DNA of 64,000 bases, taken from positions 1,796,001 through 1,860,000 of the forward strand of contig NZ_CP075190.1 of NCBI RefSeq assembly GCF_020510585.1. The letters are read 5' to 3'. Below, piece after piece: positions 1 to 64,000 of the stretch. This DNA comes from Ferribacterium limneticum. Its GTDB lineage: Bacteria > Pseudomonadota > Gammaproteobacteria > Burkholderiales > Rhodocyclaceae. The notes under the pieces were generated by a model that saw only the letters and a list, made by a program, of their open reading frames with translations, did no database searches and was not told the DNA's origin. Positions within the stretch are counted from its first letter, which is position 1, and every line of letters begins with the position of its first letter. The translations under genes were made by a program, and so were the position numbers.

Positions 1-675
1 GCCGTCGGGCTCGATGAATTCCTGGCACTCGGACTGGTCGCGCTGGCCTTCGGTGTGGCAACACTGGCCTCGACTTATGGTTTTCTTGCCGTTTTCGCCG
101 CTGGGCTGGCCTTGCAACGCGTCAAGGAGCGCTCGCGGGCGCAAAAGGTGCCGGATGAAGTAACGGCCGGCTTGCAGGACAAGGAAGCTCATCTCGCCGT
201 GGCGACCCATCCCGATCTGGCCGGCCCTTACCTGATGCAGGCGGTGCGTGGTTTCAACGAGCAGCTTGAACGTCTTGCCGAGCTGGTCATCGTCCTCGCC
301 GTGGGGGCCATGCTGGCCTATATCGAAGTCGAGCTGGAGACGGTGGTCTTCCTCGTTCTCCTGTTTTTTGTCCTGCGCCCGGTCTCGGTATGGCTGGGCT
401 TGCTGGGGGCTCCGGTCTCGGGTGATCAGCGCCTGTTGATTGCCTGGTTCGGCATTCGCGGTATTGGTTCGATCTACTACCTGATGTTTGCCCTCAATCA
501 CGGACTTACCGGTGCCTTGGCTGATCAGGCAATTAATCTTACGCTCTCGGCCGTGGCCGCATCGATCATCGTGCACGGCATTTCGGTAACGCCTTTGATG
601 TCGCTTTACGCCCGGCGGCAGGCCGGCAAGAGCCGCCGATCCGATTCAGAGAACCGACGCCACGACATTCGCTGA
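1..675 (+). CDS. CPA1-type cation:proton antiporter, C-terminal part
   Basis: The frame is open from the first base, so the N-terminus lies outside the window. The visible 224 residues are hydrophobic, with several membrane spans broken by a charged cytoplasmic stretch (about residues 38-75). The segment LIAWFGIRGIGSIYYL is typical of the late membrane helix of NhaP/CPA1 Na+(K+)/H+ antiporters. It would sit in the inner membrane and exchange monovalent cations for protons. The last 30 bases overlap the end of the convergent pgl gene. Ion specificity cannot be read from this fragment. Confidence 0.85.
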   Translation, partial: AVGLDEFLALGLVALAFGVATLASTYGFLAVFAAGLALQRVKERSRAQKVPDEVTAGLQDKEAHLAVATHPDLAGPYLMQAVRGFNEQLERLAELVIVLAVGAMLAYIEVELETVVFLVLLFFVLRPVSVWLGLLGAPVSGDQRLLIAWFGIRGIGSIYYLMFALNHGLTGALADQAINLTLSAVAASIIVHGISVTPLMSLYARRQAGKSRRSDSENRRHDIR

Positions 676-1344
676 CTGACCCGCTTCAGCATCGGCCAGC
701 AGGCAGGCATCATTGCGCACGGCGTGGGCAATGGGCAGCTTGGCATCTTGCTGCCAGGCGAGCAGGGCAGCTGATTTGTCGGCGCCGGTGACCAATACCA
801 GTTGCTGGCGGCAAGCGCGCAATGTCTGAAAGTTCAGGCTGACCCGTTCGCTGGGCGGTTTTGGCGCCCCGTGCACAGCAATTACCGGGGCAATATGGTC
901 ACCGTTCGTCGAAAACAGGCTGGCGGTATGTCCATCTTCTCCCATGCCGAGCAGCACGAGGTCAAAGGGCTGCCGGTCGACAACCAGTGTTGAATATTCG
1001 GCCGCCGCCCGTGCAGCACCAAGTTCGGCCGGAATAGGGTGAATTTGTCTGGCCGATATGGCCACGGGTGAAAGCCAGACATCCTGCGCCATGCGTGAGT
1101 TTCGTCCGGGGTGGTCGGCCGGCAGGCACCGCTCGTCACTCCAGAATATTTCCCAGGCGCTCCAGTCCTGAGCCATCCCGGCGAGCATTTCATAGGTTCG
1201 TCGCGGCGTATTGCCACCGGCCAGGACGATGCGAAATACCTGGCGTTCACGGATTGCCGCGTCGGCGGCGGCAATAATGATGCGGCAGGCCTGAGCGGCG
1301 ACATCTTCCGATTTTGGCAATATTTTGCTGTTGACCGGAAGCAT
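646..1344 (-). CDS. pgl: 6-phosphogluconolactonase
   Basis: 232 residues, the usual size for the DevB/Pgl family. It hydrolyses 6-phosphogluconolactone to 6-phosphogluconate in the oxidative pentose phosphate pathway. LAGGNTP at residues 41-47 is the phosphate-binding loop; WSDERCLPADHPGRNSRM (from residue 68) and the GMGEDGHTASLF stretch (near residue 133) are family signatures. Its ATG shares one base with the zwf stop codon (TAATG), so it is the last gene of gnd-zwf-pgl and probably translationally coupled. It overlaps the antiporter gene tail to tail by 30 bases. Confidence 0.95.
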   Translation of the reverse strand: MLPVNSKILPKSEDVAAQACRIIIAAADAAIRERQVFRIVLAGGNTPRRTYEMLAGMAQDWSAWEIFWSDERCLPADHPGRNSRMAQDVWLSPVAISARQIHPIPAELGAARAAAEYSTLVVDRQPFDLVLLGMGEDGHTASLFSTNGDHIAPVIAVHGAPKPPSERVSLNFQTLRACRQQLVLVTGADKSAALLAWQQDAKLPIAHAVRNDACLLADAEAGQSANVVASVL

Positions 1345-2807
1345 TAGAGTTTGCTTTCAGGTTTGTCATTGCAGCTCAGCGTCTGCCGCCATTCCCGATC
1401 CGCCTGGCCAAATATCTGGTCCGCTGCTTTCGGCCCCCAACTGCCAACCGGGTATTGCAATGGCGGGCGCTCGTCGTCGGCCCAGCCGCGCATGACGGGA
1501 TCGACCACATTCCATGCCGCCTTGACCTCGTCATAGCGCAGGAAGAGCGAACGATCACCCTGAATGACATCCATCAGCAAGTCTTCGTAAGCGTCGGCCT
1601 TGCGTTCGCCGGGATTGCCGACCGACGCATCCATCGAAATCTGACGGGTGCGGGTTTCCTGGCCGGGCACCTTGGCGGATATTTCCATCTGCACCACATC
1701 GTCCGGCTGAATGCCGATCAGCAACCAGTTCGGATGGACGGCGGAGGCCCCCGATCCTTGAAAAAGCTGCATCGGTGGTTCGCGGAAACGCACGGCAACC
1801 ATCGAGCGCCGCTCCTTAAGGCGCTTGCCGGTACGCAGATAGAACGGCACATCGCGCCAGCGCCAGTTATCGACATAAAGCTTGAGCGCGGCATAAGTTT
1901 CCGTATGACTGCCGGCGGCGACGCCCGCCTCCTGCTGATAGCCGGCATACTGGGCGCGCACCGCATGGCTGGCCAGTTGCGGCTGGCCCAATGGACGAAT
2001 CGAGCGCAGCACCTTGACCTTTTCATCACGCAGCGATTCGGCCTCCAGCGATACCGGCGGCTCCATCGCCAGCAAGGCCAGTACTTGCAGCAGGTGGCTC
2101 TGGATCATGTCGCGCGTCGCGCCGCCATGCCGGTCGTAATAATTGGCCCGACCGTCCAGACCGATGGTTTCGGCGTGCGTGATCTGAACGTGGTCGATGT
2201 AATGGCGGTTCCACAGCGGTTCCAGGATCATGTTGGCAAAGCGCAGGACCAGCAGATTCTGTACGGATTCCTTGCCGACGTAATGATCGATGCGGTAAAT
2301 CTGCTCTTCGTCGAGGCGCGTATTGAGCTCATGCTGCAAGTCGCGTGCGCTTTGCAGGTCGTGGCCGAAGGGCTTTTCGATCACCATCCGTCGCCAGCCT
2401 GTGCGCTCCACCAGCAAGCCGGCCTGGGCCAGCCTGATGGTGATCGGCACGTAGAACTCGGGGCTGACCGAGAGGTAGAAAATCACGTTGTTGCCGCACA
2501 CGCTAGCCCCCATCCAGGCATCAAGCGCCTGATAGAAGGCCGCATCTTCCAGGTTGCCGGCGAGATAGTCGATGCGCTGGAGAAAGCTGTCGAGTAGCGC
2601 CGCATCGGCTGTTTGCAGATGCTTTTCTACCTCGGCTCGCCAACTATCCTGGGCATAGGGCGTCCGGCCGCAGCCTAGAATACGGACGTCTGGTGCGAGG
2701 TGACCCAGGCTGTGCAACTGGTACAAGGCGGGCAGGAGCTTGGCCATCGCCAGATTGCCGGTCGCCCCGAAGATGACGTAGGCGTGCGATTCGCTGGCGC
2801 AATTCAT
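1344..2807 (-). CDS. zwf: Glucose-6-phosphate 1-dehydrogenase
   Basis: 487 residues, full length. It oxidises glucose 6-phosphate to 6-phosphogluconolactone with reduction of NAD(P)+. The Rossmann loop is FGATGNLAMAK at residues 13-23; the substrate and active-site motif RIDHYVGKE lies at 172-180, with the catalytic region around His175. The start overlaps the gnd stop (ATGA) and the stop overlaps the pgl start, so gnd, zwf and pgl are translated as one tight unit. Antisense ORFs over this gene are codon-bias shadows. Confidence 0.96.
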   Translation of the reverse strand: MNCASESHAYVIFGATGNLAMAKLLPALYQLHSLGHLAPDVRILGCGRTPYAQDSWRAEVEKHLQTADAALLDSFLQRIDYLAGNLEDAAFYQALDAWMGASVCGNNVIFYLSVSPEFYVPITIRLAQAGLLVERTGWRRMVIEKPFGHDLQSARDLQHELNTRLDEEQIYRIDHYVGKESVQNLLVLRFANMILEPLWNRHYIDHVQITHAETIGLDGRANYYDRHGGATRDMIQSHLLQVLALLAMEPPVSLEAESLRDEKVKVLRSIRPLGQPQLASHAVRAQYAGYQQEAGVAAGSHTETYAALKLYVDNWRWRDVPFYLRTGKRLKERRSMVAVRFREPPMQLFQGSGASAVHPNWLLIGIQPDDVVQMEISAKVPGQETRTRQISMDASVGNPGERKADAYEDLLMDVIQGDRSLFLRYDEVKAAWNVVDPVMRGWADDERPPLQYPVGSWGPKAADQIFGQADREWRQTLSCNDKPESKL

Positions 2808-4243
2808 GACGCGATCTCTTCGCCGCCATCGCCCAGCCAGCGGGTGTGAAAGTGGTTCGACTCGTCGCCGTCGGTACGCTGGTAGGTGTGCGCACCAAAG
2901 AAATCCCGCTGTGCCTGAATGATGTTGGCCGAGCCGTTGGCGCAGCGATAGCCGTCGTAGAACGACAGGGCCGAACTCAGAGCCGGTGCCGCTACCCCAT
3001 GCTTGACAGCGAGCATCACCGCGAGACGCCAGCCGGCTTCCGAGGCTTTGACTTCGGCCGCAAAAAACGGGTCCTGTAGCAGGCTGGGCGGCACTGGCTC
3101 ACGTTCAAAGCTGTTCTTGATGTCGGTCAGAAAGCGGCTGCGGATGATGCAGCCAGCACGCCAGAGCAGGGCGATGTCACCAAACGGCAAGGCCCAGCCG
3201 TTCGTTTTGGCAGCGGATTGCATGAGCATGAAGCCCTGGGTGTAGGAGACCAGTTTCGCGGCATACAAGGCGTCGTGCAGAGCATCGAGATACATCGATC
3301 TGTCCGACTCTGCCACGAGCGTCGGAACACTGCCGAGCAGCGCTGCGGCGGCAACCCGTTCGGACTTTCGCGCCGATAGCATGCGGGCATGCACAGCTTC
3401 GCTGATCAGGGTTAGCGGCACGGCATTGGCGAGGGCATCATGGGCGGTCCACACACCGGTGCCTTTATTCCCGGCCATGTCGAGAATCCGCTCAACCAGA
3501 GGGCTGCCGTCGCGATCGCGCTGACGCAGTATGCGGGCGGTGATTTCGATCAGATAGGATTCAAGCCGACCGCCATTCCAGGCCGCGAAGCAGTCGGCCA
3601 TGTCGTCGTGGCTGAGGCCGAGGGCATGTTGCATGAGGTGGCAGACTTCGGCGATCAGTTGCATGTCGCCGTATTCAATACCGTTGTGAATCATCTTGAC
3701 GTAATGGCCGGCCCCGCCATCGCCCAGCCATTGGCAGCAAGGTACGCCGTCAACCCGGGCGGCGATGGCCTGAAACATGTCGCGGATGACAGGCCAGGCA
3801 GCGGCAGCCCCGCCGGGCATCAGTGACGGCCCGAAGCGGGCGCCGTCCTCGCCACCGGAAACACCCATTCCGACGAAATGGATGCCCCAGGCGGCCAGCT
3901 CAAGCCACCGGCGATTGCTGTCCTGATAGTTGGAGTTGCCGCCGTCGATCACGATGTCGCCGGGTTCCAGCAAGGGCTGCAGTTGTTCGATGACCGCCTC
4001 GACGGCCCGACCGGCAGTCACCATGAGCAGAATCACGCGGGGCGAGCCAAGCTGGCTGACCAATTGCTGAAGATTGTCGGCCACGGCGATGGTCCGGCCT
4101 TGCCCATGAGTCTCGATGAATTCTGAGGTAACCGCACTTGTCCGGTTGTACACGCTCACGCGGTAGCCCTTGTCGCTCAGGTTGAGCGCCAGATTGGCAC
4201 CCATCACGCCAAGGCCAACGATGCCGATGTCTGATTTGGTCAT
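2804..4243 (-). CDS. gnd: 6-phosphogluconate dehydrogenase, decarboxylating
   Basis: 479 residues from the ATG at 4243. It converts 6-phosphogluconate to ribulose 5-phosphate, CO2 and NADPH. The N-terminus has the dinucleotide-binding loop GLGVMGANLAL at residues 10-20; later come VDGGNSNYQDSNRR-type and GMGVSGGEDGARFGPS substrate loops. The open frame runs upstream to 4543, but that extension is low-complexity, lies over the neighbouring gene and has no family similarity, so I start at MTKSDIG. A small hairpin (4300-4315) follows the upstream aldehyde dehydrogenase gene, 57 bases before this start, and could influence transcript stability. Confidence 0.95.
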   Translation of the reverse strand: MTKSDIGIVGLGVMGANLALNLSDKGYRVSVYNRTSAVTSEFIETHGQGRTIAVADNLQQLVSQLGSPRVILLMVTAGRAVEAVIEQLQPLLEPGDIVIDGGNSNYQDSNRRWLELAAWGIHFVGMGVSGGEDGARFGPSLMPGGAAAAWPVIRDMFQAIAARVDGVPCCQWLGDGGAGHYVKMIHNGIEYGDMQLIAEVCHLMQHALGLSHDDMADCFAAWNGGRLESYLIEITARILRQRDRDGSPLVERILDMAGNKGTGVWTAHDALANAVPLTLISEAVHARMLSARKSERVAAAALLGSVPTLVAESDRSMYLDALHDALYAAKLVSYTQGFMLMQSAAKTNGWALPFGDIALLWRAGCIIRSRFLTDIKNSFEREPVPPSLLQDPFFAAEVKASEAGWRLAVMLAVKHGVAAPALSSALSFYDGYRCANGSANIIQAQRDFFGAHTYQRTDGDESNHFHTRWLGDGGEEIAS

Positions 4244-4317
4244 GCCAGCGTCTACCTTCGTATAGTGTCGTGCCGTTGTCGGAATGACCACGTTCTTTTC
4301 GGGAGATTCCTCCCGCC

Positions 4318-5946
4318 TCAGAGAATGAAGTGGGTATTGATGAAATTCGATTTGTTGCCGAGCACGATGGCGTCGAGCAGTTTTTTTGACGCCTCGGTCT
4401 GCTTGGCGGCGACCATGGTGCGGATCGAGAAGGCGCGCAGGGCGTCGTGCACGGACAGCGTGCCTTCGGCCGAATCCTTGCGGCCGACGAAGGGGAAGAC
4501 ATCCGGGCCGCGCTGGCACTGGCAATTGATATTGACCCGACACACCTGATTGACCAGGGTATCGACCAACGAGGCGATCTGCCCCGGATCGCTGCCGAAG
4601 ATGCTGACCTGCTGGCCGTGGTCGGAGGTGATCACATAGTCGAGTGGCGTCTCGATGTCCTCGAAGGTAGCGACCGGGATGATCGGCCCGAACTGTTCCT
4701 CGCGGTAGAGCTTCATGCCCTCTTTGACTGGAAAGAGCACGGCCGGATAGAACAGGGTTTCGACCGTGCCGCCGCCGCCCGGGTTGATCACCTTGGCGCC
4801 TTTTTCAATGGCATCGGCGATGCACTCGTTCATGTAGGCGACCATTTCCATCTCGGGCAGCGGCGTCAGCATGACGCCTGCTTCCCACGGCATGCCGATG
4901 GCCAGCTTGCCGACCTCTTCGCAGAAGCGGCGCAGGAATTGTTCGGCAATCGACTGGTGCACCAGGATCATCTTGATCGCCGTGCACCGCTGGCCGTTGA
5001 AGGAGAGCGACCCGGTGATGCATTCCTTGACCGTCAGCTCGATGTCGGCGTCGGCCATGATGATCGCCGCGTTCTTGGCGCCGAGGCCGAGAATGGCGCG
5101 CAGGCGGTTGGTCTTCGGGTGCGATTTCTTGAGCTGGTCGGCTACTTCAGAGGAGCCGATCAGGGCCAGTACATTGACCTTGCCCGACCCCATGATGTGC
5201 GGCACGACGACGTGACCCTGGCCGTAAACAATGTTGATGACGCCCGGCGGGAAGGCGCTGCGGAAGGCTTCGAGCATCGGGTAATAGAGCAGCACGCCGA
5301 AACGCGGCGGCTTGAAGAGCACGACATTGCCCATGATCAGCGCCGGGATCAGCGTGCTGAAGGTCTCGTTCATCGGGTAGTTGTACGGCCCCATGCACAG
5401 CGCGATGCCGACCGGCGAGCGGCGGATCTGGGCGATGGTGCCGTCGACAATCTCGAAGCGCGAATTGCTGTTGTCGAGCCGCTTGAGCTCCTCGACGGTG
5501 GCGCGGATGTAGTCGATGGTGCGGTCGAATTCCTTCTGCGAATCGGCCAGGCTCTTGCCGATTTCCCACATGATCAGGTTCACGATCTCGCGGCGGCGGG
5601 CGACGATCTGGTTGGTGAAGTCGCCGACGCAGGCAATGCGTTCGGCCACCGACAGGTTCGGCCACTGGCCGCGACCGTGATCGTAGGCGGTAACGGCGGC
5701 GGCCAGCGCTGCATCAGCCTCGACGGTGCCGGTGACTGGCACGCTGCCCAGTTCGACATGGCTCAGCGTGCCATCGGCCGCCTGGACGCAGACCGGCGAA
5801 TGCACCGTCCGCGTCTCGCCTTTCCAAATCTGCATTTCGCCGTTGATCAGAATGGCGCGTTGGTGGATGGGGGCGAGAATCCGGCAGTCGCCGGGAATCT
5901 CGCTTTCGCGCGGGAACAGTGCGGCCAGCTGCTCGGCGGTTTTCAT
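4318..5946 (-). CDS. GAPN-like aldehyde dehydrogenase
   Basis: 542 residues of the aldehyde dehydrogenase superfamily, closest by my reading to non-phosphorylating NADP-dependent glyceraldehyde-3-phosphate dehydrogenases. The thiol nucleophile is Cys321 (FNGQRC) and the oxyanion Asn is Asn189 (GPYNYPMN). The general-base Glu expected 34 residues before the Cys is Gly287 (segment ILGLGAKN), so hydrolytic deacylation may be altered or another residue may serve; CoA-acylating family members also lack this Glu. It lies in the leftward unit between a lipoprotein gene (3-base gap) and gnd, which suits a role in triose phosphate or NADPH supply. The substrate assignment is tentative. Confidence 0.8.
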   Translation of the reverse strand: MKTAEQLAALFPRESEIPGDCRILAPIHQRAILINGEMQIWKGETRTVHSPVCVQAADGTLSHVELGSVPVTGTVEADAALAAAVTAYDHGRGQWPNLSVAERIACVGDFTNQIVARRREIVNLIMWEIGKSLADSQKEFDRTIDYIRATVEELKRLDNSNSRFEIVDGTIAQIRRSPVGIALCMGPYNYPMNETFSTLIPALIMGNVVLFKPPRFGVLLYYPMLEAFRSAFPPGVINIVYGQGHVVVPHIMGSGKVNVLALIGSSEVADQLKKSHPKTNRLRAILGLGAKNAAIIMADADIELTVKECITGSLSFNGQRCTAIKMILVHQSIAEQFLRRFCEEVGKLAIGMPWEAGVMLTPLPEMEMVAYMNECIADAIEKGAKVINPGGGGTVETLFYPAVLFPVKEGMKLYREEQFGPIIPVATFEDIETPLDYVITSDHGQQVSIFGSDPGQIASLVDTLVNQVCRVNINCQCQRGPDVFPFVGRKDSAEGTLSVHDALRAFSIRTMVAAKQTEASKKLLDAIVLGNKSNFINTHFIL

Positions 5947-5949
5947 CGG

Positions 5950-6144
5950 CTAGTAGCGGTTCGGATTGTTCGGACGCGTGTCATGGCGATCCGGCACACC
6001 ATCGCGGTCGCGATCATGGCTGCGATTCGGTTGGCCATCGCGATCCCCGCGGTGTCTGTCTCCGTCACGATAGGGACCGTCGTATACGACACAGCCGGAT
6101 AACAGGCTGGTGATGGCAATCAATATAACGGCAAGTTTTTTCAT
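5950..6144 (-). CDS. Small lipoprotein with Asp-rich calcium-type repeat
   Basis: 64 residues. The signal peptide MKKLAVILIAITSLLSGC ends in a lipobox (LLSGC, Cys18). The mature part is almost entirely charged, rich in Asp, Arg and His, and ends with DRDRDGVPDRHDTRPNNP, which resembles the calcium-binding repeats of thrombospondin type 3 and OmpA-linker proteins. It should be anchored in the envelope. A ribosome-binding site (GAGG) precedes the ATG. It sits 9 bases after osmC and 3 bases before the aldehyde dehydrogenase gene. Function unknown. Confidence 0.8.
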   Translation of the reverse strand: MKKLAVILIAITSLLSGCVVYDGPYRDGDRHRGDRDGQPNRSHDRDRDGVPDRHDTRPNNPNRY

Positions 6145-6153
6145 GGGATTACC

Positions 6154-6582
6154 TCACTGGGTTTCAAGTTGGACGGACAGGGTGATCGGAGCGTTCAATA
6201 GTTTTGATACCGGGCATTCATGTTTGGCGATATTGGCGACGCGTTCCAGATCGGCCTTGCTCGCTCCCGGAACACTGGCTTTCAGGTCGAGATGGATGGC
6301 GGTGATCGAGAATGCCCCGTCAACCTTGGCGAAGGTCACGACAGCCTCGGTTTGCAGGCGATCCGCTGTCATGCCTTCCTTCTCCAGTTGCGCCGCCAGA
6401 GCCATGCTGAAGCAGCCGGCGTGGGCGGCGGCGATCAGCTCCTCCGGGTTGGTGCCGGGGCCTTCCTCAAAGCGCTCCTTGAAGCCGTATTGAGCCTTGG
6501 CCAATATTCCACTTTGCGTCGAGATGGTTCCGGTGCCTTTCTGGAGGCCGCCACTCCAGGCGGCTGATGCAGTTCTTTTCAT
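6154..6582 (-). CDS. osmC: OsmC-family peroxiredoxin
   Basis: 142 residues, typical for OsmC/Ohr proteins, which reduce organic hydroperoxides with a pair of cysteines. The two conserved cysteines are seen in AHAGCFSMAL and KHECPVSKLL; the motif GTNPEELIAAAHAGCFSMAL is characteristic of OsmC rather than Ohr. A strong AAGGAAG site precedes the ATG. It lies 21 bases after the CHRD gene in the leftward stress and carbon unit, matching osmotic or peroxide stress expression. Confidence 0.93.
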   Translation of the reverse strand: MKRTASAAWSGGLQKGTGTISTQSGILAKAQYGFKERFEEGPGTNPEELIAAAHAGCFSMALAAQLEKEGMTADRLQTEAVVTFAKVDGAFSITAIHLDLKASVPGASKADLERVANIAKHECPVSKLLNAPITLSVQLETQ

Positions 6583-6603
6583 GGTGACTTCCTTGCCGAC
6601 TGG

Positions 6604-7056
6604 TCAGTTGGCGATGCGTATCGGCTTGCCCGGCAGTTGCGCCCGGATTTCGCCGTTCGGGTGGGCCTCGCTATGGACGTTGACGTACAGATTGCCAGCC
6701 AGATAGGCGGTGTACTGGGCTTCGCTCAGCCTGGCGTCGGCGGGTACCGTGAATGCCTTGTCGCCCTTTTTGATCAGGGTAACGATCGGCGGCCCATTCT
6801 TGCCGACCGCGCCCTCGTGGATATGCGCCATCGTCGGCACCATGTCCGAGATGTCAATACTGCCGCTAACCGAGCGATTGGGCAGGACGCTGATATTCAC
6901 CTTGCCGGTTGCCGAAGTAGTGACGGGGGGCACCTCGGCCGCACCGCTCAGAGAAATCGAGATGGGCGACTCGGCGTACAGATTGGCCGCTGCCAGCAGC
7001 ATTGCCAGCGGGACCAGGCGGCTGAACAGGCGGCTGAAGCTTGATTGCGTGGTCAT
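6604..7056 (-). CDS. Exported CHRD-domain protein
   Basis: 150 residues from the ATG at 7056, chosen because GGAGG lies 9 bases upstream; the open frame extends to 7182 without a better site. An N-terminal signal peptide (LFSRLVPLAMLLAAANLYAE) leads to a single CHRD domain. This fold was first noted in chordin and occurs in many bacterial secreted proteins of unknown role; visible motifs are SLSGAAEVPPVTTSATG, AHIHEGAVGKNG and LYVNVHSEAHPNGEIRAQL. It is the first gene of the leftward unit and lies downstream of regulatory site 1. Confidence 0.85.
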   Translation of the reverse strand: MTTQSSFSRLFSRLVPLAMLLAAANLYAESPISISLSGAAEVPPVTTSATGKVNISVLPNRSVSGSIDISDMVPTMAHIHEGAVGKNGPPIVTLIKKGDKAFTVPADARLSEAQYTAYLAGNLYVNVHSEAHPNGEIRAQLPGKPIRIAN

Positions 7057-7115
7057 TTGGGGCGCCTCCGGGGGGAAAGGGAACAAGCATGGTGCGCCGG
7101 AGGGGAGCCGGTTTC

Positions 7116-7131
7116 TGTTCGCCAACGCACA
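7116..7131 (-). promoter_or_regulatory. Putative CRP/FNR-type operator, site 1
   Basis: TGTTCGCCAACGCACA, one copy of the 16-bp near-palindrome shared by several promoters in this window. Its centre lies 29.5 bp from a weak leftward -10 candidate (CACCAT, 7094-7089), placing it near -41.5 for the CHRD-osmC unit. The assignment rests on recurrence and spacing only. Confidence 0.5.
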
Positions 7132-7153
7132 CAGCCTCAATTCCCGTTGTCTA

Positions 7154-7169
7154 TGTTGGCTGGCGCACT
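7154..7169 (+). promoter_or_regulatory. Putative CRP/FNR-type operator, site 2
   Basis: TGTTGGCTGGCGCACT, second copy in the same divergent region, 38 bp centre to centre from site 1. A rightward -10 candidate (CATAGT, 7191-7196) begins 29.5 bp from the site centre, which would put the site at -41.5 of a promoter reading into the small ORF, cbpA, cbpM and onward. Confidence 0.5.
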
Positions 7170-7238
7170 GAATTGTTTTCATTCGGACTGCATAGTCGTC
7201 GTGGCAGCACAGGGCTGCCCTGGTATTGGAGGTCGCAG

Positions 7239-7424
7239 ATGAATGACGAAATAGAACACGAACACCTCAAACCCACTCGCCACCTCGCCACACAAGCGGG
7301 GTGTTGTCATTGGACGCCGATCGTTCCCGGCTCGGCCGATGCGCCGGCTGGGGCCAGGGAAGAAACGGTGACGCCAAACCCGGTGGAATCCGCTGCGCCT
7401 TCTGGCGAGAAAAAGCCGGATTGA
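7239..7424 (+). CDS. Small hypothetical protein upstream of cbpA
   Basis: 61 residues from the ATG at 7239, preceded by GGAGGT at a good distance (7229-7233). It is polar and Pro/Glu/His-rich, with a CC pair (AGCCHW) and no signal or membrane segment. It ends 13 bases before cbpA and follows regulatory site 2, so it could be the first gene of the cbpA transcript. No family recognised. The strong ribosome-binding site is the main support; it may be a poorly conserved leader ORF. Confidence 0.45.
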   Translation: MNDEIEHEHLKPTRHLATQAGCCHWTPIVPGSADAPAGAREETVTPNPVESAAPSGEKKPD

Positions 7425-7437
7425 GCGAATCCATCTG

Positions 7438-8385
7438 ATGGAATTCAAGGATTACTACAAGATCATGGGGGTGGCGCGCGACGCGACCCAGGACGAGATC
7501 AAGCGCGCCTATCGGCAACTGGCGCGCAAATACCATCCGGACGTCAGCAAGGATCCGGCGGCCGAGGCGCGTTTCAAGGAACTCGGCGAGGCCAACGCGG
7601 TGCTCAAGGATATCGAAAAGCGTGCCGCCTACGACCGGTTGGGCGCCAACTGGCAGGCCGGGCAGGATTTCCGGCCGCCGCCGGACTGGAATGCCGGTTT
7701 CGAGTTTTCCGGCGATGGCGGGAACGGCAAGGGCGCCGAGGATTTCAGCGATTTTTTCGAATCCCTGTATGGCCATGGTTTTGCCGGTACAAGCCGGGGC
7801 CAGCGAGAGTTTCATGCCCGCGGCGAGGACCGGCACGCCCAGGTCATGATCGATCTGGCCGACGCCTACAGCGGTGCGACCCGGATCATCACGCTCCGTA
7901 CGCCCGAGGTGGATGCCAACGGCCGGGTGACGATGCGCTCGCATCAGCTCAATGTCACCATTCCGCGCGGCGTTCGGGCCGGGCAGCACATTCGTCTGGC
8001 CGGGCAGGGCGCACCGGGCATCGGGCAGGGCAAGGCCGGCGATCTCTATCTCGAGGTGGCGTTCAATCCGCACGCCCATTTCCGGGTCGAGCAGCGCGAT
8101 GTCTTTCTCGATTTGCCGCTGGCGCCATGGGAAGCGGCGCTGGGGGCGACGGTCAGCGTGCCGATCCCAAACGCTATGGTCGACCTGAAAATTCCGCCAA
8201 ATTCGAAATCCGGCAGCAAGCTGCGGCTCAAGGGCAAAGGCATTCCGGGCAACACGCCGGGCGACTTCTACGTTGTCTTGCAGGTGGTTTTGCCGACGGC
8301 TGACAGCGACGCCGACCGGGCTTTCTACGCCAGCATGGCCGAGCAGTTCAAATCCTTCAAACCGTGGTCCAGACTGGGAGCATAA
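7438..8385 (+). CDS. cbpA: Curved DNA-binding protein CbpA, DnaJ-type co-chaperone
   Basis: 315 residues. The J domain (residues 1-70) carries the HPD triad in KYHPDVSKD; a Gly/Phe-type linker follows (about 75-120), then two DnaJ C-terminal beta domains (about 130-305). There is no Cys-rich zinc domain, which marks it as CbpA rather than DnaJ. CbpA stimulates DnaK and binds curved DNA in the nucleoid, mostly in stationary phase in E. coli. The next gene encodes its modulator CbpM two bases downstream. Confidence 0.93.
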   Translation: MEFKDYYKIMGVARDATQDEIKRAYRQLARKYHPDVSKDPAAEARFKELGEANAVLKDIEKRAAYDRLGANWQAGQDFRPPPDWNAGFEFSGDGGNGKGAEDFSDFFESLYGHGFAGTSRGQREFHARGEDRHAQVMIDLADAYSGATRIITLRTPEVDANGRVTMRSHQLNVTIPRGVRAGQHIRLAGQGAPGIGQGKAGDLYLEVAFNPHAHFRVEQRDVFLDLPLAPWEAALGATVSVPIPNAMVDLKIPPNSKSGSKLRLKGKGIPGNTPGDFYVVLQVVLPTADSDADRAFYASMAEQFKSFKPWSRLGA

Positions 8386-8387
8386 GC

Positions 8388-8702
8388 ATGGACAAGATGC
8401 TGCCGCAACCGAGCGCCATCATTCTCGAAGAGCAGACCGACCTGACCATCAGCGAAGTCTGCCAAGCCTGTGCCGTGCGGGTTGAAACCATTGTCGAACT
8501 GGTCGACGAAGGCGTGTTGTCACCCATTGGCCGCGAGCCGCACCGCTGGCGTTTCACCGGCACCCACCTGCGGCGTGCCACGGTCGCCATCCGCCTGCAA
8601 CGCGATCTCGGCGTCAATCTGGCCGGCGCCGCGCTGGCCCTGCAACTGCTCGACGAACTCGATGCCCTGCAAGCCCGGCTTCAGGCGATGGGCAGGAATT
8701 GA
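8388..8702 (+). CDS. cbpM: Chaperone modulator CbpM
   Basis: 104 residues starting at ATG 8388, with GGGAG just upstream inside the end of cbpA. It has a MerR-like helix-turn-helix N-terminal fold (LTISEVCQACAVRVETIVELVDEGVLSP) followed by a helical C-terminus. CbpM binds the J domain of CbpA and blocks its activity. The cbpA-cbpM pairing is the usual arrangement and supports both calls. Confidence 0.88.
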   Translation: MDKMLPQPSAIILEEQTDLTISEVCQACAVRVETIVELVDEGVLSPIGREPHRWRFTGTHLRRATVAIRLQRDLGVNLAGAALALQLLDELDALQARLQAMGRN

Positions 8703-8747
8703 CTGGCTTGGCGCTGGGCGGGAAATACTTTAACGAGGATTCAAATC

Positions 8748-9296
8748 ATGGAATGGCGAAATACGAACGAGCGGTATGGCTTGTTATCCATCGGACTGCA
8801 TTGGTTGATGTTGCTGCAACTTGTCGCGGTCTATGCCTGCATCGATCTGCGAGAGTTCTTTCCCAAAGGCAGCGATCTGCGCGAGGCCCTGAAATTCTGG
8901 CACTTCAGTTTGGGTCTCTCGGTATTCCTGGTGGTCTGGATTCGCCTTGTTGCCCATATAACGGGGCCAGTACCCCGCGTCGTGCCAGCCTCGCCGGCCT
9001 GGCAAAGCGTGCCGGGCAAGCTGGTGCATGTCGCGCTCTACGGGCTGATGATCGCCTTGCCGGTGCTGGGCTGGCTGATACTGAGTGCCGAAGGCAAGGC
9101 TATCCCGTTTTTCGGCTGGCAACTGCCGGCACTGGTTGCTGAAGACAAAGGACTGGCTGACTGGAGCAAGGTACTTCATGAAACCGGCGGGACGATCGGG
9201 TATTTCGTCATCGGCCTGCACGCTCTGGCTGCCCTGTTTCATCATTATGTCCAGCGGGACAACACGCTGCGCCGCATGTTGCCGACGCGTCCATGA
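8748..9296 (+). CDS. Cytochrome b561
   Basis: 182 residues with four predicted membrane helices, a family-typical size. Likely haem ligand histidines occur in GLHWLM (helix 1), FWHFSLG (helix 2), and [11 protein letters not shown] (helix 4). Family members move electrons across the inner membrane, often oxidising ubiquinol or dealing with superoxide. It lies 45 bases after cbpM and 19 bases before the phosphoketolase gene, in the same direction, so probably shares their transcript. Confidence 0.88.
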
Positions 9297-9315
9297 CTCA
9301 ATCAAGGAAAATGCC

Positions 9316-11685
9316 ATGACCTCGACTGCTACGCCTCTCGCCGCCGACGAACTCGACCAGATGAACGCCTGGTGGCGCGCCGCCAACTACCTGTCGGTCG
9401 GCCAGATCTACCTGCTCGATAACCCGCTGCTCAAAACTCCGCTCAGCCTGGCCAACATCAAGCCGCGCCTGCTCGGCCACTGGGGTACGACGCCGGGTTT
9501 GAACTTCATCTACGTGCACATGAACCGGGCGATCAAGCAGTACGACCTCGACATGATCTTCATCGCCGGCCCCGGCCACGGTGGCCCCGGAGTGGTGGCG
9601 AATACCTGGCTGGAGGGTAGCTACAGCGAGTTTTACCAGGATATCTCGCAGGACGAAGAGGGCATCCGCCGGCTGTTCAAGCAGTTTTCCTTCCCCGGCG
9701 GCATTCCCAGCCACGCCTCGCCGGACACGCCGGGATCAATCCACGAAGGCGGCGAACTGGGTTACGCGCTGTTCCATGCCTACGGCGCCGTGTTCGACAA
9801 TCCGCACCTGATCACCTGCTGCGTCGTCGGCGACGGCGAGGCGGAGACCGGGCCGCTGGCGACCTCCTGGCATTCGAATAAATTCCTCAATCCGCGCACC
9901 GATGGCGCCGTGCTGCCCATTCTCCACCTCAACGGCTACAAGATCGCCAACCCGACCATCCTGGCCCGGATCAGCCACAGCGAGCTGGAATGCCTGTTCG
10001 TCGGCTACGGCTACCAGCCCATTTTCGTCGAGGGTGACGACCCGGAAACCATGCACCAGTTGATGGCGGCTGCGGTCGACACGGCCATTGCCAGCATTGC
10101 CGCCATCCAGCGCAAGGCGCGCGAAGGCGGCGATGAGAGCCGTCCGCGCTGGCCGATGATCATCCTGCGTTCGCCGAAAGGGTGGACCGGGCCGAAAACG
10201 GTCGATGGCAAGCAGAGCGAAGGCTCCTGGCGTTCGCATCAGGTGCCGTTCAGCGACATGGACAAGCCGGAACACGTGCAATTGCTGGGCGAATGGATGG
10301 CCTCCTACAAGCCGGCCGAACTGTTCGATAACGGTGGCCGGCTGATGCCCGAGATCGCCGCGTTGGCCCCCCTCGGCCAGCGGCGCATGGGTGCCAACCT
10401 GCACGCCAATGGTGGCGCCCTGTTGCGCGACCTGCGTCTGCCCGATTATCGCGACTACGCCGTGGCGGTGCCGACGCCGGGTGGTTCGGTGGCCGAGGCG
10501 ACGCGCGCCATGGGCGTTTTCCTGCGCGACGTGATGCGCCAGAACCCCGACAACTTCCGCGTCTTCGGGCCGGATGAAACTGCTTCCAACCGTCTCGGTG
10601 CCTTGTTCGAGGTCACCAACCGCAGCTGGATGGCCGAACATCTGGCCGGCGACGACCATCTGGCGCCCGATGGCCGGGTCATGGAAGTGCTGTCCGAACA
10701 CGCCTGCCAGGGCTGGCTCGAAGGCTACCTGCTGACCGGCCGGCACGGCCTGTTCTCGTGCTACGAAGCCTTTATCCACATCGTCGATTCGATGTTCAAT
10801 CAGCACGCCAAGTGGCTCAAGATGTGTGGCGAGATTCCCTGGCGGCGGCCGATTGCCTCGCTCAACATCCTGCTCACCTCGCACGTCTGGCGCCAGGATC
10901 ACAACGGCTTTTCGCACCAGGATCCGGGCTTCATCGACCACGTGGTGAACAAGAAGGCCGACATCATCCGCGTCTATCTGCCGCCCGATGCCAACACGCT
11001 GCTCTACGTCACCGACCGCTGCCTGAAGAGCCGCAACCTGGTCAATGTCATCGTCGCCGGCAAGCAGCCGGACTGGCAGTGGCTGGACATGGAAGCCGCA
11101 ATCAACCACGCCAGCGCCGGCATCGGTCTCTGGGAATGGGCCTGCAACGACCAGCCGGGCGAGCCGGATATTGTGCTGGCGTCGGCCGGCGACGTGCCGA
11201 CACTCGAAATGCTCGCCGCCATCGACATCCTGCACAGACTGGCGCCAAGCTTGAAAATTCGCTTCATCAACGTCGTCGACCTGATGACCCTGCAACCGCA
11301 GGAAGAGCACCCGCATGGCCTGTCGAGCGACGAATTCGACTCGCTGTTTACGGCCGACAAGCCGATCATCTTCGCCTACCACGGCTATCCGTGGCTGATC
11401 CACCGGCTGACTTACCGGCGGACCAACCACGCCCGGCTGCACGTCCGCGGCTACAAGGAGGAGGGCACGACGACGACGCCGTTCGACATGGTCGTCCTCA
11501 ACACCCTTGACCGTTTTCATCTGGTCATGGATGTGGCCAGTCGCGTACCCAAGCTGCAGGCGCAGGCGGCGCACATCAAGCAGGCGATGCGCGACAAGCT
11601 CAACGAGCACGCGCAATACATCCTCGAACACGGCGAAGACATGCCGGAAATCCTCGAATGGCAATGGTCGGGAGCAAAGTCATGA
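9316..11685 (+). CDS. xfp: Xylulose-5-phosphate/fructose-6-phosphate phosphoketolase
   Basis: 789 residues from ATG 9316 (the frame is open upstream into the cytochrome gene). A thiamine-diphosphate enzyme that splits xylulose 5-phosphate or fructose 6-phosphate with inorganic phosphate to acetyl phosphate plus an aldose phosphate. Both family signatures are present: [10 protein letters not shown] and [19 protein letters not shown], the latter being the TPP and Mg site. The stop overlaps the transaldolase start (ATGA). Together with Gnd and Zwf encoded 5 kb away it could form a phosphoketolase shunt yielding acetyl phosphate. Confidence 0.95.
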
Positions 11686-12794
11686 GCCAGAATCCGCTAC
11701 TTGAACTCAAGGCCATCGGCCAGCACATCTGGCTCGACAACCTGTCGCGCACTCTGCTCCGCGAGGGTGGCCTGCAGCGCCTGATCAACGAGGACGGCAT
11801 TGATGGCGTGACCTCGAATCCATCCATTTTCGAGAAAGCCATCGCCAACGGGACCTATTACCGTGAGGATCTGGAACGCCTGCGCGGTGCCGGACTCGAT
11901 GCCGAGGCCTGTTACGAATCGCTGGTCATCGCCGACATCCGGGCGGCCTGCGCCATGTTGCTGCCGGCTTTTCGGGAGAGTCGGGGAGAAGCCGGTTACG
12001 TCAGCCTTGAGGTGTCGCCAGCGCTGGCCGACGATACGATAGGCACCGTCGCCGCGGCGCGCCGTCTGCTGCAACAGGTCGGCCTGGACAACGTCCTGAT
12101 CAAAGTGCCGGCCACTCCTTCCGGAATTGAGGCTTTTTCCCGGTTGACCGCAGAAGGTGTGTCGGTCAACGTCACCCTGATCTTTTCGCTGGCCCAGTAC
12201 GAGGCCGTGGTCCAGGCCTATCTGCGCGGGGCATTGCGCTGGCTGGAAAGCGGCGGCCAAGCCCGGCATTTGCGCTCGGTGGCCAGCGTCTTCCTGAGTC
12301 GCGTCGATACCGCGGTCGATAAACGTCTCGATGCCCTGGGGACGATGCATGCCGCACGGCTCAGCGGGCGATCCGGTGTCGCCCTGGCCAAATGCTGCCA
12401 TGGCCGCTACCGGGATATTTTTCATGGACCTGATTTCGCCCTGCTGCGCTTGGCCGGCATACGGCCGCAAACGCCGCTGTGGGCGAGCACCGGCAGCAAG
12501 AATCTGGCGTACAGCGACGTGCTTTATGTCGAACCGCTGATCGGTCCGGAAAGCATCAATACGCTACCCGACGCCACGCTGGCCGCTTTCCGGAAACATG
12601 GCCAGGTCGCCAATAAATTGAAGGAAGGTCTGGACGAAGCGCAGATTCACGTTCAGGCGCTGATGGAGCTGGGCATCGATCTCGATGCCGTTGGCCATAG
12701 TCTGCAGGTAGACGGGGTGCTGCTGTTTGCCGAGGCTTATCAGAAGATATTGCGCGGTCTAAAGGCAGAAAACCTGACCCGAACGGGGCACTGA
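11682..12794 (+). CDS. tal: Transaldolase
   Basis: 370 residues from ATG 11682, overlapping the xfp stop. It transfers dihydroxyacetone units between sugar phosphates in the non-oxidative pentose phosphate branch. The N-terminal [14 protein letters not shown], the Schiff-base lysine in [12 protein letters not shown], and [15 protein letters not shown] match the long (about 370 residue) bacterial transaldolase class. Translational coupling to phosphoketolase suggests joint production: both enzymes use fructose 6-phosphate or pentose phosphates. Confidence 0.93.
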
Positions 12795-12804
12795 ACCTCG
12801 CTTG

Positions 12805-13536
12805 TTAGACTTCCGTCAGCTTGAGGAGGATGTCGGCGTACCAGGCGCCGTTCAGGCCCAATGCCTCGTCCTCGATCAGATCGCGATTGCCGACATCGAA
12901 GCGGGACGAATGAATGCCGAGCAGCATCCATGGCAGATCGCCGTGGGCCGGCGTGGTCTGGGCAATGCGCATGACGACTGGCGCGCCGCTGCTGCCGCGA
13001 TGGGTGCGCGCATCGGTCAGAAAAAATCCTTCGCCCTGAAAGCGCATCCCGAATGCCGAGGCGATGATGGCGTGGCGGACCACCGGCGTGTGGTGCAGGG
13101 CATCATGAAAGCCGAGCGGGAAGCCGACGATGAGCAATGATGAGCCGACTTCGACGCGGTCCAGACTGGTCAACAGGTGGCGCGGGCTGAAGGCACGAAA
13201 GACCGCCGTCTTGGGCAGGGCCTTGCGGTTGATCTCGATGACAGCGACGTCAATGTCACCAGCTGCGTCCAGGCCCTCGCGCCAGAGGCTGTTGCCATCG
13301 CGGTAGAGGGGAATGGAAAAGCCCGTCGATTCGGCGATATTCGCCTCATTGGTGTGCAATTCAATCTCGATCCGGGTTGGGAAATGCTTGCTTTTCTTGT
13401 CGAACACCACGTGGCGACTGGTCACCAGATAAAGACGCTCGTCGCGCCGGAAGAAAAACCCGCTGGCGTTGGTCAGCAAGGTTTTCTCATTGAAAGTCGA
13501 GATACGGGCGGCGGCAAGCAATATCGGTTCGATCAT
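12805..13536 (-). CDS. Trypsin-like serine protease
   Basis: 243 residues. A chymotrypsin-fold protease with His42 (VTSRHVV), an Asp in GDIDVAVIEI (94 or 96) and Ser183 in HRGSSGAPVV; the residue before the active Ser is Ser rather than the usual Asp. No signal peptide or PDZ domain is visible, so it may be cytoplasmic or exported by an unknown route. Monocistronic, ending 10 bases from the convergent tal gene. A -10-like TATATG (13570-13565) and a half-matching regulatory site lie upstream. Substrate unknown. Confidence 0.8.
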   Translation of the reverse strand: MIEPILLAAARISTFNEKTLLTNASGFFFRRDERLYLVTSRHVVFDKKSKHFPTRIEIELHTNEANIAESTGFSIPLYRDGNSLWREGLDAAGDIDVAVIEINRKALPKTAVFRAFSPRHLLTSLDRVEVGSSLLIVGFPLGFHDALHHTPVVRHAIIASAFGMRFQGEGFFLTDARTHRGSSGAPVVMRIAQTTPAHGDLPWMLLGIHSSRFDVGNRDLIEDEALGLNGAWYADILLKLTEV

Positions 13537-13591
13537 GGGTCTGGGCGCTCGGTTGGAGGTTCAACATATAGCCACTTTACGGCCGGTTTTC

Positions 13592-13607
13592 CGTGTGTTG
13601 GCGCACG
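13592..13607 (-). promoter_or_regulatory. Putative CRP/FNR-type operator, site 3 (half match)
   Basis: CGTGTGTTGGCGCACG: only the GCGCACG half fits the shared motif well. Its centre is 29.5 bp from the leftward TATATG (13570-13565), giving the same -41.5 geometry for the serine protease gene as seen at the better sites. It is the weakest member of the set. Confidence 0.3.
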
Positions 13608-13663
13608 CTCGTGCCTAAACACTTGGCAGCCACCTTCAGTGTAGCCCATGCAAGCCTCGCCTA

Positions 13664-13679
13664 TGTGCGCCAGCGAACG
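13664..13679 (+). promoter_or_regulatory. Putative CRP/FNR-type operator, site 4
   Basis: TGTGCGCCAGCGAACG, a close match to the shared near-palindrome. A -10 candidate TAAGCT (13701-13706) starts 29.5 bp downstream of the centre, so the site would be at -41.5 relative to a start near 13713, reading into the SYLF gene. Confidence 0.55.
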
Positions 13680-13807
13680 GTATCGGGACGGCCATGCTCC
13701 TAAGCTCAAGTATTGATTCATGGGGCATGCCCGAGAGATAACTGGGCCGTGCGCCTCGGTATCGATTGCTTCATTTCCAATCAACTCAATACGGACAGGA
13801 CAAGATC

Positions 13808-14371
13808 ATGACTACCAGACGCCACGTTTTGAAAAACCTTCTTCTCATCACTGCCACCGCTTTTTCCATGGGTACATTGAGTAGCCAGGCGATGGCTGCC
13901 AGCGCGGAAGATCTTGACAAAGACGCCGCCCAGGCCCTGCAATCGCTCTACAAGAGCAACCCGGTGGCCGAAAGCCTTGCCAAGAAGGCCAAAGGCATCC
14001 TCGTCTTCCCCAAAATTCTCAAAGCCGGCCTGGTCTTCGGTGGTAGCTATGGCGAAGGTGTGCTGACCAAGAGCGGCAAGCAGTCCGGCTACTACAACTC
14101 GGTGTCGGCCTCCTGGGGCTGGCAAGCCGGTGCTGAATCGTACGGCTACGTTGTCTTCCTGATGAGCGACAAGGCCGTCAAGTACCTCGATCAGTCCAAG
14201 GGCTGGGAATTCGGTGTCGGCCCAAGCGTCGTCGTCGTCAATGAAGGTGTCGCCAAGAACCTGTCGACTTCGACGCTCAAAGACGACGCCTATGCCTTCA
14301 TCTTCGACCAGCAGGGCCTGATGGCCAGTTTGAGTATCGAAGGCACCAAGATCAGCCGCATCAAGCGCTGA
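13808..14371 (+). CDS. Exported SYLF-domain (YSC84-type) lipid-binding protein
   Basis: 187 residues from ATG 13808; an earlier in-frame start at 13766 lacks a ribosome site and would disturb the signal sequence. The N-terminus TTRRHVLKNLLLITATAFS resembles a twin-arginine signal ending at QAMA-AS. The rest is one SYLF domain (AKGILVFPKILKAGLVFGGSYGEG onward), a fold that binds phospholipids in eukaryotes and occurs in many proteobacterial periplasmic proteins. Regulatory site 4 precedes it. Exact role unknown; probably envelope stress. Confidence 0.87.
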   Translation: MTTRRHVLKNLLLITATAFSMGTLSSQAMAASAEDLDKDAAQALQSLYKSNPVAESLAKKAKGILVFPKILKAGLVFGGSYGEGVLTKSGKQSGYYNSVSASWGWQAGAESYGYVVFLMSDKAVKYLDQSKGWEFGVGPSVVVVNEGVAKNLSTSTLKDDAYAFIFDQQGLMASLSIEGTKISRIKR

Positions 14372-14519
14372 GGTCAGGAATGCCTGCGCAGAGCAGGCGC
14401 AATCGGGACGAGGGCGGGCGAGTGCTTGCCCGCTCCCGGAGTCGCGCAAACTGACCGGATCAAGTGGCTATGTGCTCGGGTCTTGCGCTATTGAAACCAG
14501 TCACAAAAGGAGAAACACC

Positions 14520-14669
14520 ATGCTCTACACGATCGCCGTTGTCTTGATCATCCTGTGGCTGTTCGGGCTGCTCACCGCCTACACCGCCGGTGGACTCATC
14601 CACATTCTGCTGGTCATCGCCATTGTCGCCATCCTGCTCCGGGTGATCCGGGGTGGCAGGGTTCTCTAG
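14520..14669 (+). CDS. Small membrane protein, lmo0937 family
   Basis: 49 residues from ATG 14520, preceded by AAAGGAG. Two hydrophobic helices (YTIAVVLIILWLFGLL and GGLIHILLVIAIVAILLRVI) joined by a short polar turn and ended by a basic tail RGGRVL; this pattern fits the lmo0937-family of stress-associated inner-membrane peptides. It follows the SYLF gene by 148 bases. Molecular function unknown. Confidence 0.8.
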   Translation: MLYTIAVVLIILWLFGLLTAYTAGGLIHILLVIAIVAILLRVIRGGRVL

Positions 14670-14795
14670 ACATTTTTTGGCTATTGCTTTGTGTCCCTCA
14701 ATCAAGGTGCCGTGCCCGCTGTCCGCTAGCTGTTGAACGGCCGTCAGTTGCCGAAAGGCGACGGGTTTTGCCGGGCGGCCCCAAGCAACCAGCTT

Positions 14796-15662
14796 TCAGT
14801 CTGGCGATAATGCCAAGTCACTGAAAAGCGAATACCCGGTCTTGTTCCGTTTTGCCTGGTACATGGCCTTGTCGGCATTGGCGACCAGCGATTCCGCAGT
14901 AATGCCATCTGCCGGAAAACTCGCTATGCCAATACTTGGATGAATGACCAGGCTCATGTTGATGTCCCGTATCCGGATGTCGCATGGCGCCTCAACCATT
15001 GCGATGATCTTTTCCGCGATGGTCGTGCTATCCCGTTCGCTTCTGATCTCCGCCAACATGTACAGAAACTCATCTCCACCATGACGGCAGACGGTGTCTT
15101 CGTCTCGAGACGCTTGCTTGATCCGCCCGGCAATCGTCGTCAACACGATGTCGCCGACGTCATGCCCATGCGTATCGTTGATGCTTTTGAAGTCGTCCAG
15201 ATCAAGGAACATGACGACCAAAGAAACGCCATTTCGTTTCGCATGAGCCAATCCGTGCTCGAGTCGATCGTTGAACAGCGCGCGGTTGGGGAGTCCGGTC
15301 AGAGGATCATGGAGGGATGCATGGCGCGCTTCATCGCCCTGTTTAACCTCCGCTGCCAATTTCTCTTGCAGGATAGTCCGCTCGTAAACTTCTTCCTTGA
15401 GCGCCATATTGACCAGCGATAGCTCCTTGGAAGCATTCTGCACCTTGCCCTCGACGGCCTCGGTTTTTTCCAGGGCGTTTTCGACAACGGGCGAGATGTC
15501 TCCGTCCGTCAGTTCGCGCTTGAGTCCGGCGTTAACTGACGACAGATCATCGGCACATTCTTCGACAATATCTTTGACCCGCTCGCTTTGTCCCAGCACC
15601 TGGTGCAGCGAATTGGCGGGGCTAGGGCTTCTCAACAAGCGAGCGATTTTCTTTTTTGGCAT
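14796..15662 (-). CDS. Diguanylate cyclase (GGDEF)
   Basis: 288 residues from ATG 15662 (AGGA upstream); a TTG nine codons earlier is possible. An N-terminal coiled-coil region (about 20-110) leads to a GGDEF domain (about 120-280) with an intact GGDEF active site and the inhibitory RxxD motif (RDED) five residues before it. It should make c-di-GMP from two GTP and be product-inhibited. No membrane helix or sensor domain is evident. Monocistronic; nothing recognisable is seen in the 126 bases towards the small membrane protein gene. Confidence 0.9.
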   Translation of the reverse strand: MPKKKIARLLRSPSPANSLHQVLGQSERVKDIVEECADDLSSVNAGLKRELTDGDISPVVENALEKTEAVEGKVQNASKELSLVNMALKEEVYERTILQEKLAAEVKQGDEARHASLHDPLTGLPNRALFNDRLEHGLAHAKRNGVSLVVMFLDLDDFKSINDTHGHDVGDIVLTTIAGRIKQASRDEDTVCRHGGDEFLYMLAEIRSERDSTTIAEKIIAMVEAPCDIRIRDINMSLVIHPSIGIASFPADGITAESLVANADKAMYQAKRNKTGYSLFSDLALSPD

Positions 15663-15840
15663 GAATCGATGTTTCCTGGTGGCAGACAATTTTGTGGTGG
15701 CGGTTTCACATTTGATTTGCCAACAAAGTGACGCTTGTCATGGAAGGTGCTTTCCACCGTTTGCTGGCCGATGCCTCTTTTCCGATGCTTGAGGCGCTCG
15801 GGTTAGCTCCCGAACGCCTGAAGCCATGGGCTTTCTCGAC
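15663..15840. other. Intergenic region without recognised feature
   Basis: Sequence between the diguanylate cyclase start and the end of the exported Pro/Gln/Arg-rich protein gene. It must hold the cyclase promoter, but I see no clear -35/-10 pair, no small ORF with a ribosome site and no terminator hairpin. Confidence 0.4.
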
Positions 15841-16866
15841 CTATCGCCCGCGTCCCTGACCACGTTCGTCAGAATCATCCCGTTCCCGTTGTTGCCCTGA
15901 GCGCTGCCCCGGGTGCTGTCCTGCTTCCTGCTGGCGAGGAGCCGGCCTGGCCTCGTTTGACGGCTGCCCGCGTTGCTGGTTTTGTTCAGGCTGCGGCCGC
16001 ATGTTTTCGCGGTTTGGCTCGCGTTGTAGCTCGCGTTGTGGCTGCGGGTTATCGCGGGGGGCGGAGCGTTGTTCGACACGGGGAGCGGCCTGCGGTTGTC
16101 TCTGCTCCGGAATTTCCCGTTCCCGCTGCGGCTGTGGCTGCCGCGCCTGCGGGGTGGCCGGGGCTTCCTGGCGGACGGCTGGAGCGGGGCGTGGTGGCGC
16201 TGCCGACGGCTCAGGATTTCTCCTTTGCTGTGACTCTTCCCTGCCGCGCGGGGCCTGTTCGGGCTGACTCCTCGGTGGCGGCGCTGCCTGGAATTGCTGG
16301 CGAACCAGCGGATCACGGGCTTCGTGGCGATAGTTCCGTTGCTGCAATACCGGCTGCTGATCCCGGGATGGATAACGATCTCCGGAATACTGGCGCTGAT
16401 AGGTCGGCAGCGGGGCTGGTGCCGGCATGGCGCGGCGATCCCAGCGATCCCAGCCGCTTCTGTGCTGTGCCCAGTCGTTGCCCCAGTGGTCGCCCCAACG
16501 GGGTGGCGAATTGGCCTGCCAGCCGACGAAGAAATCTGGCGGACGGCGGTAATAGCGCACCGGTACGCGCAGCAGGTAGACCGGGATATATTCCGGTTCG
16601 ACCATCATCCATGGCCCGTTGTACCAGGAGCTCGAATACCAGCGATCAGTCTCGAACACCCAGTACAGGCCGTCGTAGAAGAAATAGTTCGAATTCAGGC
16701 CGGAGGCGTAATAAACCGGGTAACCCGGCACGCGGACCAGATTCGGATAGGTCGACAGGCTGATGCTGATGTTATCGGTCTGGAAACCAAAGCCGAAGCT
16801 GACCTGAGCCGGCGCCGGAACGGCAAAATGGAGCAATATCCCCAGGACAATCAGTTGTTTGCGCAT
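15841..16866 (-). CDS. Exported protein with Pro/Gln/Arg-rich C-terminus
   Basis: 341 residues. A signal peptide (LIVLGILLHFAVPAPAQ) is followed by an aromatic domain (about 22-140) rich in Tyr and Trp, including NYFFYDGLYWVFETDRWYSSSWYNGPW, similar to YXWGXW-type periplasmic proteins. From about residue 150 to the end the chain is low-complexity Pro, Gln, Arg and Glu and probably disordered. Function unknown. The repetitive half creates long spurious ORFs in other frames. Confidence 0.75.
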   Translation of the reverse strand: MRKQLIVLGILLHFAVPAPAQVSFGFGFQTDNISISLSTYPNLVRVPGYPVYYASGLNSNYFFYDGLYWVFETDRWYSSSWYNGPWMMVEPEYIPVYLLRVPVRYYRRPPDFFVGWQANSPPRWGDHWGNDWAQHRSGWDRWDRRAMPAPAPLPTYQRQYSGDRYPSRDQQPVLQQRNYRHEARDPLVRQQFQAAPPPRSQPEQAPRGREESQQRRNPEPSAAPPRPAPAVRQEAPATPQARQPQPQREREIPEQRQPQAAPRVEQRSAPRDNPQPQRELQREPNRENMRPQPEQNQQRGQPSNEARPAPRQQEAGQHPGQRSGQQRERDDSDERGQGRGR

Positions 16867-16928
16867 TGTCTTCCTCCGTTTTGGTGAATGGCACCAGCGA
16901 GGCTGCTCATTGCCAGCCTTTAGCCGAT

Positions 16929-16949
16929 AAAAAAGCGCCCGAAGGCGCC
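16929..16949 (-). terminator. Rho-independent terminator
   Basis: On the minus strand a GCGCC stem closes a UUCG tetraloop and is followed by six T, just after the stop of the coiled-coil protein gene. It ends the DUF3309-BON-coiled-coil transcript. Confidence 0.8.
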
Positions 16950-16959
16950 GATTTCCTGC

Positions 16960-17247
16960 TCACTTGAATTTCGACTGGGCGTCGGTCAGGCCGGTCTTCA
17001 GGTCGTCCCACATCTTGTCGGCGGCTATCCTGACCTGATCCCAGGCTTCGCCGCTCGCCTTGCTGAGTTCCTTCATCTTGTCGGCGACGGCGTGCTGCTT
17101 GGCGCGCAAGGCCTGAATCTCTTCCGCCCGCATGATTTTCATATCGGCTGTGAAGTTGTCCATCTTGGCTTCCAGCAGATTGACCTGAGCGCTCCACTCC
17201 TTGAGTTGGGCGCTCATCTTTTCCTTGTATTCCTTGTGCAGCTCCAT
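16960..17247 (-). CDS. Coiled-coil hypothetical protein
   Basis: 95 residues, almost wholly helical and charged (Lys, Glu, Ala), with heptad character from about residue 5 to 75 and no signal or membrane segment. GAAGGAGAAA precedes the ATG. It lies 35 bases after the BON lipoprotein gene and ends at a terminator. No named family recognised; proteins of this type are often found beside BON and DUF883 stress genes. Confidence 0.75.
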   Translation of the reverse strand: MELHKEYKEKMSAQLKEWSAQVNLLEAKMDNFTADMKIMRAEEIQALRAKQHAVADKMKELSKASGEAWDQVRIAADKMWDDLKTGLTDAQSKFK

Positions 17248-17282
17248 GATTTTCTCCTTCGATGCTGTTGGGCAGCTCGACC

Positions 17283-17702
17283 TTATTTGGCCGACGTGAC
17301 GACGAGTTGGTTGGTGACATCCCGGACGCCGCCGATCGCCATTGCGCGGGCCTTGGCCTTGTCGCTGTTGGCTTTCGAATCGACCGTGCCGGTCAGGGTG
17401 ACGACACCCTTGACGGTGTCGACACTGATTTGCAGCGACTTCAGGCCGGGTTCGCCGAGAAGTTCGGCTTTGACCTTGGCGGTGATTTCGGTGTCATCGA
17501 AAGCCTGAGCGCTTTTGGCGCCTTGTTCGGTCATCTTGTTCTCTAGCTTGTCTACGGTCTCGCCGACCTTCTTGCCGGTGTCGCTGGCCGCCTGGTCCAT
17601 TTTCTTGCCGGCCTGTTCGGCCGGTCCGGGCTTGTCGCAAGCGCTCAGCCCGATGGCCAGGAGCAGCGAAATGGCGATGAAGGTGGTTTTGCTTTGCATC
17701 AT
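17283..17702 (-). CDS. BON-domain lipoprotein
   Basis: 139 residues (or 138 if the second ATG is used). The lipobox LSAC at about residue 22 marks an envelope lipoprotein. A helical linker (about 30-65) precedes one BON domain (about 68-138: DTEITAKVKAELLGEPGLKSLQISVDTVKGVVTLTG). BON domains, as in OsmY, are thought to bind phospholipid membranes in osmotic stress. It lies 31 bases after the DUF3309 gene, same direction. Confidence 0.87.
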   Translation of the reverse strand: MMQSKTTFIAISLLLAIGLSACDKPGPAEQAGKKMDQAASDTGKKVGETVDKLENKMTEQGAKSAQAFDDTEITAKVKAELLGEPGLKSLQISVDTVKGVVTLTGTVDSKANSDKAKARAMAIGGVRDVTNQLVVTSAK

Positions 17703-17733
17703 GTGGTGATTTCTCCAGTGTGGTGGTGCAGTT

Positions 17734-17892
17734 CTAGATTTTGCCGAGCACGAGCAGGACGAGCAGGATCAGCAGGAGCAGTCCGATGCCACCGCTCGGT
17801 GCGTAACCCCAGCCCCGGCTGTGCGGCCAGCTTGGAATGGCGCCGATCAATAACAGGACCAGAACGATTAGCAGAATGGTTCCCAGAGACAT
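17734..17892 (-). CDS. DUF3309-family small membrane protein
   Basis: 52 residues, found by reading the sequence. AGGAG lies upstream of the ATG at 17892. Two hydrophobic helices (SLGTILLIVLVLLLIGAIP and IGLLLLILLVLLVLGKI) flank a loop with SWPHSRGWGYAPSGG, the DUF3309 signature. It is the first gene of the leftward three-gene transcript and lies downstream of regulatory site 5. Function unknown; the family is commonly stress-induced. Confidence 0.82.
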   Translation of the reverse strand: MSLGTILLIVLVLLLIGAIPSWPHSRGWGYAPSGGIGLLLLILLVLLVLGKI

Positions 17893-17969
17893 TTCTTTTC
17901 TCCTAAAAATTGCAGGGCATCAACAGTCAATGCCGTACTGATCATGTTACGGAGGCCATGACAAAGTTC

Positions 17970-17985
17970 TGTTCGCCAGCGCACA
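17970..17985. promoter_or_regulatory. Putative CRP/FNR-type operator, site 5 (best copy)
   Basis: TGTTCGCCAGCGCACA, the most symmetrical copy of the shared motif, lying between the divergent DUF3309 and DUF883 genes. A rightward -10 candidate (CAGTAT, 18007-18012) sits 29.5 bp from its centre; leftward, CATGAT (17946-17941) is about two bases further. One site could serve both directions. Confidence 0.55.
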
Positions 17986-18095
17986 GACCCGGCATACGGG
18001 AGTGACCAGTATTCATGTCAGAGGAATGGAAAGGGCAGCCCGCCAGGCAACCCGTCTTCCTCTCCAGCCCACCATTGCAGAGAACAGGAGAAATC

Positions 18096-18374
18096 ATGAC
18101 TACAGATACCATCACCACCGCCGGCCCGACTGAAAGCACCAAGGACACGCTGGTCAGGGATATCAAGGGGATCGTTGGCAAGGCCGACCATCTGCTCAAG
18201 GACGCCGGTCACACCGTCAGTGAAGAGCTTTCGGCAACGCGCCACGCCATTTCGGAAAAAGCCTGCGGCGCCGCCAATGCGACCGATGCGTACGTTCACG
18301 CCAACCCCTGGAAAATTGTCGGCATCGCTGCCGCTGTGGGTGCCTTTATCGGTGCCGTGATCAGCCGCCGCTGA
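18096..18374 (+). CDS. DUF883 (ElaB/YqjD-type) membrane-anchored protein
   Basis: 92 residues from ATG 18096 with ACAGGAG upstream. A charged helical region (about 15-70) leads to the C-terminal anchor NPWKIVGIAAAVGAFIGAVISRR, the hallmark of the ElaB/YqjD/YgaM family. E. coli homologues are RpoS-dependent, bind ribosomes and tether them to the inner membrane in stationary phase. It lies downstream of regulatory site 5 and 39 bases before the ferritin-like gene. Confidence 0.88.
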   Translation: MTTDTITTAGPTESTKDTLVRDIKGIVGKADHLLKDAGHTVSEELSATRHAISEKACGAANATDAYVHANPWKIVGIAAAVGAFIGAVISRR

Positions 18375-18413
18375 TTTTTCATCGACCAACCAAACATCAG
18401 TCAGGAGCCACCC

Positions 18414-18701
18414 ATGTCCAGTGTCGGTTATCACGAACCCGTCGATGAGCTACCCGCCGCAACCCGCGACATGCATCGGGCGCTGGTTTCCCTGATGGAG
18501 GAACTGGAAGCGGTCGACTGGTACAACCAGCGGGCCGCTGCCTGCCACGACAGAGAATTGAAGGCCATCATCGAACACAACCGCGATGAGGAAAAGGAGC
18601 ATGCCGCCATGCTTCTGGCCTGGATACAGCGCAGGGATGATCGATTTTCCGGACAGCTCAGGGAATATCTATTCACGGAAAAGCCGCTTGCCCACGAATA
18701 A
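18414..18701 (+). CDS. Encapsulated-ferritin-type (EncFtn) protein
   Basis: 95 residues matching the EncFtn family as I remember the Rhodospirillum rubrum protein. By that alignment the ferroxidase ligands are Glu30, Glu60 and His63 (in LMEELEAVDWY and NRDEEKEHAAM), with Glu29 and Glu32 at the metal entry site and Trp36-Tyr37 nearby. These half-ferritins form ring decamers that oxidise Fe2+ for storage in an encapsulin shell. Here no encapsulin gene follows and the chain ends at FTEKPLAHE without a visible encapsulin-targeting tail. A response regulator gene lies 33 bases downstream. Confidence 0.82.
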   Translation: MSSVGYHEPVDELPAATRDMHRALVSLMEELEAVDWYNQRAAACHDRELKAIIEHNRDEEKEHAAMLLAWIQRRDDRFSGQLREYLFTEKPLAHE

Positions 18702-18734
18702 CCGACGCCCGATTTTCGATTTCAGCAGGAGCAA

Positions 18735-21188
18735 ATGATGAAAGACGTTCTCCTGATTGAAGATGATGCCAACGAGGCCAGGCTGATTGAAACCGCACTG
18801 GCCCGGAAGGGCGGAAAGCCGTATCAGGTCGAGCGGGCGGTTGGCCTTTCCGAAGCCCTGGGGATTCTGGCCAAGGCAAGTTTCGAGATTATCCTGCTCG
18901 ACCTCAGCCTGCCCGACGGCCAGGGCATTGCTGTTTTTGAGCAGGTCGCGCAGGCGGCGCCCGATGCCCTGATCATCATCCTGAGTTCGGAAGAAGACGA
19001 GGAAACAGCCCGACTGGCCGTGCAGAATGGCGCCGACGACTACCTCGTCAAGGATCAGGTCGAGTCCCACTGGTTGCCCCGCACCCTGAACTACCTGATC
19101 GAGCGCAAGACCACCCGGCAGGCGCTGACCCTCAGCGAAGCGCGCTTCCGCGCCATGAGCGATGCTTCGCCGCTCGGCATCTTCGTCTCGGACGTCCATG
19201 GCGAATGCATCTATACCAACGAGGCGTATCAAGCGATATCCGGCCTCAGCCTTGAGCAGACGCTGGGCACCAACTGGCGCATGGCGATTCATCCCGATGA
19301 CCGCGAGCGCGTTTTGGTCGAATGGCGGGCGGCCGCCCTCGGCAAGGAAAAATTCACCACCAAGGCACGTTTTCTGCGGGCCGACGGCAGCATCGTCTGG
19401 GCGCGACTCAATGCGGCGGCCATGCTCGATGGCTTGCAGCCGCGCGGCTATGTCCAGACCGTCGAGGACATTACCGAACGTAACGCTGCCGAAGATGCCT
19501 TGTTCGAAGAAAAGGAACGCGCCCAGGTTACGCTCAATTCGATTGGCGATGCCGTCCTGACCACCAACCTGCCGGGCAATGTGACCTACCTCAACCAGGT
19601 GGCCGAGATGATGACCGGCTGGTCCTGTCAAAATGCCATCGGGCGGCCCTTGTCGGAGGTGTTCAGGATCGTGGACGGGACGACACGCGAGGTAGCACCG
19701 AATCCGGCGCAACGGGCCATCAGCGAGAACCGCACGGTCGGGCTGGCGGCCGACAGCATTCTGCTGCGCCGCGACGGGTTTGAATCGGCCATCGAGGATT
19801 CGGCGGCGCCGATTCATAACCGGGATGGCCAGGTGGCCGGTGCCGTCATCGTTTTTCACGACGTCAGCGAGTCGCGGGCGATGGCACTGAAGATGGCGCA
19901 TCTGGCCCAGCACGATTTCCTGACCGGCCTGCCCAACCGGGTCCTGCTCACCGAACGCCTTTCGCGGGCCATCGGTCAGGCCCGCCGGCACAGCAAACGG
20001 GTCGCGATGATGTTTATCGACCTCGACTATTTCAAGCACATCAACGATTCACTCGGCCACGCCGTTGGCGACCTGTTGCTGCAAATGGTGGCGGAACGCC
20101 TGAAGCTCTGCGTTCGCGACACCGACACGGTTTGCCGGCAGGGTGGCGACGAGTTCGTCATCCTGCTCACCGAAATCGAGCAGGCACCGGATGCGGCGCC
20201 GGTCGCCGAGAAAATTCTGGCGGCTTTTGCCGAGCCCTGCCTGATCTGCGGCAACGAGTTGCACGTGACGCTGAGCATCGGCATCAGCATCTACCCGGAT
20301 GACGGACAGGATGCCGATGACGTCATGAAGAACGCCGACACCGCGATGTATCACGCCAAGGCGAATGGCCGGAACAATTACCAGTTTTTCACGGCGGAGA
20401 TGAACACCCTTGCCGTTCGCCGCCTGTTCATTGAAGGCAACCTGCGCCGCGCCTTGAAGCAGGGCGAGTTCCAGCTTTATTACCAGCCCAAGATCGATCT
20501 GGCCAGCGGCCTGATGATCGGCAGCGAAGCGCTGATCCGCTGGCAGGATCCGGAGCACGGCCTGATTTATCCGAACCAGTTCGTGCCGATCGCCGAAGAG
20601 TCTGGCCTAATTGTGCCGATCGGCAGCTGGGTAATGCGTGAAGCCTGCCGGCAGGTCTGCGCCTGGCAGGATTCCGGGCTGCTCGCGGTGCCGGTCTCGG
20701 TCAATATTTCAGCCGTCGAGTTTCGCCACAAGAATTTCCTCGAGGGGGTGGCGACGATCCTCAAGGAAACCGGGATGTTGCCCAGTTTTCTTGAACTGGA
20801 ACTGACTGAAAGCATCCTGATGCAAGACGCCGAATCGTCGGCCTCCGTGCTCGAATCGCTCAAGGCAATGGGCATGCAACTGGCCATCGATGACTTCGGG
20901 ACCGGCTATTCGAGCCTGAGCTATCTCAAGCGCTTCCCGATCAATACGCTGAAAATCGATCAGTCGTTCGTTCAGGATATCGACATCGATGTGGACGATG
21001 CCAGCATCGTCAATGCCATGATCGGCATGGGCAAAAGCCTCAAGCAGCGGGTCATCGCCGAAGGGGTCGAAACCGAATCGCAGCTCGCCTTCCTGCGCAA
21101 GCTGCAATGCGACGAAGGGCAGGGCTTCCTGTTCGGACATCCCGTGCCGGCCGATCAGTTCGAGCGCCTGTTGCTGAAAGAGCATTGA
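18735..21188 (+). CDS. Response regulator with PAS, GGDEF and EAL domains
   Basis: 817 residues. Order: receiver domain (1-125; Asp56 phosphoacceptor, Lys106), PAS (about 135-250), PAS (about 262-382), GGDEF (about 392-555; GGDEF at 470-474 with inhibitory R461xxD464), EAL (about 565-817; SEALIRW, the ELTES motif, DDFGTGYSSLSYLKRF). Both catalytic sites look intact, so it may make or hydrolyse c-di-GMP under control of an unlinked kinase. GGAG precedes the paired ATGs. No histidine kinase gene is in the window. Confidence 0.93.
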   Translation: MMKDVLLIEDDANEARLIETALARKGGKPYQVERAVGLSEALGILAKASFEIILLDLSLPDGQGIAVFEQVAQAAPDALIIILSSEEDEETARLAVQNGADDYLVKDQVESHWLPRTLNYLIERKTTRQALTLSEARFRAMSDASPLGIFVSDVHGECIYTNEAYQAISGLSLEQTLGTNWRMAIHPDDRERVLVEWRAAALGKEKFTTKARFLRADGSIVWARLNAAAMLDGLQPRGYVQTVEDITERNAAEDALFEEKERAQVTLNSIGDAVLTTNLPGNVTYLNQVAEMMTGWSCQNAIGRPLSEVFRIVDGTTREVAPNPAQRAISENRTVGLAADSILLRRDGFESAIEDSAAPIHNRDGQVAGAVIVFHDVSESRAMALKMAHLAQHDFLTGLPNRVLLTERLSRAIGQARRHSKRVAMMFIDLDYFKHINDSLGHAVGDLLLQMVAERLKLCVRDTDTVCRQGGDEFVILLTEIEQAPDAAPVAEKILAAFAEPCLICGNELHVTLSIGISIYPDDGQDADDVMKNADTAMYHAKANGRNNYQFFTAEMNTLAVRRLFIEGNLRRALKQGEFQLYYQPKIDLASGLMIGSEALIRWQDPEHGLIYPNQFVPIAEESGLIVPIGSWVMREACRQVCAWQDSGLLAVPVSVNISAVEFRHKNFLEGVATILKETGMLPSFLELELTESILMQDAESSASVLESLKAMGMQLAIDDFGTGYSSLSYLKRFPINTLKIDQSFVQDIDIDVDDASIVNAMIGMGKSLKQRVIAEGVETESQLAFLRKLQCDEGQGFLFGHPVPADQFERLLLKEH

Positions 21189-21235
21189 TCGCCGGCGTAG
21201 TGAGCGGGAAGGAGGCCATAGCGGCCTGCCCTGAA

Positions 21236-21279
21236 TATTTCAAAATTGGCCATTATTTCCGGTTGACCGTGGCATTAGC
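21236..21279 (+). repeat. Dispersed ~40-bp repeat, copy A
   Basis: AT-rich arm followed by the core TTCCGGTTGACCGTGG in the otherwise GC-rich spacer after the response regulator gene. Over an ungapped 36-base alignment it matches copy C at 32 positions, copy B at 30 and copy D at 27. Confidence 0.7.
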
Positions 21280-21310
21280 CAGTCAGCGCCAGCCATCGTC
21301 AGGCTGGCTA

Positions 21311-21326
21311 TGTGCTCCACCGCACC
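21311..21326 (+). promoter_or_regulatory. Putative CRP/FNR-type operator, site 7 (degenerate)
   Basis: TGTGCTCCACCGCACC matches the shared motif at 5 of 7 positions in each half. Its centre is 29.5 bp from TATTCT (21348-21353), the best -10 box of the set, reading into the BON lipoprotein gene. Confidence 0.4.
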
Positions 21327-21434
21327 GACACGCTTATCCCGGCTGACTATTCTCCATTCCTCAGGTGCCGGAGCTCAACGAATGAATGGCGCCGAAATCA
21401 GGGAATTCAGTTTTCCCCATCAGGAGAGTCGATC

Positions 21435-21749
21435 ATGAATACATTCAGCAAATACCTGTCCGCCGCGTTTCTCGCCCTTACGCTGCTCACCGCCGTCGGG
21501 TGCGCCTCCACGTCAAAGTCGGAAGGCACCGGCGAATACGTCGATGACACGGTGATCACCAGCAAGGTCAAGGCCGCCATCCTTGGCGAGTCCACCCTGA
21601 AATCCGCCGAAATCAATGTCGAAACCTACAAGGGCATCGTCCAGTTGAGCGGCTTCGTCAGTTCGCAGGCTGCGGCCAGCAAGGCTGTCGAGCTGGCTCG
21701 CGCGGTCAAGGGCGTGAGCTCGGTCAAGAACGACATGCGCATCAAGTAA
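21435..21749 (+). CDS. BON-domain lipoprotein
   Basis: 104 residues from ATG 21435, with CAGGAGAG upstream. Signal peptide and lipobox (LLTAVGC, Cys at about 23), then a single BON domain (about 33-104: DDTVITSKVKAAILGESTLKSAEINVETYKGIVQLSGFV). It resembles the second half of OsmY and the other BON lipoprotein in this window. Probably periplasmic and induced by osmotic or envelope stress. Monocistronic, closed by a strong terminator. Confidence 0.88.
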   Translation: MNTFSKYLSAAFLALTLLTAVGCASTSKSEGTGEYVDDTVITSKVKAAILGESTLKSAEINVETYKGIVQLSGFVSSQAAASKAVELARAVKGVSSVKNDMRIK

Positions 21750-21810
21750 TTGACGTCGAAGCCGCCGGCCAATGCAGCAATTTGGCTGGTCCGTCGGATT
21801 GAAGGAGTCA

Positions 21811-21845
21811 ATCTCACGATGCGCGACGCATCGTGAGATTTTTTG
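21811..21845 (+). terminator. Strong rho-independent terminator
   Basis: A 13-bp perfect stem (ATCTCACGATGCG paired with its complement) around a 3-base loop, followed by a T tract. It ends the BON lipoprotein transcript only a few bases before the glucan synthase start codon. Confidence 0.9.
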
Positions 21846-21848
21846 TTT

Positions 21849-24800
21849 ATGGGAAGGCGATTCGATTTGAAATCCAGCCAATCGGTTTTTGAGTATTTTC
21901 GCCAACTGGCACGAGGCTTCGGGGATAGCGACTGGTCGGCCGCTCAGCCTGTTGAAGAGGCGCCCTTGCGCGCCGCCTTGTACAGCGCCGACCAGATGGC
22001 GCAGCACGGCAAGGCGCTGGCCGCGGCACACCGGCTCGCTGCCGGCACCGTCAGCGACCGCCTGCTCGGCCGGCTGGCCGCCAACGAAAATACACTGGTC
22101 GATGTCTGTCGCCGACTGACTTCCGTTGCTACCGAAAAACGCCGGATCACGCCGGCTGGCGAATGGCTGCTCGACAACTTCTACCTGATCGAAGAGCAGA
22201 TTCGCACCGCCAAGCGCCACCTGCCCAAAGGTTACAGCCGCGAACTGCCGCGCCTGGCCAGCGGGCCATCGGCCGGGCATCCGCGCGTGTACGACATTGC
22301 CCTGGAAACGGTGGCGCATGGCGACGGGCGGGTCGATCCGGAAACCCTGAGCCGCTTCGTCGCCGCTTATCAAACGGTCACCGACCTGCGCCTCGGCGAG
22401 CTGTGGGCGATCCCCATCATGCTGCGCCTGGCCGTCATCGAAAACTTGCGCCGGGTCGGCGTGCGCATCGCCGCCGGCTGGGAGGAGCGCAACCTGGCCG
22501 AGGTGTGGGCGGACAAGATGATCGAGGCCGCCGAGCATGACCCGAAGAACCTGATTCTGACCATCGCCGACATGGCCCGTTCGCAGCCGCCGATGGTCAG
22601 CGCCTTCGTTGCCGAACTGGCCCGTCGCCTGCAGGGGCGCGGTCCGGCGCTGGCCTTGCCGCTGACCTGGATCGAACAGCATCTGGCCGAATCCGGCCTG
22701 ACCATTGCCCAGATGGTGCAGACCGAGAACCAGTTGCAGGCGGCCAATCAGGTCTCGATCAGCAACAGCATCGGCAGCCTGCGCGTCATCGGCGCGATGG
22801 ACTGGAAGACCTTCGTCGAAACGCAGAGCATCGTCGAGCAGACGTTGCTCAATGATCCCGGCGGCGTTTATGGCCAGATGGATTTTGCGACGCGCGACCG
22901 CTATCGCCACGCCACCGAAGCGATTGCCCGCAAGACCGATCTGTCCGAAGGCGCGCTCGCCGCCAAGGTGGTTGAACTGGCCCGGATGGGCGCTCAAGGC
23001 GACGAGGGCGGGCCGGTCGGGCACGTCGGTTTCTATCTGGTCGGGGCGGGCGTGCTGGTGCTCGAAGCCTCGGTCGAAGTTCGCCAAACGTTCTTTGAGA
23101 GTGTCGGTCGGGCAGCGAGTCGCATGCCACTGACCATCTACCTGGGCGGCGTCACCGTGATCGCCGGCCTGCTCTCCACCAGCCTGATCATGCGCGCCAT
23201 TCCCGTCGGCTTGCCGCTGTGGGCGATGATTTTGCTCGGGCTGCTCGCCCTGCTGGCGACCAGCCAGCTGGCTGTGTCGCTGGTGAACTGGCTGGCCAGC
23301 CTGCTCGTGCCGCCGCATCCGCTGCCGAAAATGGATTTTTCCAAAGGCATTCCGCCAAGCTCGCGAACGCTGGTCGTCATCCCGACCATGCTGACCAGCG
23401 TGGCCGCCATCGACAGCCTGATCGAGGCGCTGGAAGTCCGCTTCCTGGCCAACCGCGATCCCAGCCTGCACTTCGCGCTGCTCACCGATTTTCTCGATGC
23501 TGATCAGGAAACGCTGCCGGAAGACGCCGCCCTGATGCAGTTGGCGGCGCAAAAGATCGACGAACTGAATTTGAAATTTGGGCAAAAAATCGGGTTGACC
23601 GTAGCAAGCATCTTTTTCCTGTTCCACCGGCCGCGCCGCTGGAATCCGCAGGAACGGGTCTGGATGGGCTACGAACGCAAGCGCGGCAAGCTGGCCGACC
23701 TCAATGCGCTGCTCATGAATGGCCGGCGCGACGGCTTTTCGCTGATCGCCGGCGATACCACCGCGCTGGCCGGCACGCGCTATGTCATCACGCTTGATAC
23801 CGACACCCAGTTGCCGCGCGATACGGCGCGCCAGTTCGTCGGGACCATGGCGCATCCGCTCAATCGCCCGGATTTTGACGAAACGCTGCAGCGCGTCGTC
23901 AGTGGCTACGGCATCCTGCAGCCGCGCGTTGCCGTCAGCCTGCCGGGTACCAACCGCTCGCTGCTCGCCCGGCTCTATGGCGGCGAACCGGGCATCGACC
24001 CCTACACCCGCGCCGTCTCGGATGTTTATCAGGACGTTTTCGGCGAAGGTTCCTTCATCGGCAAGGGCATCTACGACATCGAAGCCTTCGAACGTACGCT
24101 GGGTGGCTGTTTCCCCGAAAACCGCGTGCTCAGCCACGATCTGCTCGAAGGTTGTTATGCCCGGGCCGGCCTGCTCAGCGACGTGCAGTTGTTCGAAGAT
24201 TGCCCGGCCAGCTACCGGGCTGACGTCATTCGTCGCCATCGCTGGTTGCGCGGTGACTGGCAGCTGCTTGGCTGGCTGTTCCGCACGGTGCCGGGCGAGG
24301 GCATGTGCCGGCATAAAAATCCGCTGTCGAACCTGTCGCAGTGGAAACTCATCGACAACCTGCGGCGCAGCCTCGTCCCGGCTGCCCTGAGCGTGCTGCT
24401 CGTGCTCGGCTGGACGGTGCTCGCCCCGGTTGCCTGGTGGACCGTATCGATCCTCGGCATCCTGGTCGTGCCGCCGATTTTTGCCGCCTTGCTTGATGCC
24501 AGCCGAAAACCAGAGGAAATCCTGCTCCGCCAGCATCTGGCTGCGGTGGCCGGTTCGGCCTGGCGCCATTTCCGGCAGCTTGGTTTCGAGCTGGCCTGTC
24601 TGCCCTACGAAGCCTGGTTCAGCCTCGATGCCATCGCCCGCACCCTCTGGCGCCTGCTCGTGTCGCATCGTCGCCTGCTCGAATGGAATCCGTCGAGCGA
24701 GGTCGAGCGCCAGATGGCCGGGCGCCAACGGGCACATCACAGCGAGCTGCTCGCCTGCCTGCGCAGCATGTGGATCGGCCCGCTGCTGGCCGGCGGACTG

Positions 24801-27800
24801 GGTGCCTGGCTGGTGCTCGCCAGTCAGGAAGAAATGCTCATTGCCACGCCGGTCCTCCTGCTCTGGCTGAGCTCGCCGCTCATCGCCTGGTGGCTGAGTC
24901 GCCCGCTGGCTGCCCACAAGGCCCACCTGACGGCCGAGCAGGGCTTCTTCCTGCGCCGCATCGCCCGGCGCACCTGGGCCTTTTTCGACCATTTCGCCGG
25001 GCCGGACGACAACTGGCTGGCACCGGACAATTATCAGGAATACCGGGTCGCCGCCATCGCCCACCGTACCTCGCCGACCAATATGGGCCTGGCCCTGCTG
25101 GCCAACCTGGGCGCCTGGGATTTTGGTTACATCACCACCGGCAGGCTGCTCGAGCGGACCGCCAACACGCTGCGCACCATGGTCGGCCTGGAGCGTTATC
25201 GCGGCCATTTCTACAACTGGTACGACACGCAGACCCTGCAACCGCTGCCGCTGCTTTACGTGTCGACGGTCGACAGCGGCAACCTGGCCGGCCATCTGCT
25301 GACCCTGCGCGGTGGCCTGCTCGAACTGGCCGACGCGCCGATATTGCAGCCACGCTTGCTGGCCGGCCTCAACGACACGCTCGGCCTGCTCGCCGAGAGC
25401 GCCGAAGAAGCCGTCGCCGGAACGCTGGGCGCCTGGCGCAAGCTGCTCGATACGGCGATGCTGAATCCGCCGCCGACCATTTCGGCCATGGCTCGACTAC
25501 TCCGGCAACTCGGCGAGGGCGCCGACGAATTGCTCAGCGAGGTTGAAGCCAGCTTTGTCGTGGTCGATGAAAGCATTCCGGAAAACGAGGCCGCCGAATG
25601 GGCCCGGGCACTCGTTCGGCAACTGGCCGAAGCGCGGGCCGAACTGGAACATCTCGCCCCCTGGCTGAGCCTGCCGCCTGCCCCGGCCGGGCTCGAGGTT
25701 TTTGCCCGGATCGCCAACGAGGCCGCCTTGCCGACCCTGCGCGGCCTGGCTCGACTGGTCACTGAGCGTTGCCCGGATATCGAGACGCATCTGGCGATGG
25801 AGTTGAGCGCCGAACAACGCAGCTGGCTGATCGAGCTATCCCGCAAGATTGTGCTGGCCGGCAATGTGGCGAGCCAAAGAATCGCCCTGATCGACGCACT
25901 CGCCGAGCAATCCGGCGAACTGGCGCAGATGGATTACGACTTCCTGTTCGACAAGGCGCGCCACCTTTTGACCATCGGCTACAACGTCGCCGAACGCCGG
26001 GTCGATACCAGCTACTACGACCTGCTCGCCTCCGAAGCCCGGCTGTGTAACTTCGTCGCCATCGCCCAGGGGCAGTTGCCGCAGGAAAGCTGGTTCTCGC
26101 TCGGTCGCCTGCTCACCGGCACCGGCGGCGAACCGGCGCTGCTGTCGTGGAGCGGCTCGATGTTCGAGTACCTGATGCCGATGCTGGTCATGCCCAATTA
26201 CGAAAACACCTTGCTCGACCAGACCTGCAAGGCCGCCGTGGCGCGGCAGATCGAGTACGGCAAGCAGCGCGGCGTGCCGTGGGGCGTTTCCGAATCGGGC
26301 TACAACACGGTCGATCTGCATCTCAACTATCAGTACCGTGCCTTTGGCGTGCCGGGACTGGGCCTCAAGCGCGGGCTGGCCGAAGATCTGGTCATCGCGC
26401 CCTATGCCTCGGCGCTGGCCCTGATGGTGGCGCCGGAAGCGGCCTGCCTCAACCTGCAGCGCATGGCCGACGAAGGTTTTGTCGGCAAATACGGCTTCTT
26501 CGAAGCCATCGATTACACGACTGCCCGCCAGCGGCGTGGCCAGTCGCATGTTGTCGTCCGTTCCTTCATGGCCCACCACCAGGGCATGAGCCTGCTGGCG
26601 CTGGATTACCTGCTGCTCAATCAGCCGATGCAGCGTCGCTTTGTCGCTGACCGCCTGTTCCAGGCCATCCTGCTCCTGCTTCAGGAGCGCATCCCCAAGG
26701 CCACGACGCTGTTCTCGCACACGGCCGAACTGGCCGACGCGCGTTCGGTTTCGAGCATCGACGAAACGCCGATCCGCGTCTTCACCACCCCGGATACGCT
26801 GGTTCCGGAAGTCCAGTTGCTGTCGAATGGCCGTTACCACGTCATGGTGACCAATGCCGGCGGCGGCTACAGCCGCTGGAACGATCTGGCCGTCACCCGC
26901 TGGCGTGAAGACGGCACCCGCGACAACTGGGGCAGCTTCTGCTACATCCGCGAACTGGCCAGCGGCAGCGTGTGGTCGACGGCTTATCAGCCGACGCTCA
27001 AACGGCCGGATCATTACGAGGCGATCTTCTCCGAAGGACGCGCCGAATTCCGCCGGCGTGATTCGCTCGACGGCGACGATGGCGAGTTCGAGACCTACAC
27101 CGACATCGTCGTCTCGCCCGAGGACGACATCGAACTCCGGCGGACCCGCATCACCAACCGCTCACGCCAGCGCCGCGAGATCGAAGTGACGAGCTATGCC
27201 GAGGCGGTCATCGCGCCGGCGGCGGCCGACGAGCTGCACCCGGCCTTCAGCAACCTGTTTGTGCAGACGGAAATCCTGCACAGGCGCAATGCCGTGCTGT
27301 GCACCCGGCGGCCGCGTTCGCTGACCGAACAGGCGCCGTGGATGCTGCACCTGATGGCCGTGCATGACGCGGCTTCAGGTGCCGTTTCCTACGAAACCGA
27401 TCGCGCCCGCTTCATCGGCCGCACCCGTTCCACGGCCCAGCCGCAGGCCATGGTCGAACCCGGCAAATTGTCCGGCACCCATGGCTCCGTGCTCGACCCC
27501 ATCGTCGCCATCCGCCATCGCATCGTGCTCGAACCCGAGCAATCGGTGACCATCGATGTGGTGACCGGCATTACCGAAAACCGCGCCCTGGCGCTCGGCC
27601 TGGTCGAGAAATACCAGGACCGGCACCTCGCCGACCGCGTCTTCGAACTGACCTGGACGCACAGCCAGGTCGTCCTGCGCCAGCTCAACGCCAGCGAGGC
27701 CGATGCCCAGCTTTACGCCCGCCTGGCCAGCTCGGTCATCCATGCCAACGCCTCGCTGCGGGCCGATGCCTCGGTACTCATGCGCAACCAGCGCGGCCAG

Positions 27801-30656
27801 TCCGGCCTCTGGGGCTACGCCATTTCCGGCGACCTGCCGATCGTCCTGCTGCAGATCGGCGACGCGGCCAATATCGATCTCGTCCGCCAGCTGGTCCAGG
27901 CTCACGCCTACTGGCGCCTCAAAGGGCTGGTCGTCGATCTGGTGATCTGGAACGAGGACCACGCCGGCTATCGCCAGCGGCTGCAGGATCAGATCATGGG
28001 ACTGATCGCCTCGGGCATCGAAGCCAGCGTCATCGATAAGCCGGGCGGCATTTTCGTGCGGCTGGCCGAACAGATTTCGAGCGAGGACCGCATCCTGCTG
28101 CAATCGGTGGCGCGCGCCGTGATCAACGATTGTCGCGGCTCGCTGGCCGAACAGCTCGACCTGCGCAGCCCGCCCGAATCGCGCGTGCCGCGTCTGGTCG
28201 CCAGTCGGCGCTATCGTCCGGAAGCGCCGCCGGCCGCGACGGTGAGCGGCCTTGACCTGCAGTTTTACAACGGCCTCGGCGGCTTTGCCGGCGATGGCCG
28301 GGAATATGTCATCACGCTGGCCGCCGGCCACACCACGCCGGCGCCGTGGGCCAATGTGCTGGCCAATCCGCAGTTCGGCACGGTGATTTCGGAAAGCGGC
28401 AGCGCCTACACCTGGAGCGACAACGCCCACGAATTCCGCCTGACGCCGTGGCATAACGACCCGGTCAGCGATGGTGGCGGCGAAGCCATCTACCTGCGCG
28501 ACGAGGAAACCGGCCACGTCTGGTCGCCGACGCCCTTGCCGGTCCGCGGTGCCATGCCTTACGTGGTCCGCCACGGTTTTGGCGTGACCAGCTTTGAAAC
28601 CTCGGTCGGCGGCATACGCTCCGAACTCAAGGTCTATGTCGCCATCGACGCGCCGGTCAAATTCTCGATTTTAAAATTGGCCAATATTTCCGGTCGACCG
28701 CGGAAGATCTCGGCGACCGGCTATGTCGAGTGGGTGCTCGGTGATTTGCGGGCCAAAACGGCCATGCATGTCACCACCGAGATCGCCACCGGCAGCGGCG
28801 CGCTGCTGGCGCGCAATCCCTACAGCCCCGAGTTTTCGGGACGCGTCGCCTTCTTCGATGTCGATGAAGTGAGCCGCACGCTGACCGGCGACCGCAACGA
28901 ATTCATCGGCCGCAACGGTTCGCTGGGTGAGCCATCGGCGCTCAAACGGGCCCGCCTTTCCGGCAAGGTCGGCGCCGGGCTGGACCCCTGCGGCGCCATC
29001 CAGATGGCGGTTGAACTGGCCGACGGCGAGGAACGCGAGCTCATCTTCCGCCTCGGCGTCGGGCACAGCAGCGACGAAGCCAACCATTTGATTCAGCGCT
29101 TCCGTGGCTCGCTGGCGGGGCGCATGGCGCTCGAAGCGGTCGAGCTGTACTGGACGCAGTCGCTCGGCGCCGTTCAGGTCGAAACGCCCGACCCGGCGCT
29201 TGATGTGCTGGCCAATGGCTGGCTCGTCTATCAGACGCTGGCCTGCCGGATCTGGGCGCGCAGCGGCTATTACCAGTCGGGCGGCGCCTTCGGCTTCCGC
29301 GACCAGTTGCAGGACATGATGGCGCTGGTTCATACCGAGCCGGGGCTGGTCCGCGAACATCTGCTGCTCTGTGCCGGCCGCCAGTTTGCCGAGGGCGACG
29401 TCCAGCACTGGTGGCACCCGCCGGCTGGGCGCGGCGTTCGCACCCGCTGTTCGGACGACTACCTGTGGCTGCCGCTGGCCGTCTGCCGCTATGTGCAGAC
29501 CACCGCCGACACTGGCGTGCTCGATGAACGCAGCAATTTCCTCGAAGGCCGCCCGGTCAATCCCGAAGACGACTCCTACTACGACCTGCCGGTTCGCTCG
29601 GGCGAGGTGGCCAGCCTGTACGAACACTGCGTGCGTGCCATCCGCCATGGCCTGCGTTTCGGTGCGCACGGCCTGCCGCTGATCGGCTCCGGCGACTGGA
29701 ACGACGGCATGAGCCGGGTCGGCATTCTGGGCAAGGGCGAAAGCGTCTGGCTCGCCTTCTTCCTCCATGACGTGCTCAGGCAGTTCAGCAGTGTGGCGAC
29801 AATTCATGGCGATCCGGCCTTTGCCGAATTCTGTCAGGGCGAAGCCGCCCGACTGCACCAGAACATCGAGGAGCAGGGCTGGGATGGCGCCTGGTATCGT
29901 CGCGCCTATTTCGACGACGGCACGCCGCTCGGCTCCAGCACCAGTCCGGAATGCCGGATCGACTCGATCTCGCAGAGCTGGGCGGTGCTCTCCGGCGTAG
30001 CCAATGCGGCGCGCGGGCAGATGGCCATGCAGGCCGTAGACGAACACCTCGTACGTCGGCAGGCCAGGCTGATCCAGTTGCTCGACCCACCTTTCAACAA
30101 ATCCCAGCTTGATCCCGGCTACATCCGCGGCTACGTCCCGGGCGTGCGCGAAAACGGCGGCCAATACACCCACGGTGCGATCTGGGCGGCGATGGCCTTT
30201 GCCAGCCTTGGCGACAGGGAACGGGCCTGGGAACTGACCGCGATGATCAATCCGGTCAACCACGCGCGCTCGGAAACTGCCGTCGCCACCTACAAGGCCG
30301 AGCCGTACGTGATGGCCGCCGACGTCTATGCGCTGGCTCCGCATACCGGTCGTGGCGGCTGGACCTGGTATTCCGGCTCGGCCGGCTGGATGTACCGGCT
30401 GCTCGTCGAATCGCTGCTTGGTCTGCGGCTGGATGGCACCAAATTGCACCTGTCGCCCTGTCTGCCGGCGGATTGGCCGGGATTCAAGATGCGCTACCGC
30501 TATCGGGCGACGATCTTTCACATTACCGTGCAGCAGATGCCGGCCGGTCCGGAATTAACCGGGAACACCTTTGTTGTCGACGGCGTTGAGCAAACCGAAC
30601 GGGCGATTTCCCTGGTCGATGACCTGGCTGAACATCAGGTCGTGATCAGGCTTTAG
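21849..30656 (+). CDS. ndvB: Cyclic beta-1,2-glucan synthase
   Basis: About 2935 residues, the NdvB/ChvB size. It makes cyclic beta-1,2-glucans from UDP-glucose and moves them to the periplasm for osmotic adaptation. Order: N-terminal region, membrane helices (about 420-480), GT84 glycosyltransferase with LDTDTQLPRDTARQF (about residue 650), further helices (about 830-1010), glucoamylase-like region, and tandem GH94 phosphorylase-like domains with GDWNDGMSRVG near residue 2615. ATG 21849 has no ribosome site and lies directly after a terminator; TTG 21867 has GGAAGG upstream and may be the true start. Two dispersed-repeat copies lie inside the gene; one seems to add residues. Confidence 0.92.
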   Translation: MGRRFDLKSSQSVFEYFRQLARGFGDSDWSAAQPVEEAPLRAALYSADQMAQHGKALAAAHRLAAGTVSDRLLGRLAANENTLVDVCRRLTSVATEKRRITPAGEWLLDNFYLIEEQIRTAKRHLPKGYSRELPRLASGPSAGHPRVYDIALETVAHGDGRVDPETLSRFVAAYQTVTDLRLGELWAIPIMLRLAVIENLRRVGVRIAAGWEERNLAEVWADKMIEAAEHDPKNLILTIADMARSQPPMVSAFVAELARRLQGRGPALALPLTWIEQHLAESGLTIAQMVQTENQLQAANQVSISNSIGSLRVIGAMDWKTFVETQSIVEQTLLNDPGGVYGQMDFATRDRYRHATEAIARKTDLSEGALAAKVVELARMGAQGDEGGPVGHVGFYLVGAGVLVLEASVEVRQTFFESVGRAASRMPLTIYLGGVTVIAGLLSTSLIMRAIPVGLPLWAMILLGLLALLATSQLAVSLVNWLASLLVPPHPLPKMDFSKGIPPSSRTLVVIPTMLTSVAAIDSLIEALEVRFLANRDPSLHFALLTDFLDADQETLPEDAALMQLAAQKIDELNLKFGQKIGLTVASIFFLFHRPRRWNPQERVWMGYERKRGKLADLNALLMNGRRDGFSLIAGDTTALAGTRYVITLDTDTQLPRDTARQFVGTMAHPLNRPDFDETLQRVVSGYGILQPRVAVSLPGTNRSLLARLYGGEPGIDPYTRAVSDVYQDVFGEGSFIGKGIYDIEAFERTLGGCFPENRVLSHDLLEGCYARAGLLSDVQLFEDCPASYRADVIRRHRWLRGDWQLLGWLFRTVPGEGMCRHKNPLSNLSQWKLIDNLRRSLVPAALSVLLVLGWTVLAPVAWWTVSILGILVVPPIFAALLDASRKPEEILLRQHLAAVAGSAWRHFRQLGFELACLPYEAWFSLDAIARTLWRLLVSHRRLLEWNPSSEVERQMAGRQRAHHSELLACLRSMWIGPLLAGGLGAWLVLASQEEMLIATPVLLLWLSSPLIAWWLSRPLAAHKAHLTAEQGFFLRRIARRTWAFFDHFAGPDDNWLAPDNYQEYRVAAIAHRTSPTNMGLALLANLGAWDFGYITTGRLLERTANTLRTMVGLERYRGHFYNWYDTQTLQPLPLLYVSTVDSGNLAGHLLTLRGGLLELADAPILQPRLLAGLNDTLGLLAESAEEAVAGTLGAWRKLLDTAMLNPPPTISAMARLLRQLGEGADELLSEVEASFVVVDESIPENEAAEWARALVRQLAEARAELEHLAPWLSLPPAPAGLEVFARIANEAALPTLRGLARLVTERCPDIETHLAMELSAEQRSWLIELSRKIVLAGNVASQRIALIDALAEQSGELAQMDYDFLFDKARHLLTIGYNVAERRVDTSYYDLLASEARLCNFVAIAQGQLPQESWFSLGRLLTGTGGEPALLSWSGSMFEYLMPMLVMPNYENTLLDQTCKAAVARQIEYGKQRGVPWGVSESGYNTVDLHLNYQYRAFGVPGLGLKRGLAEDLVIAPYASALALMVAPEAACLNLQRMADEGFVGKYGFFEAIDYTTARQRRGQSHVVVRSFMAHHQGMSLLALDYLLLNQPMQRRFVADRLFQAILLLLQERIPKATTLFSHTAELADARSVSSIDETPIRVFTTPDTLVPEVQLLSNGRYHVMVTNAGGGYSRWNDLAVTRWREDGTRDNWGSFCYIRELASGSVWSTAYQPTLKRPDHYEAIFSEGRAEFRRRDSLDGDDGEFETYTDIVVSPEDDIELRRTRITNRSRQRREIEVTSYAEAVIAPAAADELHPAFSNLFVQTEILHRRNAVLCTRRPRSLTEQAPWMLHLMAVHDAASGAVSYETDRARFIGRTRSTAQPQAMVEPGKLSGTHGSVLDPIVAIRHRIVLEPEQSVTIDVVTGITENRALALGLVEKYQDRHLADRVFELTWTHSQVVLRQLNASEADAQLYARLASSVIHANASLRADASVLMRNQRGQSGLWGYAISGDLPIVLLQIGDAANIDLVRQLVQAHAYWRLKGLVVDLVIWNEDHAGYRQRLQDQIMGLIASGIEASVIDKPGGIFVRLAEQISSEDRILLQSVARAVINDCRGSLAEQLDLRSPPESRVPRLVASRRYRPEAPPAATVSGLDLQFYNGLGGFAGDGREYVITLAAGHTTPAPWANVLANPQFGTVISESGSAYTWSDNAHEFRLTPWHNDPVSDGGGEAIYLRDEETGHVWSPTPLPVRGAMPYVVRHGFGVTSFETSVGGIRSELKVYVAIDAPVKFSILKLANISGRPRKISATGYVEWVLGDLRAKTAMHVTTEIATGSGALLARNPYSPEFSGRVAFFDVDEVSRTLTGDRNEFIGRNGSLGEPSALKRARLSGKVGAGLDPCGAIQMAVELADGEERELIFRLGVGHSSDEANHLIQRFRGSLAGRMALEAVELYWTQSLGAVQVETPDPALDVLANGWLVYQTLACRIWARSGYYQSGGAFGFRDQLQDMMALVHTEPGLVREHLLLCAGRQFAEGDVQHWWHPPAGRGVRTRCSDDYLWLPLAVCRYVQTTADTGVLDERSNFLEGRPVNPEDDSYYDLPVRSGEVASLYEHCVRAIRHGLRFGAHGLPLIGSGDWNDGMSRVGILGKGESVWLAFFLHDVLRQFSSVATIHGDPAFAEFCQGEAARLHQNIEEQGWDGAWYRRAYFDDGTPLGSSTSPECRIDSISQSWAVLSGVANAARGQMAMQAVDEHLVRRQARLIQLLDPPFNKSQLDPGYIRGYVPGVRENGGQYTHGAIWAAMAFASLGDRERAWELTAMINPVNHARSETAVATYKAEPYVMAADVYALAPHTGRGGWTWYSGSAGWMYRLLVESLLGLRLDGTKLHLSPCLPADWPGFKMRYRYRATIFHITVQQMPAGPELTGNTFVVDGVEQTERAISLVDDLAEHQVVIRL
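23570..23610 (+). repeat. Dispersed ~40-bp repeat, copy D (inside ndvB)
   Basis: A 36-base segment matching copy A at 27 positions, including GGGTTGACCGTAGC. It encodes the LKFGQKIGLTVAS region, where other NdvB proteins, as I remember them, have a shorter linker before the FFLFHRPRRWNP motif. This suggests an in-frame insertion of the repeat. Confidence 0.5.
28668..28704 (+). repeat. Dispersed ~40-bp repeat, copy C (inside ndvB)
   Basis: Matches copy A at 32 of 36 positions without gaps. It encodes ILKLANISGRPRK using TTA, AAA and TTG codons that are rare in this GC-rich gene, while the protein stays collinear with the family as far as I can judge. Confidence 0.6.
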
Positions 30657-30662
30657 GTCGCC

Positions 30663-33269
30663 TTATTTGTTTCCCGGTAGGGCGGTTCTGGCGGCCCGGA
30701 GTTCGGCTTCGAGGCGTTTCGCTACGCTGATGTCGATGAAGGTAATGACCACGCCGTCAATGACGTTTTCGAGGGTCCGGTAGGGCATGATCCGGACGAT
30801 GTACCAGCATCCGTCGTTGCTGGTGATCTGCTTTTCGGAGAAGGCCAGCGTTTGCAAGACCTCATGGGCATCGTTCTGCAAATCGAGGTAGTCGAGCTTG
30901 TGGACGATATCGGCCAGCGGCCGTCCGATGTCGCTCGGAATGAACTTGAATATCTGGGTCGCCTGGCTGGTAAAACGCCGCACATGCAGCATGTTGTCGA
31001 GAAAGACCGTGGCGATGTCGGTGCTGTTGAGCAGGTTCTTCATGTCACTGCTGGTCGCCGACCACTCATCGACTTTGGACTGGAGTTCGGCGTTGACCGT
31101 CTGCAACTCCTCATTCAGAGACTGCATTTCCTCTTTGGAAGTGGTCAGCTCTTCATTGGTCGATTGCAGCTCTTCATTGGTCGATTGCAACTCCTCGTTG
31201 GTCGATTTTAGCTCTTCGTGTGAAGTCTGCATTTCTTCGCGAATGCACTGAGCCTCTTCCCTCGCCTTGAGCAGGGCCTGTTCCAGTTCGGCCACCCGGG
31301 CATCGGCAAGCTGTTTGCCTGTACGGCGCCTGGGCTCTGGTTTGGCCGCGGCAACATCGGTGAAAACGATCATCACCATGCCGTGGAGAGCGCCGGCTTC
31401 GTCAATGGGGTGAACGGTCAGGTCGATACGCTGTGTGTCACCGTCGCCTTGAATCGTCAGGTCTTTCAGGTGCACGGTCTCGGCCGTGCGCAGCGCATTC
31501 GGTAGAGCGAGAATCAGCTCCTGACGCAAGCCTTCACGGGCCATCGCATGAATATTCCAGTTGGCCTTGCCGGCAGCTGGTTCGAGATATTTTCCGGTTC
31601 GCCCGCTGATGAAAAGGACGTCTCCGTCGGCATTGGTCAGCACGGCAGCCGGCGAGAATTTCTGCAACAGCAGCTGGTCGGCAAGGGCCTGTAAATTGAC
31701 GGGGGGCATGTTCAGTGGCGCGGTCAGGGTGAGGTTGGGGGAATCGTCGGTGTGGCGGGTCGGGAAGTCCATCTCGAATGGTCTTTGCTTGGCTTCTTCC
31801 CGGCGAAAGATTCGTGCCCTGGTTTCAAGCGGAGAAAACAGCTCGAGAAAGTTGCCGATACTTTCAGCCGAGCCGAGGAAAAGCGCACCACCGGGTTTCA
31901 GGCTGTAGTGAAAGAGCGGCATCAAGCGCTTTTGCAGGTCGGCGCCCAGATAAATAAGCACGTTCCGGCAGGTCAGAATGTCCAGCCGGGTAAAAGGCGG
32001 GTCCATCGTGACATTGTGTGGTGCGAACACCACCATCTGGCGTATTTCCTGGCAGATCCTGAACCGGCCATTTTCTTCAACAAAAAACCGCGCCAGCCGT
32101 TCCGGGGAAACGTCGCCGGCAATACTGGATGGATAGATTCCCTGCCTTGCCTTGGCGATGGCATCCGGATCGAGGTCGGTGGCGAAAATCTGCAGGTCGA
32201 TCCGGTTGGCGGGTTTGGCGTGGTCCATCGCCTCGCTGAAGATCATGGCCAGCGTGTAGGCCTCTTCGCCACTCGAGCAGCCGGCTACCCAGGCGCGCAA
32301 CAGGTTGTCGTGCGTTTTGGCGTGAATCATCCCGGGCAGTACTTCTTCCTGCAGATAGGCCCAGGCGGCCGGATCGCGGAAAAAGCTGGTGACGCCGATC
32401 AGCAATTCCTTGAAGAGCAGATCGACTTCCTGCGGGTTGGTCTGGAGAAAACTGACGTAGTCGGCAATGCTGCCCAGCCGATGAATGCCCATCCGGCGCT
32501 CGACCCGTCGATAGATCGTGCTTTTCTTGTACAGCGAAAAATCGTGACCGGTCTGGGCACGCAGCAGAATGCAGATTTTCTCGAAGGCCGAACTCTTGGC
32601 CTCGCTATCCGGCTCGGGAACGGTTTCGGGGAGAAAAAGGCGAGGCGGGTGTTGCAGGCGGTCGATAATCAGTCTGGCCAGATCGCCCGGCGGGGCAACG
32701 ATATCAGCCAGCCGGGCATCAATCGCACTGCGTGGCATGGCATCGAACTTGGCGGTGGCCGGGTCCTGAACAAGCGACAGGCCACCATGGTCGCTGATCG
32801 CCAGAAGGCCCAGGGTGCCATCCGAGCCCATGCCGGAAAGAATGATGCCGATGGCCCGTTCACGCCGGTCTTCGGCCAGGCTGGACAAGAATGAGTTGAT
32901 CGGCAAACGCAATCCTCGCGCCGCTACCGGGTCGAGCAGGTAGAGCGTGTCGTGGAGGATCGAGAGATCCTTGTTGGGCGGGATGACATAAACACAGTCG
33001 GGCTTGATCTTCATCCGGTTGCCCGCCTGCTTGACCACCATCGTGGTGGTGCGTTGCAGGAGTTCCGGGAGCATGCCGTGGCGGTTGGGGTCGAGATGCT
33101 GGACGACGACATAAGCCATGCCGCTATTGACCGGCACGCCGCCCAAAAACTGCTCCAGTGCTTCCAGTCCGCCGGCAGACGCACCTATGCCGATGATCGG
33201 AAAACGCGGATCATCGGCTACTGTGGAGGAGGGGGGTAGGGTACGCTCGCGCTTCCCTGTGGACGGCAT
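30663..33269 (-). CDS. CheB/CheR fusion with PAS domains
   Basis: 868 residues from ATG 33269; a TTG at 33293 would overlap the upstream gene by 17 bases. Order: CheB methylesterase (about 20-210; Ser31, His58, Asp150), CheR N-terminal and SAM-methyltransferase domains (about 230-490), PAS-like region (about 525-640), a coiled coil (about 650-740) with repeated STNEELQ units, and a C-terminal PAS domain (about 745-865). There are no receptor, CheA or CheW genes nearby, so it is likely a sensory modification protein outside the main chemotaxis cluster. Converges with ndvB with a 6-base gap. Confidence 0.9.
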   Translation of the reverse strand: MPSTGKRERTLPPSSTVADDPRFPIIGIGASAGGLEALEQFLGGVPVNSGMAYVVVQHLDPNRHGMLPELLQRTTTMVVKQAGNRMKIKPDCVYVIPPNKDLSILHDTLYLLDPVAARGLRLPINSFLSSLAEDRRERAIGIILSGMGSDGTLGLLAISDHGGLSLVQDPATAKFDAMPRSAIDARLADIVAPPGDLARLIIDRLQHPPRLFLPETVPEPDSEAKSSAFEKICILLRAQTGHDFSLYKKSTIYRRVERRMGIHRLGSIADYVSFLQTNPQEVDLLFKELLIGVTSFFRDPAAWAYLQEEVLPGMIHAKTHDNLLRAWVAGCSSGEEAYTLAMIFSEAMDHAKPANRIDLQIFATDLDPDAIAKARQGIYPSSIAGDVSPERLARFFVEENGRFRICQEIRQMVVFAPHNVTMDPPFTRLDILTCRNVLIYLGADLQKRLMPLFHYSLKPGGALFLGSAESIGNFLELFSPLETRARIFRREEAKQRPFEMDFPTRHTDDSPNLTLTAPLNMPPVNLQALADQLLLQKFSPAAVLTNADGDVLFISGRTGKYLEPAAGKANWNIHAMAREGLRQELILALPNALRTAETVHLKDLTIQGDGDTQRIDLTVHPIDEAGALHGMVMIVFTDVAAAKPEPRRRTGKQLADARVAELEQALLKAREEAQCIREEMQTSHEELKSTNEELQSTNEELQSTNEELTTSKEEMQSLNEELQTVNAELQSKVDEWSATSSDMKNLLNSTDIATVFLDNMLHVRRFTSQATQIFKFIPSDIGRPLADIVHKLDYLDLQNDAHEVLQTLAFSEKQITSNDGCWYIVRIMPYRTLENVIDGVVITFIDISVAKRLEAELRAARTALPGNK

Positions 33270-33276
33270 TGCCGGA

Positions 33277-33597
33277 TCATACCCCCCAGACAACCGGCTC
33301 GCCGGCTTTTACGGCGCGTTCGAGCATTTCACTGAAGGGCGCGGCGCGTTGGGAGAGGCTAACCGGCGGCTCGTCGTCTGCTTCCGTTTCATTCTGGCTG
33401 GAGGCTGTTTCCTGCGACCTGGCCTTGTCGGCCACGATGGCATTTTGCAGCGTCGCGATGGCCTCGGGCAACTGTTCGACGGTGATGATTCCACGTGCGT
33501 CTTCCGGGCTTTTGCCGAGCAGGGCAAGAATTTCCTTGCCGCTCTTTTCGTGCATGATCAGGTCGGCGTTGGTGGCTGATTTGAAGGTAAAAAGCAT
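33277..33597 (-). CDS. DUF1840 protein
   Basis: 106 residues from ATG 33597. It matches the DUF1840 pattern: MLFTFKSATNADLIMHEKSGKEILALLGK at the start, RGIITVEQLPEAIATLQNAI in the middle, and VSLSQRAAPFSEMLERAVKAGEPVVWGV at the end. Soluble, function unknown. It is sandwiched between the CRP-PAS gene (5 bases upstream) and the CheB/CheR gene (7 bases downstream), so the three form a probable operon. Confidence 0.85.
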   Translation of the reverse strand: MLFTFKSATNADLIMHEKSGKEILALLGKSPEDARGIITVEQLPEAIATLQNAIVADKARSQETASSQNETEADDEPPVSLSQRAAPFSEMLERAVKAGEPVVWGV

Positions 33598-33602
33598 GGT
33601 GA

Positions 33603-34928
33603 TTATTCCTTTGTGGCTATGTCGTCGCTGTCGCTGACGCGACGCGATAGGTGCATGGTGCTCGTCGCGTTGCCGGAGGTGTCGATGACGACCATGCGGC
33701 ATTCGCGCGCCTCGGCATCGGGAACGGCCTCGATCCGGATGTTCGTTACCGGGCGATGGGCATTGGCGGCGAGCACGGATTCGCAATGCAGCTTTTTGCT
33801 CGAATGGAGTACTTCGTCGACAAAGCGATTGAATTTCTCGGCATGATTGGCTTCCAGGAAGGCTGCAAAGCGATGCCGGCCTTTCTGGGAACCCTTGGTG
33901 CCGAGCAACACGGCGCCGGCCAGATTCATGTCGATAATGACGCCGAGCGGATCGAGCGTTATATAGCCGACCGGCGCGAAGTCGTAGATGTCGGCGTACC
34001 GTTCGCGCAAATTGTCGGCTTCTTCATAGGCGTGGCGGAGCTCTTCATTGCTCATTTCAAGTTCGATCTGATGCACCTGCAATTCGTGCACCAGTTGGGC
34101 GTTGTCCCAGGCTGTTTTCGGCTCCGGATGCGGCGATTGCAGCAAGCGGGCCTCGGCACGATGGCGTACGTTGGCCGGATTGGGGCGAGGGCGGCTGGCG
34201 CCCCGAACATCGGATTGCAGGCGGAATATCCGGTCATATTCACTTTTGACGGCGGCGTAGCATTCGCATGCCCGGGCCTCCAGGCCGGGGCGGTCGAGCA
34301 CCGTGATATGGCCACGGCTGTATTCGATCAGACCGGCGGCCTGCAGCTTTCCGGCGGCTTCGGTGATCGCTTCACGCCGCACGCCGAGCATGTTGGCAAT
34401 GAGTTCCTGCGTCATGTTCAGCTGGTTGCCGGGGAGCAGGTCGAGGCTGAACAGGAGCCAGCGGCACAACTGCTGTTCGACGGCGTGGAATCGGTTGCAG
34501 ACGATGCTTTGCGCCATCTGGGTCATCAGGGCCTGGGTGTAGCGCAGCGCCAGGTGCTGCAACTCGCCGCCCTGGTCGAGTTCCCAGCGGACGACTTCGA
34601 CCTTGAGCCGGTAGGCGGCGCCGGCGCTCTGCACGACCACCCGGTGCGTCGTCGTGTCACCACCCAGGACCAGCGGAATGCCGACCAGTCCATCGTTACC
34701 GGTAATGGCCAGCTCTGCCGTGCCGCCTTTTTTTGTGGTGAAGATCAGCGAGACGATGCAGGTAATCGGAAAGTAAATGTAGCCGAGCGTATCGCCGGAT
34801 TCATATAGAACCTGGCCCAGTTCGAGATGGACAAGATCAAGGTCATCTTGCAGGCGTGAGTATTCATTGGTGGCCAGTGAGCCAAGAATGCGGTTTTGCT
34901 TGGGGCTGTATATCAATTCGGATGGCAT
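33603..34928 (-). CDS. CRP/FNR-family regulator fused to a PAS domain
   Basis: 441 residues. A cyclic-nucleotide-binding-like beta-roll (about 20-140), dimerisation helix, then a CRP-type winged helix (about 165-225: TQELIANMLGVRREAITEAAGKLQAAGLIEYSRG), a linker, a coiled coil (about 275-310) and a C-terminal PAS domain (about 310-425). The recognition helix keeps Arg-Glu as in CRP (Arg180, Glu181) but has Glu in place of CRP Arg185. No FNR-type Cys cluster is seen. The PAS fusion is unusual. Regulatory site 6 lies in its upstream region. Confidence 0.85.
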   Translation of the reverse strand: MPSELIYSPKQNRILGSLATNEYSRLQDDLDLVHLELGQVLYESGDTLGYIYFPITCIVSLIFTTKKGGTAELAITGNDGLVGIPLVLGGDTTTHRVVVQSAGAAYRLKVEVVRWELDQGGELQHLALRYTQALMTQMAQSIVCNRFHAVEQQLCRWLLFSLDLLPGNQLNMTQELIANMLGVRREAITEAAGKLQAAGLIEYSRGHITVLDRPGLEARACECYAAVKSEYDRIFRLQSDVRGASRPRPNPANVRHRAEARLLQSPHPEPKTAWDNAQLVHELQVHQIELEMSNEELRHAYEEADNLRERYADIYDFAPVGYITLDPLGVIIDMNLAGAVLLGTKGSQKGRHRFAAFLEANHAEKFNRFVDEVLHSSKKLHCESVLAANAHRPVTNIRIEAVPDAEARECRMVVIDTSGNATSTMHLSRRVSDSDDIATKE

Positions 34929-35114
34929 GGCGCCTCCATTTTTTATCCGCCGGGGACTTCTCGGAAATTTGACGACACAGCTTGCTGGTGCCGATCGGTG
35001 TCAGGGGCTTTTGGTATTTCCTCTAACTTGCGGCCGGCTGCATTAGCACCGGTCATTTATCATTTATAAAATCCCTAACCAACTTGCATGATACAGAACA
35101 AAACAAAAACGATA

Positions 35115-35130
35115 TGTGCGCTCGCCAACA
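35115..35130 (+). promoter_or_regulatory. Putative CRP/FNR-type operator, site 6
   Basis: TGTGCGCTCGCCAACA, between the divergent CRP-PAS gene and a small Lys-rich ORF. The -10 candidate TAGCCT (35152-35157) gives a start near 35164, with the site centred at -41.5. Its position next to the regulator gene suggests autoregulation or a direct target. Confidence 0.5.
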
Positions 35131-35191
35131 TACCGCCATTTGATTTTCGGCTAGCCTGAAAAGTCCACCATCGACTACAAGGAGAACGACC

Positions 35192-35320
35192 ATGGGCAAG
35201 GAAAAACACGGGACGAAGGAAGGCAAGAAGCCGGCTGTCTTGACCCAAAAGGAAAAGAAGGTGGCAAAACAAGTCAAGAAACAGGAGAAAGCCGCGCCTC
35301 ATCCGCTGATTCCTCGGTGA
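35192..35320 (+). CDS. Small Lys-rich protein
   Basis: 42 residues, found by reading; AAGGAG lies 8 bases before the ATG. The sequence is very basic (about one third Lys), runs MGKEKHGTKEGKKP to a PHPLIPR end, and has no hydrophobic segment; it may bind nucleic acid or be disordered. A candidate promoter and regulatory site 6 lie upstream, which supports real expression. No family recognised. Confidence 0.6.
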   Translation: MGKEKHGTKEGKKPAVLTQKEKKVAKQVKKQEKAAPHPLIPR

Positions 35321-35551
35321 GTTTGTACTTTTTGCTGAATGAGTCTGGATTTTGGAACGGGTGCCCGCTGTGCCTGTTTGTGCATCAAAGCGTTGTCCAT
35401 CGGACCACACTACCGTTCGGTAGCCCTCAGACTCGACAGCAAAAGATACCCGCCCGTACGGCCGTTGCCATTGCTGCCTGAAAGGAAAACCGCGTTTGCT
35501 TTGAGACTGAGTCCGCCTGGGCAGGCTTATTCGCTCGAAACGGCGCGGCCG
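35321..35551. other. Intergenic region without recognised gene
   Basis: Between the small Lys-rich ORF and a leftward small ORF. A 77-codon frame (35339-35572, +) is open but lacks a ribosome site, signal or recognisable motif. A short inverted repeat ACTACCGTTCGGTAGC (around 35409) has no T tract. I see nothing else. Confidence 0.4.
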
Positions 35552-35659
35552 TTATCGCCGAGATCGATTTAGCGCAACAAATTCGATGATTCCCCACAGC
35601 AGGGAACTGCCAAATGCAAACACGGGGTATGTGATCGTTTTTCGAATTTTTTTGTACAT
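35552..35659 (-). CDS. Small single-pass membrane protein
   Basis: 35 residues, found by reading. GAGG precedes the ATG at a proper distance. A basic N-terminus (MYKKIRKTIT), one hydrophobic helix (YPVFAFGSSLLWGIIEFVAL) and a basic tail NRSRR make a convincing inner-membrane peptide with the positive charges expected on the cytoplasmic side. Unusually AT-rich compared with the surroundings. No family recognised. Upstream of it, 35660-35834 holds no feature I can name. Confidence 0.5.
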   Translation of the reverse strand: MYKKIRKTITYPVFAFGSSLLWGIIEFVALNRSRR

Positions 35660-35834
35660 CGTATTTGCCTCGTGCAGGAAATCGGAGTCTGATCAGCCCT
35701 ACATTGAGCCAGGTTCAACGACTGCCATTTGGTAAGCGCAGTGCACCTTGTCATGAAAACTTCATCATCGGACAAAGGTATTGGCCTCTAACATATCAAG
35801 CGATTGTTAAGCAGGCATTTCAGCCACGTTACTT

Positions 35835-36908
35835 GTGCTTCCTGCCCAATTCCTCTTTCAAGGCGATCAGCAATTGCGCGGTGTAGTCCACTCAGAATTC
35901 AATGAATTGCTCGAATTGGAATCCATTATTCGAGATGGCGGAAGCCAGCTGGAGACGCATGTAGCCTGTGAAGTTACGGTCGGCGCAAGGACGTTTCCTG
36001 TGCATGTTGTCGCCTTGGGCAATCCGGACCCCGATGTTCCGGTCGTCGGCTTTTTTGGCGGCTTTCACGGACTTGAGCGAATCGGAACCGACGTGGTTCT
36101 GGCTTACCTGCGCAGTCTGGTTCGCCGACTGCCCTGGGATAGCGTTTTGCACAGGCAGCTCGAATCGGTTCGCCTGGTCTTCATGCCTATCGTTAACCCC
36201 GGCGGAATGTGGCGCGGCACCCGAGCCAATCCAAACGGTGTCGACCTGATGCGTAATGGGCCTCTGGAAGCTACGGAAAAAGTGCCCTTCATGTTTGGTG
36301 GGCAGCGCTTCAGTTCCCGTCTGCCCTGGTATCGAGGACCGCTGGCCGGCCAGTTGGAAGCGGAAAACGAAGCGGTCTGCGCGGTGGTCAGAAAAGAGTT
36401 CTTTGGGCGAACATTTGGCATCGCAATGGATTGCCATTCGGGATTCGGCGTCAGCGATCGAATCTGGTTTCCCTATGCCCATACCACCCGGCCTATTGCC
36501 CATTTGCCCGAGATGCATGCGCTCAAGGCAATATATGATCAGACCCACCCCAATCATCGCTATGTATTCGAGCCACAGAGTTGCCAGTATCTGGCGCATG
36601 GTGATTTGTGGGATTACCTTTACCAGCAGGCCAGTTTGCTTCCAGAGACAATTTTCCTCCCGTTGACACTCGAGATGGGCTCCTGGCTGTGGGTCAAGAA
36701 AAACCCGAGACAACTATTCTCCCGCCACGGAATTTTCAACCCGCTCATTGAGCACCGGCAGCATAGAGTTTTGCGCCGCCACGTGGCCTGGCTGGACTTT
36801 CTGGCGCGCGCCGCCTGCGGTTACCGGCTGTGGATTCCCACTGCGGACAATCGGGAGTTGTATCGCGAGCAGGCGATGCTGCATTGGTATGGGAAGGCAT
36901 CGTCGTGA
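35835..36908 (+). CDS. M14-type zinc carboxypeptidase-like protein
   Basis: 357 residues from GTG 35835; no good ribosome site, and TTG 35874 (AAGG upstream) is an alternative start. Zinc ligands of the M14 family are visible: His78 and Glu81 in GFFGGFHGLERIG and His201 in MDCHSGFG; a catalytic Glu candidate is Glu280 (LTLEMGSW). NPNGVDLMRN (132-141) is also family-like. No signal peptide, so probably cytoplasmic. Its TGA overlaps the GTG of the following hydrolase gene. The substrate could be a peptide, amide or amino-acid conjugate. Confidence 0.75.
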   Translation: MLPAQFLFQGDQQLRGVVHSEFNELLELESIIRDGGSQLETHVACEVTVGARTFPVHVVALGNPDPDVPVVGFFGGFHGLERIGTDVVLAYLRSLVRRLPWDSVLHRQLESVRLVFMPIVNPGGMWRGTRANPNGVDLMRNGPLEATEKVPFMFGGQRFSSRLPWYRGPLAGQLEAENEAVCAVVRKEFFGRTFGIAMDCHSGFGVSDRIWFPYAHTTRPIAHLPEMHALKAIYDQTHPNHRYVFEPQSCQYLAHGDLWDYLYQQASLLPETIFLPLTLEMGSWLWVKKNPRQLFSRHGIFNPLIEHRQHRVLRRHVAWLDFLARAACGYRLWIPTADNRELYREQAMLHWYGKASS

Positions 36909-37681
36909 GTACCTGGGTCTTGCTGCGTGGACTGACCAGAGAAAGGCGTCATTGGGGAGATTTTCCGGAAATATTGAAACGACAGTGCGGCGATGCAGCG
37001 GTATATACGATAGACCTGCCGGGAAATGGCGGCCTCAACGCTCAGGAAAGCCCGCTGCAGGTAAGCGAAATGGCAGAAAGCTGTCGTCACCAACTGCGCG
37101 AGTTGGGGATCGCTCCGCCCTATTACGTCGTGGCCATGTCACTCGGCGCCATGGTTGCCGTCGCCTGGGCGACCCGGAATCCTGAGGAAATTGGCGGCTG
37201 CGTCCTGATCAACACTAGCCTGCGCCCGTTTAGCCCCTTTCACCATCGCCTCCGGCCACAAAACTATCTGAAGCTGGCCAGTCTGCTCTTGCCCGGATGC
37301 GATGCTCATTACCGGGAAAGCGTCATTCTGCAGATCACCAGCAACCGCCCGATCTCCCCGGAAAGATTGTCCGAGTTGACCGATTACGCTCGTCAAAATC
37401 CGGTTTCATCGCGCAACGCCCTGCGCCAATTGCTCGCCGCAGTCCGCTACCAGCCGCCTTCAGCAAAACCCTTGGCGCCGGTACTGGTTTTATGCAGCAG
37501 ACAAGACCGGCTGGTTGATTCTCGTTGTTCCCGAACGCTTGCCGCGCGTTGGCATAGCGCCTTCGCTGAACACCTTTCGGCCGGCCATGATCTGCCACTT
37601 GACGACGCGCCCTGGGTTGCCGAGCAAATAGGGCGCTGGCTGCGCGACTCGACACCAACGCGATTGCCGGGGAACCTGTAA
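36905..37681 (+). CDS. Alpha/beta hydrolase
   Basis: 258 residues from GTG 36905, overlapping the M14 gene stop (GTGA). The nucleophile elbow is AMSLGAM (Ser79), the acid is probably in LCSRQDRLVD, and the His is in AGHDLPLDDAPW, giving a complete Ser-Asp-His triad. Similar in size and layout to small esterases such as BioH, but I cannot assign a substrate. Translationally coupled to the M14 gene, and the MaoC-like gene starts 3 bases after its stop. Confidence 0.8.
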   Translation: MSTWVLLRGLTRERRHWGDFPEILKRQCGDAAVYTIDLPGNGGLNAQESPLQVSEMAESCRHQLRELGIAPPYYVVAMSLGAMVAVAWATRNPEEIGGCVLINTSLRPFSPFHHRLRPQNYLKLASLLLPGCDAHYRESVILQITSNRPISPERLSELTDYARQNPVSSRNALRQLLAAVRYQPPSAKPLAPVLVLCSRQDRLVDSRCSRTLAARWHSAFAEHLSAGHDLPLDDAPWVAEQIGRWLRDSTPTRLPGNL

Positions 37682-37684
37682 ATC

Positions 37685-38536
37685 TTGCCACCTGAACGGC
37701 TTCCGCCTCTACCCATTTTGCTGATCAGGAGCATCGCAAGCTTGTGGCGCAAGCAGGCATCGGCGCTGCCAGACTCAGGCCTGGTCGGTCACTTCGAGAT
37801 CAAAAACATCGATATGGCTCATGTCGCCAAATATCGACGGTTTTTTGATGATCGCGGGCAACAGGTACCACTGACCTATTTCTATCTTTTGGCGCAGCGT
37901 GCGCAGATCGCGTTGATGCTGGATGGACGTTTTCCGCATCCCATTCCTGGTCTGATTCATGTCAGCAACAAGATGCGATTTCATGACGTATTTCAGGAGG
38001 GCCTACCACTTGAAGTTGAGGTCTCGGTCTCGCCAGTTCTTCGCGCAGACGACGCAAAATCTGTCGCGTTCAGCGTTGAAATGAGCCAAAGCGGACGACG
38101 CATTGTTAGCTGCCTCAGCGAATACCGGGTTCCACGAAGCAATCGCCGCAAACCGGCGGGGGAAACCCGGCCCGAAAACTTTCCGGAAACGTTTTTGCAG
38201 GAAGGCTGGACCTTCGACAAGTCACTCGGTCGTCGTTACGCCATGATCTCTAGCGACTTCAACCCGATTCACCTGTCGTCATTGCTGGCCCGTGCCTTTG
38301 GGTTCAAAAGTGCCATCGCCCACGGCATGTACTCCATCGGACGCGCGGCAGTGAGCATCGAGCACCGTACGGGAAGACCTCTGATTGAAATAAGCGCTCA
38401 TTTCAGACGGCCAATCCTGCTCGGAACCGAGGCGATTTTTGGTTTTGAATCGACCGCGACGACCCAAGGTGATTTCGGCGTAATGTTGGCGCCGGACCGG
38501 CAATTGGCAATCAACGGTTCCTGGTCTGTTTGCTAG
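37685..38536 (+). CDS. MaoC-like hot-dog hydratase
   Basis: 283 residues from TTG 37685. The N-terminal half is a diverged hot-dog domain; the C-terminal half (about 175-283) has the R-hydratase motif SSDFNPIHLSSLLARAFGFKSAIAHGMY with catalytic Asp and His present, though the usual Gly before Asp is Ser. Family members hydrate trans-2-enoyl thioesters. The gene is AT-richer than its neighbours and completes a tightly packed unit with the M14 peptidase and alpha/beta hydrolase. The start codon is uncertain. Confidence 0.78.
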   Translation: MPPERLPPLPILLIRSIASLWRKQASALPDSGLVGHFEIKNIDMAHVAKYRRFFDDRGQQVPLTYFYLLAQRAQIALMLDGRFPHPIPGLIHVSNKMRFHDVFQEGLPLEVEVSVSPVLRADDAKSVAFSVEMSQSGRRIVSCLSEYRVPRSNRRKPAGETRPENFPETFLQEGWTFDKSLGRRYAMISSDFNPIHLSSLLARAFGFKSAIAHGMYSIGRAAVSIEHRTGRPLIEISAHFRRPILLGTEAIFGFESTATTQGDFGVMLAPDRQLAINGSWSVC

Positions 38537-38685
38537 TGTGTTGCATTGACCGGTTGAAACCGCAGCGCGAAGTACTCAGTCGCAAAAATACGAAGCAGGC
38601 CTTCAATTCTCGCCTTCGCGCGTCGGCCAGAGCGGTGCCTTATGCCGACGCGCATTTCCTCACCGTAGCGATTCAAAAAATCGTC

Positions 38686-38728
38686 ATTTCAAATTTCGCC
38701 CAATTTTCCGGTTGACCGTGGGATTGGC
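38686..38728 (+). repeat. Dispersed ~40-bp repeat, copy B
   Basis: Core TTCCGGTTGACCGTGG with an AT-rich arm, in the spacer between the convergent MaoC-like gene and pqqE. It matches copy A at 30 of 36 positions. No terminator-like hairpin was seen in this spacer. Confidence 0.7.
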
Positions 38729-38739
38729 TGAGCGGCGGG

Positions 38740-39885
38740 TCAGGCGGACGGTACTGGCGTTTTTTCTTTCTGCGTCAGGCGCCGGCTTTCCTTGGGGTCG
38801 CGAAAAATCAGTGGTTGCGCCTGGCGAACCGGGTTTTCAGCATTTTCCAGCGCGCTGCTGACGATTTCATGGTGCGGGCTTTTCGGGCAGACCGGGTCGG
38901 CCGCGTCGGCATCGCCGGCCAGCAGGTAGGCCTGGCAGCGGCAGCCGCCGAGGTCTTCTTCTTTTTTGTCGCAGTCGCGGCAGGGCTGTTTCATCCAGCC
39001 GGTGCCGCGGTAGTGGTTGAAGCCTTCGGACTCGTGCCAGATCTCGCGCAGGCTGCTGTCGCGGACGTTGGGGAAACTCAGGCCGGGCAGCATGCGGGCG
39101 GTGTGGCAGGGCAGGGCGGTGCCGTCCGGCGTTACGGTGAGGAAGACGTTGCCCCAGCCGTTCATGCATTTCTTGGGTTTGCCTTCGTGATAATCGGGAA
39201 CGACGAAAAGGATGCGCATGCGTTCGGCCAGCTTTTCCTTCCATTCGTTGGTGATGGCTTCGGCGCGGCGCAGTTGCTCGCGCGACGGCATGAGCTGGTC
39301 GCGGTTGAGCAGCGCCCAGGAGTAATACTGGGCGTTGGCCAGTTCGAGGTATTCGGCGCCGAGGGCGTCGGCCATTTCGATAATGCGGCCGATATGGTCG
39401 ATGTTGAGGCGATGGATGACGACGTTCATGACCATCGGCCAGCCGCGCGCCTTGATCATTTCGCCGACCTTCTGCTTGAGGTCGAAGGTGCGCGTGTGGG
39501 TCAGGAAATCGTTGACCTCTTTGGTCGAATCCTGGAAGGACAGCTGGATGTGGTCGAGGCCGGCCGCCTTGAAGGCGTCGAGGCGGGCTTCGGTGAGGCC
39601 GACGCCGGAGGTGATCAGGTTGGTGTAGTAGCCGAGCTGGCGGGCTTCGCCGATGAGTATCTCTAAATCGTCGCGCAGCAGCGGTTCGCCGCCGGAAAAA
39701 CCGCATTGCACGGCGCCCAGTTCGCGCCCTTCGCGCAGCACGCGCAGCCAGTCTTCGGTGCTCAGCTCGGTCTCGTGTTTGGCGAAATCGACCGGGTTGT
39801 AGCAAAACACACAGTGCAGCGGGCAGCGGTAGGTGACTTCGGCCAACAGCCACATCGGCGGGCCGATTTTGGCCGGGGCGTTCAT
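38740..39885 (-). CDS. pqqE: PQQ biosynthesis radical SAM protein PqqE
   Basis: 381 residues. Radical SAM enzyme that forms the first C-C bond between Glu and Tyr of PqqA. The 4Fe-4S cluster motif is C21xxxC25xxC28 (RCPLHCVFC); the C-terminal SPASM region carries further cysteines (CMNGWGN, CRDCDKKEEDLGGCRC, CPKSPHH). Last gene of pqqABCDE, starting in an ATGA overlap with pqqD. It acts with PqqD, which presents the peptide. Confidence 0.96.
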   Translation of the reverse strand: MNAPAKIGPPMWLLAEVTYRCPLHCVFCYNPVDFAKHETELSTEDWLRVLREGRELGAVQCGFSGGEPLLRDDLEILIGEARQLGYYTNLITSGVGLTEARLDAFKAAGLDHIQLSFQDSTKEVNDFLTHTRTFDLKQKVGEMIKARGWPMVMNVVIHRLNIDHIGRIIEMADALGAEYLELANAQYYSWALLNRDQLMPSREQLRRAEAITNEWKEKLAERMRILFVVPDYHEGKPKKCMNGWGNVFLTVTPDGTALPCHTARMLPGLSFPNVRDSSLREIWHESEGFNHYRGTGWMKQPCRDCDKKEEDLGGCRCQAYLLAGDADAADPVCPKSPHHEIVSSALENAENPVRQAQPLIFRDPKESRRLTQKEKTPVPSA

Positions 39886-40157
39886 GCCTTGGCTCCGCTA
39901 TCGAGGCGCAGCCAGCGTTTTTCGATGGCCATGGCGAGAAACGCCTCGACGTCGCCGCGCAAGCCGCTGGCCGAAAAGGCCGCTTCAAGATCGGCGACGA
40001 TGGCCGCGATGTCGCGCTGGCCGTCGCAGCGGGCGAGGATTTCGCCGCCGCTCTGGTTGAGCTTGATCATCCCTTCCGGGTAGAGCAGGACGTGGCATTG
40101 CTGCGCCGGCTCCCACTGGAAGCGGAAGCCGTGGCCGAGGCGCGGCGTGCCGTCCAT
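39882..40157 (-). CDS. pqqD: PQQ biosynthesis peptide chaperone PqqD
   Basis: 91 residues from ATG 40157, which shares one base with the pqqC stop (TGATG). PqqD binds PqqA and delivers it to PqqE; it has the RRE winged-helix fold shared by RiPP pathways. FRFQWEPAQQCHVLLYPEGMIKLNQSGGEIL is characteristic. The open frame extends 24 codons upstream inside pqqC and is not used. Confidence 0.94.
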   Translation of the reverse strand: MDGTPRLGHGFRFQWEPAQQCHVLLYPEGMIKLNQSGGEILARCDGQRDIAAIVADLEAAFSASGLRGDVEAFLAMAIEKRWLRLDSGAKA

Positions 40158-40948
40158 CAGGCAACTTTCCGTTCGGCGGTGACACCGTTGGTACCGTAGT
40201 GCTGGCCCATGACGTCGTTCATCGACCACAGGATGTCGAGCTTGAACTTGAGGATCTGCACGGCGCGTTCCTGCATGGCGCGGGTGCGGAAGTAGTCGAG
40301 CGTGACATTGAGGCCCTGGATCACGTCACGCGGTGCCTGGCTGGTGCGGTTGCGGAAATATTGCAGGCCGGACGACTCGATCCACGGGTAGTGGCCGGGC
40401 CAGGTGGCCAGGCGCTGCAGGTGGATGACCGGGGCGAACAGTTCGGTCAGCGACGAGCAGACAGCCTCCTGCCACGGGGCGCGACGGGCGAAGTTGATGT
40501 AGGCGTCGACGGCGAAGCGGACGCCGGGCAGGACGTGGCGCAGATCCACGATTTCCTCGCGGGTCAGGCCGACGGATTCGCCGAGGCGGATCCAGGCTTC
40601 GATGCCGCCGGCGTCGACCATCTTTTCGCCATTCGGCAGGCCGTATTCGAAGCCGTCATGGTCGAGGATGCGCTGCACCCAGCCGCGGCGCACTTCGCGG
40701 TCCGGGCAGTTGGCCATGATCGCCGCATCCTTCACCGGAATGGCGATCTGGTAGTAGTAGCGGTTGGCCACCCAGCCGCGAATCTGCTCGGGCGTGGCGT
40801 GGCCGGTGTTGAGCATGACGTTGAACGGGTGGTGGATGTGATAGGCCTTGCCGTTCTCGCGCAACTGCGCTTCGAACTCCTCGCGGCTCCAGGCCGGGCG
40901 GCCATCGTCGGCGTCGTGGGATTCGGCAAGGATGTCGGCTCGGATCAT
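40157..40948 (-). CDS. pqqC: Pyrroloquinoline-quinone synthase PqqC
   Basis: 263 residues. Cofactor-free oxidase that catalyses the last ring closure and eight-electron oxidation giving PQQ. Typical segments: [61 protein letters not shown], and [24 protein letters not shown]. Between pqqB (15-base gap) and pqqD (one-base overlap). Confidence 0.95.
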
Positions 40949-40963
40949 GGTTGTCTCTCTTTG

Positions 40964-41884
40964 TTAGATGGTGATGCGGGTGCCGTCTTCGGCAACCTCG
41001 ATGCCGCGCCGGGTCAGTTCGGCGCGCTGCGGCGAGTTTTCGTCGAGGATGGGATTGGTGTTGTTGATGTGGATGAGGATCTTGCGCACGCGTTTCGGCA
41101 GCTCGTCCAGCCAGTCCATCATGCCGCCGGGGCCGGATTGCGGCAGGTGGCCGATGTCGCGGGCGGTCTTGGTGGACAGGCCGGCGACGATCATTTCGTC
41201 GTCCGTCCAGAAGGTGCCGTCGACCATCACGCAGTCGGCTTCGGCCATGCGGGCGAAGACTTCCGGCGTGCGGGCGCCGAGGCCCGGGGCGTAGAACAGC
41301 TTGTGGCCGCTGCGCTGGTCGGTGATGCTGACGCCGACGTTGTCACCATCGACCGAGGCTTCGCGGTGCGGCGAGTAGGGCGCCGCCTTGCTGGACAGCG
41401 GCAGCACGGAGAATTCGAGGCCGGGTACCTTGGGCATGGCGAAGGGCGTGCCGTCGAGCGGGATGTCGTGGCGGTCGACACCGCAGTAGTGTTCCAGCAC
41501 CTTGAGCACCGGGTTGCCGGTGGTCAGGTCTTCGTAGACCGGCTCGGCGCACCACAGCGGCATCTTCGATTTCTGCTCGCGCAGCATGAAGAGGCCGGTG
41601 GCGTGGTCGATCTGGCCGTCGACGAGGAGGATGCCGCCGATGCCGGTGTCGCGCAGGGCGCGGTTCGGCTGCAGTTCGGGGGTGGCCTTGATCTGCTGCA
41701 GGACGTCGGGCGAGGCGTTGAGCAGGGTCCAGTCCTGGCCGTCGTCGGTGCTGACGCAGATCGATGATTGGGTGCGCGGTTTGGCGCGGACGCTGCCGTC
41801 GCGGATGCCGGCGCAATTGCGGCAGTTGCAGTTCCACTGCGGGAAGCCGCCGCCGGCCGAGGCGCCGAGAATGATCAGTTTCAT
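40964..41884 (-). CDS. pqqB: PQQ biosynthesis protein PqqB
   Basis: 306 residues, metallo-beta-lactamase fold. PqqB hydroxylates the tyrosine of the cross-linked peptide intermediate. N-terminal LGASAGGGFPQWNCNCRNCAG has the structural zinc cysteines; metal ligands lie in the QIDHATG region and near HINNTNPIL. Second gene of the pqq operon, separated from pqqA by a strong hairpin. Confidence 0.95.
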   Translation of the reverse strand: MKLIILGASAGGGFPQWNCNCRNCAGIRDGSVRAKPRTQSSICVSTDDGQDWTLLNASPDVLQQIKATPELQPNRALRDTGIGGILLVDGQIDHATGLFMLREQKSKMPLWCAEPVYEDLTTGNPVLKVLEHYCGVDRHDIPLDGTPFAMPKVPGLEFSVLPLSSKAAPYSPHREASVDGDNVGVSITDQRSGHKLFYAPGLGARTPEVFARMAEADCVMVDGTFWTDDEMIVAGLSTKTARDIGHLPQSGPGGMMDWLDELPKRVRKILIHINNTNPILDENSPQRAELTRRGIEVAEDGTRITI

Positions 41885-41896
41885 GATTGATTGGAA

Positions 41897-41927
41897 CCGT
41901 CATCGCCAGCCGAAGCCGCGATGACGG
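41897..41927 (-). terminator. Hairpin between pqqA and pqqB (probable attenuator)
   Basis: A perfect 10-bp inverted repeat (CCGTCATCGC with its complement) around an 11-base loop that can itself fold, transcribed between pqqA and pqqB without a T tract. Such hairpins let the pqqA message be more abundant than pqqB-E; that role is inferred. Confidence 0.6.
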
Positions 41928-41935
41928 CGCTTCCC

Positions 41936-42010
41936 TTAGCGGGCGGCGATGTACATCGTGATTTCGAAGCCGAAGCGGAAGTCACAAGCGGTCGGGGTTT
42001 CCCATTTCAT
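41936..42010 (-). CDS. pqqA: PQQ precursor peptide PqqA
   Basis: 24 residues, found by reading. The peptide contains Glu16 and Tyr20 in the FEITMYIAAR end, the ExxxY pair that is cross-linked and oxidised to PQQ. GGAGA precedes the ATG. First gene of pqqABCDE. There is no pqqF-type protease gene beside it, so precursor cleavage must rely on another peptidase. Confidence 0.95.
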   Translation of the reverse strand: MKWETPTACDFRFGFEITMYIAAR

Positions 42011-42133
42011 TAGATAGTCTCCGTTATGGATTGAAAGTCCGGCGGCACTTGCTGCCGGTTGTCCGCCGTTTTCAGCGATGCGGCGGACTGGAATGAACTA
42101 TCGCAAGGGGGGTTATTTGGCGCTCGGCGGGAA

Positions 42134-42162
42134 TCATGAATTGCCCCTCATGATTTTCATGA
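42134..42162. repeat. Three TCATGA palindromes between pqqA and pip
   Basis: TCATGA occurs at 42134, 42148 and 42157 in the divergent region between pqqA and the prolyl aminopeptidase gene. It could be an operator, but the hexamer is short and the spacing (14 and 9) irregular. Confidence 0.3.
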
Positions 42163-42196
42163 GATTCTTGTGGCGCCTGTCTGGCGGGAGTTGGTG

Positions 42197-43180
42197 ATGG
42201 TTAGAATGGCCAGCATGTCTGCCGCTTCCACCGCCTTGCATTCCACTGTTCAGTCGTTCGCTAGCGGCTGGCTGCCGGTCTCCGGTGGTCATCGTCTTTA
42301 CTATGAGCAGCGTGGCGTGCCGGCGGGGATTCCCGTGCTGATCCTGCACGGAGGGCCCGGTTCCGGCTGTTCGCCGCTGATGGCTGGCTTCTTCGATCCC
42401 GAGCGCTATCGCGTCATCCTGCTCGACCAGCGCGGCGCCGGTAAAAGCCTGCCGGCAGGCTGTTGCGAGGAAAACACGACGCCCGCGCTGATCGACGACA
42501 TCGAGGTTTTGCGCCGGCATCTGGGCATCGACCGCTGGCTGGTGATGGGCGGTTCGTGGGGCGCCACCCTCGGCATTTTGTATGCTGCAGCGCATCCCGG
42601 GCAGCTCAGCGGTCTGCTGCTGCGTAACCCTTTCCTGGCGCGGGCGGCCGATCTTGAGTGGTTCTTCGGCGGCGCCCATCAGCACCATCCCGAAGCGTGG
42701 CAGCACTGGGCGGCGCTTGGCGCGCCGGAAGCGCCGGGCGCCATGCTGCCCTGGCTGGCTGAGTGCTTCCGCAGCGGGCCGCCATCAGCGTTGGCGGATC
42801 ACGTCACCGCCTGGCATGTCTGGGAATGCGCCCTGGCCAGAACGCCGAGCCGGGCCTTGAGTCCGGCCGATATCGATGCTTTGCACCTGCGCTATCGCCT
42901 GCAACTGCATTATTTTCGCCACGCCTGCTTCATCGCGGAAGGCGGCGTGCTGGCCGCCGCCGAGCGCATCGCGACGGTGAGTATGCCAATCCACGTTGTG
43001 CAGGGCCTGGCCGATCACGTTTGTCCGGCCAGTGCGACGGCCGTGTTGCTGAAGAAACTGCCGAACGCCGGCTGCACCTGGGTGGAGGGAGTCGGGCACG
43101 ACCCCTATGCTCCGGCAATGCAGGCGGCGACGCTTGGGCTGGTCGAATCCTTTGCCGCGCTTGGGCGGTTTGCACCCTGA
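42197..43180 (+). CDS. pip: Prolyl aminopeptidase (S33 alpha/beta hydrolase)
   Basis: 327 residues from ATG 42197, chosen for GGGAG six bases upstream. Family landmarks: oxyanion motif HGGPGSG (51-57), DQRGAGKS, nucleophile elbow GGSWGAT (Ser120), and the C-terminal GVGHDPY with catalytic His. Such enzymes release N-terminal proline from peptides in the cytoplasm. It is divergent from the pqq operon. A part in PQQ precursor degradation is possible but unsupported. Confidence 0.88.
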   Translation: MVRMASMSAASTALHSTVQSFASGWLPVSGGHRLYYEQRGVPAGIPVLILHGGPGSGCSPLMAGFFDPERYRVILLDQRGAGKSLPAGCCEENTTPALIDDIEVLRRHLGIDRWLVMGGSWGATLGILYAAAHPGQLSGLLLRNPFLARAADLEWFFGGAHQHHPEAWQHWAALGAPEAPGAMLPWLAECFRSGPPSALADHVTAWHVWECALARTPSRALSPADIDALHLRYRLQLHYFRHACFIAEGGVLAAAERIATVSMPIHVVQGLADHVCPASATAVLLKKLPNAGCTWVEGVGHDPYAPAMQAATLGLVESFAALGRFAP

Positions 43181-43314
43181 TCCTGGATTCGGACAAATTT
43201 CTCGTCGTCGATCTTGAAAAATGGCCTTGCTGTCATCATATCGGAGCAATGTATGCCTCTCGGAAACGGGGGGCATTTGGTTGTCGTCGCCTTGATTCAA
43301 CTGGAGGCAGTACC

Positions 43315-43785
43315 TTGAAAAACTTGCTCTCGATCTTGCTGTTGTCCGGTGCGGCTTGCGCCTTTGCTGACACGAATCCCCGCCTGCTCGAACTGAAGGC
43401 TGAATACAGTCAGTTGCATGAGGAACAGCAATCGATGTACCAGCAGTTCGAAATGGCCCAGGAGTTGCGTCGCAACGAACTGCGCGAGCGCCAGCCACCG
43501 GCGGTTCAGGGGTTTTCGGCGCAGGGTAGCAATCCCGATGGCCAGGTATCAATCGATTTCAACGAAAACGCTCGCCGCCAGCTCGAAAAGCAGGACCGCC
43601 TGCATGCCTACGACCGCGAGATCAGCCAGACTCACGCCCGCTACATGGAACTCGCCGCCCGGAAGAAAGCCTTGCTCGACGAAATCAACGAGCTGTCAAA
43701 GGCTGCACCTGAAGCCGTTGAAGAGCCGGTGCCGGCAAAGTCGCCGGCTCGCGCCAAAACCTCGCGCTCAAGCCGCGAGAAATAG
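43315..43785 (+). CDS. Exported coiled-coil hypothetical protein
   Basis: 156 residues from TTG 43315, preceded by GGAGG seven bases away; upstream frame reads through other genes and is not used. A signal peptide (KNLLSILLLSGAACAFA) precedes a charged helical chain with two coiled-coil stretches (about 25-55 and 85-130) and a Pro/Lys-rich tail. Periplasmic; no family recognised. It converges with hpnE. Confidence 0.7.
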   Translation: MKNLLSILLLSGAACAFADTNPRLLELKAEYSQLHEEQQSMYQQFEMAQELRRNELRERQPPAVQGFSAQGSNPDGQVSIDFNENARRQLEKQDRLHAYDREISQTHARYMELAARKKALLDEINELSKAAPEAVEEPVPAKSPARAKTSRSSREK

Positions 43786-43795
43786 CCGCTATGCG

Positions 43796-45022
43796 TTAGT
43801 TAGCGCGACGCATCGCCCATTGCCCAGCCCGCCGTCCGCTGCGCACAGCGCCTTCGAGCGTCGCCGGATAGTCGGCCCAGGTGTAGTCGCCGGCCAGGAA
43901 GAGGCGCGGACTTGAAGTTTTGAAATCCGGGCGATGCAGGCCGGGAATGGCCGAGAAAGTGGCGCGTTTTTCGCGGATAACCTTGTGCCAGCCGGTCGGG
44001 TTCGGCCAGCCGAGTTCATTGTCGAGGGCGGCGGCCAGCGCCTCGTCATCGAGCTTTTCCCAGTCGCCGTGTCCGCTCAAGACGCAGGCCAGCATGGCTT
44101 GACCACGGTCGACAACCCACTGGCAATGGCCGCCGAGGCGGTTGCTCAAGGGGAAAGGCAATTTCATTTTTGGCTCAAAACTCCGGTAGACCGTAGCAAT
44201 CGGCTCGTAGGCGTAATCCGTGACCGCCGCCGGCCACAACGCGCCGACGTGTTGCGGTGCGGTGGCGATAATGGCCACGGCGAAGGTTTCACCGTCGATT
44301 GCGATGCCGTTTTCAGTTTCCGTGATCTGGCTGACCCGCGTGCTCAGGCAGATTTGCGCGCCGTGGGCCTGCAACCAATGTCCGGCCGGTTCCGGCAGCA
44401 ATTGGCCGAGATCGACGCGGGGCAGTAGCAAATCGGTGTCTGCGCGGCGCGAGCTGCCCAGGCTGTCGCGCAGGACGTTGGCGAACAACTGCGCCGAGGC
44501 GCGCTCGGCCGGCGTGTTTAGGGCGGCGAGGCAGAGCGGTTCCCAGAGATGGCGACGCAGGGCGCCGGTCTGGCCGGCGTCGTCCAGCCATTGGGCAACA
44601 GTCGTTTCGCGGGGCAATTTGAAGCCCCGGCGCTTGATGCCATCCATCCAGAGCGCTGTTCGCAGTTTTTCCCCGATGCCGACCCCGCGGGCGCTGAGCA
44701 GCCCCCAGGCGACATTGAGTGGTGCCGGCAGGTGGGGCAGGGCGAGGCGAAAGCCGGTGTTGTCGATGACCTGCAGCGGCCGTCGGTCGAAAAGTTGGTC
44801 GGGATCGGCACCGACCCGACGCATCAGCGCCAGCGTATCGCAGTAGGCGCCGAGCAGGATGTGCTGCCCGTTGTCGAGTTGGCGGCCATCGATGTCGACG
44901 CCCCGCGCCCGGCCACCGAGAGCGCGGCCGGCTTCGAACAGCGTCGTTTCAGCGCCGGCGGCAGTCAGTTCGACTGCGGCTGCAATGCCCGCCCAGCCGC
45001 CACCGATGACGGCGATTTTCAA
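43796..45022 (-). CDS. hpnE: Hydroxysqualene dehydroxylase HpnE
   Basis: 408 residues. FAD-dependent amine-oxidase-like fold with the N-terminal dinucleotide loop AVIGGGWAGIAAAVEL and ETLFEAGRALGGRARG-type segment. It reduces hydroxysqualene to squalene, the third step of the bacterial HpnCDE route from farnesyl diphosphate, leading to hopanoids. Four bases after hpnD in the leftward hpnCDE unit. Confidence 0.93.
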   Translation of the reverse strand: MKIAVIGGGWAGIAAAVELTAAGAETTLFEAGRALGGRARGVDIDGRQLDNGQHILLGAYCDTLALMRRVGADPDQLFDRRPLQVIDNTGFRLALPHLPAPLNVAWGLLSARGVGIGEKLRTALWMDGIKRRGFKLPRETTVAQWLDDAGQTGALRRHLWEPLCLAALNTPAERASAQLFANVLRDSLGSSRRADTDLLLPRVDLGQLLPEPAGHWLQAHGAQICLSTRVSQITETENGIAIDGETFAVAIIATAPQHVGALWPAAVTDYAYEPIATVYRSFEPKMKLPFPLSNRLGGHCQWVVDRGQAMLACVLSGHGDWEKLDDEALAAALDNELGWPNPTGWHKVIREKRATFSAIPGLHRPDFKTSSPRLFLAGDYTWADYPATLEGAVRSGRRAGQWAMRRAN

Positions 45023-45026
45023 GGAA

Positions 45027-45860
45027 TTAGGCCTTGATCCAGGTTTTTACCGCCAGCCACAGCTTGCGCGTTGGCGGCAGCGAGATGCGCTGGTGCAGGA
45101 CCTGGAAATTCTCTCGCTTGATCTCGTCGAGCACGGTGCGATAGATCGCCGCCATGATCAGGCCGGGGCGCTGGCTCTTGCGGTCGACGGCCGGCAATTG
45201 GGCGAAAGCCTGCTCGTAATACTTCTCGGCGCGCTCGTACTGGAACTGCATGAGGGCCGTGAAATTATCCGAATACTTGCCGTTCAGGATGTCGGCGGCC
45301 GGCACGTTGAACTGCTTGAGTTCGTCCATCGGAATGTAGATCCGGCCGCGCCGGGCATCTTCGCCGATGTCGCGAATGATGTTGGTGAGCTGGAAAGCCA
45401 TGCCCAGATCGTGGGCGTATTTTTGCGTCTGGCGGTCGGTGTAGCCGAAGATTTCGGCGGCAAGCAGGCCGACGACGCTGGCCACGCGGTAGCAGTAGAG
45501 CGACAGGCCCTTGAAGTCGAGATAGCGCGACTGCGTGAGGTCCATCTCCATGCCATCGATGATTTCGAGCAACTGCTCTTTCGGCAAATTGATGCTCTTG
45601 TCTAGCCCGGCCAGCGCCAGACCGACCGGGTGCTGTGGCTGGCCTTCGGCAACGCGTTCGATCTCCTGGCGCCACCAGGCGAGCTTGGTCGAGGCGATGG
45701 AAACATCGTGGCATTCATCGACGACGTCATCGACTTCGCGGCAGAAGGCATAGAGCGCCATGATGGCGCGCCGGCGTTGCAGTGGCAGGAACAGGAAACT
45801 GTAATAAAAGGAGGAGCCGCTTTTGGCGCACTTCTCCTGGCAGTATTGGTCGGGATTCAT
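45027..45860 (-). CDS. hpnD: Presqualene diphosphate synthase HpnD
   Basis: 277 residues from ATG 45860. Trans-isoprenyl synthase joining two farnesyl diphosphates to presqualene diphosphate. The two Asp-rich Mg-binding motifs are DDVVDE and DIGEDARRGRIYIP. It sits 4 bases after hpnC. The frame extends 27 codons upstream within hpnC but the family starts at MNPDQYCQ. Confidence 0.94.
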   Translation of the reverse strand: MNPDQYCQEKCAKSGSSFYYSFLFLPLQRRRAIMALYAFCREVDDVVDECHDVSIASTKLAWWRQEIERVAEGQPQHPVGLALAGLDKSINLPKEQLLEIIDGMEMDLTQSRYLDFKGLSLYCYRVASVVGLLAAEIFGYTDRQTQKYAHDLGMAFQLTNIIRDIGEDARRGRIYIPMDELKQFNVPAADILNGKYSDNFTALMQFQYERAEKYYEQAFAQLPAVDRKSQRPGLIMAAIYRTVLDEIKRENFQVLHQRISLPPTRKLWLAVKTWIKA

Positions 45861-45864
45861 GGGG

Positions 45865-46674
45865 CTACATTCTAATGGAACGGCCGGCCAGAACCAGCCA
45901 ATCCCATTTGCCAAGCTTCGGCCGGTGGTTGAAGACGTCACCGCGCACCTGCCGGATGCGCTCCAGAATGCGCAGCCCGCCTTGGATGGTCAGGCGGATT
46001 TCCCAGCCGAGCCGGCCGGGCAGCGCGTGGACAAGCGGGGCACCGCGTTGCATGAGCGCCGTCGCCCGGTCGATCTCGAAATCCATCAGAGCCGCCCAGT
46101 TGGCCGACCAACGACTGTGCGCGATGTCGTTTTCGCTGAGGCGGAAATGCGGGAAGTCGGTCAGCGGTATGTAAATTCGGTCTTTTTTCCAGTCGACCGC
46201 AACATCCTGCCAAAAATTGATCAACTGCAAGGCCGTGCAGATGCAGTCGGACTGTTCGAGATGTTCCGGTTCGGTCCGGCCGAATAGATGCAGGACCAGC
46301 CGCCCGACCGGATTGGCCGAACGGCGGCAGTAGTCGAGCAGTTCCGGGTAATCGGCGTAGCGGGTTTTAACCACGTCCTGGGCGAAGGCATCAAGCAGGT
46401 CTCGGAAGAGCTGGATGGGCAGTTTGTACGCGGCAATGACTTCGGCCAAGGCGACGAACAGCGGCGTCTGCGGCACCCTGCCGGCTGCTATGCGATCCAG
46501 CTCGGCCCGGTACGCGTTCAGCCCGGCCAGACGCTCATCGGGCGATGCGTCGCCCTCGTCGGCAATATCGTCGGCGTTGCGCGCAAAGCGGTAAATGACC
46601 TCGATCGGCCGGCGCAATTCGGCCGGGACGAGCAAGGAGGCGACAGGAAAATTTTCGTAATGATCAACAGACAT
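45865..46674 (-). CDS. hpnC: Hydroxysqualene synthase HpnC
   Basis: 269 residues, paralogous to HpnD. It converts presqualene diphosphate to hydroxysqualene. The first Asp-rich motif is RNADDIADEGD and the second DVAVDWKKDRIYIP. First gene of hpnCDE. No squalene-hopene cyclase gene lies in the window, so the hopanoid pathway is completed elsewhere. Confidence 0.93.
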   Translation of the reverse strand: MSVDHYENFPVASLLVPAELRRPIEVIYRFARNADDIADEGDASPDERLAGLNAYRAELDRIAAGRVPQTPLFVALAEVIAAYKLPIQLFRDLLDAFAQDVVKTRYADYPELLDYCRRSANPVGRLVLHLFGRTEPEHLEQSDCICTALQLINFWQDVAVDWKKDRIYIPLTDFPHFRLSENDIAHSRWSANWAALMDFEIDRATALMQRGAPLVHALPGRLGWEIRLTIQGGLRILERIRQVRGDVFNHRPKLGKWDWLVLAGRSIRM

Positions 46675-46711
46675 CGATGGTCTGCTCTGGAGAAGGGGGC
46701 TGAGTCAGTGC

Positions 46712-46717
46712 TAGAAT
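46712..46717 (+). promoter_or_regulatory. -10 box of the tRNA-Leu gene
   Basis: TAGAAT 12 bases before the mature tRNA 5' end. No clear -35 sequence was seen at the matching distance. Confidence 0.5.
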
Positions 46718-46728
46718 TCGCCCCGCCT

Positions 46729-46813
46729 GCCCAGGTGGCGAAATTGGTAGACGCACCAGATTTAGGTTCTGGCGCCGAAAGGTGTGGGGGTTCGAGTCCC
46801 TTCCTGGGCACCA
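46729..46813 (+). tRNA. tRNA-Leu (anticodon UAG)
   Basis: 85 bases including an encoded CCA. Acceptor stem GCCCAGG/CCTGGGC, anticodon loop TTTAGGT giving UAG between CCAGA and TCTGG, a long variable arm typical of leucine tRNA, and the GGTTCGAGTCC T-loop. Decodes CUA and possibly other CUN codons. Confidence 0.97.
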
Positions 46814-46847
46814 AGTAGTTGTTTTATGTAGTGCAAGCATGTCCATG

Positions 46848-46872
46848 AAACCCGCGTAACTGCGGGTTTTTT
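46848..46872 (+). terminator. Rho-independent terminator of tRNA-Leu
   Basis: AAACCCGC and GCGGGTTT form an 8-bp stem around a 6-base loop with a following T tract, 35 bases after the tRNA. Confidence 0.9.
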
Positions 46873-46902
46873 ATTGGGTTTCGGGTACGGATAAAGCCAC
46901 GT

Positions 46903-47685
46903 TCATTGGCGTTTCTTCATCGCCAGCACGCCTGTGCCCATCGTCATATTGACCCGGCTCAGGAAACTCATGCCGATAAGGGGTTCCCCGGTAATTCCTA
47001 CCGTTACCCGAACGTTATGCAATTTGACCCCGGCCACTTCAACCATGGGAACAACAACGCTGACCGTTGAAATTGTTCCGGCCGCGGTTGCAGAACGACC
47101 GGCGCTGCCATCGGATACATTGATTTCGAGCTGGCGCGCTGTTTCAAAGCTCATCGCCACGTTGGAAGCACCGGTATCGATCAAACCTTCAACGGTGTGA
47201 CCATTGATGATGAGCGGAGCAAAGTAGTGCTCACCTTTGTGGGCATTGGCATACAAAATGGCCGTGCGGTTCTCGTCGGGGTCGCCATCAAAGCAGCTAT
47301 TGCCGGCACATTCCGCGCCCGAGAGCATGGCGTCGAATTTCTTGTGCCGATTTATCCTGTTCAGGGCGATTTCGTCGCCTGCTGCCGCTGCTTTGCCATA
47401 CCAGTAGAGTGCCTTTTTGCTACAAGCCGAAACGAGGTAACCGGCCTCGTAAGATACGGCGAGGCTACGTTGCGCTGGCACATCGCCTCCCTTTGCCGCC
47501 GCGAGGAGCGAGGCAAAGGCCTTGGTGGGGCTACTTAGCGGGGTTTCATTGAAATGGTCGCCCGGCGCGAAATAGTTGTTCGCGCAGTCAGCACTAAACG
47601 CGGAGTTAATGGCGCACAGGGCAAAGCAAGTGGTGGCAACGAAAATACGGTGGCAGAAGGTCGATAGGTTCACGGTTTTGGCCAA
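46903..47685 (-). CDS. Retropepsin-like aspartic protease with Sel1-type repeat
   Basis: 260 residues. An N-terminal signal peptide region (about 10-32) leads to a Sel1-like helical segment (about 60-110: YEAGYLVSACSKKALYWYGKAAAAGD) and a retropepsin domain (about 150-258) with the catalytic motif LIDTGASNVAMS (Asp170). TIGA-type periplasmic proteases have the same core. Several cysteines in the middle (ECAGNSC) could form disulfides. Monocistronic. Substrate unknown. Confidence 0.82.
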   Translation of the reverse strand: MAKTVNLSTFCHRIFVATTCFALCAINSAFSADCANNYFAPGDHFNETPLSSPTKAFASLLAAAKGGDVPAQRSLAVSYEAGYLVSACSKKALYWYGKAAAAGDEIALNRINRHKKFDAMLSGAECAGNSCFDGDPDENRTAILYANAHKGEHYFAPLIINGHTVEGLIDTGASNVAMSFETARQLEINVSDGSAGRSATAAGTISTVSVVVPMVEVAGVKLHNVRVTVGITGEPLIGMSFLSRVNMTMGTGVLAMKKRQ

Positions 47686-47713
47686 TCCCCGGGCTGGAAA
47701 ATGTGTTCGCTGT

Positions 47714-48718
47714 TCACGCTGAGTCTAATGCCTCATGGCTTAGCACTTCGCTGAAAAATTGTTTGGCCGGCATCCGGAACCCAGCCGCATTCGGATGGCC
47801 GCCGCCACCGTAACGTGTGGCAATCACCGAAACATCGAGGGTCTTCCCCTTCGAACGCAGCGAGGCCTTCACCTCGCCATCACCCGACAGTTGCCAGATC
47901 AGCCCAAAGCTGCCGCTTTGCTCGGCCAAGGAATTTCCGAGTTCCGAGGCGAACAGCGCATTGGCGTTGATGGCAATGCCGGGAACGGCGAGCCAGGCGA
48001 GGTTTTCGTGGGTAACGATAGCTTGGCCGTGGCGCTGCGCCTGTAGCGCATCGACCGGTTCGCCGCGAAGGCGGGCCGCCATGCGCAGCCCGCTCTGCGC
48101 CAGACGCGCGATTTCCTGCTGATAAAACTGCTCGATGGCTCCGCCTTGCCCGAGCATGTCGAGATAACGTGGGGCGCTTTCATCGGGTGTGTCGAGCACC
48201 AGTTGATGCCAGACAGGGAAGTCGAAAGGGAGCAGGCGCAGGGCGCGGCAGAAGGGACGCGTGCCCGGGGTAAAGCGCCACATGTCCTGCTCTTCGATAT
48301 GCCGGAGCGCCAGCGGCGTTGGTTTGCCGGGGTGAAAATGCTCCCACGCCAGCCGGGCGCCCGACTTTTCCAGGTCGAACTCGACGCGTAATGGCGAGCT
48401 CGGGTGCTGGTAACTGCGCAGGCCGTTGTCGCTAGCCTGCAACTTGTCGCCCCAGGCCTTCAGTGCCGAGGCGTGATGGTCGATTTGGGTGACCGATGCA
48501 GCAACAGAAGCCATCGTTTCGAGAAAGTCAGGCGGAAACGAGAAATCGAGGATGAACACCGCATGGCCGGCAATCGCGTCCAGTATCCAAGGCTCGCCGT
48601 GATGCATCGGCCGATAGGTGGCTGCATCGCCGAAATGGCGCCAGGCAGCATAAGCGGCACCGAAGCCATCGAGACAATCGGCGTGGTAGATAACAAAAAC
48701 CGGGGGCTGGGCCGACAT
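47714..48718 (-). CDS. DHH-family phosphoesterase
   Basis: 334 residues. N-terminal metal site in VIYHADCLDGFGAA, second motif QIDHHAS (the DHH triad), and C-terminal DHHA1 signature RYGGGGHPNAAGFRM. Such enzymes hydrolyse short oligonucleotides or nucleotide second messengers with Mn2+. Which substrate applies here cannot be told. The gene starts 2 bases after the slyX stop, so they are co-transcribed. Confidence 0.88.
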   Translation of the reverse strand: MSAQPPVFVIYHADCLDGFGAAYAAWRHFGDAATYRPMHHGEPWILDAIAGHAVFILDFSFPPDFLETMASVAASVTQIDHHASALKAWGDKLQASDNGLRSYQHPSSPLRVEFDLEKSGARLAWEHFHPGKPTPLALRHIEEQDMWRFTPGTRPFCRALRLLPFDFPVWHQLVLDTPDESAPRYLDMLGQGGAIEQFYQQEIARLAQSGLRMAARLRGEPVDALQAQRHGQAIVTHENLAWLAVPGIAINANALFASELGNSLAEQSGSFGLIWQLSGDGEVKASLRSKGKTLDVSVIATRYGGGGHPNAAGFRMPAKQFFSEVLSHEALDSA

Positions 48719-48720
48719 GC

Positions 48721-48921
48721 TCAGTAATGCGGTGGAAGATCGTCGCGCAGGCTGCGCTGTTCATGCGGCTGGGCATTTTGTGCCTGTTCGCGCAAGGCAC
48801 GAATTTCACGGAAGAGCAGATCGATCTGCTCCTGCTGGCGGAAAACCAGGCGGTTCAATTCCTCGACCAGGTCTTCGGTATAGCTGATCTTGATTTCAAG
48901 TTCGGTAATGCGCGATTCCAC
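48721..48921 (-). CDS. slyX: SlyX protein
   Basis: 66 residues with the SlyX layout: MESRITELEIKISYTEDLVEELNRLVFRQQEQIDLL, a coiled coil, and a C-terminal DDLPPHY close to the usual PPPHY end. Function unknown despite wide conservation. It lies between a small membrane protein gene (9-base gap) and the DHH phosphoesterase gene. Confidence 0.92.
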   Translation of the reverse strand: MESRITELEIKISYTEDLVEELNRLVFRQQEQIDLLFREIRALREQAQNAQPHEQRSLRDDLPPHY

Positions 48922-48930
48922 AAATAGTCC

Positions 48931-49071
48931 TTATTCTTCGCTGCGCCAGTCGCGCAGTGTTTCCTTGGGTGGTGGCGGGGGTATGTCGTTACGCGGCGGC
49001 CGGAGCAGTGGCAGGGCGCCGCCGAGCACGACGATCAGACAGATCCCGAGAATAATCCAGCCTTCGTTCAT
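48931..49071 (-). CDS. Small single-pass membrane protein
   Basis: 46 residues, found by reading. One N-terminal hydrophobic helix (GWIILGICLIVVLGGALPLL) followed by a Pro-rich cytoplasmic tail with PPPPPKETLRDW. GGAGAAAG-type site upstream of the ATG. First gene before slyX in the same direction. Family not recognised, though the arrangement and composition look like a true gene. Confidence 0.65.
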   Translation of the reverse strand: MNEGWIILGICLIVVLGGALPLLRPPRNDIPPPPPKETLRDWRSEE

Positions 49072-49132
49072 GGCTTTCTCCGTTGCATAAGTGGCAAGTG
49101 TACTTGGCTTCGCAAAAAATCGCGAAGGGCTG

Positions 49133-49160
49133 TTGACATCGGCTTTTACGTCTGTAAAAT
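49133..49160 (+). promoter_or_regulatory. Promoter of the tRNA-Val gene
   Basis: TTGACA (49133-49138) and TAAAAT (49155-49160) separated by 16 bases, with the tRNA starting 13 bases after the -10. A strong sigma-70 promoter. Confidence 0.85.
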
Positions 49161-49172
49161 GCGCGCTTCTTT

Positions 49173-49249
49173 AGGCGGTTAGCTCAGTTGGTTAGAGCGC
49201 CACGTTGACATCGTGGAGGTCGTTGGTTCGATTCCAATACCGCCTACCA
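49173..49249 (+). tRNA. tRNA-Val (anticodon GAC)
   Basis: 77 bases including encoded CCA. Acceptor AGGCGGT/ACCGCCT, D arm TAGCTCAGTTGGTTAGA, anticodon loop TTGACAT in a CCACG/CGTGG stem, T loop GGTTCGATTCC. Decodes GUC and GUU. Confidence 0.97.
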
Positions 49250-49272
49250 AAATTCCTGACGGAGCTGAATTG

Positions 49273-49311
49273 ATGATTTTCCGAACTTGCACCGCAGTTC
49301 AGAAACACTAA
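49273..49311 (+). promoter_or_regulatory. Possible leader peptide ORF upstream of thrS
   Basis: A 12-codon ORF (MIFRTCTAVQKH) with GGAG upstream and two threonine codons, followed after 22 bases by a strong terminator and then thrS. This resembles an attenuation arrangement, but two non-adjacent Thr codons are few. Confidence 0.3.
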
Positions 49312-49333
49312 TCGAGTCAGCCTTCGTTTGACC

Positions 49334-49366
49334 AAAAAAGTGCGGCTCACTCCCGCACTTTTTTTT
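49334..49366 (+). terminator. Rho-independent terminator before thrS
   Basis: AAAAAAGTGCGG and CCGCACTTTTTT form a long stem with a 7-base loop and T tract. It ends the tRNA-Val transcript and may act as an attenuator for thrS, whose ATG is 17 bases downstream. Confidence 0.9.
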
Positions 49367-49382
49367 CGCCTAGAGATTTGCC

Positions 49383-51299
49383 ATGCCTGATATCAAACTG
49401 CCCGATGGTTCCATCCGCTCTTTTGAACAGCCGGTAACAATCGCCGAAGTGGCAGCCAGCATTGGTGCAGGCCTGGCCCGCGCGGCTCTGGGCGGCAAGG
49501 CTGATGGCAATTTGGTCGATACCTCGTATCTGATCGAGAAAAATGTCGATTTGGCCATCATCACCGAGCGTGACCCCGAAGGCCTGGAATTAATCCGTCA
49601 CTCAACCGCTCATTTGTTGGCCTACGCCGTCAAAGAGTTGTTCCCGGAGGCGCAGGTCACCATCGGCCCGGTCATCGAAAACGGCTTCTACTATGACTTC
49701 GCCTACAAGCGTCCGTTCACCCCGGAAGACCTGGTGGCCATCGAAAAGCGCATGGCTGAGTTGGCCAAAAAGGATATTCCGGTAACCCGTGAGGTCTGGG
49801 CGCGTGACGATGCGGTCAAATTCTTCCTCGATCTCGGCGAAAAGTACAAGGCTGAACTGATCGGCGCCATTCCGGCCGACCAGCAGGTTTCGCTCTATCG
49901 CGAAGGTGATTTCATTGACCTTTGCCGCGGCCCTCACGTGCCGACGACGGCCAAGCTCAAAGTCTTCAAGCTCATGAAGGTGGCCGGTGCCTACTGGCGC
50001 GGCGATCATCGCAACGAACAGCTGCAGCGTATCTACGGTACGGCCTGGGCCAAGAAGGAAGATCTTGACGCCTACCTGCACATGCTGGAAGAGGCTGAAA
50101 AGCGCGATCACCGTCGTCTTGGCAAGCAGTTCGACCTCTTTCATATGCAGGACGAAGCGCCGGGTCTGGTCTTCTGGCACCCCAAGGGCTGGGCGATCTG
50201 GCAGGAAATCGAAAGCTACATGCGCGCCGTCTACCGAAACAACGGTTACCAGGAAGTGCGCTGCCCGCAGATTCTCGACAAGGCTCTGTGGGAAAAATCG
50301 GGCCACTGGGAGCACTACAAGGACAACATGTTTACGACCTCGTCGGAAAACCGCGATTACGCGGTCAAGCCGATGAATTGTCCGGGGCATGTCCAGGTCT
50401 TCAATGCCGGCTTGCGCTCTTACCGCGAACTGCCGCTGCGCTACGGCGAGTTCGGCTCCTGCCATCGCAACGAACCGGCTGGTGCTCTGCACGGCCTGAT
50501 GCGCGTGCGCGGCTTCGTGCAGGATGACGGTCACATCTTCTGTACCGAAGACCAGATCGAATCCGAAGTGACCGCTTTCAATGCACTGGTCAAGAAGGTT
50601 TATGCCGATTTCGGCTTCAATGACGTGGCCGTCAAGTTGGCCTTGCGTCCGGATAGCCGTGTCGGTTCCGACGAAGTCTGGGACAAGGCCGAGGATGCAT
50701 TGCGTCAGGGCCTGCGGGCTTCCGGTCTGGAATGGACCGAACTGCCCGGCGAGGGCGCCTTCTATGGTCCGAAAATCGAATTCCACATCCGGGACGCCAT
50801 CGGCCGTTCGTGGCAGTGTGGCACCATGCAGGTCGACTTCTCGATGCCGGGTCGTCTCGGCGCGGAATATGTCGGCGCCGACGATACGCGCAAGGTTCCG
50901 GTCATGCTCCACCGGGCGATCCTCGGCTCGCTTGAGCGCTTCATTGGCATTCTGATCGAAAATTTCTCCGGAGCCTTGCCACTGTGGCTGGCGCCGGTTC
51001 AGCTAGTTGTCCTGAATATTTCCGAAAAGCAGGCCGATTACGCCGCGGATGTTGCGCAAAAGCTGCATCAGGCTGGCTTCCGCGCTGAGTCCGATTTGCG
51101 TAACGAGAAAATTACCTATAAAATTCGGGAACATAGCTTGAACCGGCTGCCTTATCAGCTCGTTGTGGGCGATAAGGAAAAAGCGGACGGACTGGTGGCC
51201 GTGCGGACTCGCGGTGGTCAGGATCTCGGACAGATGTCTGTGGATGACCTGATCAAGCAGCTTCAGAATGAAGTTGCGGCGCGGAGTGGCACGGCTTAA
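49383..51299 (+). CDS. thrS: Threonyl-tRNA synthetase
   Basis: 638 residues, full length. Order: TGS domain (1-60), SAD editing domain (about 60-225, with [11 protein letters not shown] and CRGPHVP), class II catalytic core (about 240-535; [10 protein letters not shown] zinc cysteine, [22 protein letters not shown] motif 2, motif 3 near [18 protein letters not shown]) and anticodon-binding domain (about 540-638). Start of the thrS-infC-rpmI-rplT-pheS-pheT-ihfA cluster. Confidence 0.97.
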
Positions 51300-51325
51300 T
51301 TTTTGTTGTTTTCGGGGGTTTCACC

Positions 51326-51853
51326 ATAGCTCAGAACAAGGCGCATCGCCTCAACGAAGAAATCACGGTTCCGGAGATTCGTCTCCAGGGTGCAGAAGGC
51401 GAACAGCTCGGCATTGTCAGCATTCGCGAAGCTTTGCATATGGCTGAAGAAGCCGGTGCTGATCTGGTCGAGATCGCGCCGACCGCGAAGCCGCCGGTCT
51501 GCCGCATCATGGACTACGGCAAGTTCAAGTACCAGGAACAGAAGCGCGCTCACGAAGCCAAGTTGAAGCAGAAGCAGGTGCAGGTCAAGGAAATCAAGCT
51601 GCGCCCGGGCACCGACGAAAACGATTACCAGATCAAGCTCAGGAACATGACGCGTTTCCTGGAAGAAGGCGACAAGGTCAAAGTGACCCTGCGCTTCCGG
51701 GGCCGCGAAATGGCGCATCAGGAATTCGGTATGCGCCAGCTGGAACGGATCAAGGCAGACCTCGATGAAGTGGGTGCAGTCGAGCAGATGCCGAAGATGG
51801 AAGGTCGTCAGATGATCATGATCATCGGGCCGGCCAAGAAGCAGCAAAAGTAG
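51326..51853 (+). CDS. infC: Translation initiation factor IF-3, with AUA start
   Basis: 175 residues if translation starts at the ATA at 51326, which is required to include the conserved N-terminal [19 protein letters not shown]. No ATG, GTG or TTG occurs in frame between the thrS stop and this codon, and GGGGG lies upstream. IF-3 rejects non-standard start codons, so its own rare start allows autoregulation, as known for the AUU start in E. coli. Central [12 protein letters not shown] and C-terminal [15 protein letters not shown] regions are typical. Confidence 0.95.
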
Positions 51854-51930
51854 TTACATAAGTGCTTTCGGGTAGTCAAAGCGTTTCCGTAGTGGGAACC
51901 ACCTGACGGCATGTCATTAAGGAGCATTAA

Positions 51931-52128
51931 ATGCCCAAAATGAAGACCAAGAGCAGCGCCAAAAAGCGTTTCTCTGTTCGCGCTGGTGGTTCCATCAAGC
52001 GCGGCCAAGCCTTCAAGCGTCACATTCTGACCAAGAAGACCACCAAGGTGAAACGCCATCTGCGCGGTTCAGTCGAAGTTAACGCGCGCGATTCAGCATC
52101 CGTCCGCGCCATGATGCCCTACGCATAA
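51931..52128 (+). CDS. rpmI: 50S ribosomal protein L35
   Basis: 65 residues, highly basic, with [14 protein letters not shown] and the KRHLRGS motif of L35. AAGGAG precedes the ATG. The 77-base spacer after infC may carry the L20-binding control site known for this operon in E. coli; I see no clear pseudoknot. Confidence 0.97.
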
Positions 52129-52139
52129 GGAGATAGAAG

Positions 52140-52499
52140 ATGCCTAGAGTTAAACGTGGTGTAACAGCGCGCGCGCGTCACAAGAAGATTCTCGTTCAGG
52201 CCAAGGGTTACCGCGGTCGTCGCAAGAACGTCTATCGCGTCGCCAAACAGGCGGTGATGAAGGCCGGTCAATACCAGTACCGTGACCGTCGTCAACGCAA
52301 GCGTCAGTTCCGCGCTCTGTGGATTGCCCGTATCAATGCAGCTTCCCGCGAGCTGGGCATGAAGTACAGCACCTTCATGAATGGTCTGAAGAAGGCCAAC
52401 ATCGAAGTCGACCGCAAGGTTCTGGCCGATCTGGCTGTGTTCGATCAGCCGGCTTTTGCCGCACTGGCCGCCCAGGCCAAGGCACAGCTCGGCGCCTGA
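52140..52499 (+). CDS. rplT: 50S ribosomal protein L20
   Basis: 119 residues, basic helical N-terminus ([47 protein letters not shown]) and globular C-terminus. Binds 23S rRNA early in assembly and, in E. coli, represses its own operon. Eleven bases after rpmI; terminator follows. Confidence 0.98.
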
Positions 52500-52513
52500 G
52501 CGAAAGCGTAATT

Positions 52514-56066
<3,553 letters not shown>

Positions 56067-56080
56067 CGGAAATAATAACG

Positions 56081-56383
56081 ATGACGCTAACCAAAGCTGA
56101 GCTCGCGGACCTGCTTTTCGAAAAAGTCGGTCTAAACAAGCGCGAGGCCAAAGACATGGTCGAAGCTTTTTTCGAAGAAATCCGAAATTCCCTGGAAACC
56201 GGTGATGGCGTGAAGCTATCTGGCTTCGGAAATTTTCAGTTGCGCGACAAGCCGCAACGTCCGGGCAGAAATCCGAAAACAGGGCAGGAAATTCCCATTA
56301 CGGCGCGTCGCGTCGTTACCTTTCACGCCAGCCAAAAGCTGAAGTCCGACGTTGAGCTTGCCTTCGATGGAACCGCGGCATAA
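56081..56383 (+). CDS. ihfA: Integration host factor subunit alpha
   Basis: 100 residues. [34 protein letters not shown] and [36 protein letters not shown] show the HU/IHF fold with the DNA-intercalating Pro in [10 protein letters not shown]. It bends DNA at specific sites with IhfB. The pheT-ihfA-merR order is common in proteobacteria. Confidence 0.96.
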
Positions 56384-56744
56384 AACACTGGGCGGCGAAG
56401 AGTTGCCGCCCATCCCCGCCAAGCGCTACTTCACGATCGGTGAAGTCAGCGAGTTGTGCGGCGTCAAACCACACGTGCTGCGTTACTGGGAGCAGGAGTT
56501 CAACCAGCTCAAGCCAGTAAAGCGACGCGGCAATCGTCGGTACTACCAGCATCATGAAGTCTTGCTGGTTCGGCGTATTCGCGAGCTTCTTTATAATCAG
56601 GGTTTTACCATCAGTGGCGCACGCAATCGGCTTGACGAAGGTGGTGCGGTCGAGGTGATTGCGGTGAATTTGCCCGAGGCAGGAAAGATGCCGGGCGGCC
56701 TGCGTGGCGAGCTACAGTCAATTATCGAGATGTTGCAGCTTTGA
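56367..56744 (+). CDS. MerR-family transcriptional regulator
   Basis: 125 residues from ATG 56367, overlapping the end of ihfA by 17 bases. Winged helix-turn-helix [43 protein letters not shown], then a helical tail. No metal-binding Cys pattern. This regulator regularly follows ihfA; its target is not known to me. Confidence 0.92.
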
Positions 56745-56761
56745 ATCCAGCGGTTTTTGGG

Positions 56762-56767
56762 TATAAT
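56762..56767 (+). promoter_or_regulatory. -10 box of the tRNA-Pro gene
   Basis: Perfect TATAAT, 11 bases before the tRNA. TTGAAT (56741-56746) upstream may be the -35 with a short 15-base spacer. Confidence 0.8.
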
Positions 56768-56777
56768 GGCGGGCTTG

Positions 56778-56855
<78 letters not shown>

Positions 56856-56871
56856 AGAGAATCAACGAGTC

Positions 56872-56897
56872 AGGCCAATCTTCGGATTGGCCTTTTT
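56872..56897 (+). terminator. Rho-independent terminator after tRNA-Pro
   Basis: AGGCCAATC and GATTGGCCT form a 9-bp stem with a UUCG tetraloop and T tract. The AT-rich stretch from 56898 to 57074 after it holds the H-NS promoter (GATAAATAAT near 57019). Confidence 0.92.
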
Positions 56898-57074
56898 CGT
56901 TCATGGGGGGCGTGCTTGCTTTACTGAGGGGCTGGGTTTGTGCGGAGCGTTTAATTGCGCCGTCGGTTCTACTCATTAAAAAGCTGACTTGTGGCAGTTT
57001 TATTAATGGATGGCATTGATAAATAATTTCAAACAAATTAAATTGTCGCCACTCATTTAAATAAGGAGATAATC

Positions 57075-57392
57075 ATGGACCTTTCTACGCTCTCCGTCGC
57101 TCAATTGCGCGACCTGCAACAGCAGATTCCTGCAGAAATCAAACGTCGTGAAGCTCAGGAAAAGGTTAGTGTCCTGAATGAATTGCGCGCCATTGCCAAA
57201 ACCCGTGGTTATGCCATTGAGGATTTGCTGGCCAAGGAAGCCAAGGTAAAGACGGCTACCGGAAATAAGGTCAAGGTTAAATACCGCCATCCGCAAAATG
57301 TCGAACTTGAATGGACCGGTCGCGGCCGCAAGCCGAAATGGGTCGAAGCCTGGGTAGCCAATGGTGGTTCGTTGGATAATTTGCTGGTCTGA
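57075..57392 (+). CDS. H-NS-family nucleoid protein
   Basis: 105 residues. N-terminal coiled-coil oligomerisation region (about 1-50) and C-terminal DNA-binding domain with the AT-hook-like core [11 protein letters not shown]. Members silence AT-rich DNA. AAGGAG precedes the ATG in an AT-rich upstream region. It ends 2 bases before surE, so both may be on one transcript. Confidence 0.9.
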
Positions 57393-57394
57393 TC

Positions 57395-58135
57395 ATGCGT
57401 ATTCTGCTGAGTAACGACGACGGCTATTTTGCGCCGGGGCTGGCCGCCCTGGTTGAGGCGCTGCGCGGCCTGGGTGAGGTAGTCGTCGTTGCTCCCGAGC
57501 AGAATCGCAGCGGCGCCAGTAATTCGCTGACGCTGGATCGGCCTTTGTATTTGAAAAAGGCGGCCAGCGGTTTTTATTTTGTAAATGGCACGCCAACCGA
57601 TTGCGTCCATTTGGCCGTCACTGGCATGCTTGACGACTTGCCGGATATTATCGTTTCGGGAATTAATAACGGCGCCAATATGGGTGACGATACGATTTAT
57701 TCGGGTACCGTTGCGGCAGCTACCGAGGGTTATTTGCTCGGCATTCCATCCATCGCCATTTCCCTGACCAACTTTGAGGGAAATAATTATGCGACGGCTG
57801 GCCTTGTCGCCCGTGAATTGGTCGAGCGTTATATCCGCGACCCGATCAGGCAGCCGGTACTATTGAATGTCAATGTCCCGGATATTCCTTACGCCGAATT
57901 AAATGGCATGGAAGTTACCCGCCTTGGCCGTCGGCATAAAGCTGAACCAGTGGTGAAAATGACCTCGCCGCGCAATGAAACCGTTTATTGGATCGGCGCG
58001 GCCGGTGCGGCCGCCGATGCCGGGCCGGGTACCGATTTCAATGCAGTTGAACGCGGTGTCGTTTCGATTACGCCGTTGCAGATCGATCTGACGCACGCCG
58101 CCCAGCTACCTTCGATTCGTCAATGGATGCAGTGA
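57395..58135 (+). CDS. surE: 5'/3'-nucleotidase SurE
   Basis: 246 residues. Starts [16 protein letters not shown] with the metal-binding Asp pair; [11 protein letters not shown] and [21 protein letters not shown] are further signatures. It dephosphorylates nucleoside monophosphates and short polyphosphates and supports stationary-phase survival. First of surE-pcm-nlpD-rpoS; overlaps pcm by 13 bases if pcm starts at 58123. Confidence 0.96.
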
Positions 58136-58794
58136 GTCATGGTGTGTTGAACGGTATCGGCATGACGTCGCAGCGCACCCGGACGCGGATGATCGAGCGT
58201 CTGCGCGAAAAGGGAATCCGCAACGAAACCGTCCTCAAGGCGATGGCTGCTGTCCCGCGCCATGTCTTCGTCGAGGAGGCCCTGGCCTCGCGGGCCTACG
58301 AAGACACCGCGTTGCCGCTTGGCATGGGGCAGACCATTTCGCAGCCCTATGTCGTGGCGCGTATGATCGAACTGCTGCTCAACGGGCGCAAGACGCTGGG
58401 CAAAACGCTGGAAATAGGTGCCGGCTGCGGTTATCAAGCCGCCGTGTTGGCTCAGCTGACCAACGAAGTGTATGCCGTCGAGCGGCTGGCGCCCCTGCTC
58501 GAAAAAGCCAAGGCAAACATGCGCACCCTGCAGCAGTTCAATGTTCGTCTGAAACACGCCGACGGCCAGTTCGGTTTGCCCGAAGCCGGGCCATTTGACA
58601 GTATCATCGTGGCTGCAGCCGGGGCCAGTGTGCCGCCCGCGCTGCTTCAGCAGCTTGCCCCAGGTGGGCGACTGGTCTTGCCAGTCGGGGCTGCGGAGCA
58701 GTATCTTAGCTTCATCGAACACACGCCCCAGGGTTATGTCGAAACCCGGCTCGACGCCGTGCGTTTCGTCCCGCTACTTTCAGGAACGCAATGA
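58123..58794 (+). CDS. pcm: Protein-L-isoaspartate O-methyltransferase
   Basis: 223 residues from ATG 58123; an ATG at 58162 (MTSQRTR) is also possible. The SAM-binding motif [17 protein letters not shown] and preceding [17 protein letters not shown] are diagnostic. It repairs isoaspartyl residues in aged proteins. Its stop overlaps the nlpD start (ATGA). Confidence 0.95.
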
Positions 58795-59699
58795 TTCGTA
58801 TCGTCGCAGCAATTTTCCCAGTACTGTTCTTGGCCGGTTGTATTTCCCAGCAACCGGTACCGGCGGTCGATCGCTCGACCTCCCGGGCTGCCGTGCAGCC
58901 CGCCGGCCCGGGGTACTACACGGTCAAGCGTGGTGACACCCTGTACCGGATTGCGCTGGAGCACGGTCAGGATCATCGCGATGTCGCTAATTGGAACAAC
59001 ATCGCCAACCCGTCATCCATCAAGGAAGGCCAGATCCTGCGCGTTGCACCGCCGGGTGCTGCTGCCGAACCTGTCGCTGATGGCGCAGTAACCAAGCCGA
59101 TTGACGTTGGCTCTGCTGTCGAGTCGCGCTCGCTAGATCAGTCGGCTGGGGCAACCGTTGCCGTTGCTCCGCAAAATGGGGCGCTGAAGCGCGAACCGCG
59201 CGTCGGCAAGGAACCGTATTCGGATGAAGCGTACGCCCGCCTGAACAAGGCCGGCGGCGAAACCGCCAAGCCTATTGAGGCCAAGCCGGAAGTGAAACCC
59301 GAGACGGCGCCGGCCGTTGCCACCGGTCCGGACGACGTGCCGTGGATGTGGCCGACATCGGCCAAGCTGTCAGCGCCATACAGCGATACCGGCAACAAGG
59401 GTCTGGATTTCGCCGGCAGGTCCGGCGATCCTGTCCTGGCGGCCGGTGACGGCAAGGTCGTTTATGCCGGCAGCGGTCTGCGCGGCTTTGGCGAACTGGT
59501 CATCGTCAAGCACAACGCCACCTACCTGTCGGCCTATGCCCACAACCGCAAGATTCTCGTCAAGGAAGGCCAGCAGGTCAGCCGCGGCCAGAAGATCGCC
59601 GAGATGGGCAACACTGATGCTGACTCGGTCAAGCTCCACTTCGAAATCCGCAAACAGGGCAAGCCGGTGGACCCGGCCCAGTATCTGCCAAAAAGATGA
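58791..59699 (+). CDS. nlpD: NlpD: LysM and LytM-domain lipoprotein
   Basis: 302 residues. Lipobox LAGC at about residue 17; LysM peptidoglycan-binding domain (about 42-88, [19 protein letters not shown]); variable linker; LytM/M23 domain (about 190-302). The first zinc ligand expected before GLDFAG is Asn rather than His, so, like E. coli NlpD, it should activate amidases instead of cutting peptidoglycan itself. In E. coli the main rpoS promoter lies inside nlpD; the same may hold here. Confidence 0.93.
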
Positions 59700-60640
59700 G
59701 CGACTCCGGCGAGGGCGTGGATGATGAATTCGAGGGGCAGCCCGATGACTCGGTCCTGCTGCCCGAGCCTGAGCTACCCGAGCCTGAAGTTGCCAGCCCG
59801 GAAATCGAGCTGCTTGAGGACGTTACCCAGCTTTACCTGAGCGAGATCGGCGCCAAGCCGCTGCTCACTCCGGAAGAGGAGCTGGCCACGACGCGCCTCG
59901 TCCGCGCCGGTGATTTCGCCGCCCGGCAGCGCATGATCGAGCACAATCTGCGGCTCGTCGTGAATATCGCCAAGCATTACCTGAACCGGGGCATCCCGCT
60001 GCTCGACCTGATCGAGGAGGGCAATCTGGGTTTGATCCACGCGCTGGAAAAATTCGATCCGGAGCGCGGCTTCCGTTTTTCAACGTATGCCACCTGGTGG
60101 ATCCGTCAGAACATCGAGCGCGGCATCATGAACCAGTCGCGCACCATTCGTTTGCCGGTGCATATCGTCAAGGAAATCAACGTCGTCCTGCGTGCCATGC
60201 GCCATCTGGAATCCGCCGACAAGCGCGATTCGACTGTGGAACGCATTGCCGCCCTGATAGACTGGCCGGTCGAGGATGTGCGGCGAACGCTGTCGCTCAA
60301 CGAACATATCGCCTCGCTCGATGCGCCACTCGACATCGATCCCAGCCACACCATTGCCGAAGTCATCGCCGACGATGGTGGCAGTGATCCGGAATCCCTG
60401 CTGCAGTTGAGCGAAGTCGGTTCGCTGGTCGATGACTGGCTGGGCCAATTGACCGAGCGCCAGCGTTCAGTCATTGAGCGTCGCTATGGCCTGAGCGGGG
60501 CCGATGTGGAGACGCTGGATGTCATTGCCCACGATCTGGCGCTGACCCGCGAGCGGGTCCGGCAGATTCAGATGGAAGGTCTGGATCGCCTGCGCAAGAT
60601 CATCAAGCGCGGCAATATCTCTCGCGATTCTCTGTTGTAG
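59696..60640 (+). CDS. rpoS: RNA polymerase sigma factor RpoS
   Basis: 314 residues, starting in an ATGA overlap with nlpD. Region 1.2 (VTQLYLSEIGAKPLLTPEEE), region 2 (NLRLVVNIAKHYLNRGIPLLDLIEEGNLGLIHALEKFDPERGFRFSTYATWWIRQ) and region 4 (LTERQRSVIERRYGLSG ... RERVRQIQMEGLDRL) are complete. Master regulator of stationary phase and general stress; likely relevant to the osmC, ElaB-type and BON genes here. Its 3' end overlaps mltB by 38 bases, tail to tail. Confidence 0.97.
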   Translation: MSDSGEGVDDEFEGQPDDSVLLPEPELPEPEVASPEIELLEDVTQLYLSEIGAKPLLTPEEELATTRLVRAGDFAARQRMIEHNLRLVVNIAKHYLNRGIPLLDLIEEGNLGLIHALEKFDPERGFRFSTYATWWIRQNIERGIMNQSRTIRLPVHIVKEINVVLRAMRHLESADKRDSTVERIAALIDWPVEDVRRTLSLNEHIASLDAPLDIDPSHTIAEVIADDGGSDPESLLQLSEVGSLVDDWLGQLTERQRSVIERRYGLSGADVETLDVIAHDLALTRERVRQIQMEGLDRLRKIIKRGNISRDSLL

Positions 60641-61649
60641 CGGCGCACATCCGGTTGCGGATTTCTTCCGCCAGCTGGAAAACTGACATGGCGTAGAAGC
60701 TCGATCGGTTGTAGCGCGTGATCACGTAAAAATTCTCGAATCCCAACCAGTATTCCGTCTCGCGCCCCGGTGAGACGAGGTCGATCAGCGCCGCCGTCGT
60801 CTGTGGATCGATATTGGCGCGAATCCCTTTGTCGGCCAGATCAGCCACCTTGAGACTGGGGCGGAGCCCGGCCTGAAGCAACTCGGCCTCGGGGGTGCCT
60901 GCCGTCATGGCCGGTACGGCGATGGGCTGCCCGGCTTGCCAGCCGTGCTGCTCAAGAAAGCGGGCAACACTGCCGATGGCATCGTCGACGCTGTTGCCGA
61001 GATCGACACGCTGGTCGCCGTCGAAATCGACCGCATAGCGCCGCTGGCTGCCCGGCATGAATTGCGGGATGCCGATGGCGCCGGCAAACGAGCCCTTGAC
61101 GGCCATCGGGTCCAGATTGTTCTCGCGGGCCAGCAGCAGGAACTGCTCGAGCTCGGTCCGGAAAAACTCGGCTCGTCGCGGGTAGTTGAAAGCCAGCGTC
61201 GATAGCGCTTCAAAAACGCCGAAGCCGCCCGTGTTGCGGCCGTATTCCGTCTCGACGCCAATAATGGCGACGATGATTTCCTCGGGCACGCCGTAGAGGG
61301 CCGAGGCCTTGGCCAGTTGCCCGGCGTTTTCCTGCCAGAAGGCGACGCCGCCATCGATGCGCCGTTCATTCAAAAAGCGCGGCCGGTAGCGTTCCCACGA
61401 GCGCTGCAGCGGCGAGGCGGGGGGCTGGATGAGCTTGAGGACGGTGGCGTTCGGGCGGGTCTGGGCAAACTGGCTGATCAGCTCGTCGGCCTTGAAACCA
61501 TGGCGGGTTTCGAGGTCGCGGGCGAACTCGATGGCGGCTGGATCGTCGGCGAAAGTCGGGGGGGGCGGCTTGGAATTGTGGCCGGCATGGGCCAGCGAGG
61601 TCAGTGCAGCAAGCAGCAGCGGGGCAAGCGTCAGTTTCAGATTCATCAT
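60603..61649 (-). CDS. mltB: Lytic murein transglycosylase B
   Basis: 348 residues from ATG 61649 (or 347 from 61646); the open frame upstream is low-complexity. Signal peptide (LTLAPLLLAALTSLAHA) without lipobox Cys, so a soluble periplasmic form. The GVETEYGRNTGGFGVFEALSTLA motif holds the catalytic Glu, and GSFAGAIGIPQFMPGSQRRYAVDFDGD is the family signature. It cleaves glycan strands to 1,6-anhydro ends. Start overlaps the transglutaminase gene stop (ATGA). Confidence 0.93.
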   Translation of the reverse strand: MMNLKLTLAPLLLAALTSLAHAGHNSKPPPPTFADDPAAIEFARDLETRHGFKADELISQFAQTRPNATVLKLIQPPASPLQRSWERYRPRFLNERRIDGGVAFWQENAGQLAKASALYGVPEEIIVAIIGVETEYGRNTGGFGVFEALSTLAFNYPRRAEFFRTELEQFLLLARENNLDPMAVKGSFAGAIGIPQFMPGSQRRYAVDFDGDQRVDLGNSVDDAIGSVARFLEQHGWQAGQPIAVPAMTAGTPEAELLQAGLRPSLKVADLADKGIRANIDPQTTAALIDLVSPGRETEYWLGFENFYVITRYNRSSFYAMSVFQLAEEIRNRMCAATTENRERYCRA

Positions 61650-63580
61650 CGCAATTGCGCGATGGCGTCGCGCAGGGGTTTCAGGTGTTTGTCGGTGTTG
61701 CCGTAGCGCGCTACAAGATAGGCGTCGACCACGCGCTGGAAAGGTTCGGCCAGTTCCGGGTCCTGTTCCCGAACGCGTCGGGCCAGTTCCAGTGGCGTTT
61801 CCCAAGGCGGGCAGTCTACCTTTCTTCGAGCCAGCTGTCGCAGCGCCTTGTGCCACAGGCGAACGACCGGGTCGCGCTCAGGGCGTTTGTAGAGTGCCCA
61901 GGCCATCAGGCCGGCAACCAGCAGGCCGCAGGTGCTGCCGAGCGCGATAGCCAGGCTGCGCCAGTCGGTGTCGGACAAACCGAGGCGGGCCAGCAGTTCG
62001 CGCTGGCGTTGCGGGTCGTAGCCGAGCACGCTCTGGTTCCAGGCGTTATTGATTGCTTCCCAGCGGTAGCGCAGTGTCCTGATCCAGTCGGCGCGCAGCT
62101 GGATGAGCATCGGCAGCGGTTCGCCGAAAGCGAGTGCATCGGCGATGCCCGTTTCGATTCGGCTGGGCGACACGGCAGCCGTCGGGTCGACGCGGACCCA
62201 GCCCTTGCCGGCCAGCCAGACTTCGGCCCAGGCATGGGCGTCGGACTGGCGGACAACGAGGTATTGATCGAGCGGATTGAATTCGCCGCCCTGATAGCCA
62301 CCGACAACGCGGGCCGGAATGCCGGCAGCGCGCATGAGTGTGACGAAGGCGGCGGCGTAGTGTTCGCAGAAACCGCGTTTGGTCTCAAAAAGGAAATCAT
62401 CGATGCCGTGGAGTCCGAGGAGCGGCGGTTGCAGCGTGTAGGTGAATTCGGCGTTGAACAGGGCGAGTGCCTTGGCGATCACGGCCTCGGGTGCGTTGCC
62501 GGCGCGCCATTGGGCGGCGAGGGCGCGGGTCTGCGGATTGCCGCTGGCCGGCAGGGCCAGGTTGCGGCGCAGCACCTGTGGGTCTTCGCTCAAATTGAAG
62601 CGGTAGTCGAGGCTGGCGGACAGGCGGAGGCGTTTTCGCTCATTGATCGCATTCTGGCTGATGGCGGTCATCGTTCCGTTCAGGAGCGTCTCGGCAGGCA
62701 ACGCGATGGGGGCATCGAGGGCCAGTAACCAGCGCTGGTTGTGGGCCTCCAGCGTGGTTTCGTAGCCGATGGGCGGTGAGAGGCTTTCGAGCTGGGCAGC
62801 CGGCTGGCGTCCTTTGTACAGGTGCCAGGTAGTGCCATCGAATTGCTCCATGACCGGGCCGCGCCAGTAGAGCTTCTGCCTGGGCGGCAGCGGCCCGTCG
62901 AAGCGCACGCGAAAGGCGATGTCGGCATTCTGGACAAGTTGGGCGATGCTGCCCGGCGACATGCTGTCGGATAGCCCGGTCTTGCCGGTAAAGGCATCCG
63001 CGGGCAAACCCCAGAGTGGCCCGGAGATGCGCGGGAAAAGCAGAAAAAGGACGAGCATGAAAGGGATGGCTTGGAGGCAGAGCACGCCGGAATAGCGCAG
63101 GGTGTCCCGTGTGGTGCTCGACGGGCCGCCGTGCAGGCGGATCAGCGTCGCCGTGACCAGCCACATCGCGGCGAGCAGCCAGAGGCCGGTCGGGATGCTT
63201 TGCGAATACAGGTAGTGGGTGAGCAGCAAAAAATAGCCGAGGGTGACGACGACCATCGCATCGCGTCGCGACTTCAGTTCGAGCAGCTTCATGGTCATGA
63301 ACATGACCAGCATGGCAACCCCGGCGTCGCGCCCGAACAGGGTGTGGAATTCGAGCAGGATGCCGGCGCTGCCGGCGCCGACCAGCGGTATCAATATCCA
63401 GCGGCCGGGCAGGCGATGGTCTTTCCACCACAGCCAGACGGCCCACAGCAGCAGGGCGCCGGCCACCGTGCTGAGCCATGGTGGCTGATGCATGAAGTGC
63501 GGCGCCGTCGTCGCCAGCGCGGTGGCGAACAGCCAGGGCGTGGCGTGGCGGTCGAGCGCTTCGCGGGCTGGCGTGCTCAT
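61646..63580 (-). CDS. DUF3488 and transglutaminase-like membrane protein
   Basis: 644 residues. N-terminal half with several membrane helices (about 15-190, DUF3488), then a periplasmic transglutaminase-like domain with Cys near residue 404 (RGFCEHYAAAF), His in SDAHAWAEVW and Asp in VRVDPTAA, giving a full triad; one more helix near 555 and a C-terminal DUF4129-like tail. Usually encoded with a DUF58 protein and a MoxR ATPase; the DUF58 gene overlaps its start by 4 bases. Substrate unknown. Confidence 0.9.
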   Translation of the reverse strand: MSTPAREALDRHATPWLFATALATTAPHFMHQPPWLSTVAGALLLWAVWLWWKDHRLPGRWILIPLVGAGSAGILLEFHTLFGRDAGVAMLVMFMTMKLLELKSRRDAMVVVTLGYFLLLTHYLYSQSIPTGLWLLAAMWLVTATLIRLHGGPSSTTRDTLRYSGVLCLQAIPFMLVLFLLFPRISGPLWGLPADAFTGKTGLSDSMSPGSIAQLVQNADIAFRVRFDGPLPPRQKLYWRGPVMEQFDGTTWHLYKGRQPAAQLESLSPPIGYETTLEAHNQRWLLALDAPIALPAETLLNGTMTAISQNAINERKRLRLSASLDYRFNLSEDPQVLRRNLALPASGNPQTRALAAQWRAGNAPEAVIAKALALFNAEFTYTLQPPLLGLHGIDDFLFETKRGFCEHYAAAFVTLMRAAGIPARVVGGYQGGEFNPLDQYLVVRQSDAHAWAEVWLAGKGWVRVDPTAAVSPSRIETGIADALAFGEPLPMLIQLRADWIRTLRYRWEAINNAWNQSVLGYDPQRQRELLARLGLSDTDWRSLAIALGSTCGLLVAGLMAWALYKRPERDPVVRLWHKALRQLARRKVDCPPWETPLELARRVREQDPELAEPFQRVVDAYLVARYGNTDKHLKPLRDAIAQLR

Positions 63581-64000
63581 GGCTGGCAGAGAGCGAGGGC
63601 TTCGAGGCAGAGCTGGCGATGACGCTCGCCGCTGCCGGTCGGGATGTCGACGCCGGGCAGGCGCAGTCCGTAATGGGCGTCGGCCACATCGGCGGCGAGC
63701 ACCCAGCCGGTCAGGATGCCGATCCGGGTTTCGTCGCTCAGCGCGGTGTCGGTCAGTTGCCAGTCGAGCCTCAGTTCAACCTGCGCACCGCCGGCAAATT
63801 GCTTGATCAGCAGCGGGCCATTGGCGTTACGGGCGCTGGCCTTCCAGGCGACGTGGCGCGGCGAGTCGGCCGGCTGGCGGTCGCGAAATCCGGCGAAATC
63901 CTCCTGCCCGCCATCGCCGCTGCGTTCGCCGCCAACTGGCGTCGGTGAGGCAACCGGCAGTGGCGCGGCAATCGGCTGCGGATAGACCAGGCAGCGCATG
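63577..64000 (-). CDS. DUF58-domain protein, C-terminal part
   Basis: The frame is open to the window edge, so the N-terminus is missing. The visible 140 residues contain the DUF58 core GGQEDFAGFRDRQPADSPRHVAWKASARN and the following SIGNAL-free beta segment VELRLDWQLTDTALSDETRIGILTGWVL. DUF58 proteins are von Willebrand A-like and accompany MoxR ATPases and transglutaminase-like proteins. Overlaps the downstream gene (ATGA), so probably co-translated. Confidence 0.85.
   Translation of the reverse strand, partial: MRCLVYPQPIAAPLPVASPTPVGGERSGDGGQEDFAGFRDRQPADSPRHVAWKASARNANGPLLIKQFAGGAQVELRLDWQLTDTALSDETRIGILTGWVLAADVADAHYGLRLPGVDIPTGSGERHRQLCLEALALCQP

Follow-up and report, generated by a model that had tools for sequence, protein, structure and literature searches.

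A shared 20-bp operator in Ferribacterium limneticum and its apparent CRP-like regulator, encoded in the same cluster

Does the palindromic sequence that recurs before stress and carbon genes in a 64,000-nucleotide stretch of the Ferribacterium limneticum genome (the window) form a shared operator, and which protein would read it? The original prediction placed sites at 7116, 7154, 13664, 17970 and 35115, with weaker forms at 13592 and 21311, and we confirm every one of these coordinates. The shared operator is real, and the case for it is firmer than the original prediction could make. Judged from sequence, its regulator looks like a little-studied relative of CRP whose gene lies in the same cluster and has the same operator.

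The window alone is no proof of an operator: five places lie within two mismatches of the pattern where 2.40 are expected, and a count of five is also reached in 10 of 100 shuffles. The genome-wide scan proposed at the outset gave 17 places with at most one mismatch compared with 3 for the reversed pattern, and 106 compared with 38 when two mismatches were allowed. Six of the 17 fall in 52 kb around the window; by our own gene calls, 11 lie between genes and 6 within them. From 53 non-genic sites in other genomes, congeners among them, we trained a matrix (the foreign matrix; cut-off 14) and applied it to the 84 kb made up of the window and the 20 kb that precede it. Seventeen places score at least 14, 10 of them before the window and 7 within it, and none does so with the reversed matrix; the site cluster extends 16 kb or more upstream of the window. 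By our own gene calls the coding fraction is 0.83, and all but one of these 17 places fall outside genes (p=1e-11), in agreement with the promoter location first claimed. The sole match within a gene, at window position 6674, is probably spurious. Elsewhere, too, sites do not occur as often inside genes as upstream of them: 3 of 56 foreign sites (those with identical flanks counted once) and 1 of 75 in the islands are genic, by calls from a codon-usage script that was trained on the Ferribacterium limneticum genome and whose genic and intergenic labels are therefore rough in distant, AT-rich loci. The training places for the foreign matrix were chosen by a widened form of the originally predicted pattern, and those for a second, home-genus matrix by the foreign matrix; reversed-matrix controls and a class-wide test guard partially against this circularity.

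In full, the operator is a palindrome of 20 bp that reads about TMTGTDCGCYRGCGHACAKA, with outer ends TMT...AKA and a half-site of about TGTDCGC. The CRP-like dyad of the original prediction is thus retained, at a length of 20 bp and not 16; likewise, the changed fifth base of the half-site stands (C at a fraction of 0.87 in the foreign and 0.78 in the home-genus matrix), with position 4 being D (G, T or A) and not just G or T. The sites are two-fold symmetric, in a matrix that was itself symmetrised, as for a CRP/FNR dimer operator of about 16 bp, and a dimer is the predicted ligand. Compared with TGTKCGCNNGCGMACA, site 17970 has no mismatch, sites 7116, 13664 and 35115 have one each and site 7154 has two; their foreign-matrix scores are 29.3, 23.6, 22.6, 24.8 and 20.5, respectively. 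As for the weaker forms, 21311 scores 16.1, over the cut-off of 14, and 13592 scores 9.5, under it, and is unsupported.

The operators at 7116..7131 (TCTGTTCGCCAACGCACACA with flanks) and 7154..7169 (TATGTTGGCTGGCGCACTGA with flanks) are accompanied by the putative -10-like hexamers TATGTT (7152..7157, plus strand, 20 nt past site 7116) and CATAGT (7191..7196, plus strand, 21 nt past site 7154). The former points towards the proposed target cbpA, cbpM-like MerR, cytochrome b561, phosphoketolase (xfp) and transaldolase (tal) (7438..12794, plus strand; Pfam/NCBIfam). A further proposed target runs from CHRD to pgl (646..7056, minus strand; Pfam) and comprises genes for CHRD (6604-7056), OsmC (6154-6504), an aldehyde dehydrogenase family member (4318-5946), gnd (2804-4243), zwf (1344-2807) and pgl (646-1344). 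We infer a single transcript for each of these two sets. Site 7116 is also found at the orthologous CHRD/cbpA promoter in related genomes G002 (25076) and G014 (37718), and site 7154 is kept in G002.

Between the genes for a trypsin-like serine protease (12805..13536, minus strand; Pfam) and a SYLF/Ysc84 protein (13892..14371, plus strand; Pfam), both proposed targets, lies the operator at 13664..13679. Candidate hexamers begin 21 nt past it towards SYLF (TAAGCT, 13701..13706, plus) and 20 nt away on its other side towards the protease (TACACT, 13638..13643, minus), and the SYLF orthologue is preceded by a site in G002 (32973) and G014 (13927). The exact match at 17970..17985 separates the proposed targets DUF3309 (17734-17892) and a BON protein (17283-17702), together 17283..17892 on the minus strand, from DUF883, EncFtn-like and REC-PAS-GGDEF-EAL genes (18096..21188, plus strand; all Pfam). 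Its hexamers would be CAGTAT (18007..18012, plus, 21 nt) and TAACAT (17944..17949, minus, 20 nt, other side), and G002, G014, G026 and G027 each have a counterpart at this gene pair. The weaker operator at 21311..21326, with TATTCT 21 nt past it (21348..21353, plus) as a possible -10 element, precedes genes for a BON lipoprotein and a 2896-aa GH94 cyclic beta-glucan synthase-like protein (21435..30656, plus strand, proposed target; Pfam); stronger sites precede the lipoprotein orthologue in G027 (25641) and G026 (15106). Finally, the operator at 35115..35130 lies between the CRP-PAS regulator gene (minus) and a gene for a Lys-rich 42-aa peptide, a proposed target (35192..35320, plus strand). 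The likely hexamers, both at 21 nt, are TAGCCT towards the peptide (35152..35157, plus) and, on the opposite side, TATCAT facing the regulator gene (35088..35093, minus). The site occupies the same place before orthologues in loci L027, L028 and L029, which also have the TATCAT, and in L031 with 2 mismatches. Orthologous promoters keep their sites despite differing gene order in G014, G026 and G027. The conservation expected in related genomes (G002, G014, G026, G027) was thus found, and the stress, envelope and carbon regulon is supported.

In CRP, the class II position is -41.5 and the operator is TGTGA-N6-TCACA. Here, a -10-like hexamer tends to begin 21 nt (sometimes 20) past the 20-bp operator, which puts the operator centre near -41.5. 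The concern that this spacing had been sought after the fact is answered by the foreign sites: among 106 strand views of 53 non-genic sites, TANNNT stands at exactly 21 nt in 23, compared with 3 at the next best offsets and a largest value of 8 in 500 shuffles. Four congeners have it at offset 21 in 33 of 138 strand views, and our own sites have it at offsets 20-21 in 11 of 32 views and at no other offset from 8 to 34. A class II arrangement, with the site centre at -41.5 and a -10 element, therefore appears statistically well grounded. At four divergent sites the hexamer spacing is constant on both sides; three of our own non-genic sites (12871, 13868 and 15433) lack a [TC]ANNNT at 20-21 nt in the direction of the gene they face.

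The proposed regulator, P0001 (441 aa; 33603..34928, minus strand), contains by Pfam a cNMP-binding fold, HTH_Crp_2 and PAS. PF00027 (28.7 bits against a cut-off of 27.5) precedes PF13545 (56.1 bits against 27), which is the order of the CRP/FNR superfamily, with the Crp-type helix-turn-helix after a cNMP-binding-like domain. The 847-aa orthologue in G014 scores slightly under the PF00027 cut-off, at 26.8. Over positions 7-213 the family profile has matches among CRP/FNR chains of known structure; chains 4cyd/4byy we take to be GlxR. Like the cAMP-dependent activators CRP and GlxR, P0001 has the CRP fold by sequence and an Arg-Glu that opens the recognition helix, and its presumed operator shares with that of CRP a dyad with TGT...ACA ends and the class II position. 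Unlike CRP, the half-site is TGTDCGC rather than TGTGA, so that TGTGA-N6-TCACA is not the form found here. Unlike GlxR, P0001 has a Glu near the helix end where GlxR has Lys, and the cassette GEL...PRTSSA aligns with GIALVLGGETTTSRA, in which the GlxR residues are not kept; the cAMP-contact residues of the phosphate-binding cassette thus seem to be missing from P0001. The FNR/DNR oxygen and NO regulators belong to the same superfamily, with class II placement and a TTGAT half-site. P0001 resembles them in superfamily and placement and differs in its Arg-Arg-Glu helix and in an operator lacking TTGAT. It has no Cys before position 57 and no N-terminal cysteine cluster of the kind that holds 4Fe-4S in FNR, and C57, its first Cys, is not invariant among relatives. 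Homologues of the family in public sequence number at least 8000 (E 1e-40), and the 120 listed bear generic names alone. Two cultured relatives, Dechloromonas hortensis and D. denitrificans, each have one as well (L038 and L043).

The presence of the operator follows that of the regulator. Within the genus, seven genomes with a close orthologue average 10.4 pattern places and 28 without one average 4.6 (p=1.3e-4). These 28 still exceed the reversed-pattern average, which indicates that the reversed control is too low for coding DNA; in two regulator-free genomes (G006 and G031, of six such congeners), all 16 pattern matches score below 14. Across the class (275 genomes, drawn evenly), a tight site occurs in 15 of 32 regulator genomes and 7 of 243 others (p=3e-11), with the reversed pattern matched in 5 genomes; in 9 of those 15 a site is within 20 kb of a regulator gene, and the remaining 17 of the 32 have no site at the tight threshold. 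Applied to 42 more distant regulator loci (741 kb of surrounding sequence), the home-genus matrix gives 68 places that score at least 16 (reversed, 0); the negative control, 20 loci of another CRP-type regulator (68.5 kb), contains no sites. The regulator's own gene is preceded by a site in 10 of 57 named loci at up to one mismatch and in 22 of 57 at up to two, with 0 for the reversed pattern in both cases. Operator, position before genes, conservation and co-occurrence with the regulator were all computed directly.

Based on these data, we propose, with a probability of roughly 0.8, that the operators belong to an autoregulated CRP-like class II activator, namely P0001. A P0001 dimer would bind the 20-bp dyad, whose centre lies about 41.5 bp upstream of the start where a -35 box would stand, and would on that ground activate in the class II manner; where promoters diverge, a single dimer could serve both directions. 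It would activate its own gene, probably a target via the other side of site 35115, together with a stress, envelope and pentose-phosphate/phosphoketolase regulon: BON, SYLF, DUF883, OsmC, CHRD, cbpA, phosphoketolase, transaldolase, zwf/gnd/pgl, phospholipases and cyclic beta-glucan synthase. Genes for a peroxiredoxin, an alternative oxidase and a CsbD-like protein, all outside the cluster, probably belong to the regulon too. That P0001 binds these sites, that it activates and does not repress, and that its signal is not cAMP are what we infer.

Sites could instead, or in addition, be bound by one or more paralogues (1240600, 2211380, 2219779), which we consider unlikely but worth weighing. 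At least three paralogues in the home genome resemble P0001 in their recognition helices (RRETVTE, LRREAITD or VRRPAISE), one of them with an upstream match scoring 15.4, and 2-5 homologues are present in many of the class genomes that have the regulator. Against this, only the P0001 gene sits within the site cluster of this genome with a strong site before it, and site numbers in the genus track P0001 orthologues. Less favourable to P0001 itself is that no more than 33 of 66 homologues of the fitting helix class are preceded by a site at a distance of up to 350 bp, and that the loci of 12 homologues with RRES helices contain no site, in a comparison where some loci with two homologues count more than once. 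At the helix position aligned with the GlxR Lys, E/D versus Q gives p=0.056 when upstream sites are considered and p=7e-6 when any site is; a clearer division, by the residue that follows RRE, was noticed post hoc and is confounded with phylogeny.

It is less probable still that P0001 represses by occupying the -35 region. The operator does cover the expected position of the -35 box, and autoregulation is common among repressors, but the exact spacing to the -10-like hexamer fits class II activation and is unneeded by a repressor. A 287-aa FtrB-like CRP-type protein (L007:3966-4829, minus strand) has two sites beside its gene (L007 4952 and 5165, scores 24.8 and 18.0) and is a very improbable regulator: homologues at most 49% identical occur in 10 of 10 congeners, with or without a close CRP-PAS orthologue, 20 homologue loci have no site (best score 7.8), and its helix, LTQEHFSR, is presumably of the FNR-like type. 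We reject it on these grounds and regard its gene as a likelier target than regulator. Chance or codon-driven recurrence of a GC-rich palindrome, to which the window count and genome G050 (28 of 31 matches in an array with 60-bp spacing, a count of 31 hence left out as support) would lend themselves, is negligible, as genome counts, foreign-matrix scan, non-genic placement and class-wide co-occurrence reject it and no whole-genome, cross-species or negative-control test gave a chance outcome.

Returning to P0001 as activator, its relatives carry a GGDEF domain by fusion or in an adjoining gene, and P0001 itself ends after PAS. CRP-type proteins that bind c-di-GMP include Burkholderia Bcam1349 and a Xanthomonas protein that we take to be Clp. 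Like these and DPR-1/DPR-2, the present system ties a CRP/FNR protein to diguanylate cyclases, here by GGDEF fusion or neighbourhood alone; its PAS ending sets P0001 apart from the shorter DPR proteins. DPR-1 and DPR-2 of Cycloclasticus (242 and 238 aa) are described in passages of PMC8547461 as c-di-GMP-binding CRP effectors of PAH degradation, and a search of its main text turned up no operator sequence for DPR sites. DgcY/HhmR of Halomonas is no match because HhmR is, in the passages of PMC12421958 considered, a LysR protein, and the matches listed contain nothing tying the Burkholderia lxa locus to the operator. Nor was the operator or regulon found among the matches listed from the open-access PMC literature.

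One broader possibility, which we regard as doubtful, is that this CRP subfamily is a general stress/envelope activator of many Gammaproteobacteria (broad GTDB sense), sensing via PAS, an active or degenerate GGDEF and conserved C144, H148, C155, C221 and C223. One polypeptide or neighbouring genes might then couple redox or second-messenger state directly to the TMTGTDCGCYRGCGHACAKA regulon, as a rough transcription-factor counterpart of the RpoS response.

An orphan operator is now paired with a CRP subfamily of at least 8000 homologues, a pairing that permits regulon prediction in many Beta- and Gammaproteobacteria. It provides a natural case of altered CRP specificity, addressable in laboratory strains by exchanging a few helix residues, and a control point for the unnamed stress families BON, SYLF, DUF883, DUF3309 and DUF1328, as well as for phosphoketolase and cyclic glucan synthesis.

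The two-fold symmetric site found before stress, envelope and carbon genes is a real operator, and it stands at class II distance. The original prediction placed a 16-bp dyad in five promoters, with two weaker forms elsewhere, and its coordinates are all correct. The pattern count in the window alone (G000:C1:1796001-1860000, within the 4.42-Mb home chromosome) would not convince: there are five places with at most two mismatches versus a chance expectation of 2.4, and five or more were reached in 10 of 100 shuffles. Across the whole genome, the scan favors the motif, with 17 places at up to one mismatch versus 3 for the reversed pattern (the motif read backwards), and 106 versus 38 at up to two. 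Our gene calls place 11 of the 17 between genes and 6 within them. Six of the 17 fall within 1779221-1831130 of the home genome, 1.2% of its length.

Searching 89 loci from other genomes, some of them congeners, with TGTDCGCNNGCGHACA and at most one mismatch gave 56 places, 3 genic and 53 non-genic. The symmetrised 20-bp matrix trained on these 53 sites corresponds roughly to TMTGTDCGCYRGCGHACAKA, an operator wider than the 16 bp first proposed. In the window and the preceding 20 kb, 17 places score at least 14 with this foreign matrix, versus none with its reversed form. The motif does not occur as often inside genes as upstream: 16 of the 17 are non-genic, in DNA with a coding fraction of 0.83 (p=1e-11), and the sole genic place, window 6674, is probably due to chance. 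Of the two weaker forms, that at 21311 stands (score 16.1) and that at 13592, scoring 9.5, was dropped.

The predicted -41.5 spacing is recovered at the foreign sites, where TANNNT lies exactly 21 nt past the site in 23 of 106 strand views (53 sites); every other offset has at most 3, and the maximum over 500 shuffles was 8. Four congeners give TANNNT at 21 nt in 33 of 138 strand views, and the home set of 32 strand views has 4 at offset 20, 7 at 21 and none elsewhere from 8 to 34. Taking the hexamer as the -10 box puts the site centre at -41.5. Sites 7116, 13664, 17970 and 35115 lie between divergent genes and have [TC]ANNNT 20 or 21 nt away on both sides, a post hoc observation. At sites 12871, 13868 and 15433, [TC]ANNNT is absent at 20-21 nt towards the gene ahead.

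Orthologous promoters keep the operator. Sites precede the regulator and DUF3309/DUF883 genes in five of five genomes: the home genome, the largely colinear G002, and G014, G026 and G027, congeners that differ in gene order. Sites also precede orthologues of CHRD and cbpA (G002, G014; CHRD in G026), phospholipase D (G002, G014, G027), phospholipase A1 and the BON lipoprotein (both G026, G027), SYLF (G002, G014) and FMN reductase (G002; weaker homologues in G026 and G027). In G014, a perfect 20-bp palindrome, TATGTGCGCTAGCGCACATA (L135:2427, score 32.6), precedes a 769-aa open frame that matches the regulator P0001 at 39%.

Outside the cluster, other intergenic sites precede genes for an alternative oxidase, DUF3616/peroxiredoxin, a transglutaminase-like protein and an OmpA-type lipoprotein, as well as one for an Ala-rich protein of 139 aa (34 Ala) and probably a CsbD-like gene; the CsbD and peroxiredoxin labels were assigned by eye. 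Site L002:5462, which has the small gene of the Ala-rich protein on its minus side, is among the best in the genome (25.3), with TATATT at the -10 place. A repeat array with 60-bp spacing at G050:C1:473954-477929 mimics the pattern 28 times and is an artefact in pattern counts. Just past the stress cluster, window 38740-39885 encodes a PqqE radical SAM protein (NCBIfam TIGR02109).

The operator is most probably owned by the cluster's own CRP-PAS protein, P0001 (window 33603-34928, minus strand, 441 aa). The original prediction did not mention this protein. It is one of 15 HTH_Crp_2 matches in the home genome, 12 of them above the family cut-off, and is encoded within the cluster of sites. By Pfam it carries cNMP-binding, HTH_Crp_2 and PAS domains. 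Site 35115 stands before its gene, which is divergent to that of the Lys-rich peptide. Homologues were taken from 61 loci of named genomes (Azonexus, Dechloromonas, Thauera, Zoogloea, Pseudomonas, Halomonadaceae, Marinobacter, Rheinheimera and others). Among the 57 loci counted (L030, L082, L083 and L085 left out), the 450 bp preceding the regulator gene contain a site with at most one mismatch in 10 and one with at most two in 22; for the reversed pattern both counts are 0.

Operator and regulator also occur together. Among 35 genomes of the genus, the 7 with a close P0001 orthologue (at least 70% identity) have 6-16 pattern places each (mean 10.4) versus 1-9 (mean 4.6) in the other 28, some of which carry weaker homologues (p=1.3e-4). 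The places crowd on the regulator contig in G002 (7/11), G014 (7/12), G027 (4/16) and G026 (3/12, on a contig of just 17.8 kb). In two congeners without the regulator, none of the 16 pattern places, all examined, scores 14 or more. Across the class, 276 evenly drawn genomes, the home genome among them, were each searched for a tight pattern and for the protein. With the home genome set aside, the pattern occurs in 15 of 32 genomes with the regulator versus 7 of 243 lacking it (p=3e-11), and its reversed control matched in 5 genomes. In 9 of the 15 with both, the distance from a site to a regulator gene is at most 20 kb. A home-genus matrix built from 78 sites finds 68 places scoring at least 16 versus 0 reversed in 42 more distant regulator loci (741 kb). 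Loci of a different CRP-type protein (20, totalling 68.5 kb) contain no site.

Presence of the operator varies with the type of recognition helix. For 66 homologues with RRE[A/G/T]..[E/D], counting a few variants, a site scoring at least 16 is present in 56 loci, and 33 have one scoring at least 15 within 350 bp upstream; both RREGVTQ homologues have a site. No site was found in the loci of RRES..TQ (10 homologues) or RRES..E (2). This relation is only a correlation, because locus lengths differ and the classes are clades. The RRES..TQ sister class (L051, L052, L068, L070, L073, L085, L105, L106, L116, L117) probably reads another operator. Aligned with chain 4cyd, which we take to be GlxR, P0001 keeps the Arg-Glu pair, whereas the GlxR Lys near the helix end is replaced by Glu and the cassette residues are not kept. 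In CRP, Arg reads the outer G. By analogy, the kept TG would fit such a contact, and the change from TGTGA to TGTDC would fit loss of the last Arg or Lys.

The protein may respond to redox state or a metal, since all 64 sequences compared share C144, H148, C221 and C223, and 63 have C155. A tie of the family to c-di-GMP is suggested, without being proved, because GGDEF is fused in orthologues or encoded next door. The orthologues in G014, G026 and G027 have 847 aa each, that of G014 with HTH_Crp_2, PAS stretches and GGDEF by Pfam; the GGDEF region lies beyond PAS in the orthologues at L122:3397-5940, L125:5087-7630, L129:5087-7630 (minus strand) and L040 from 10001 (847-882 aa). The intact GGDEF motif is absent from all three 847-aa proteins and kept in L040 (882 aa). 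In L064, L067, L074, L075, L080 and L081, chosen for a nearby GGDEF match seen beforehand, an open frame with an intact GGDEF motif has its start or its end no more than about 150 bp from the regulator frame end. Several c-di-GMP-binding CRP/FNR proteins have been described (PMC8547461). A 2896-aa protein resembling GH94 cyclic beta-glucan synthase (window 21966-30656) adjoins the BON lipoprotein, and relatives occur in 13 of 43 more distant regulator loci, including Pseudomonas and Halomonadaceae.

We infer activation, the signal and the operon limits. In kind, P0001 would be a CRP-type activator whose operator and sensor attachments are new.
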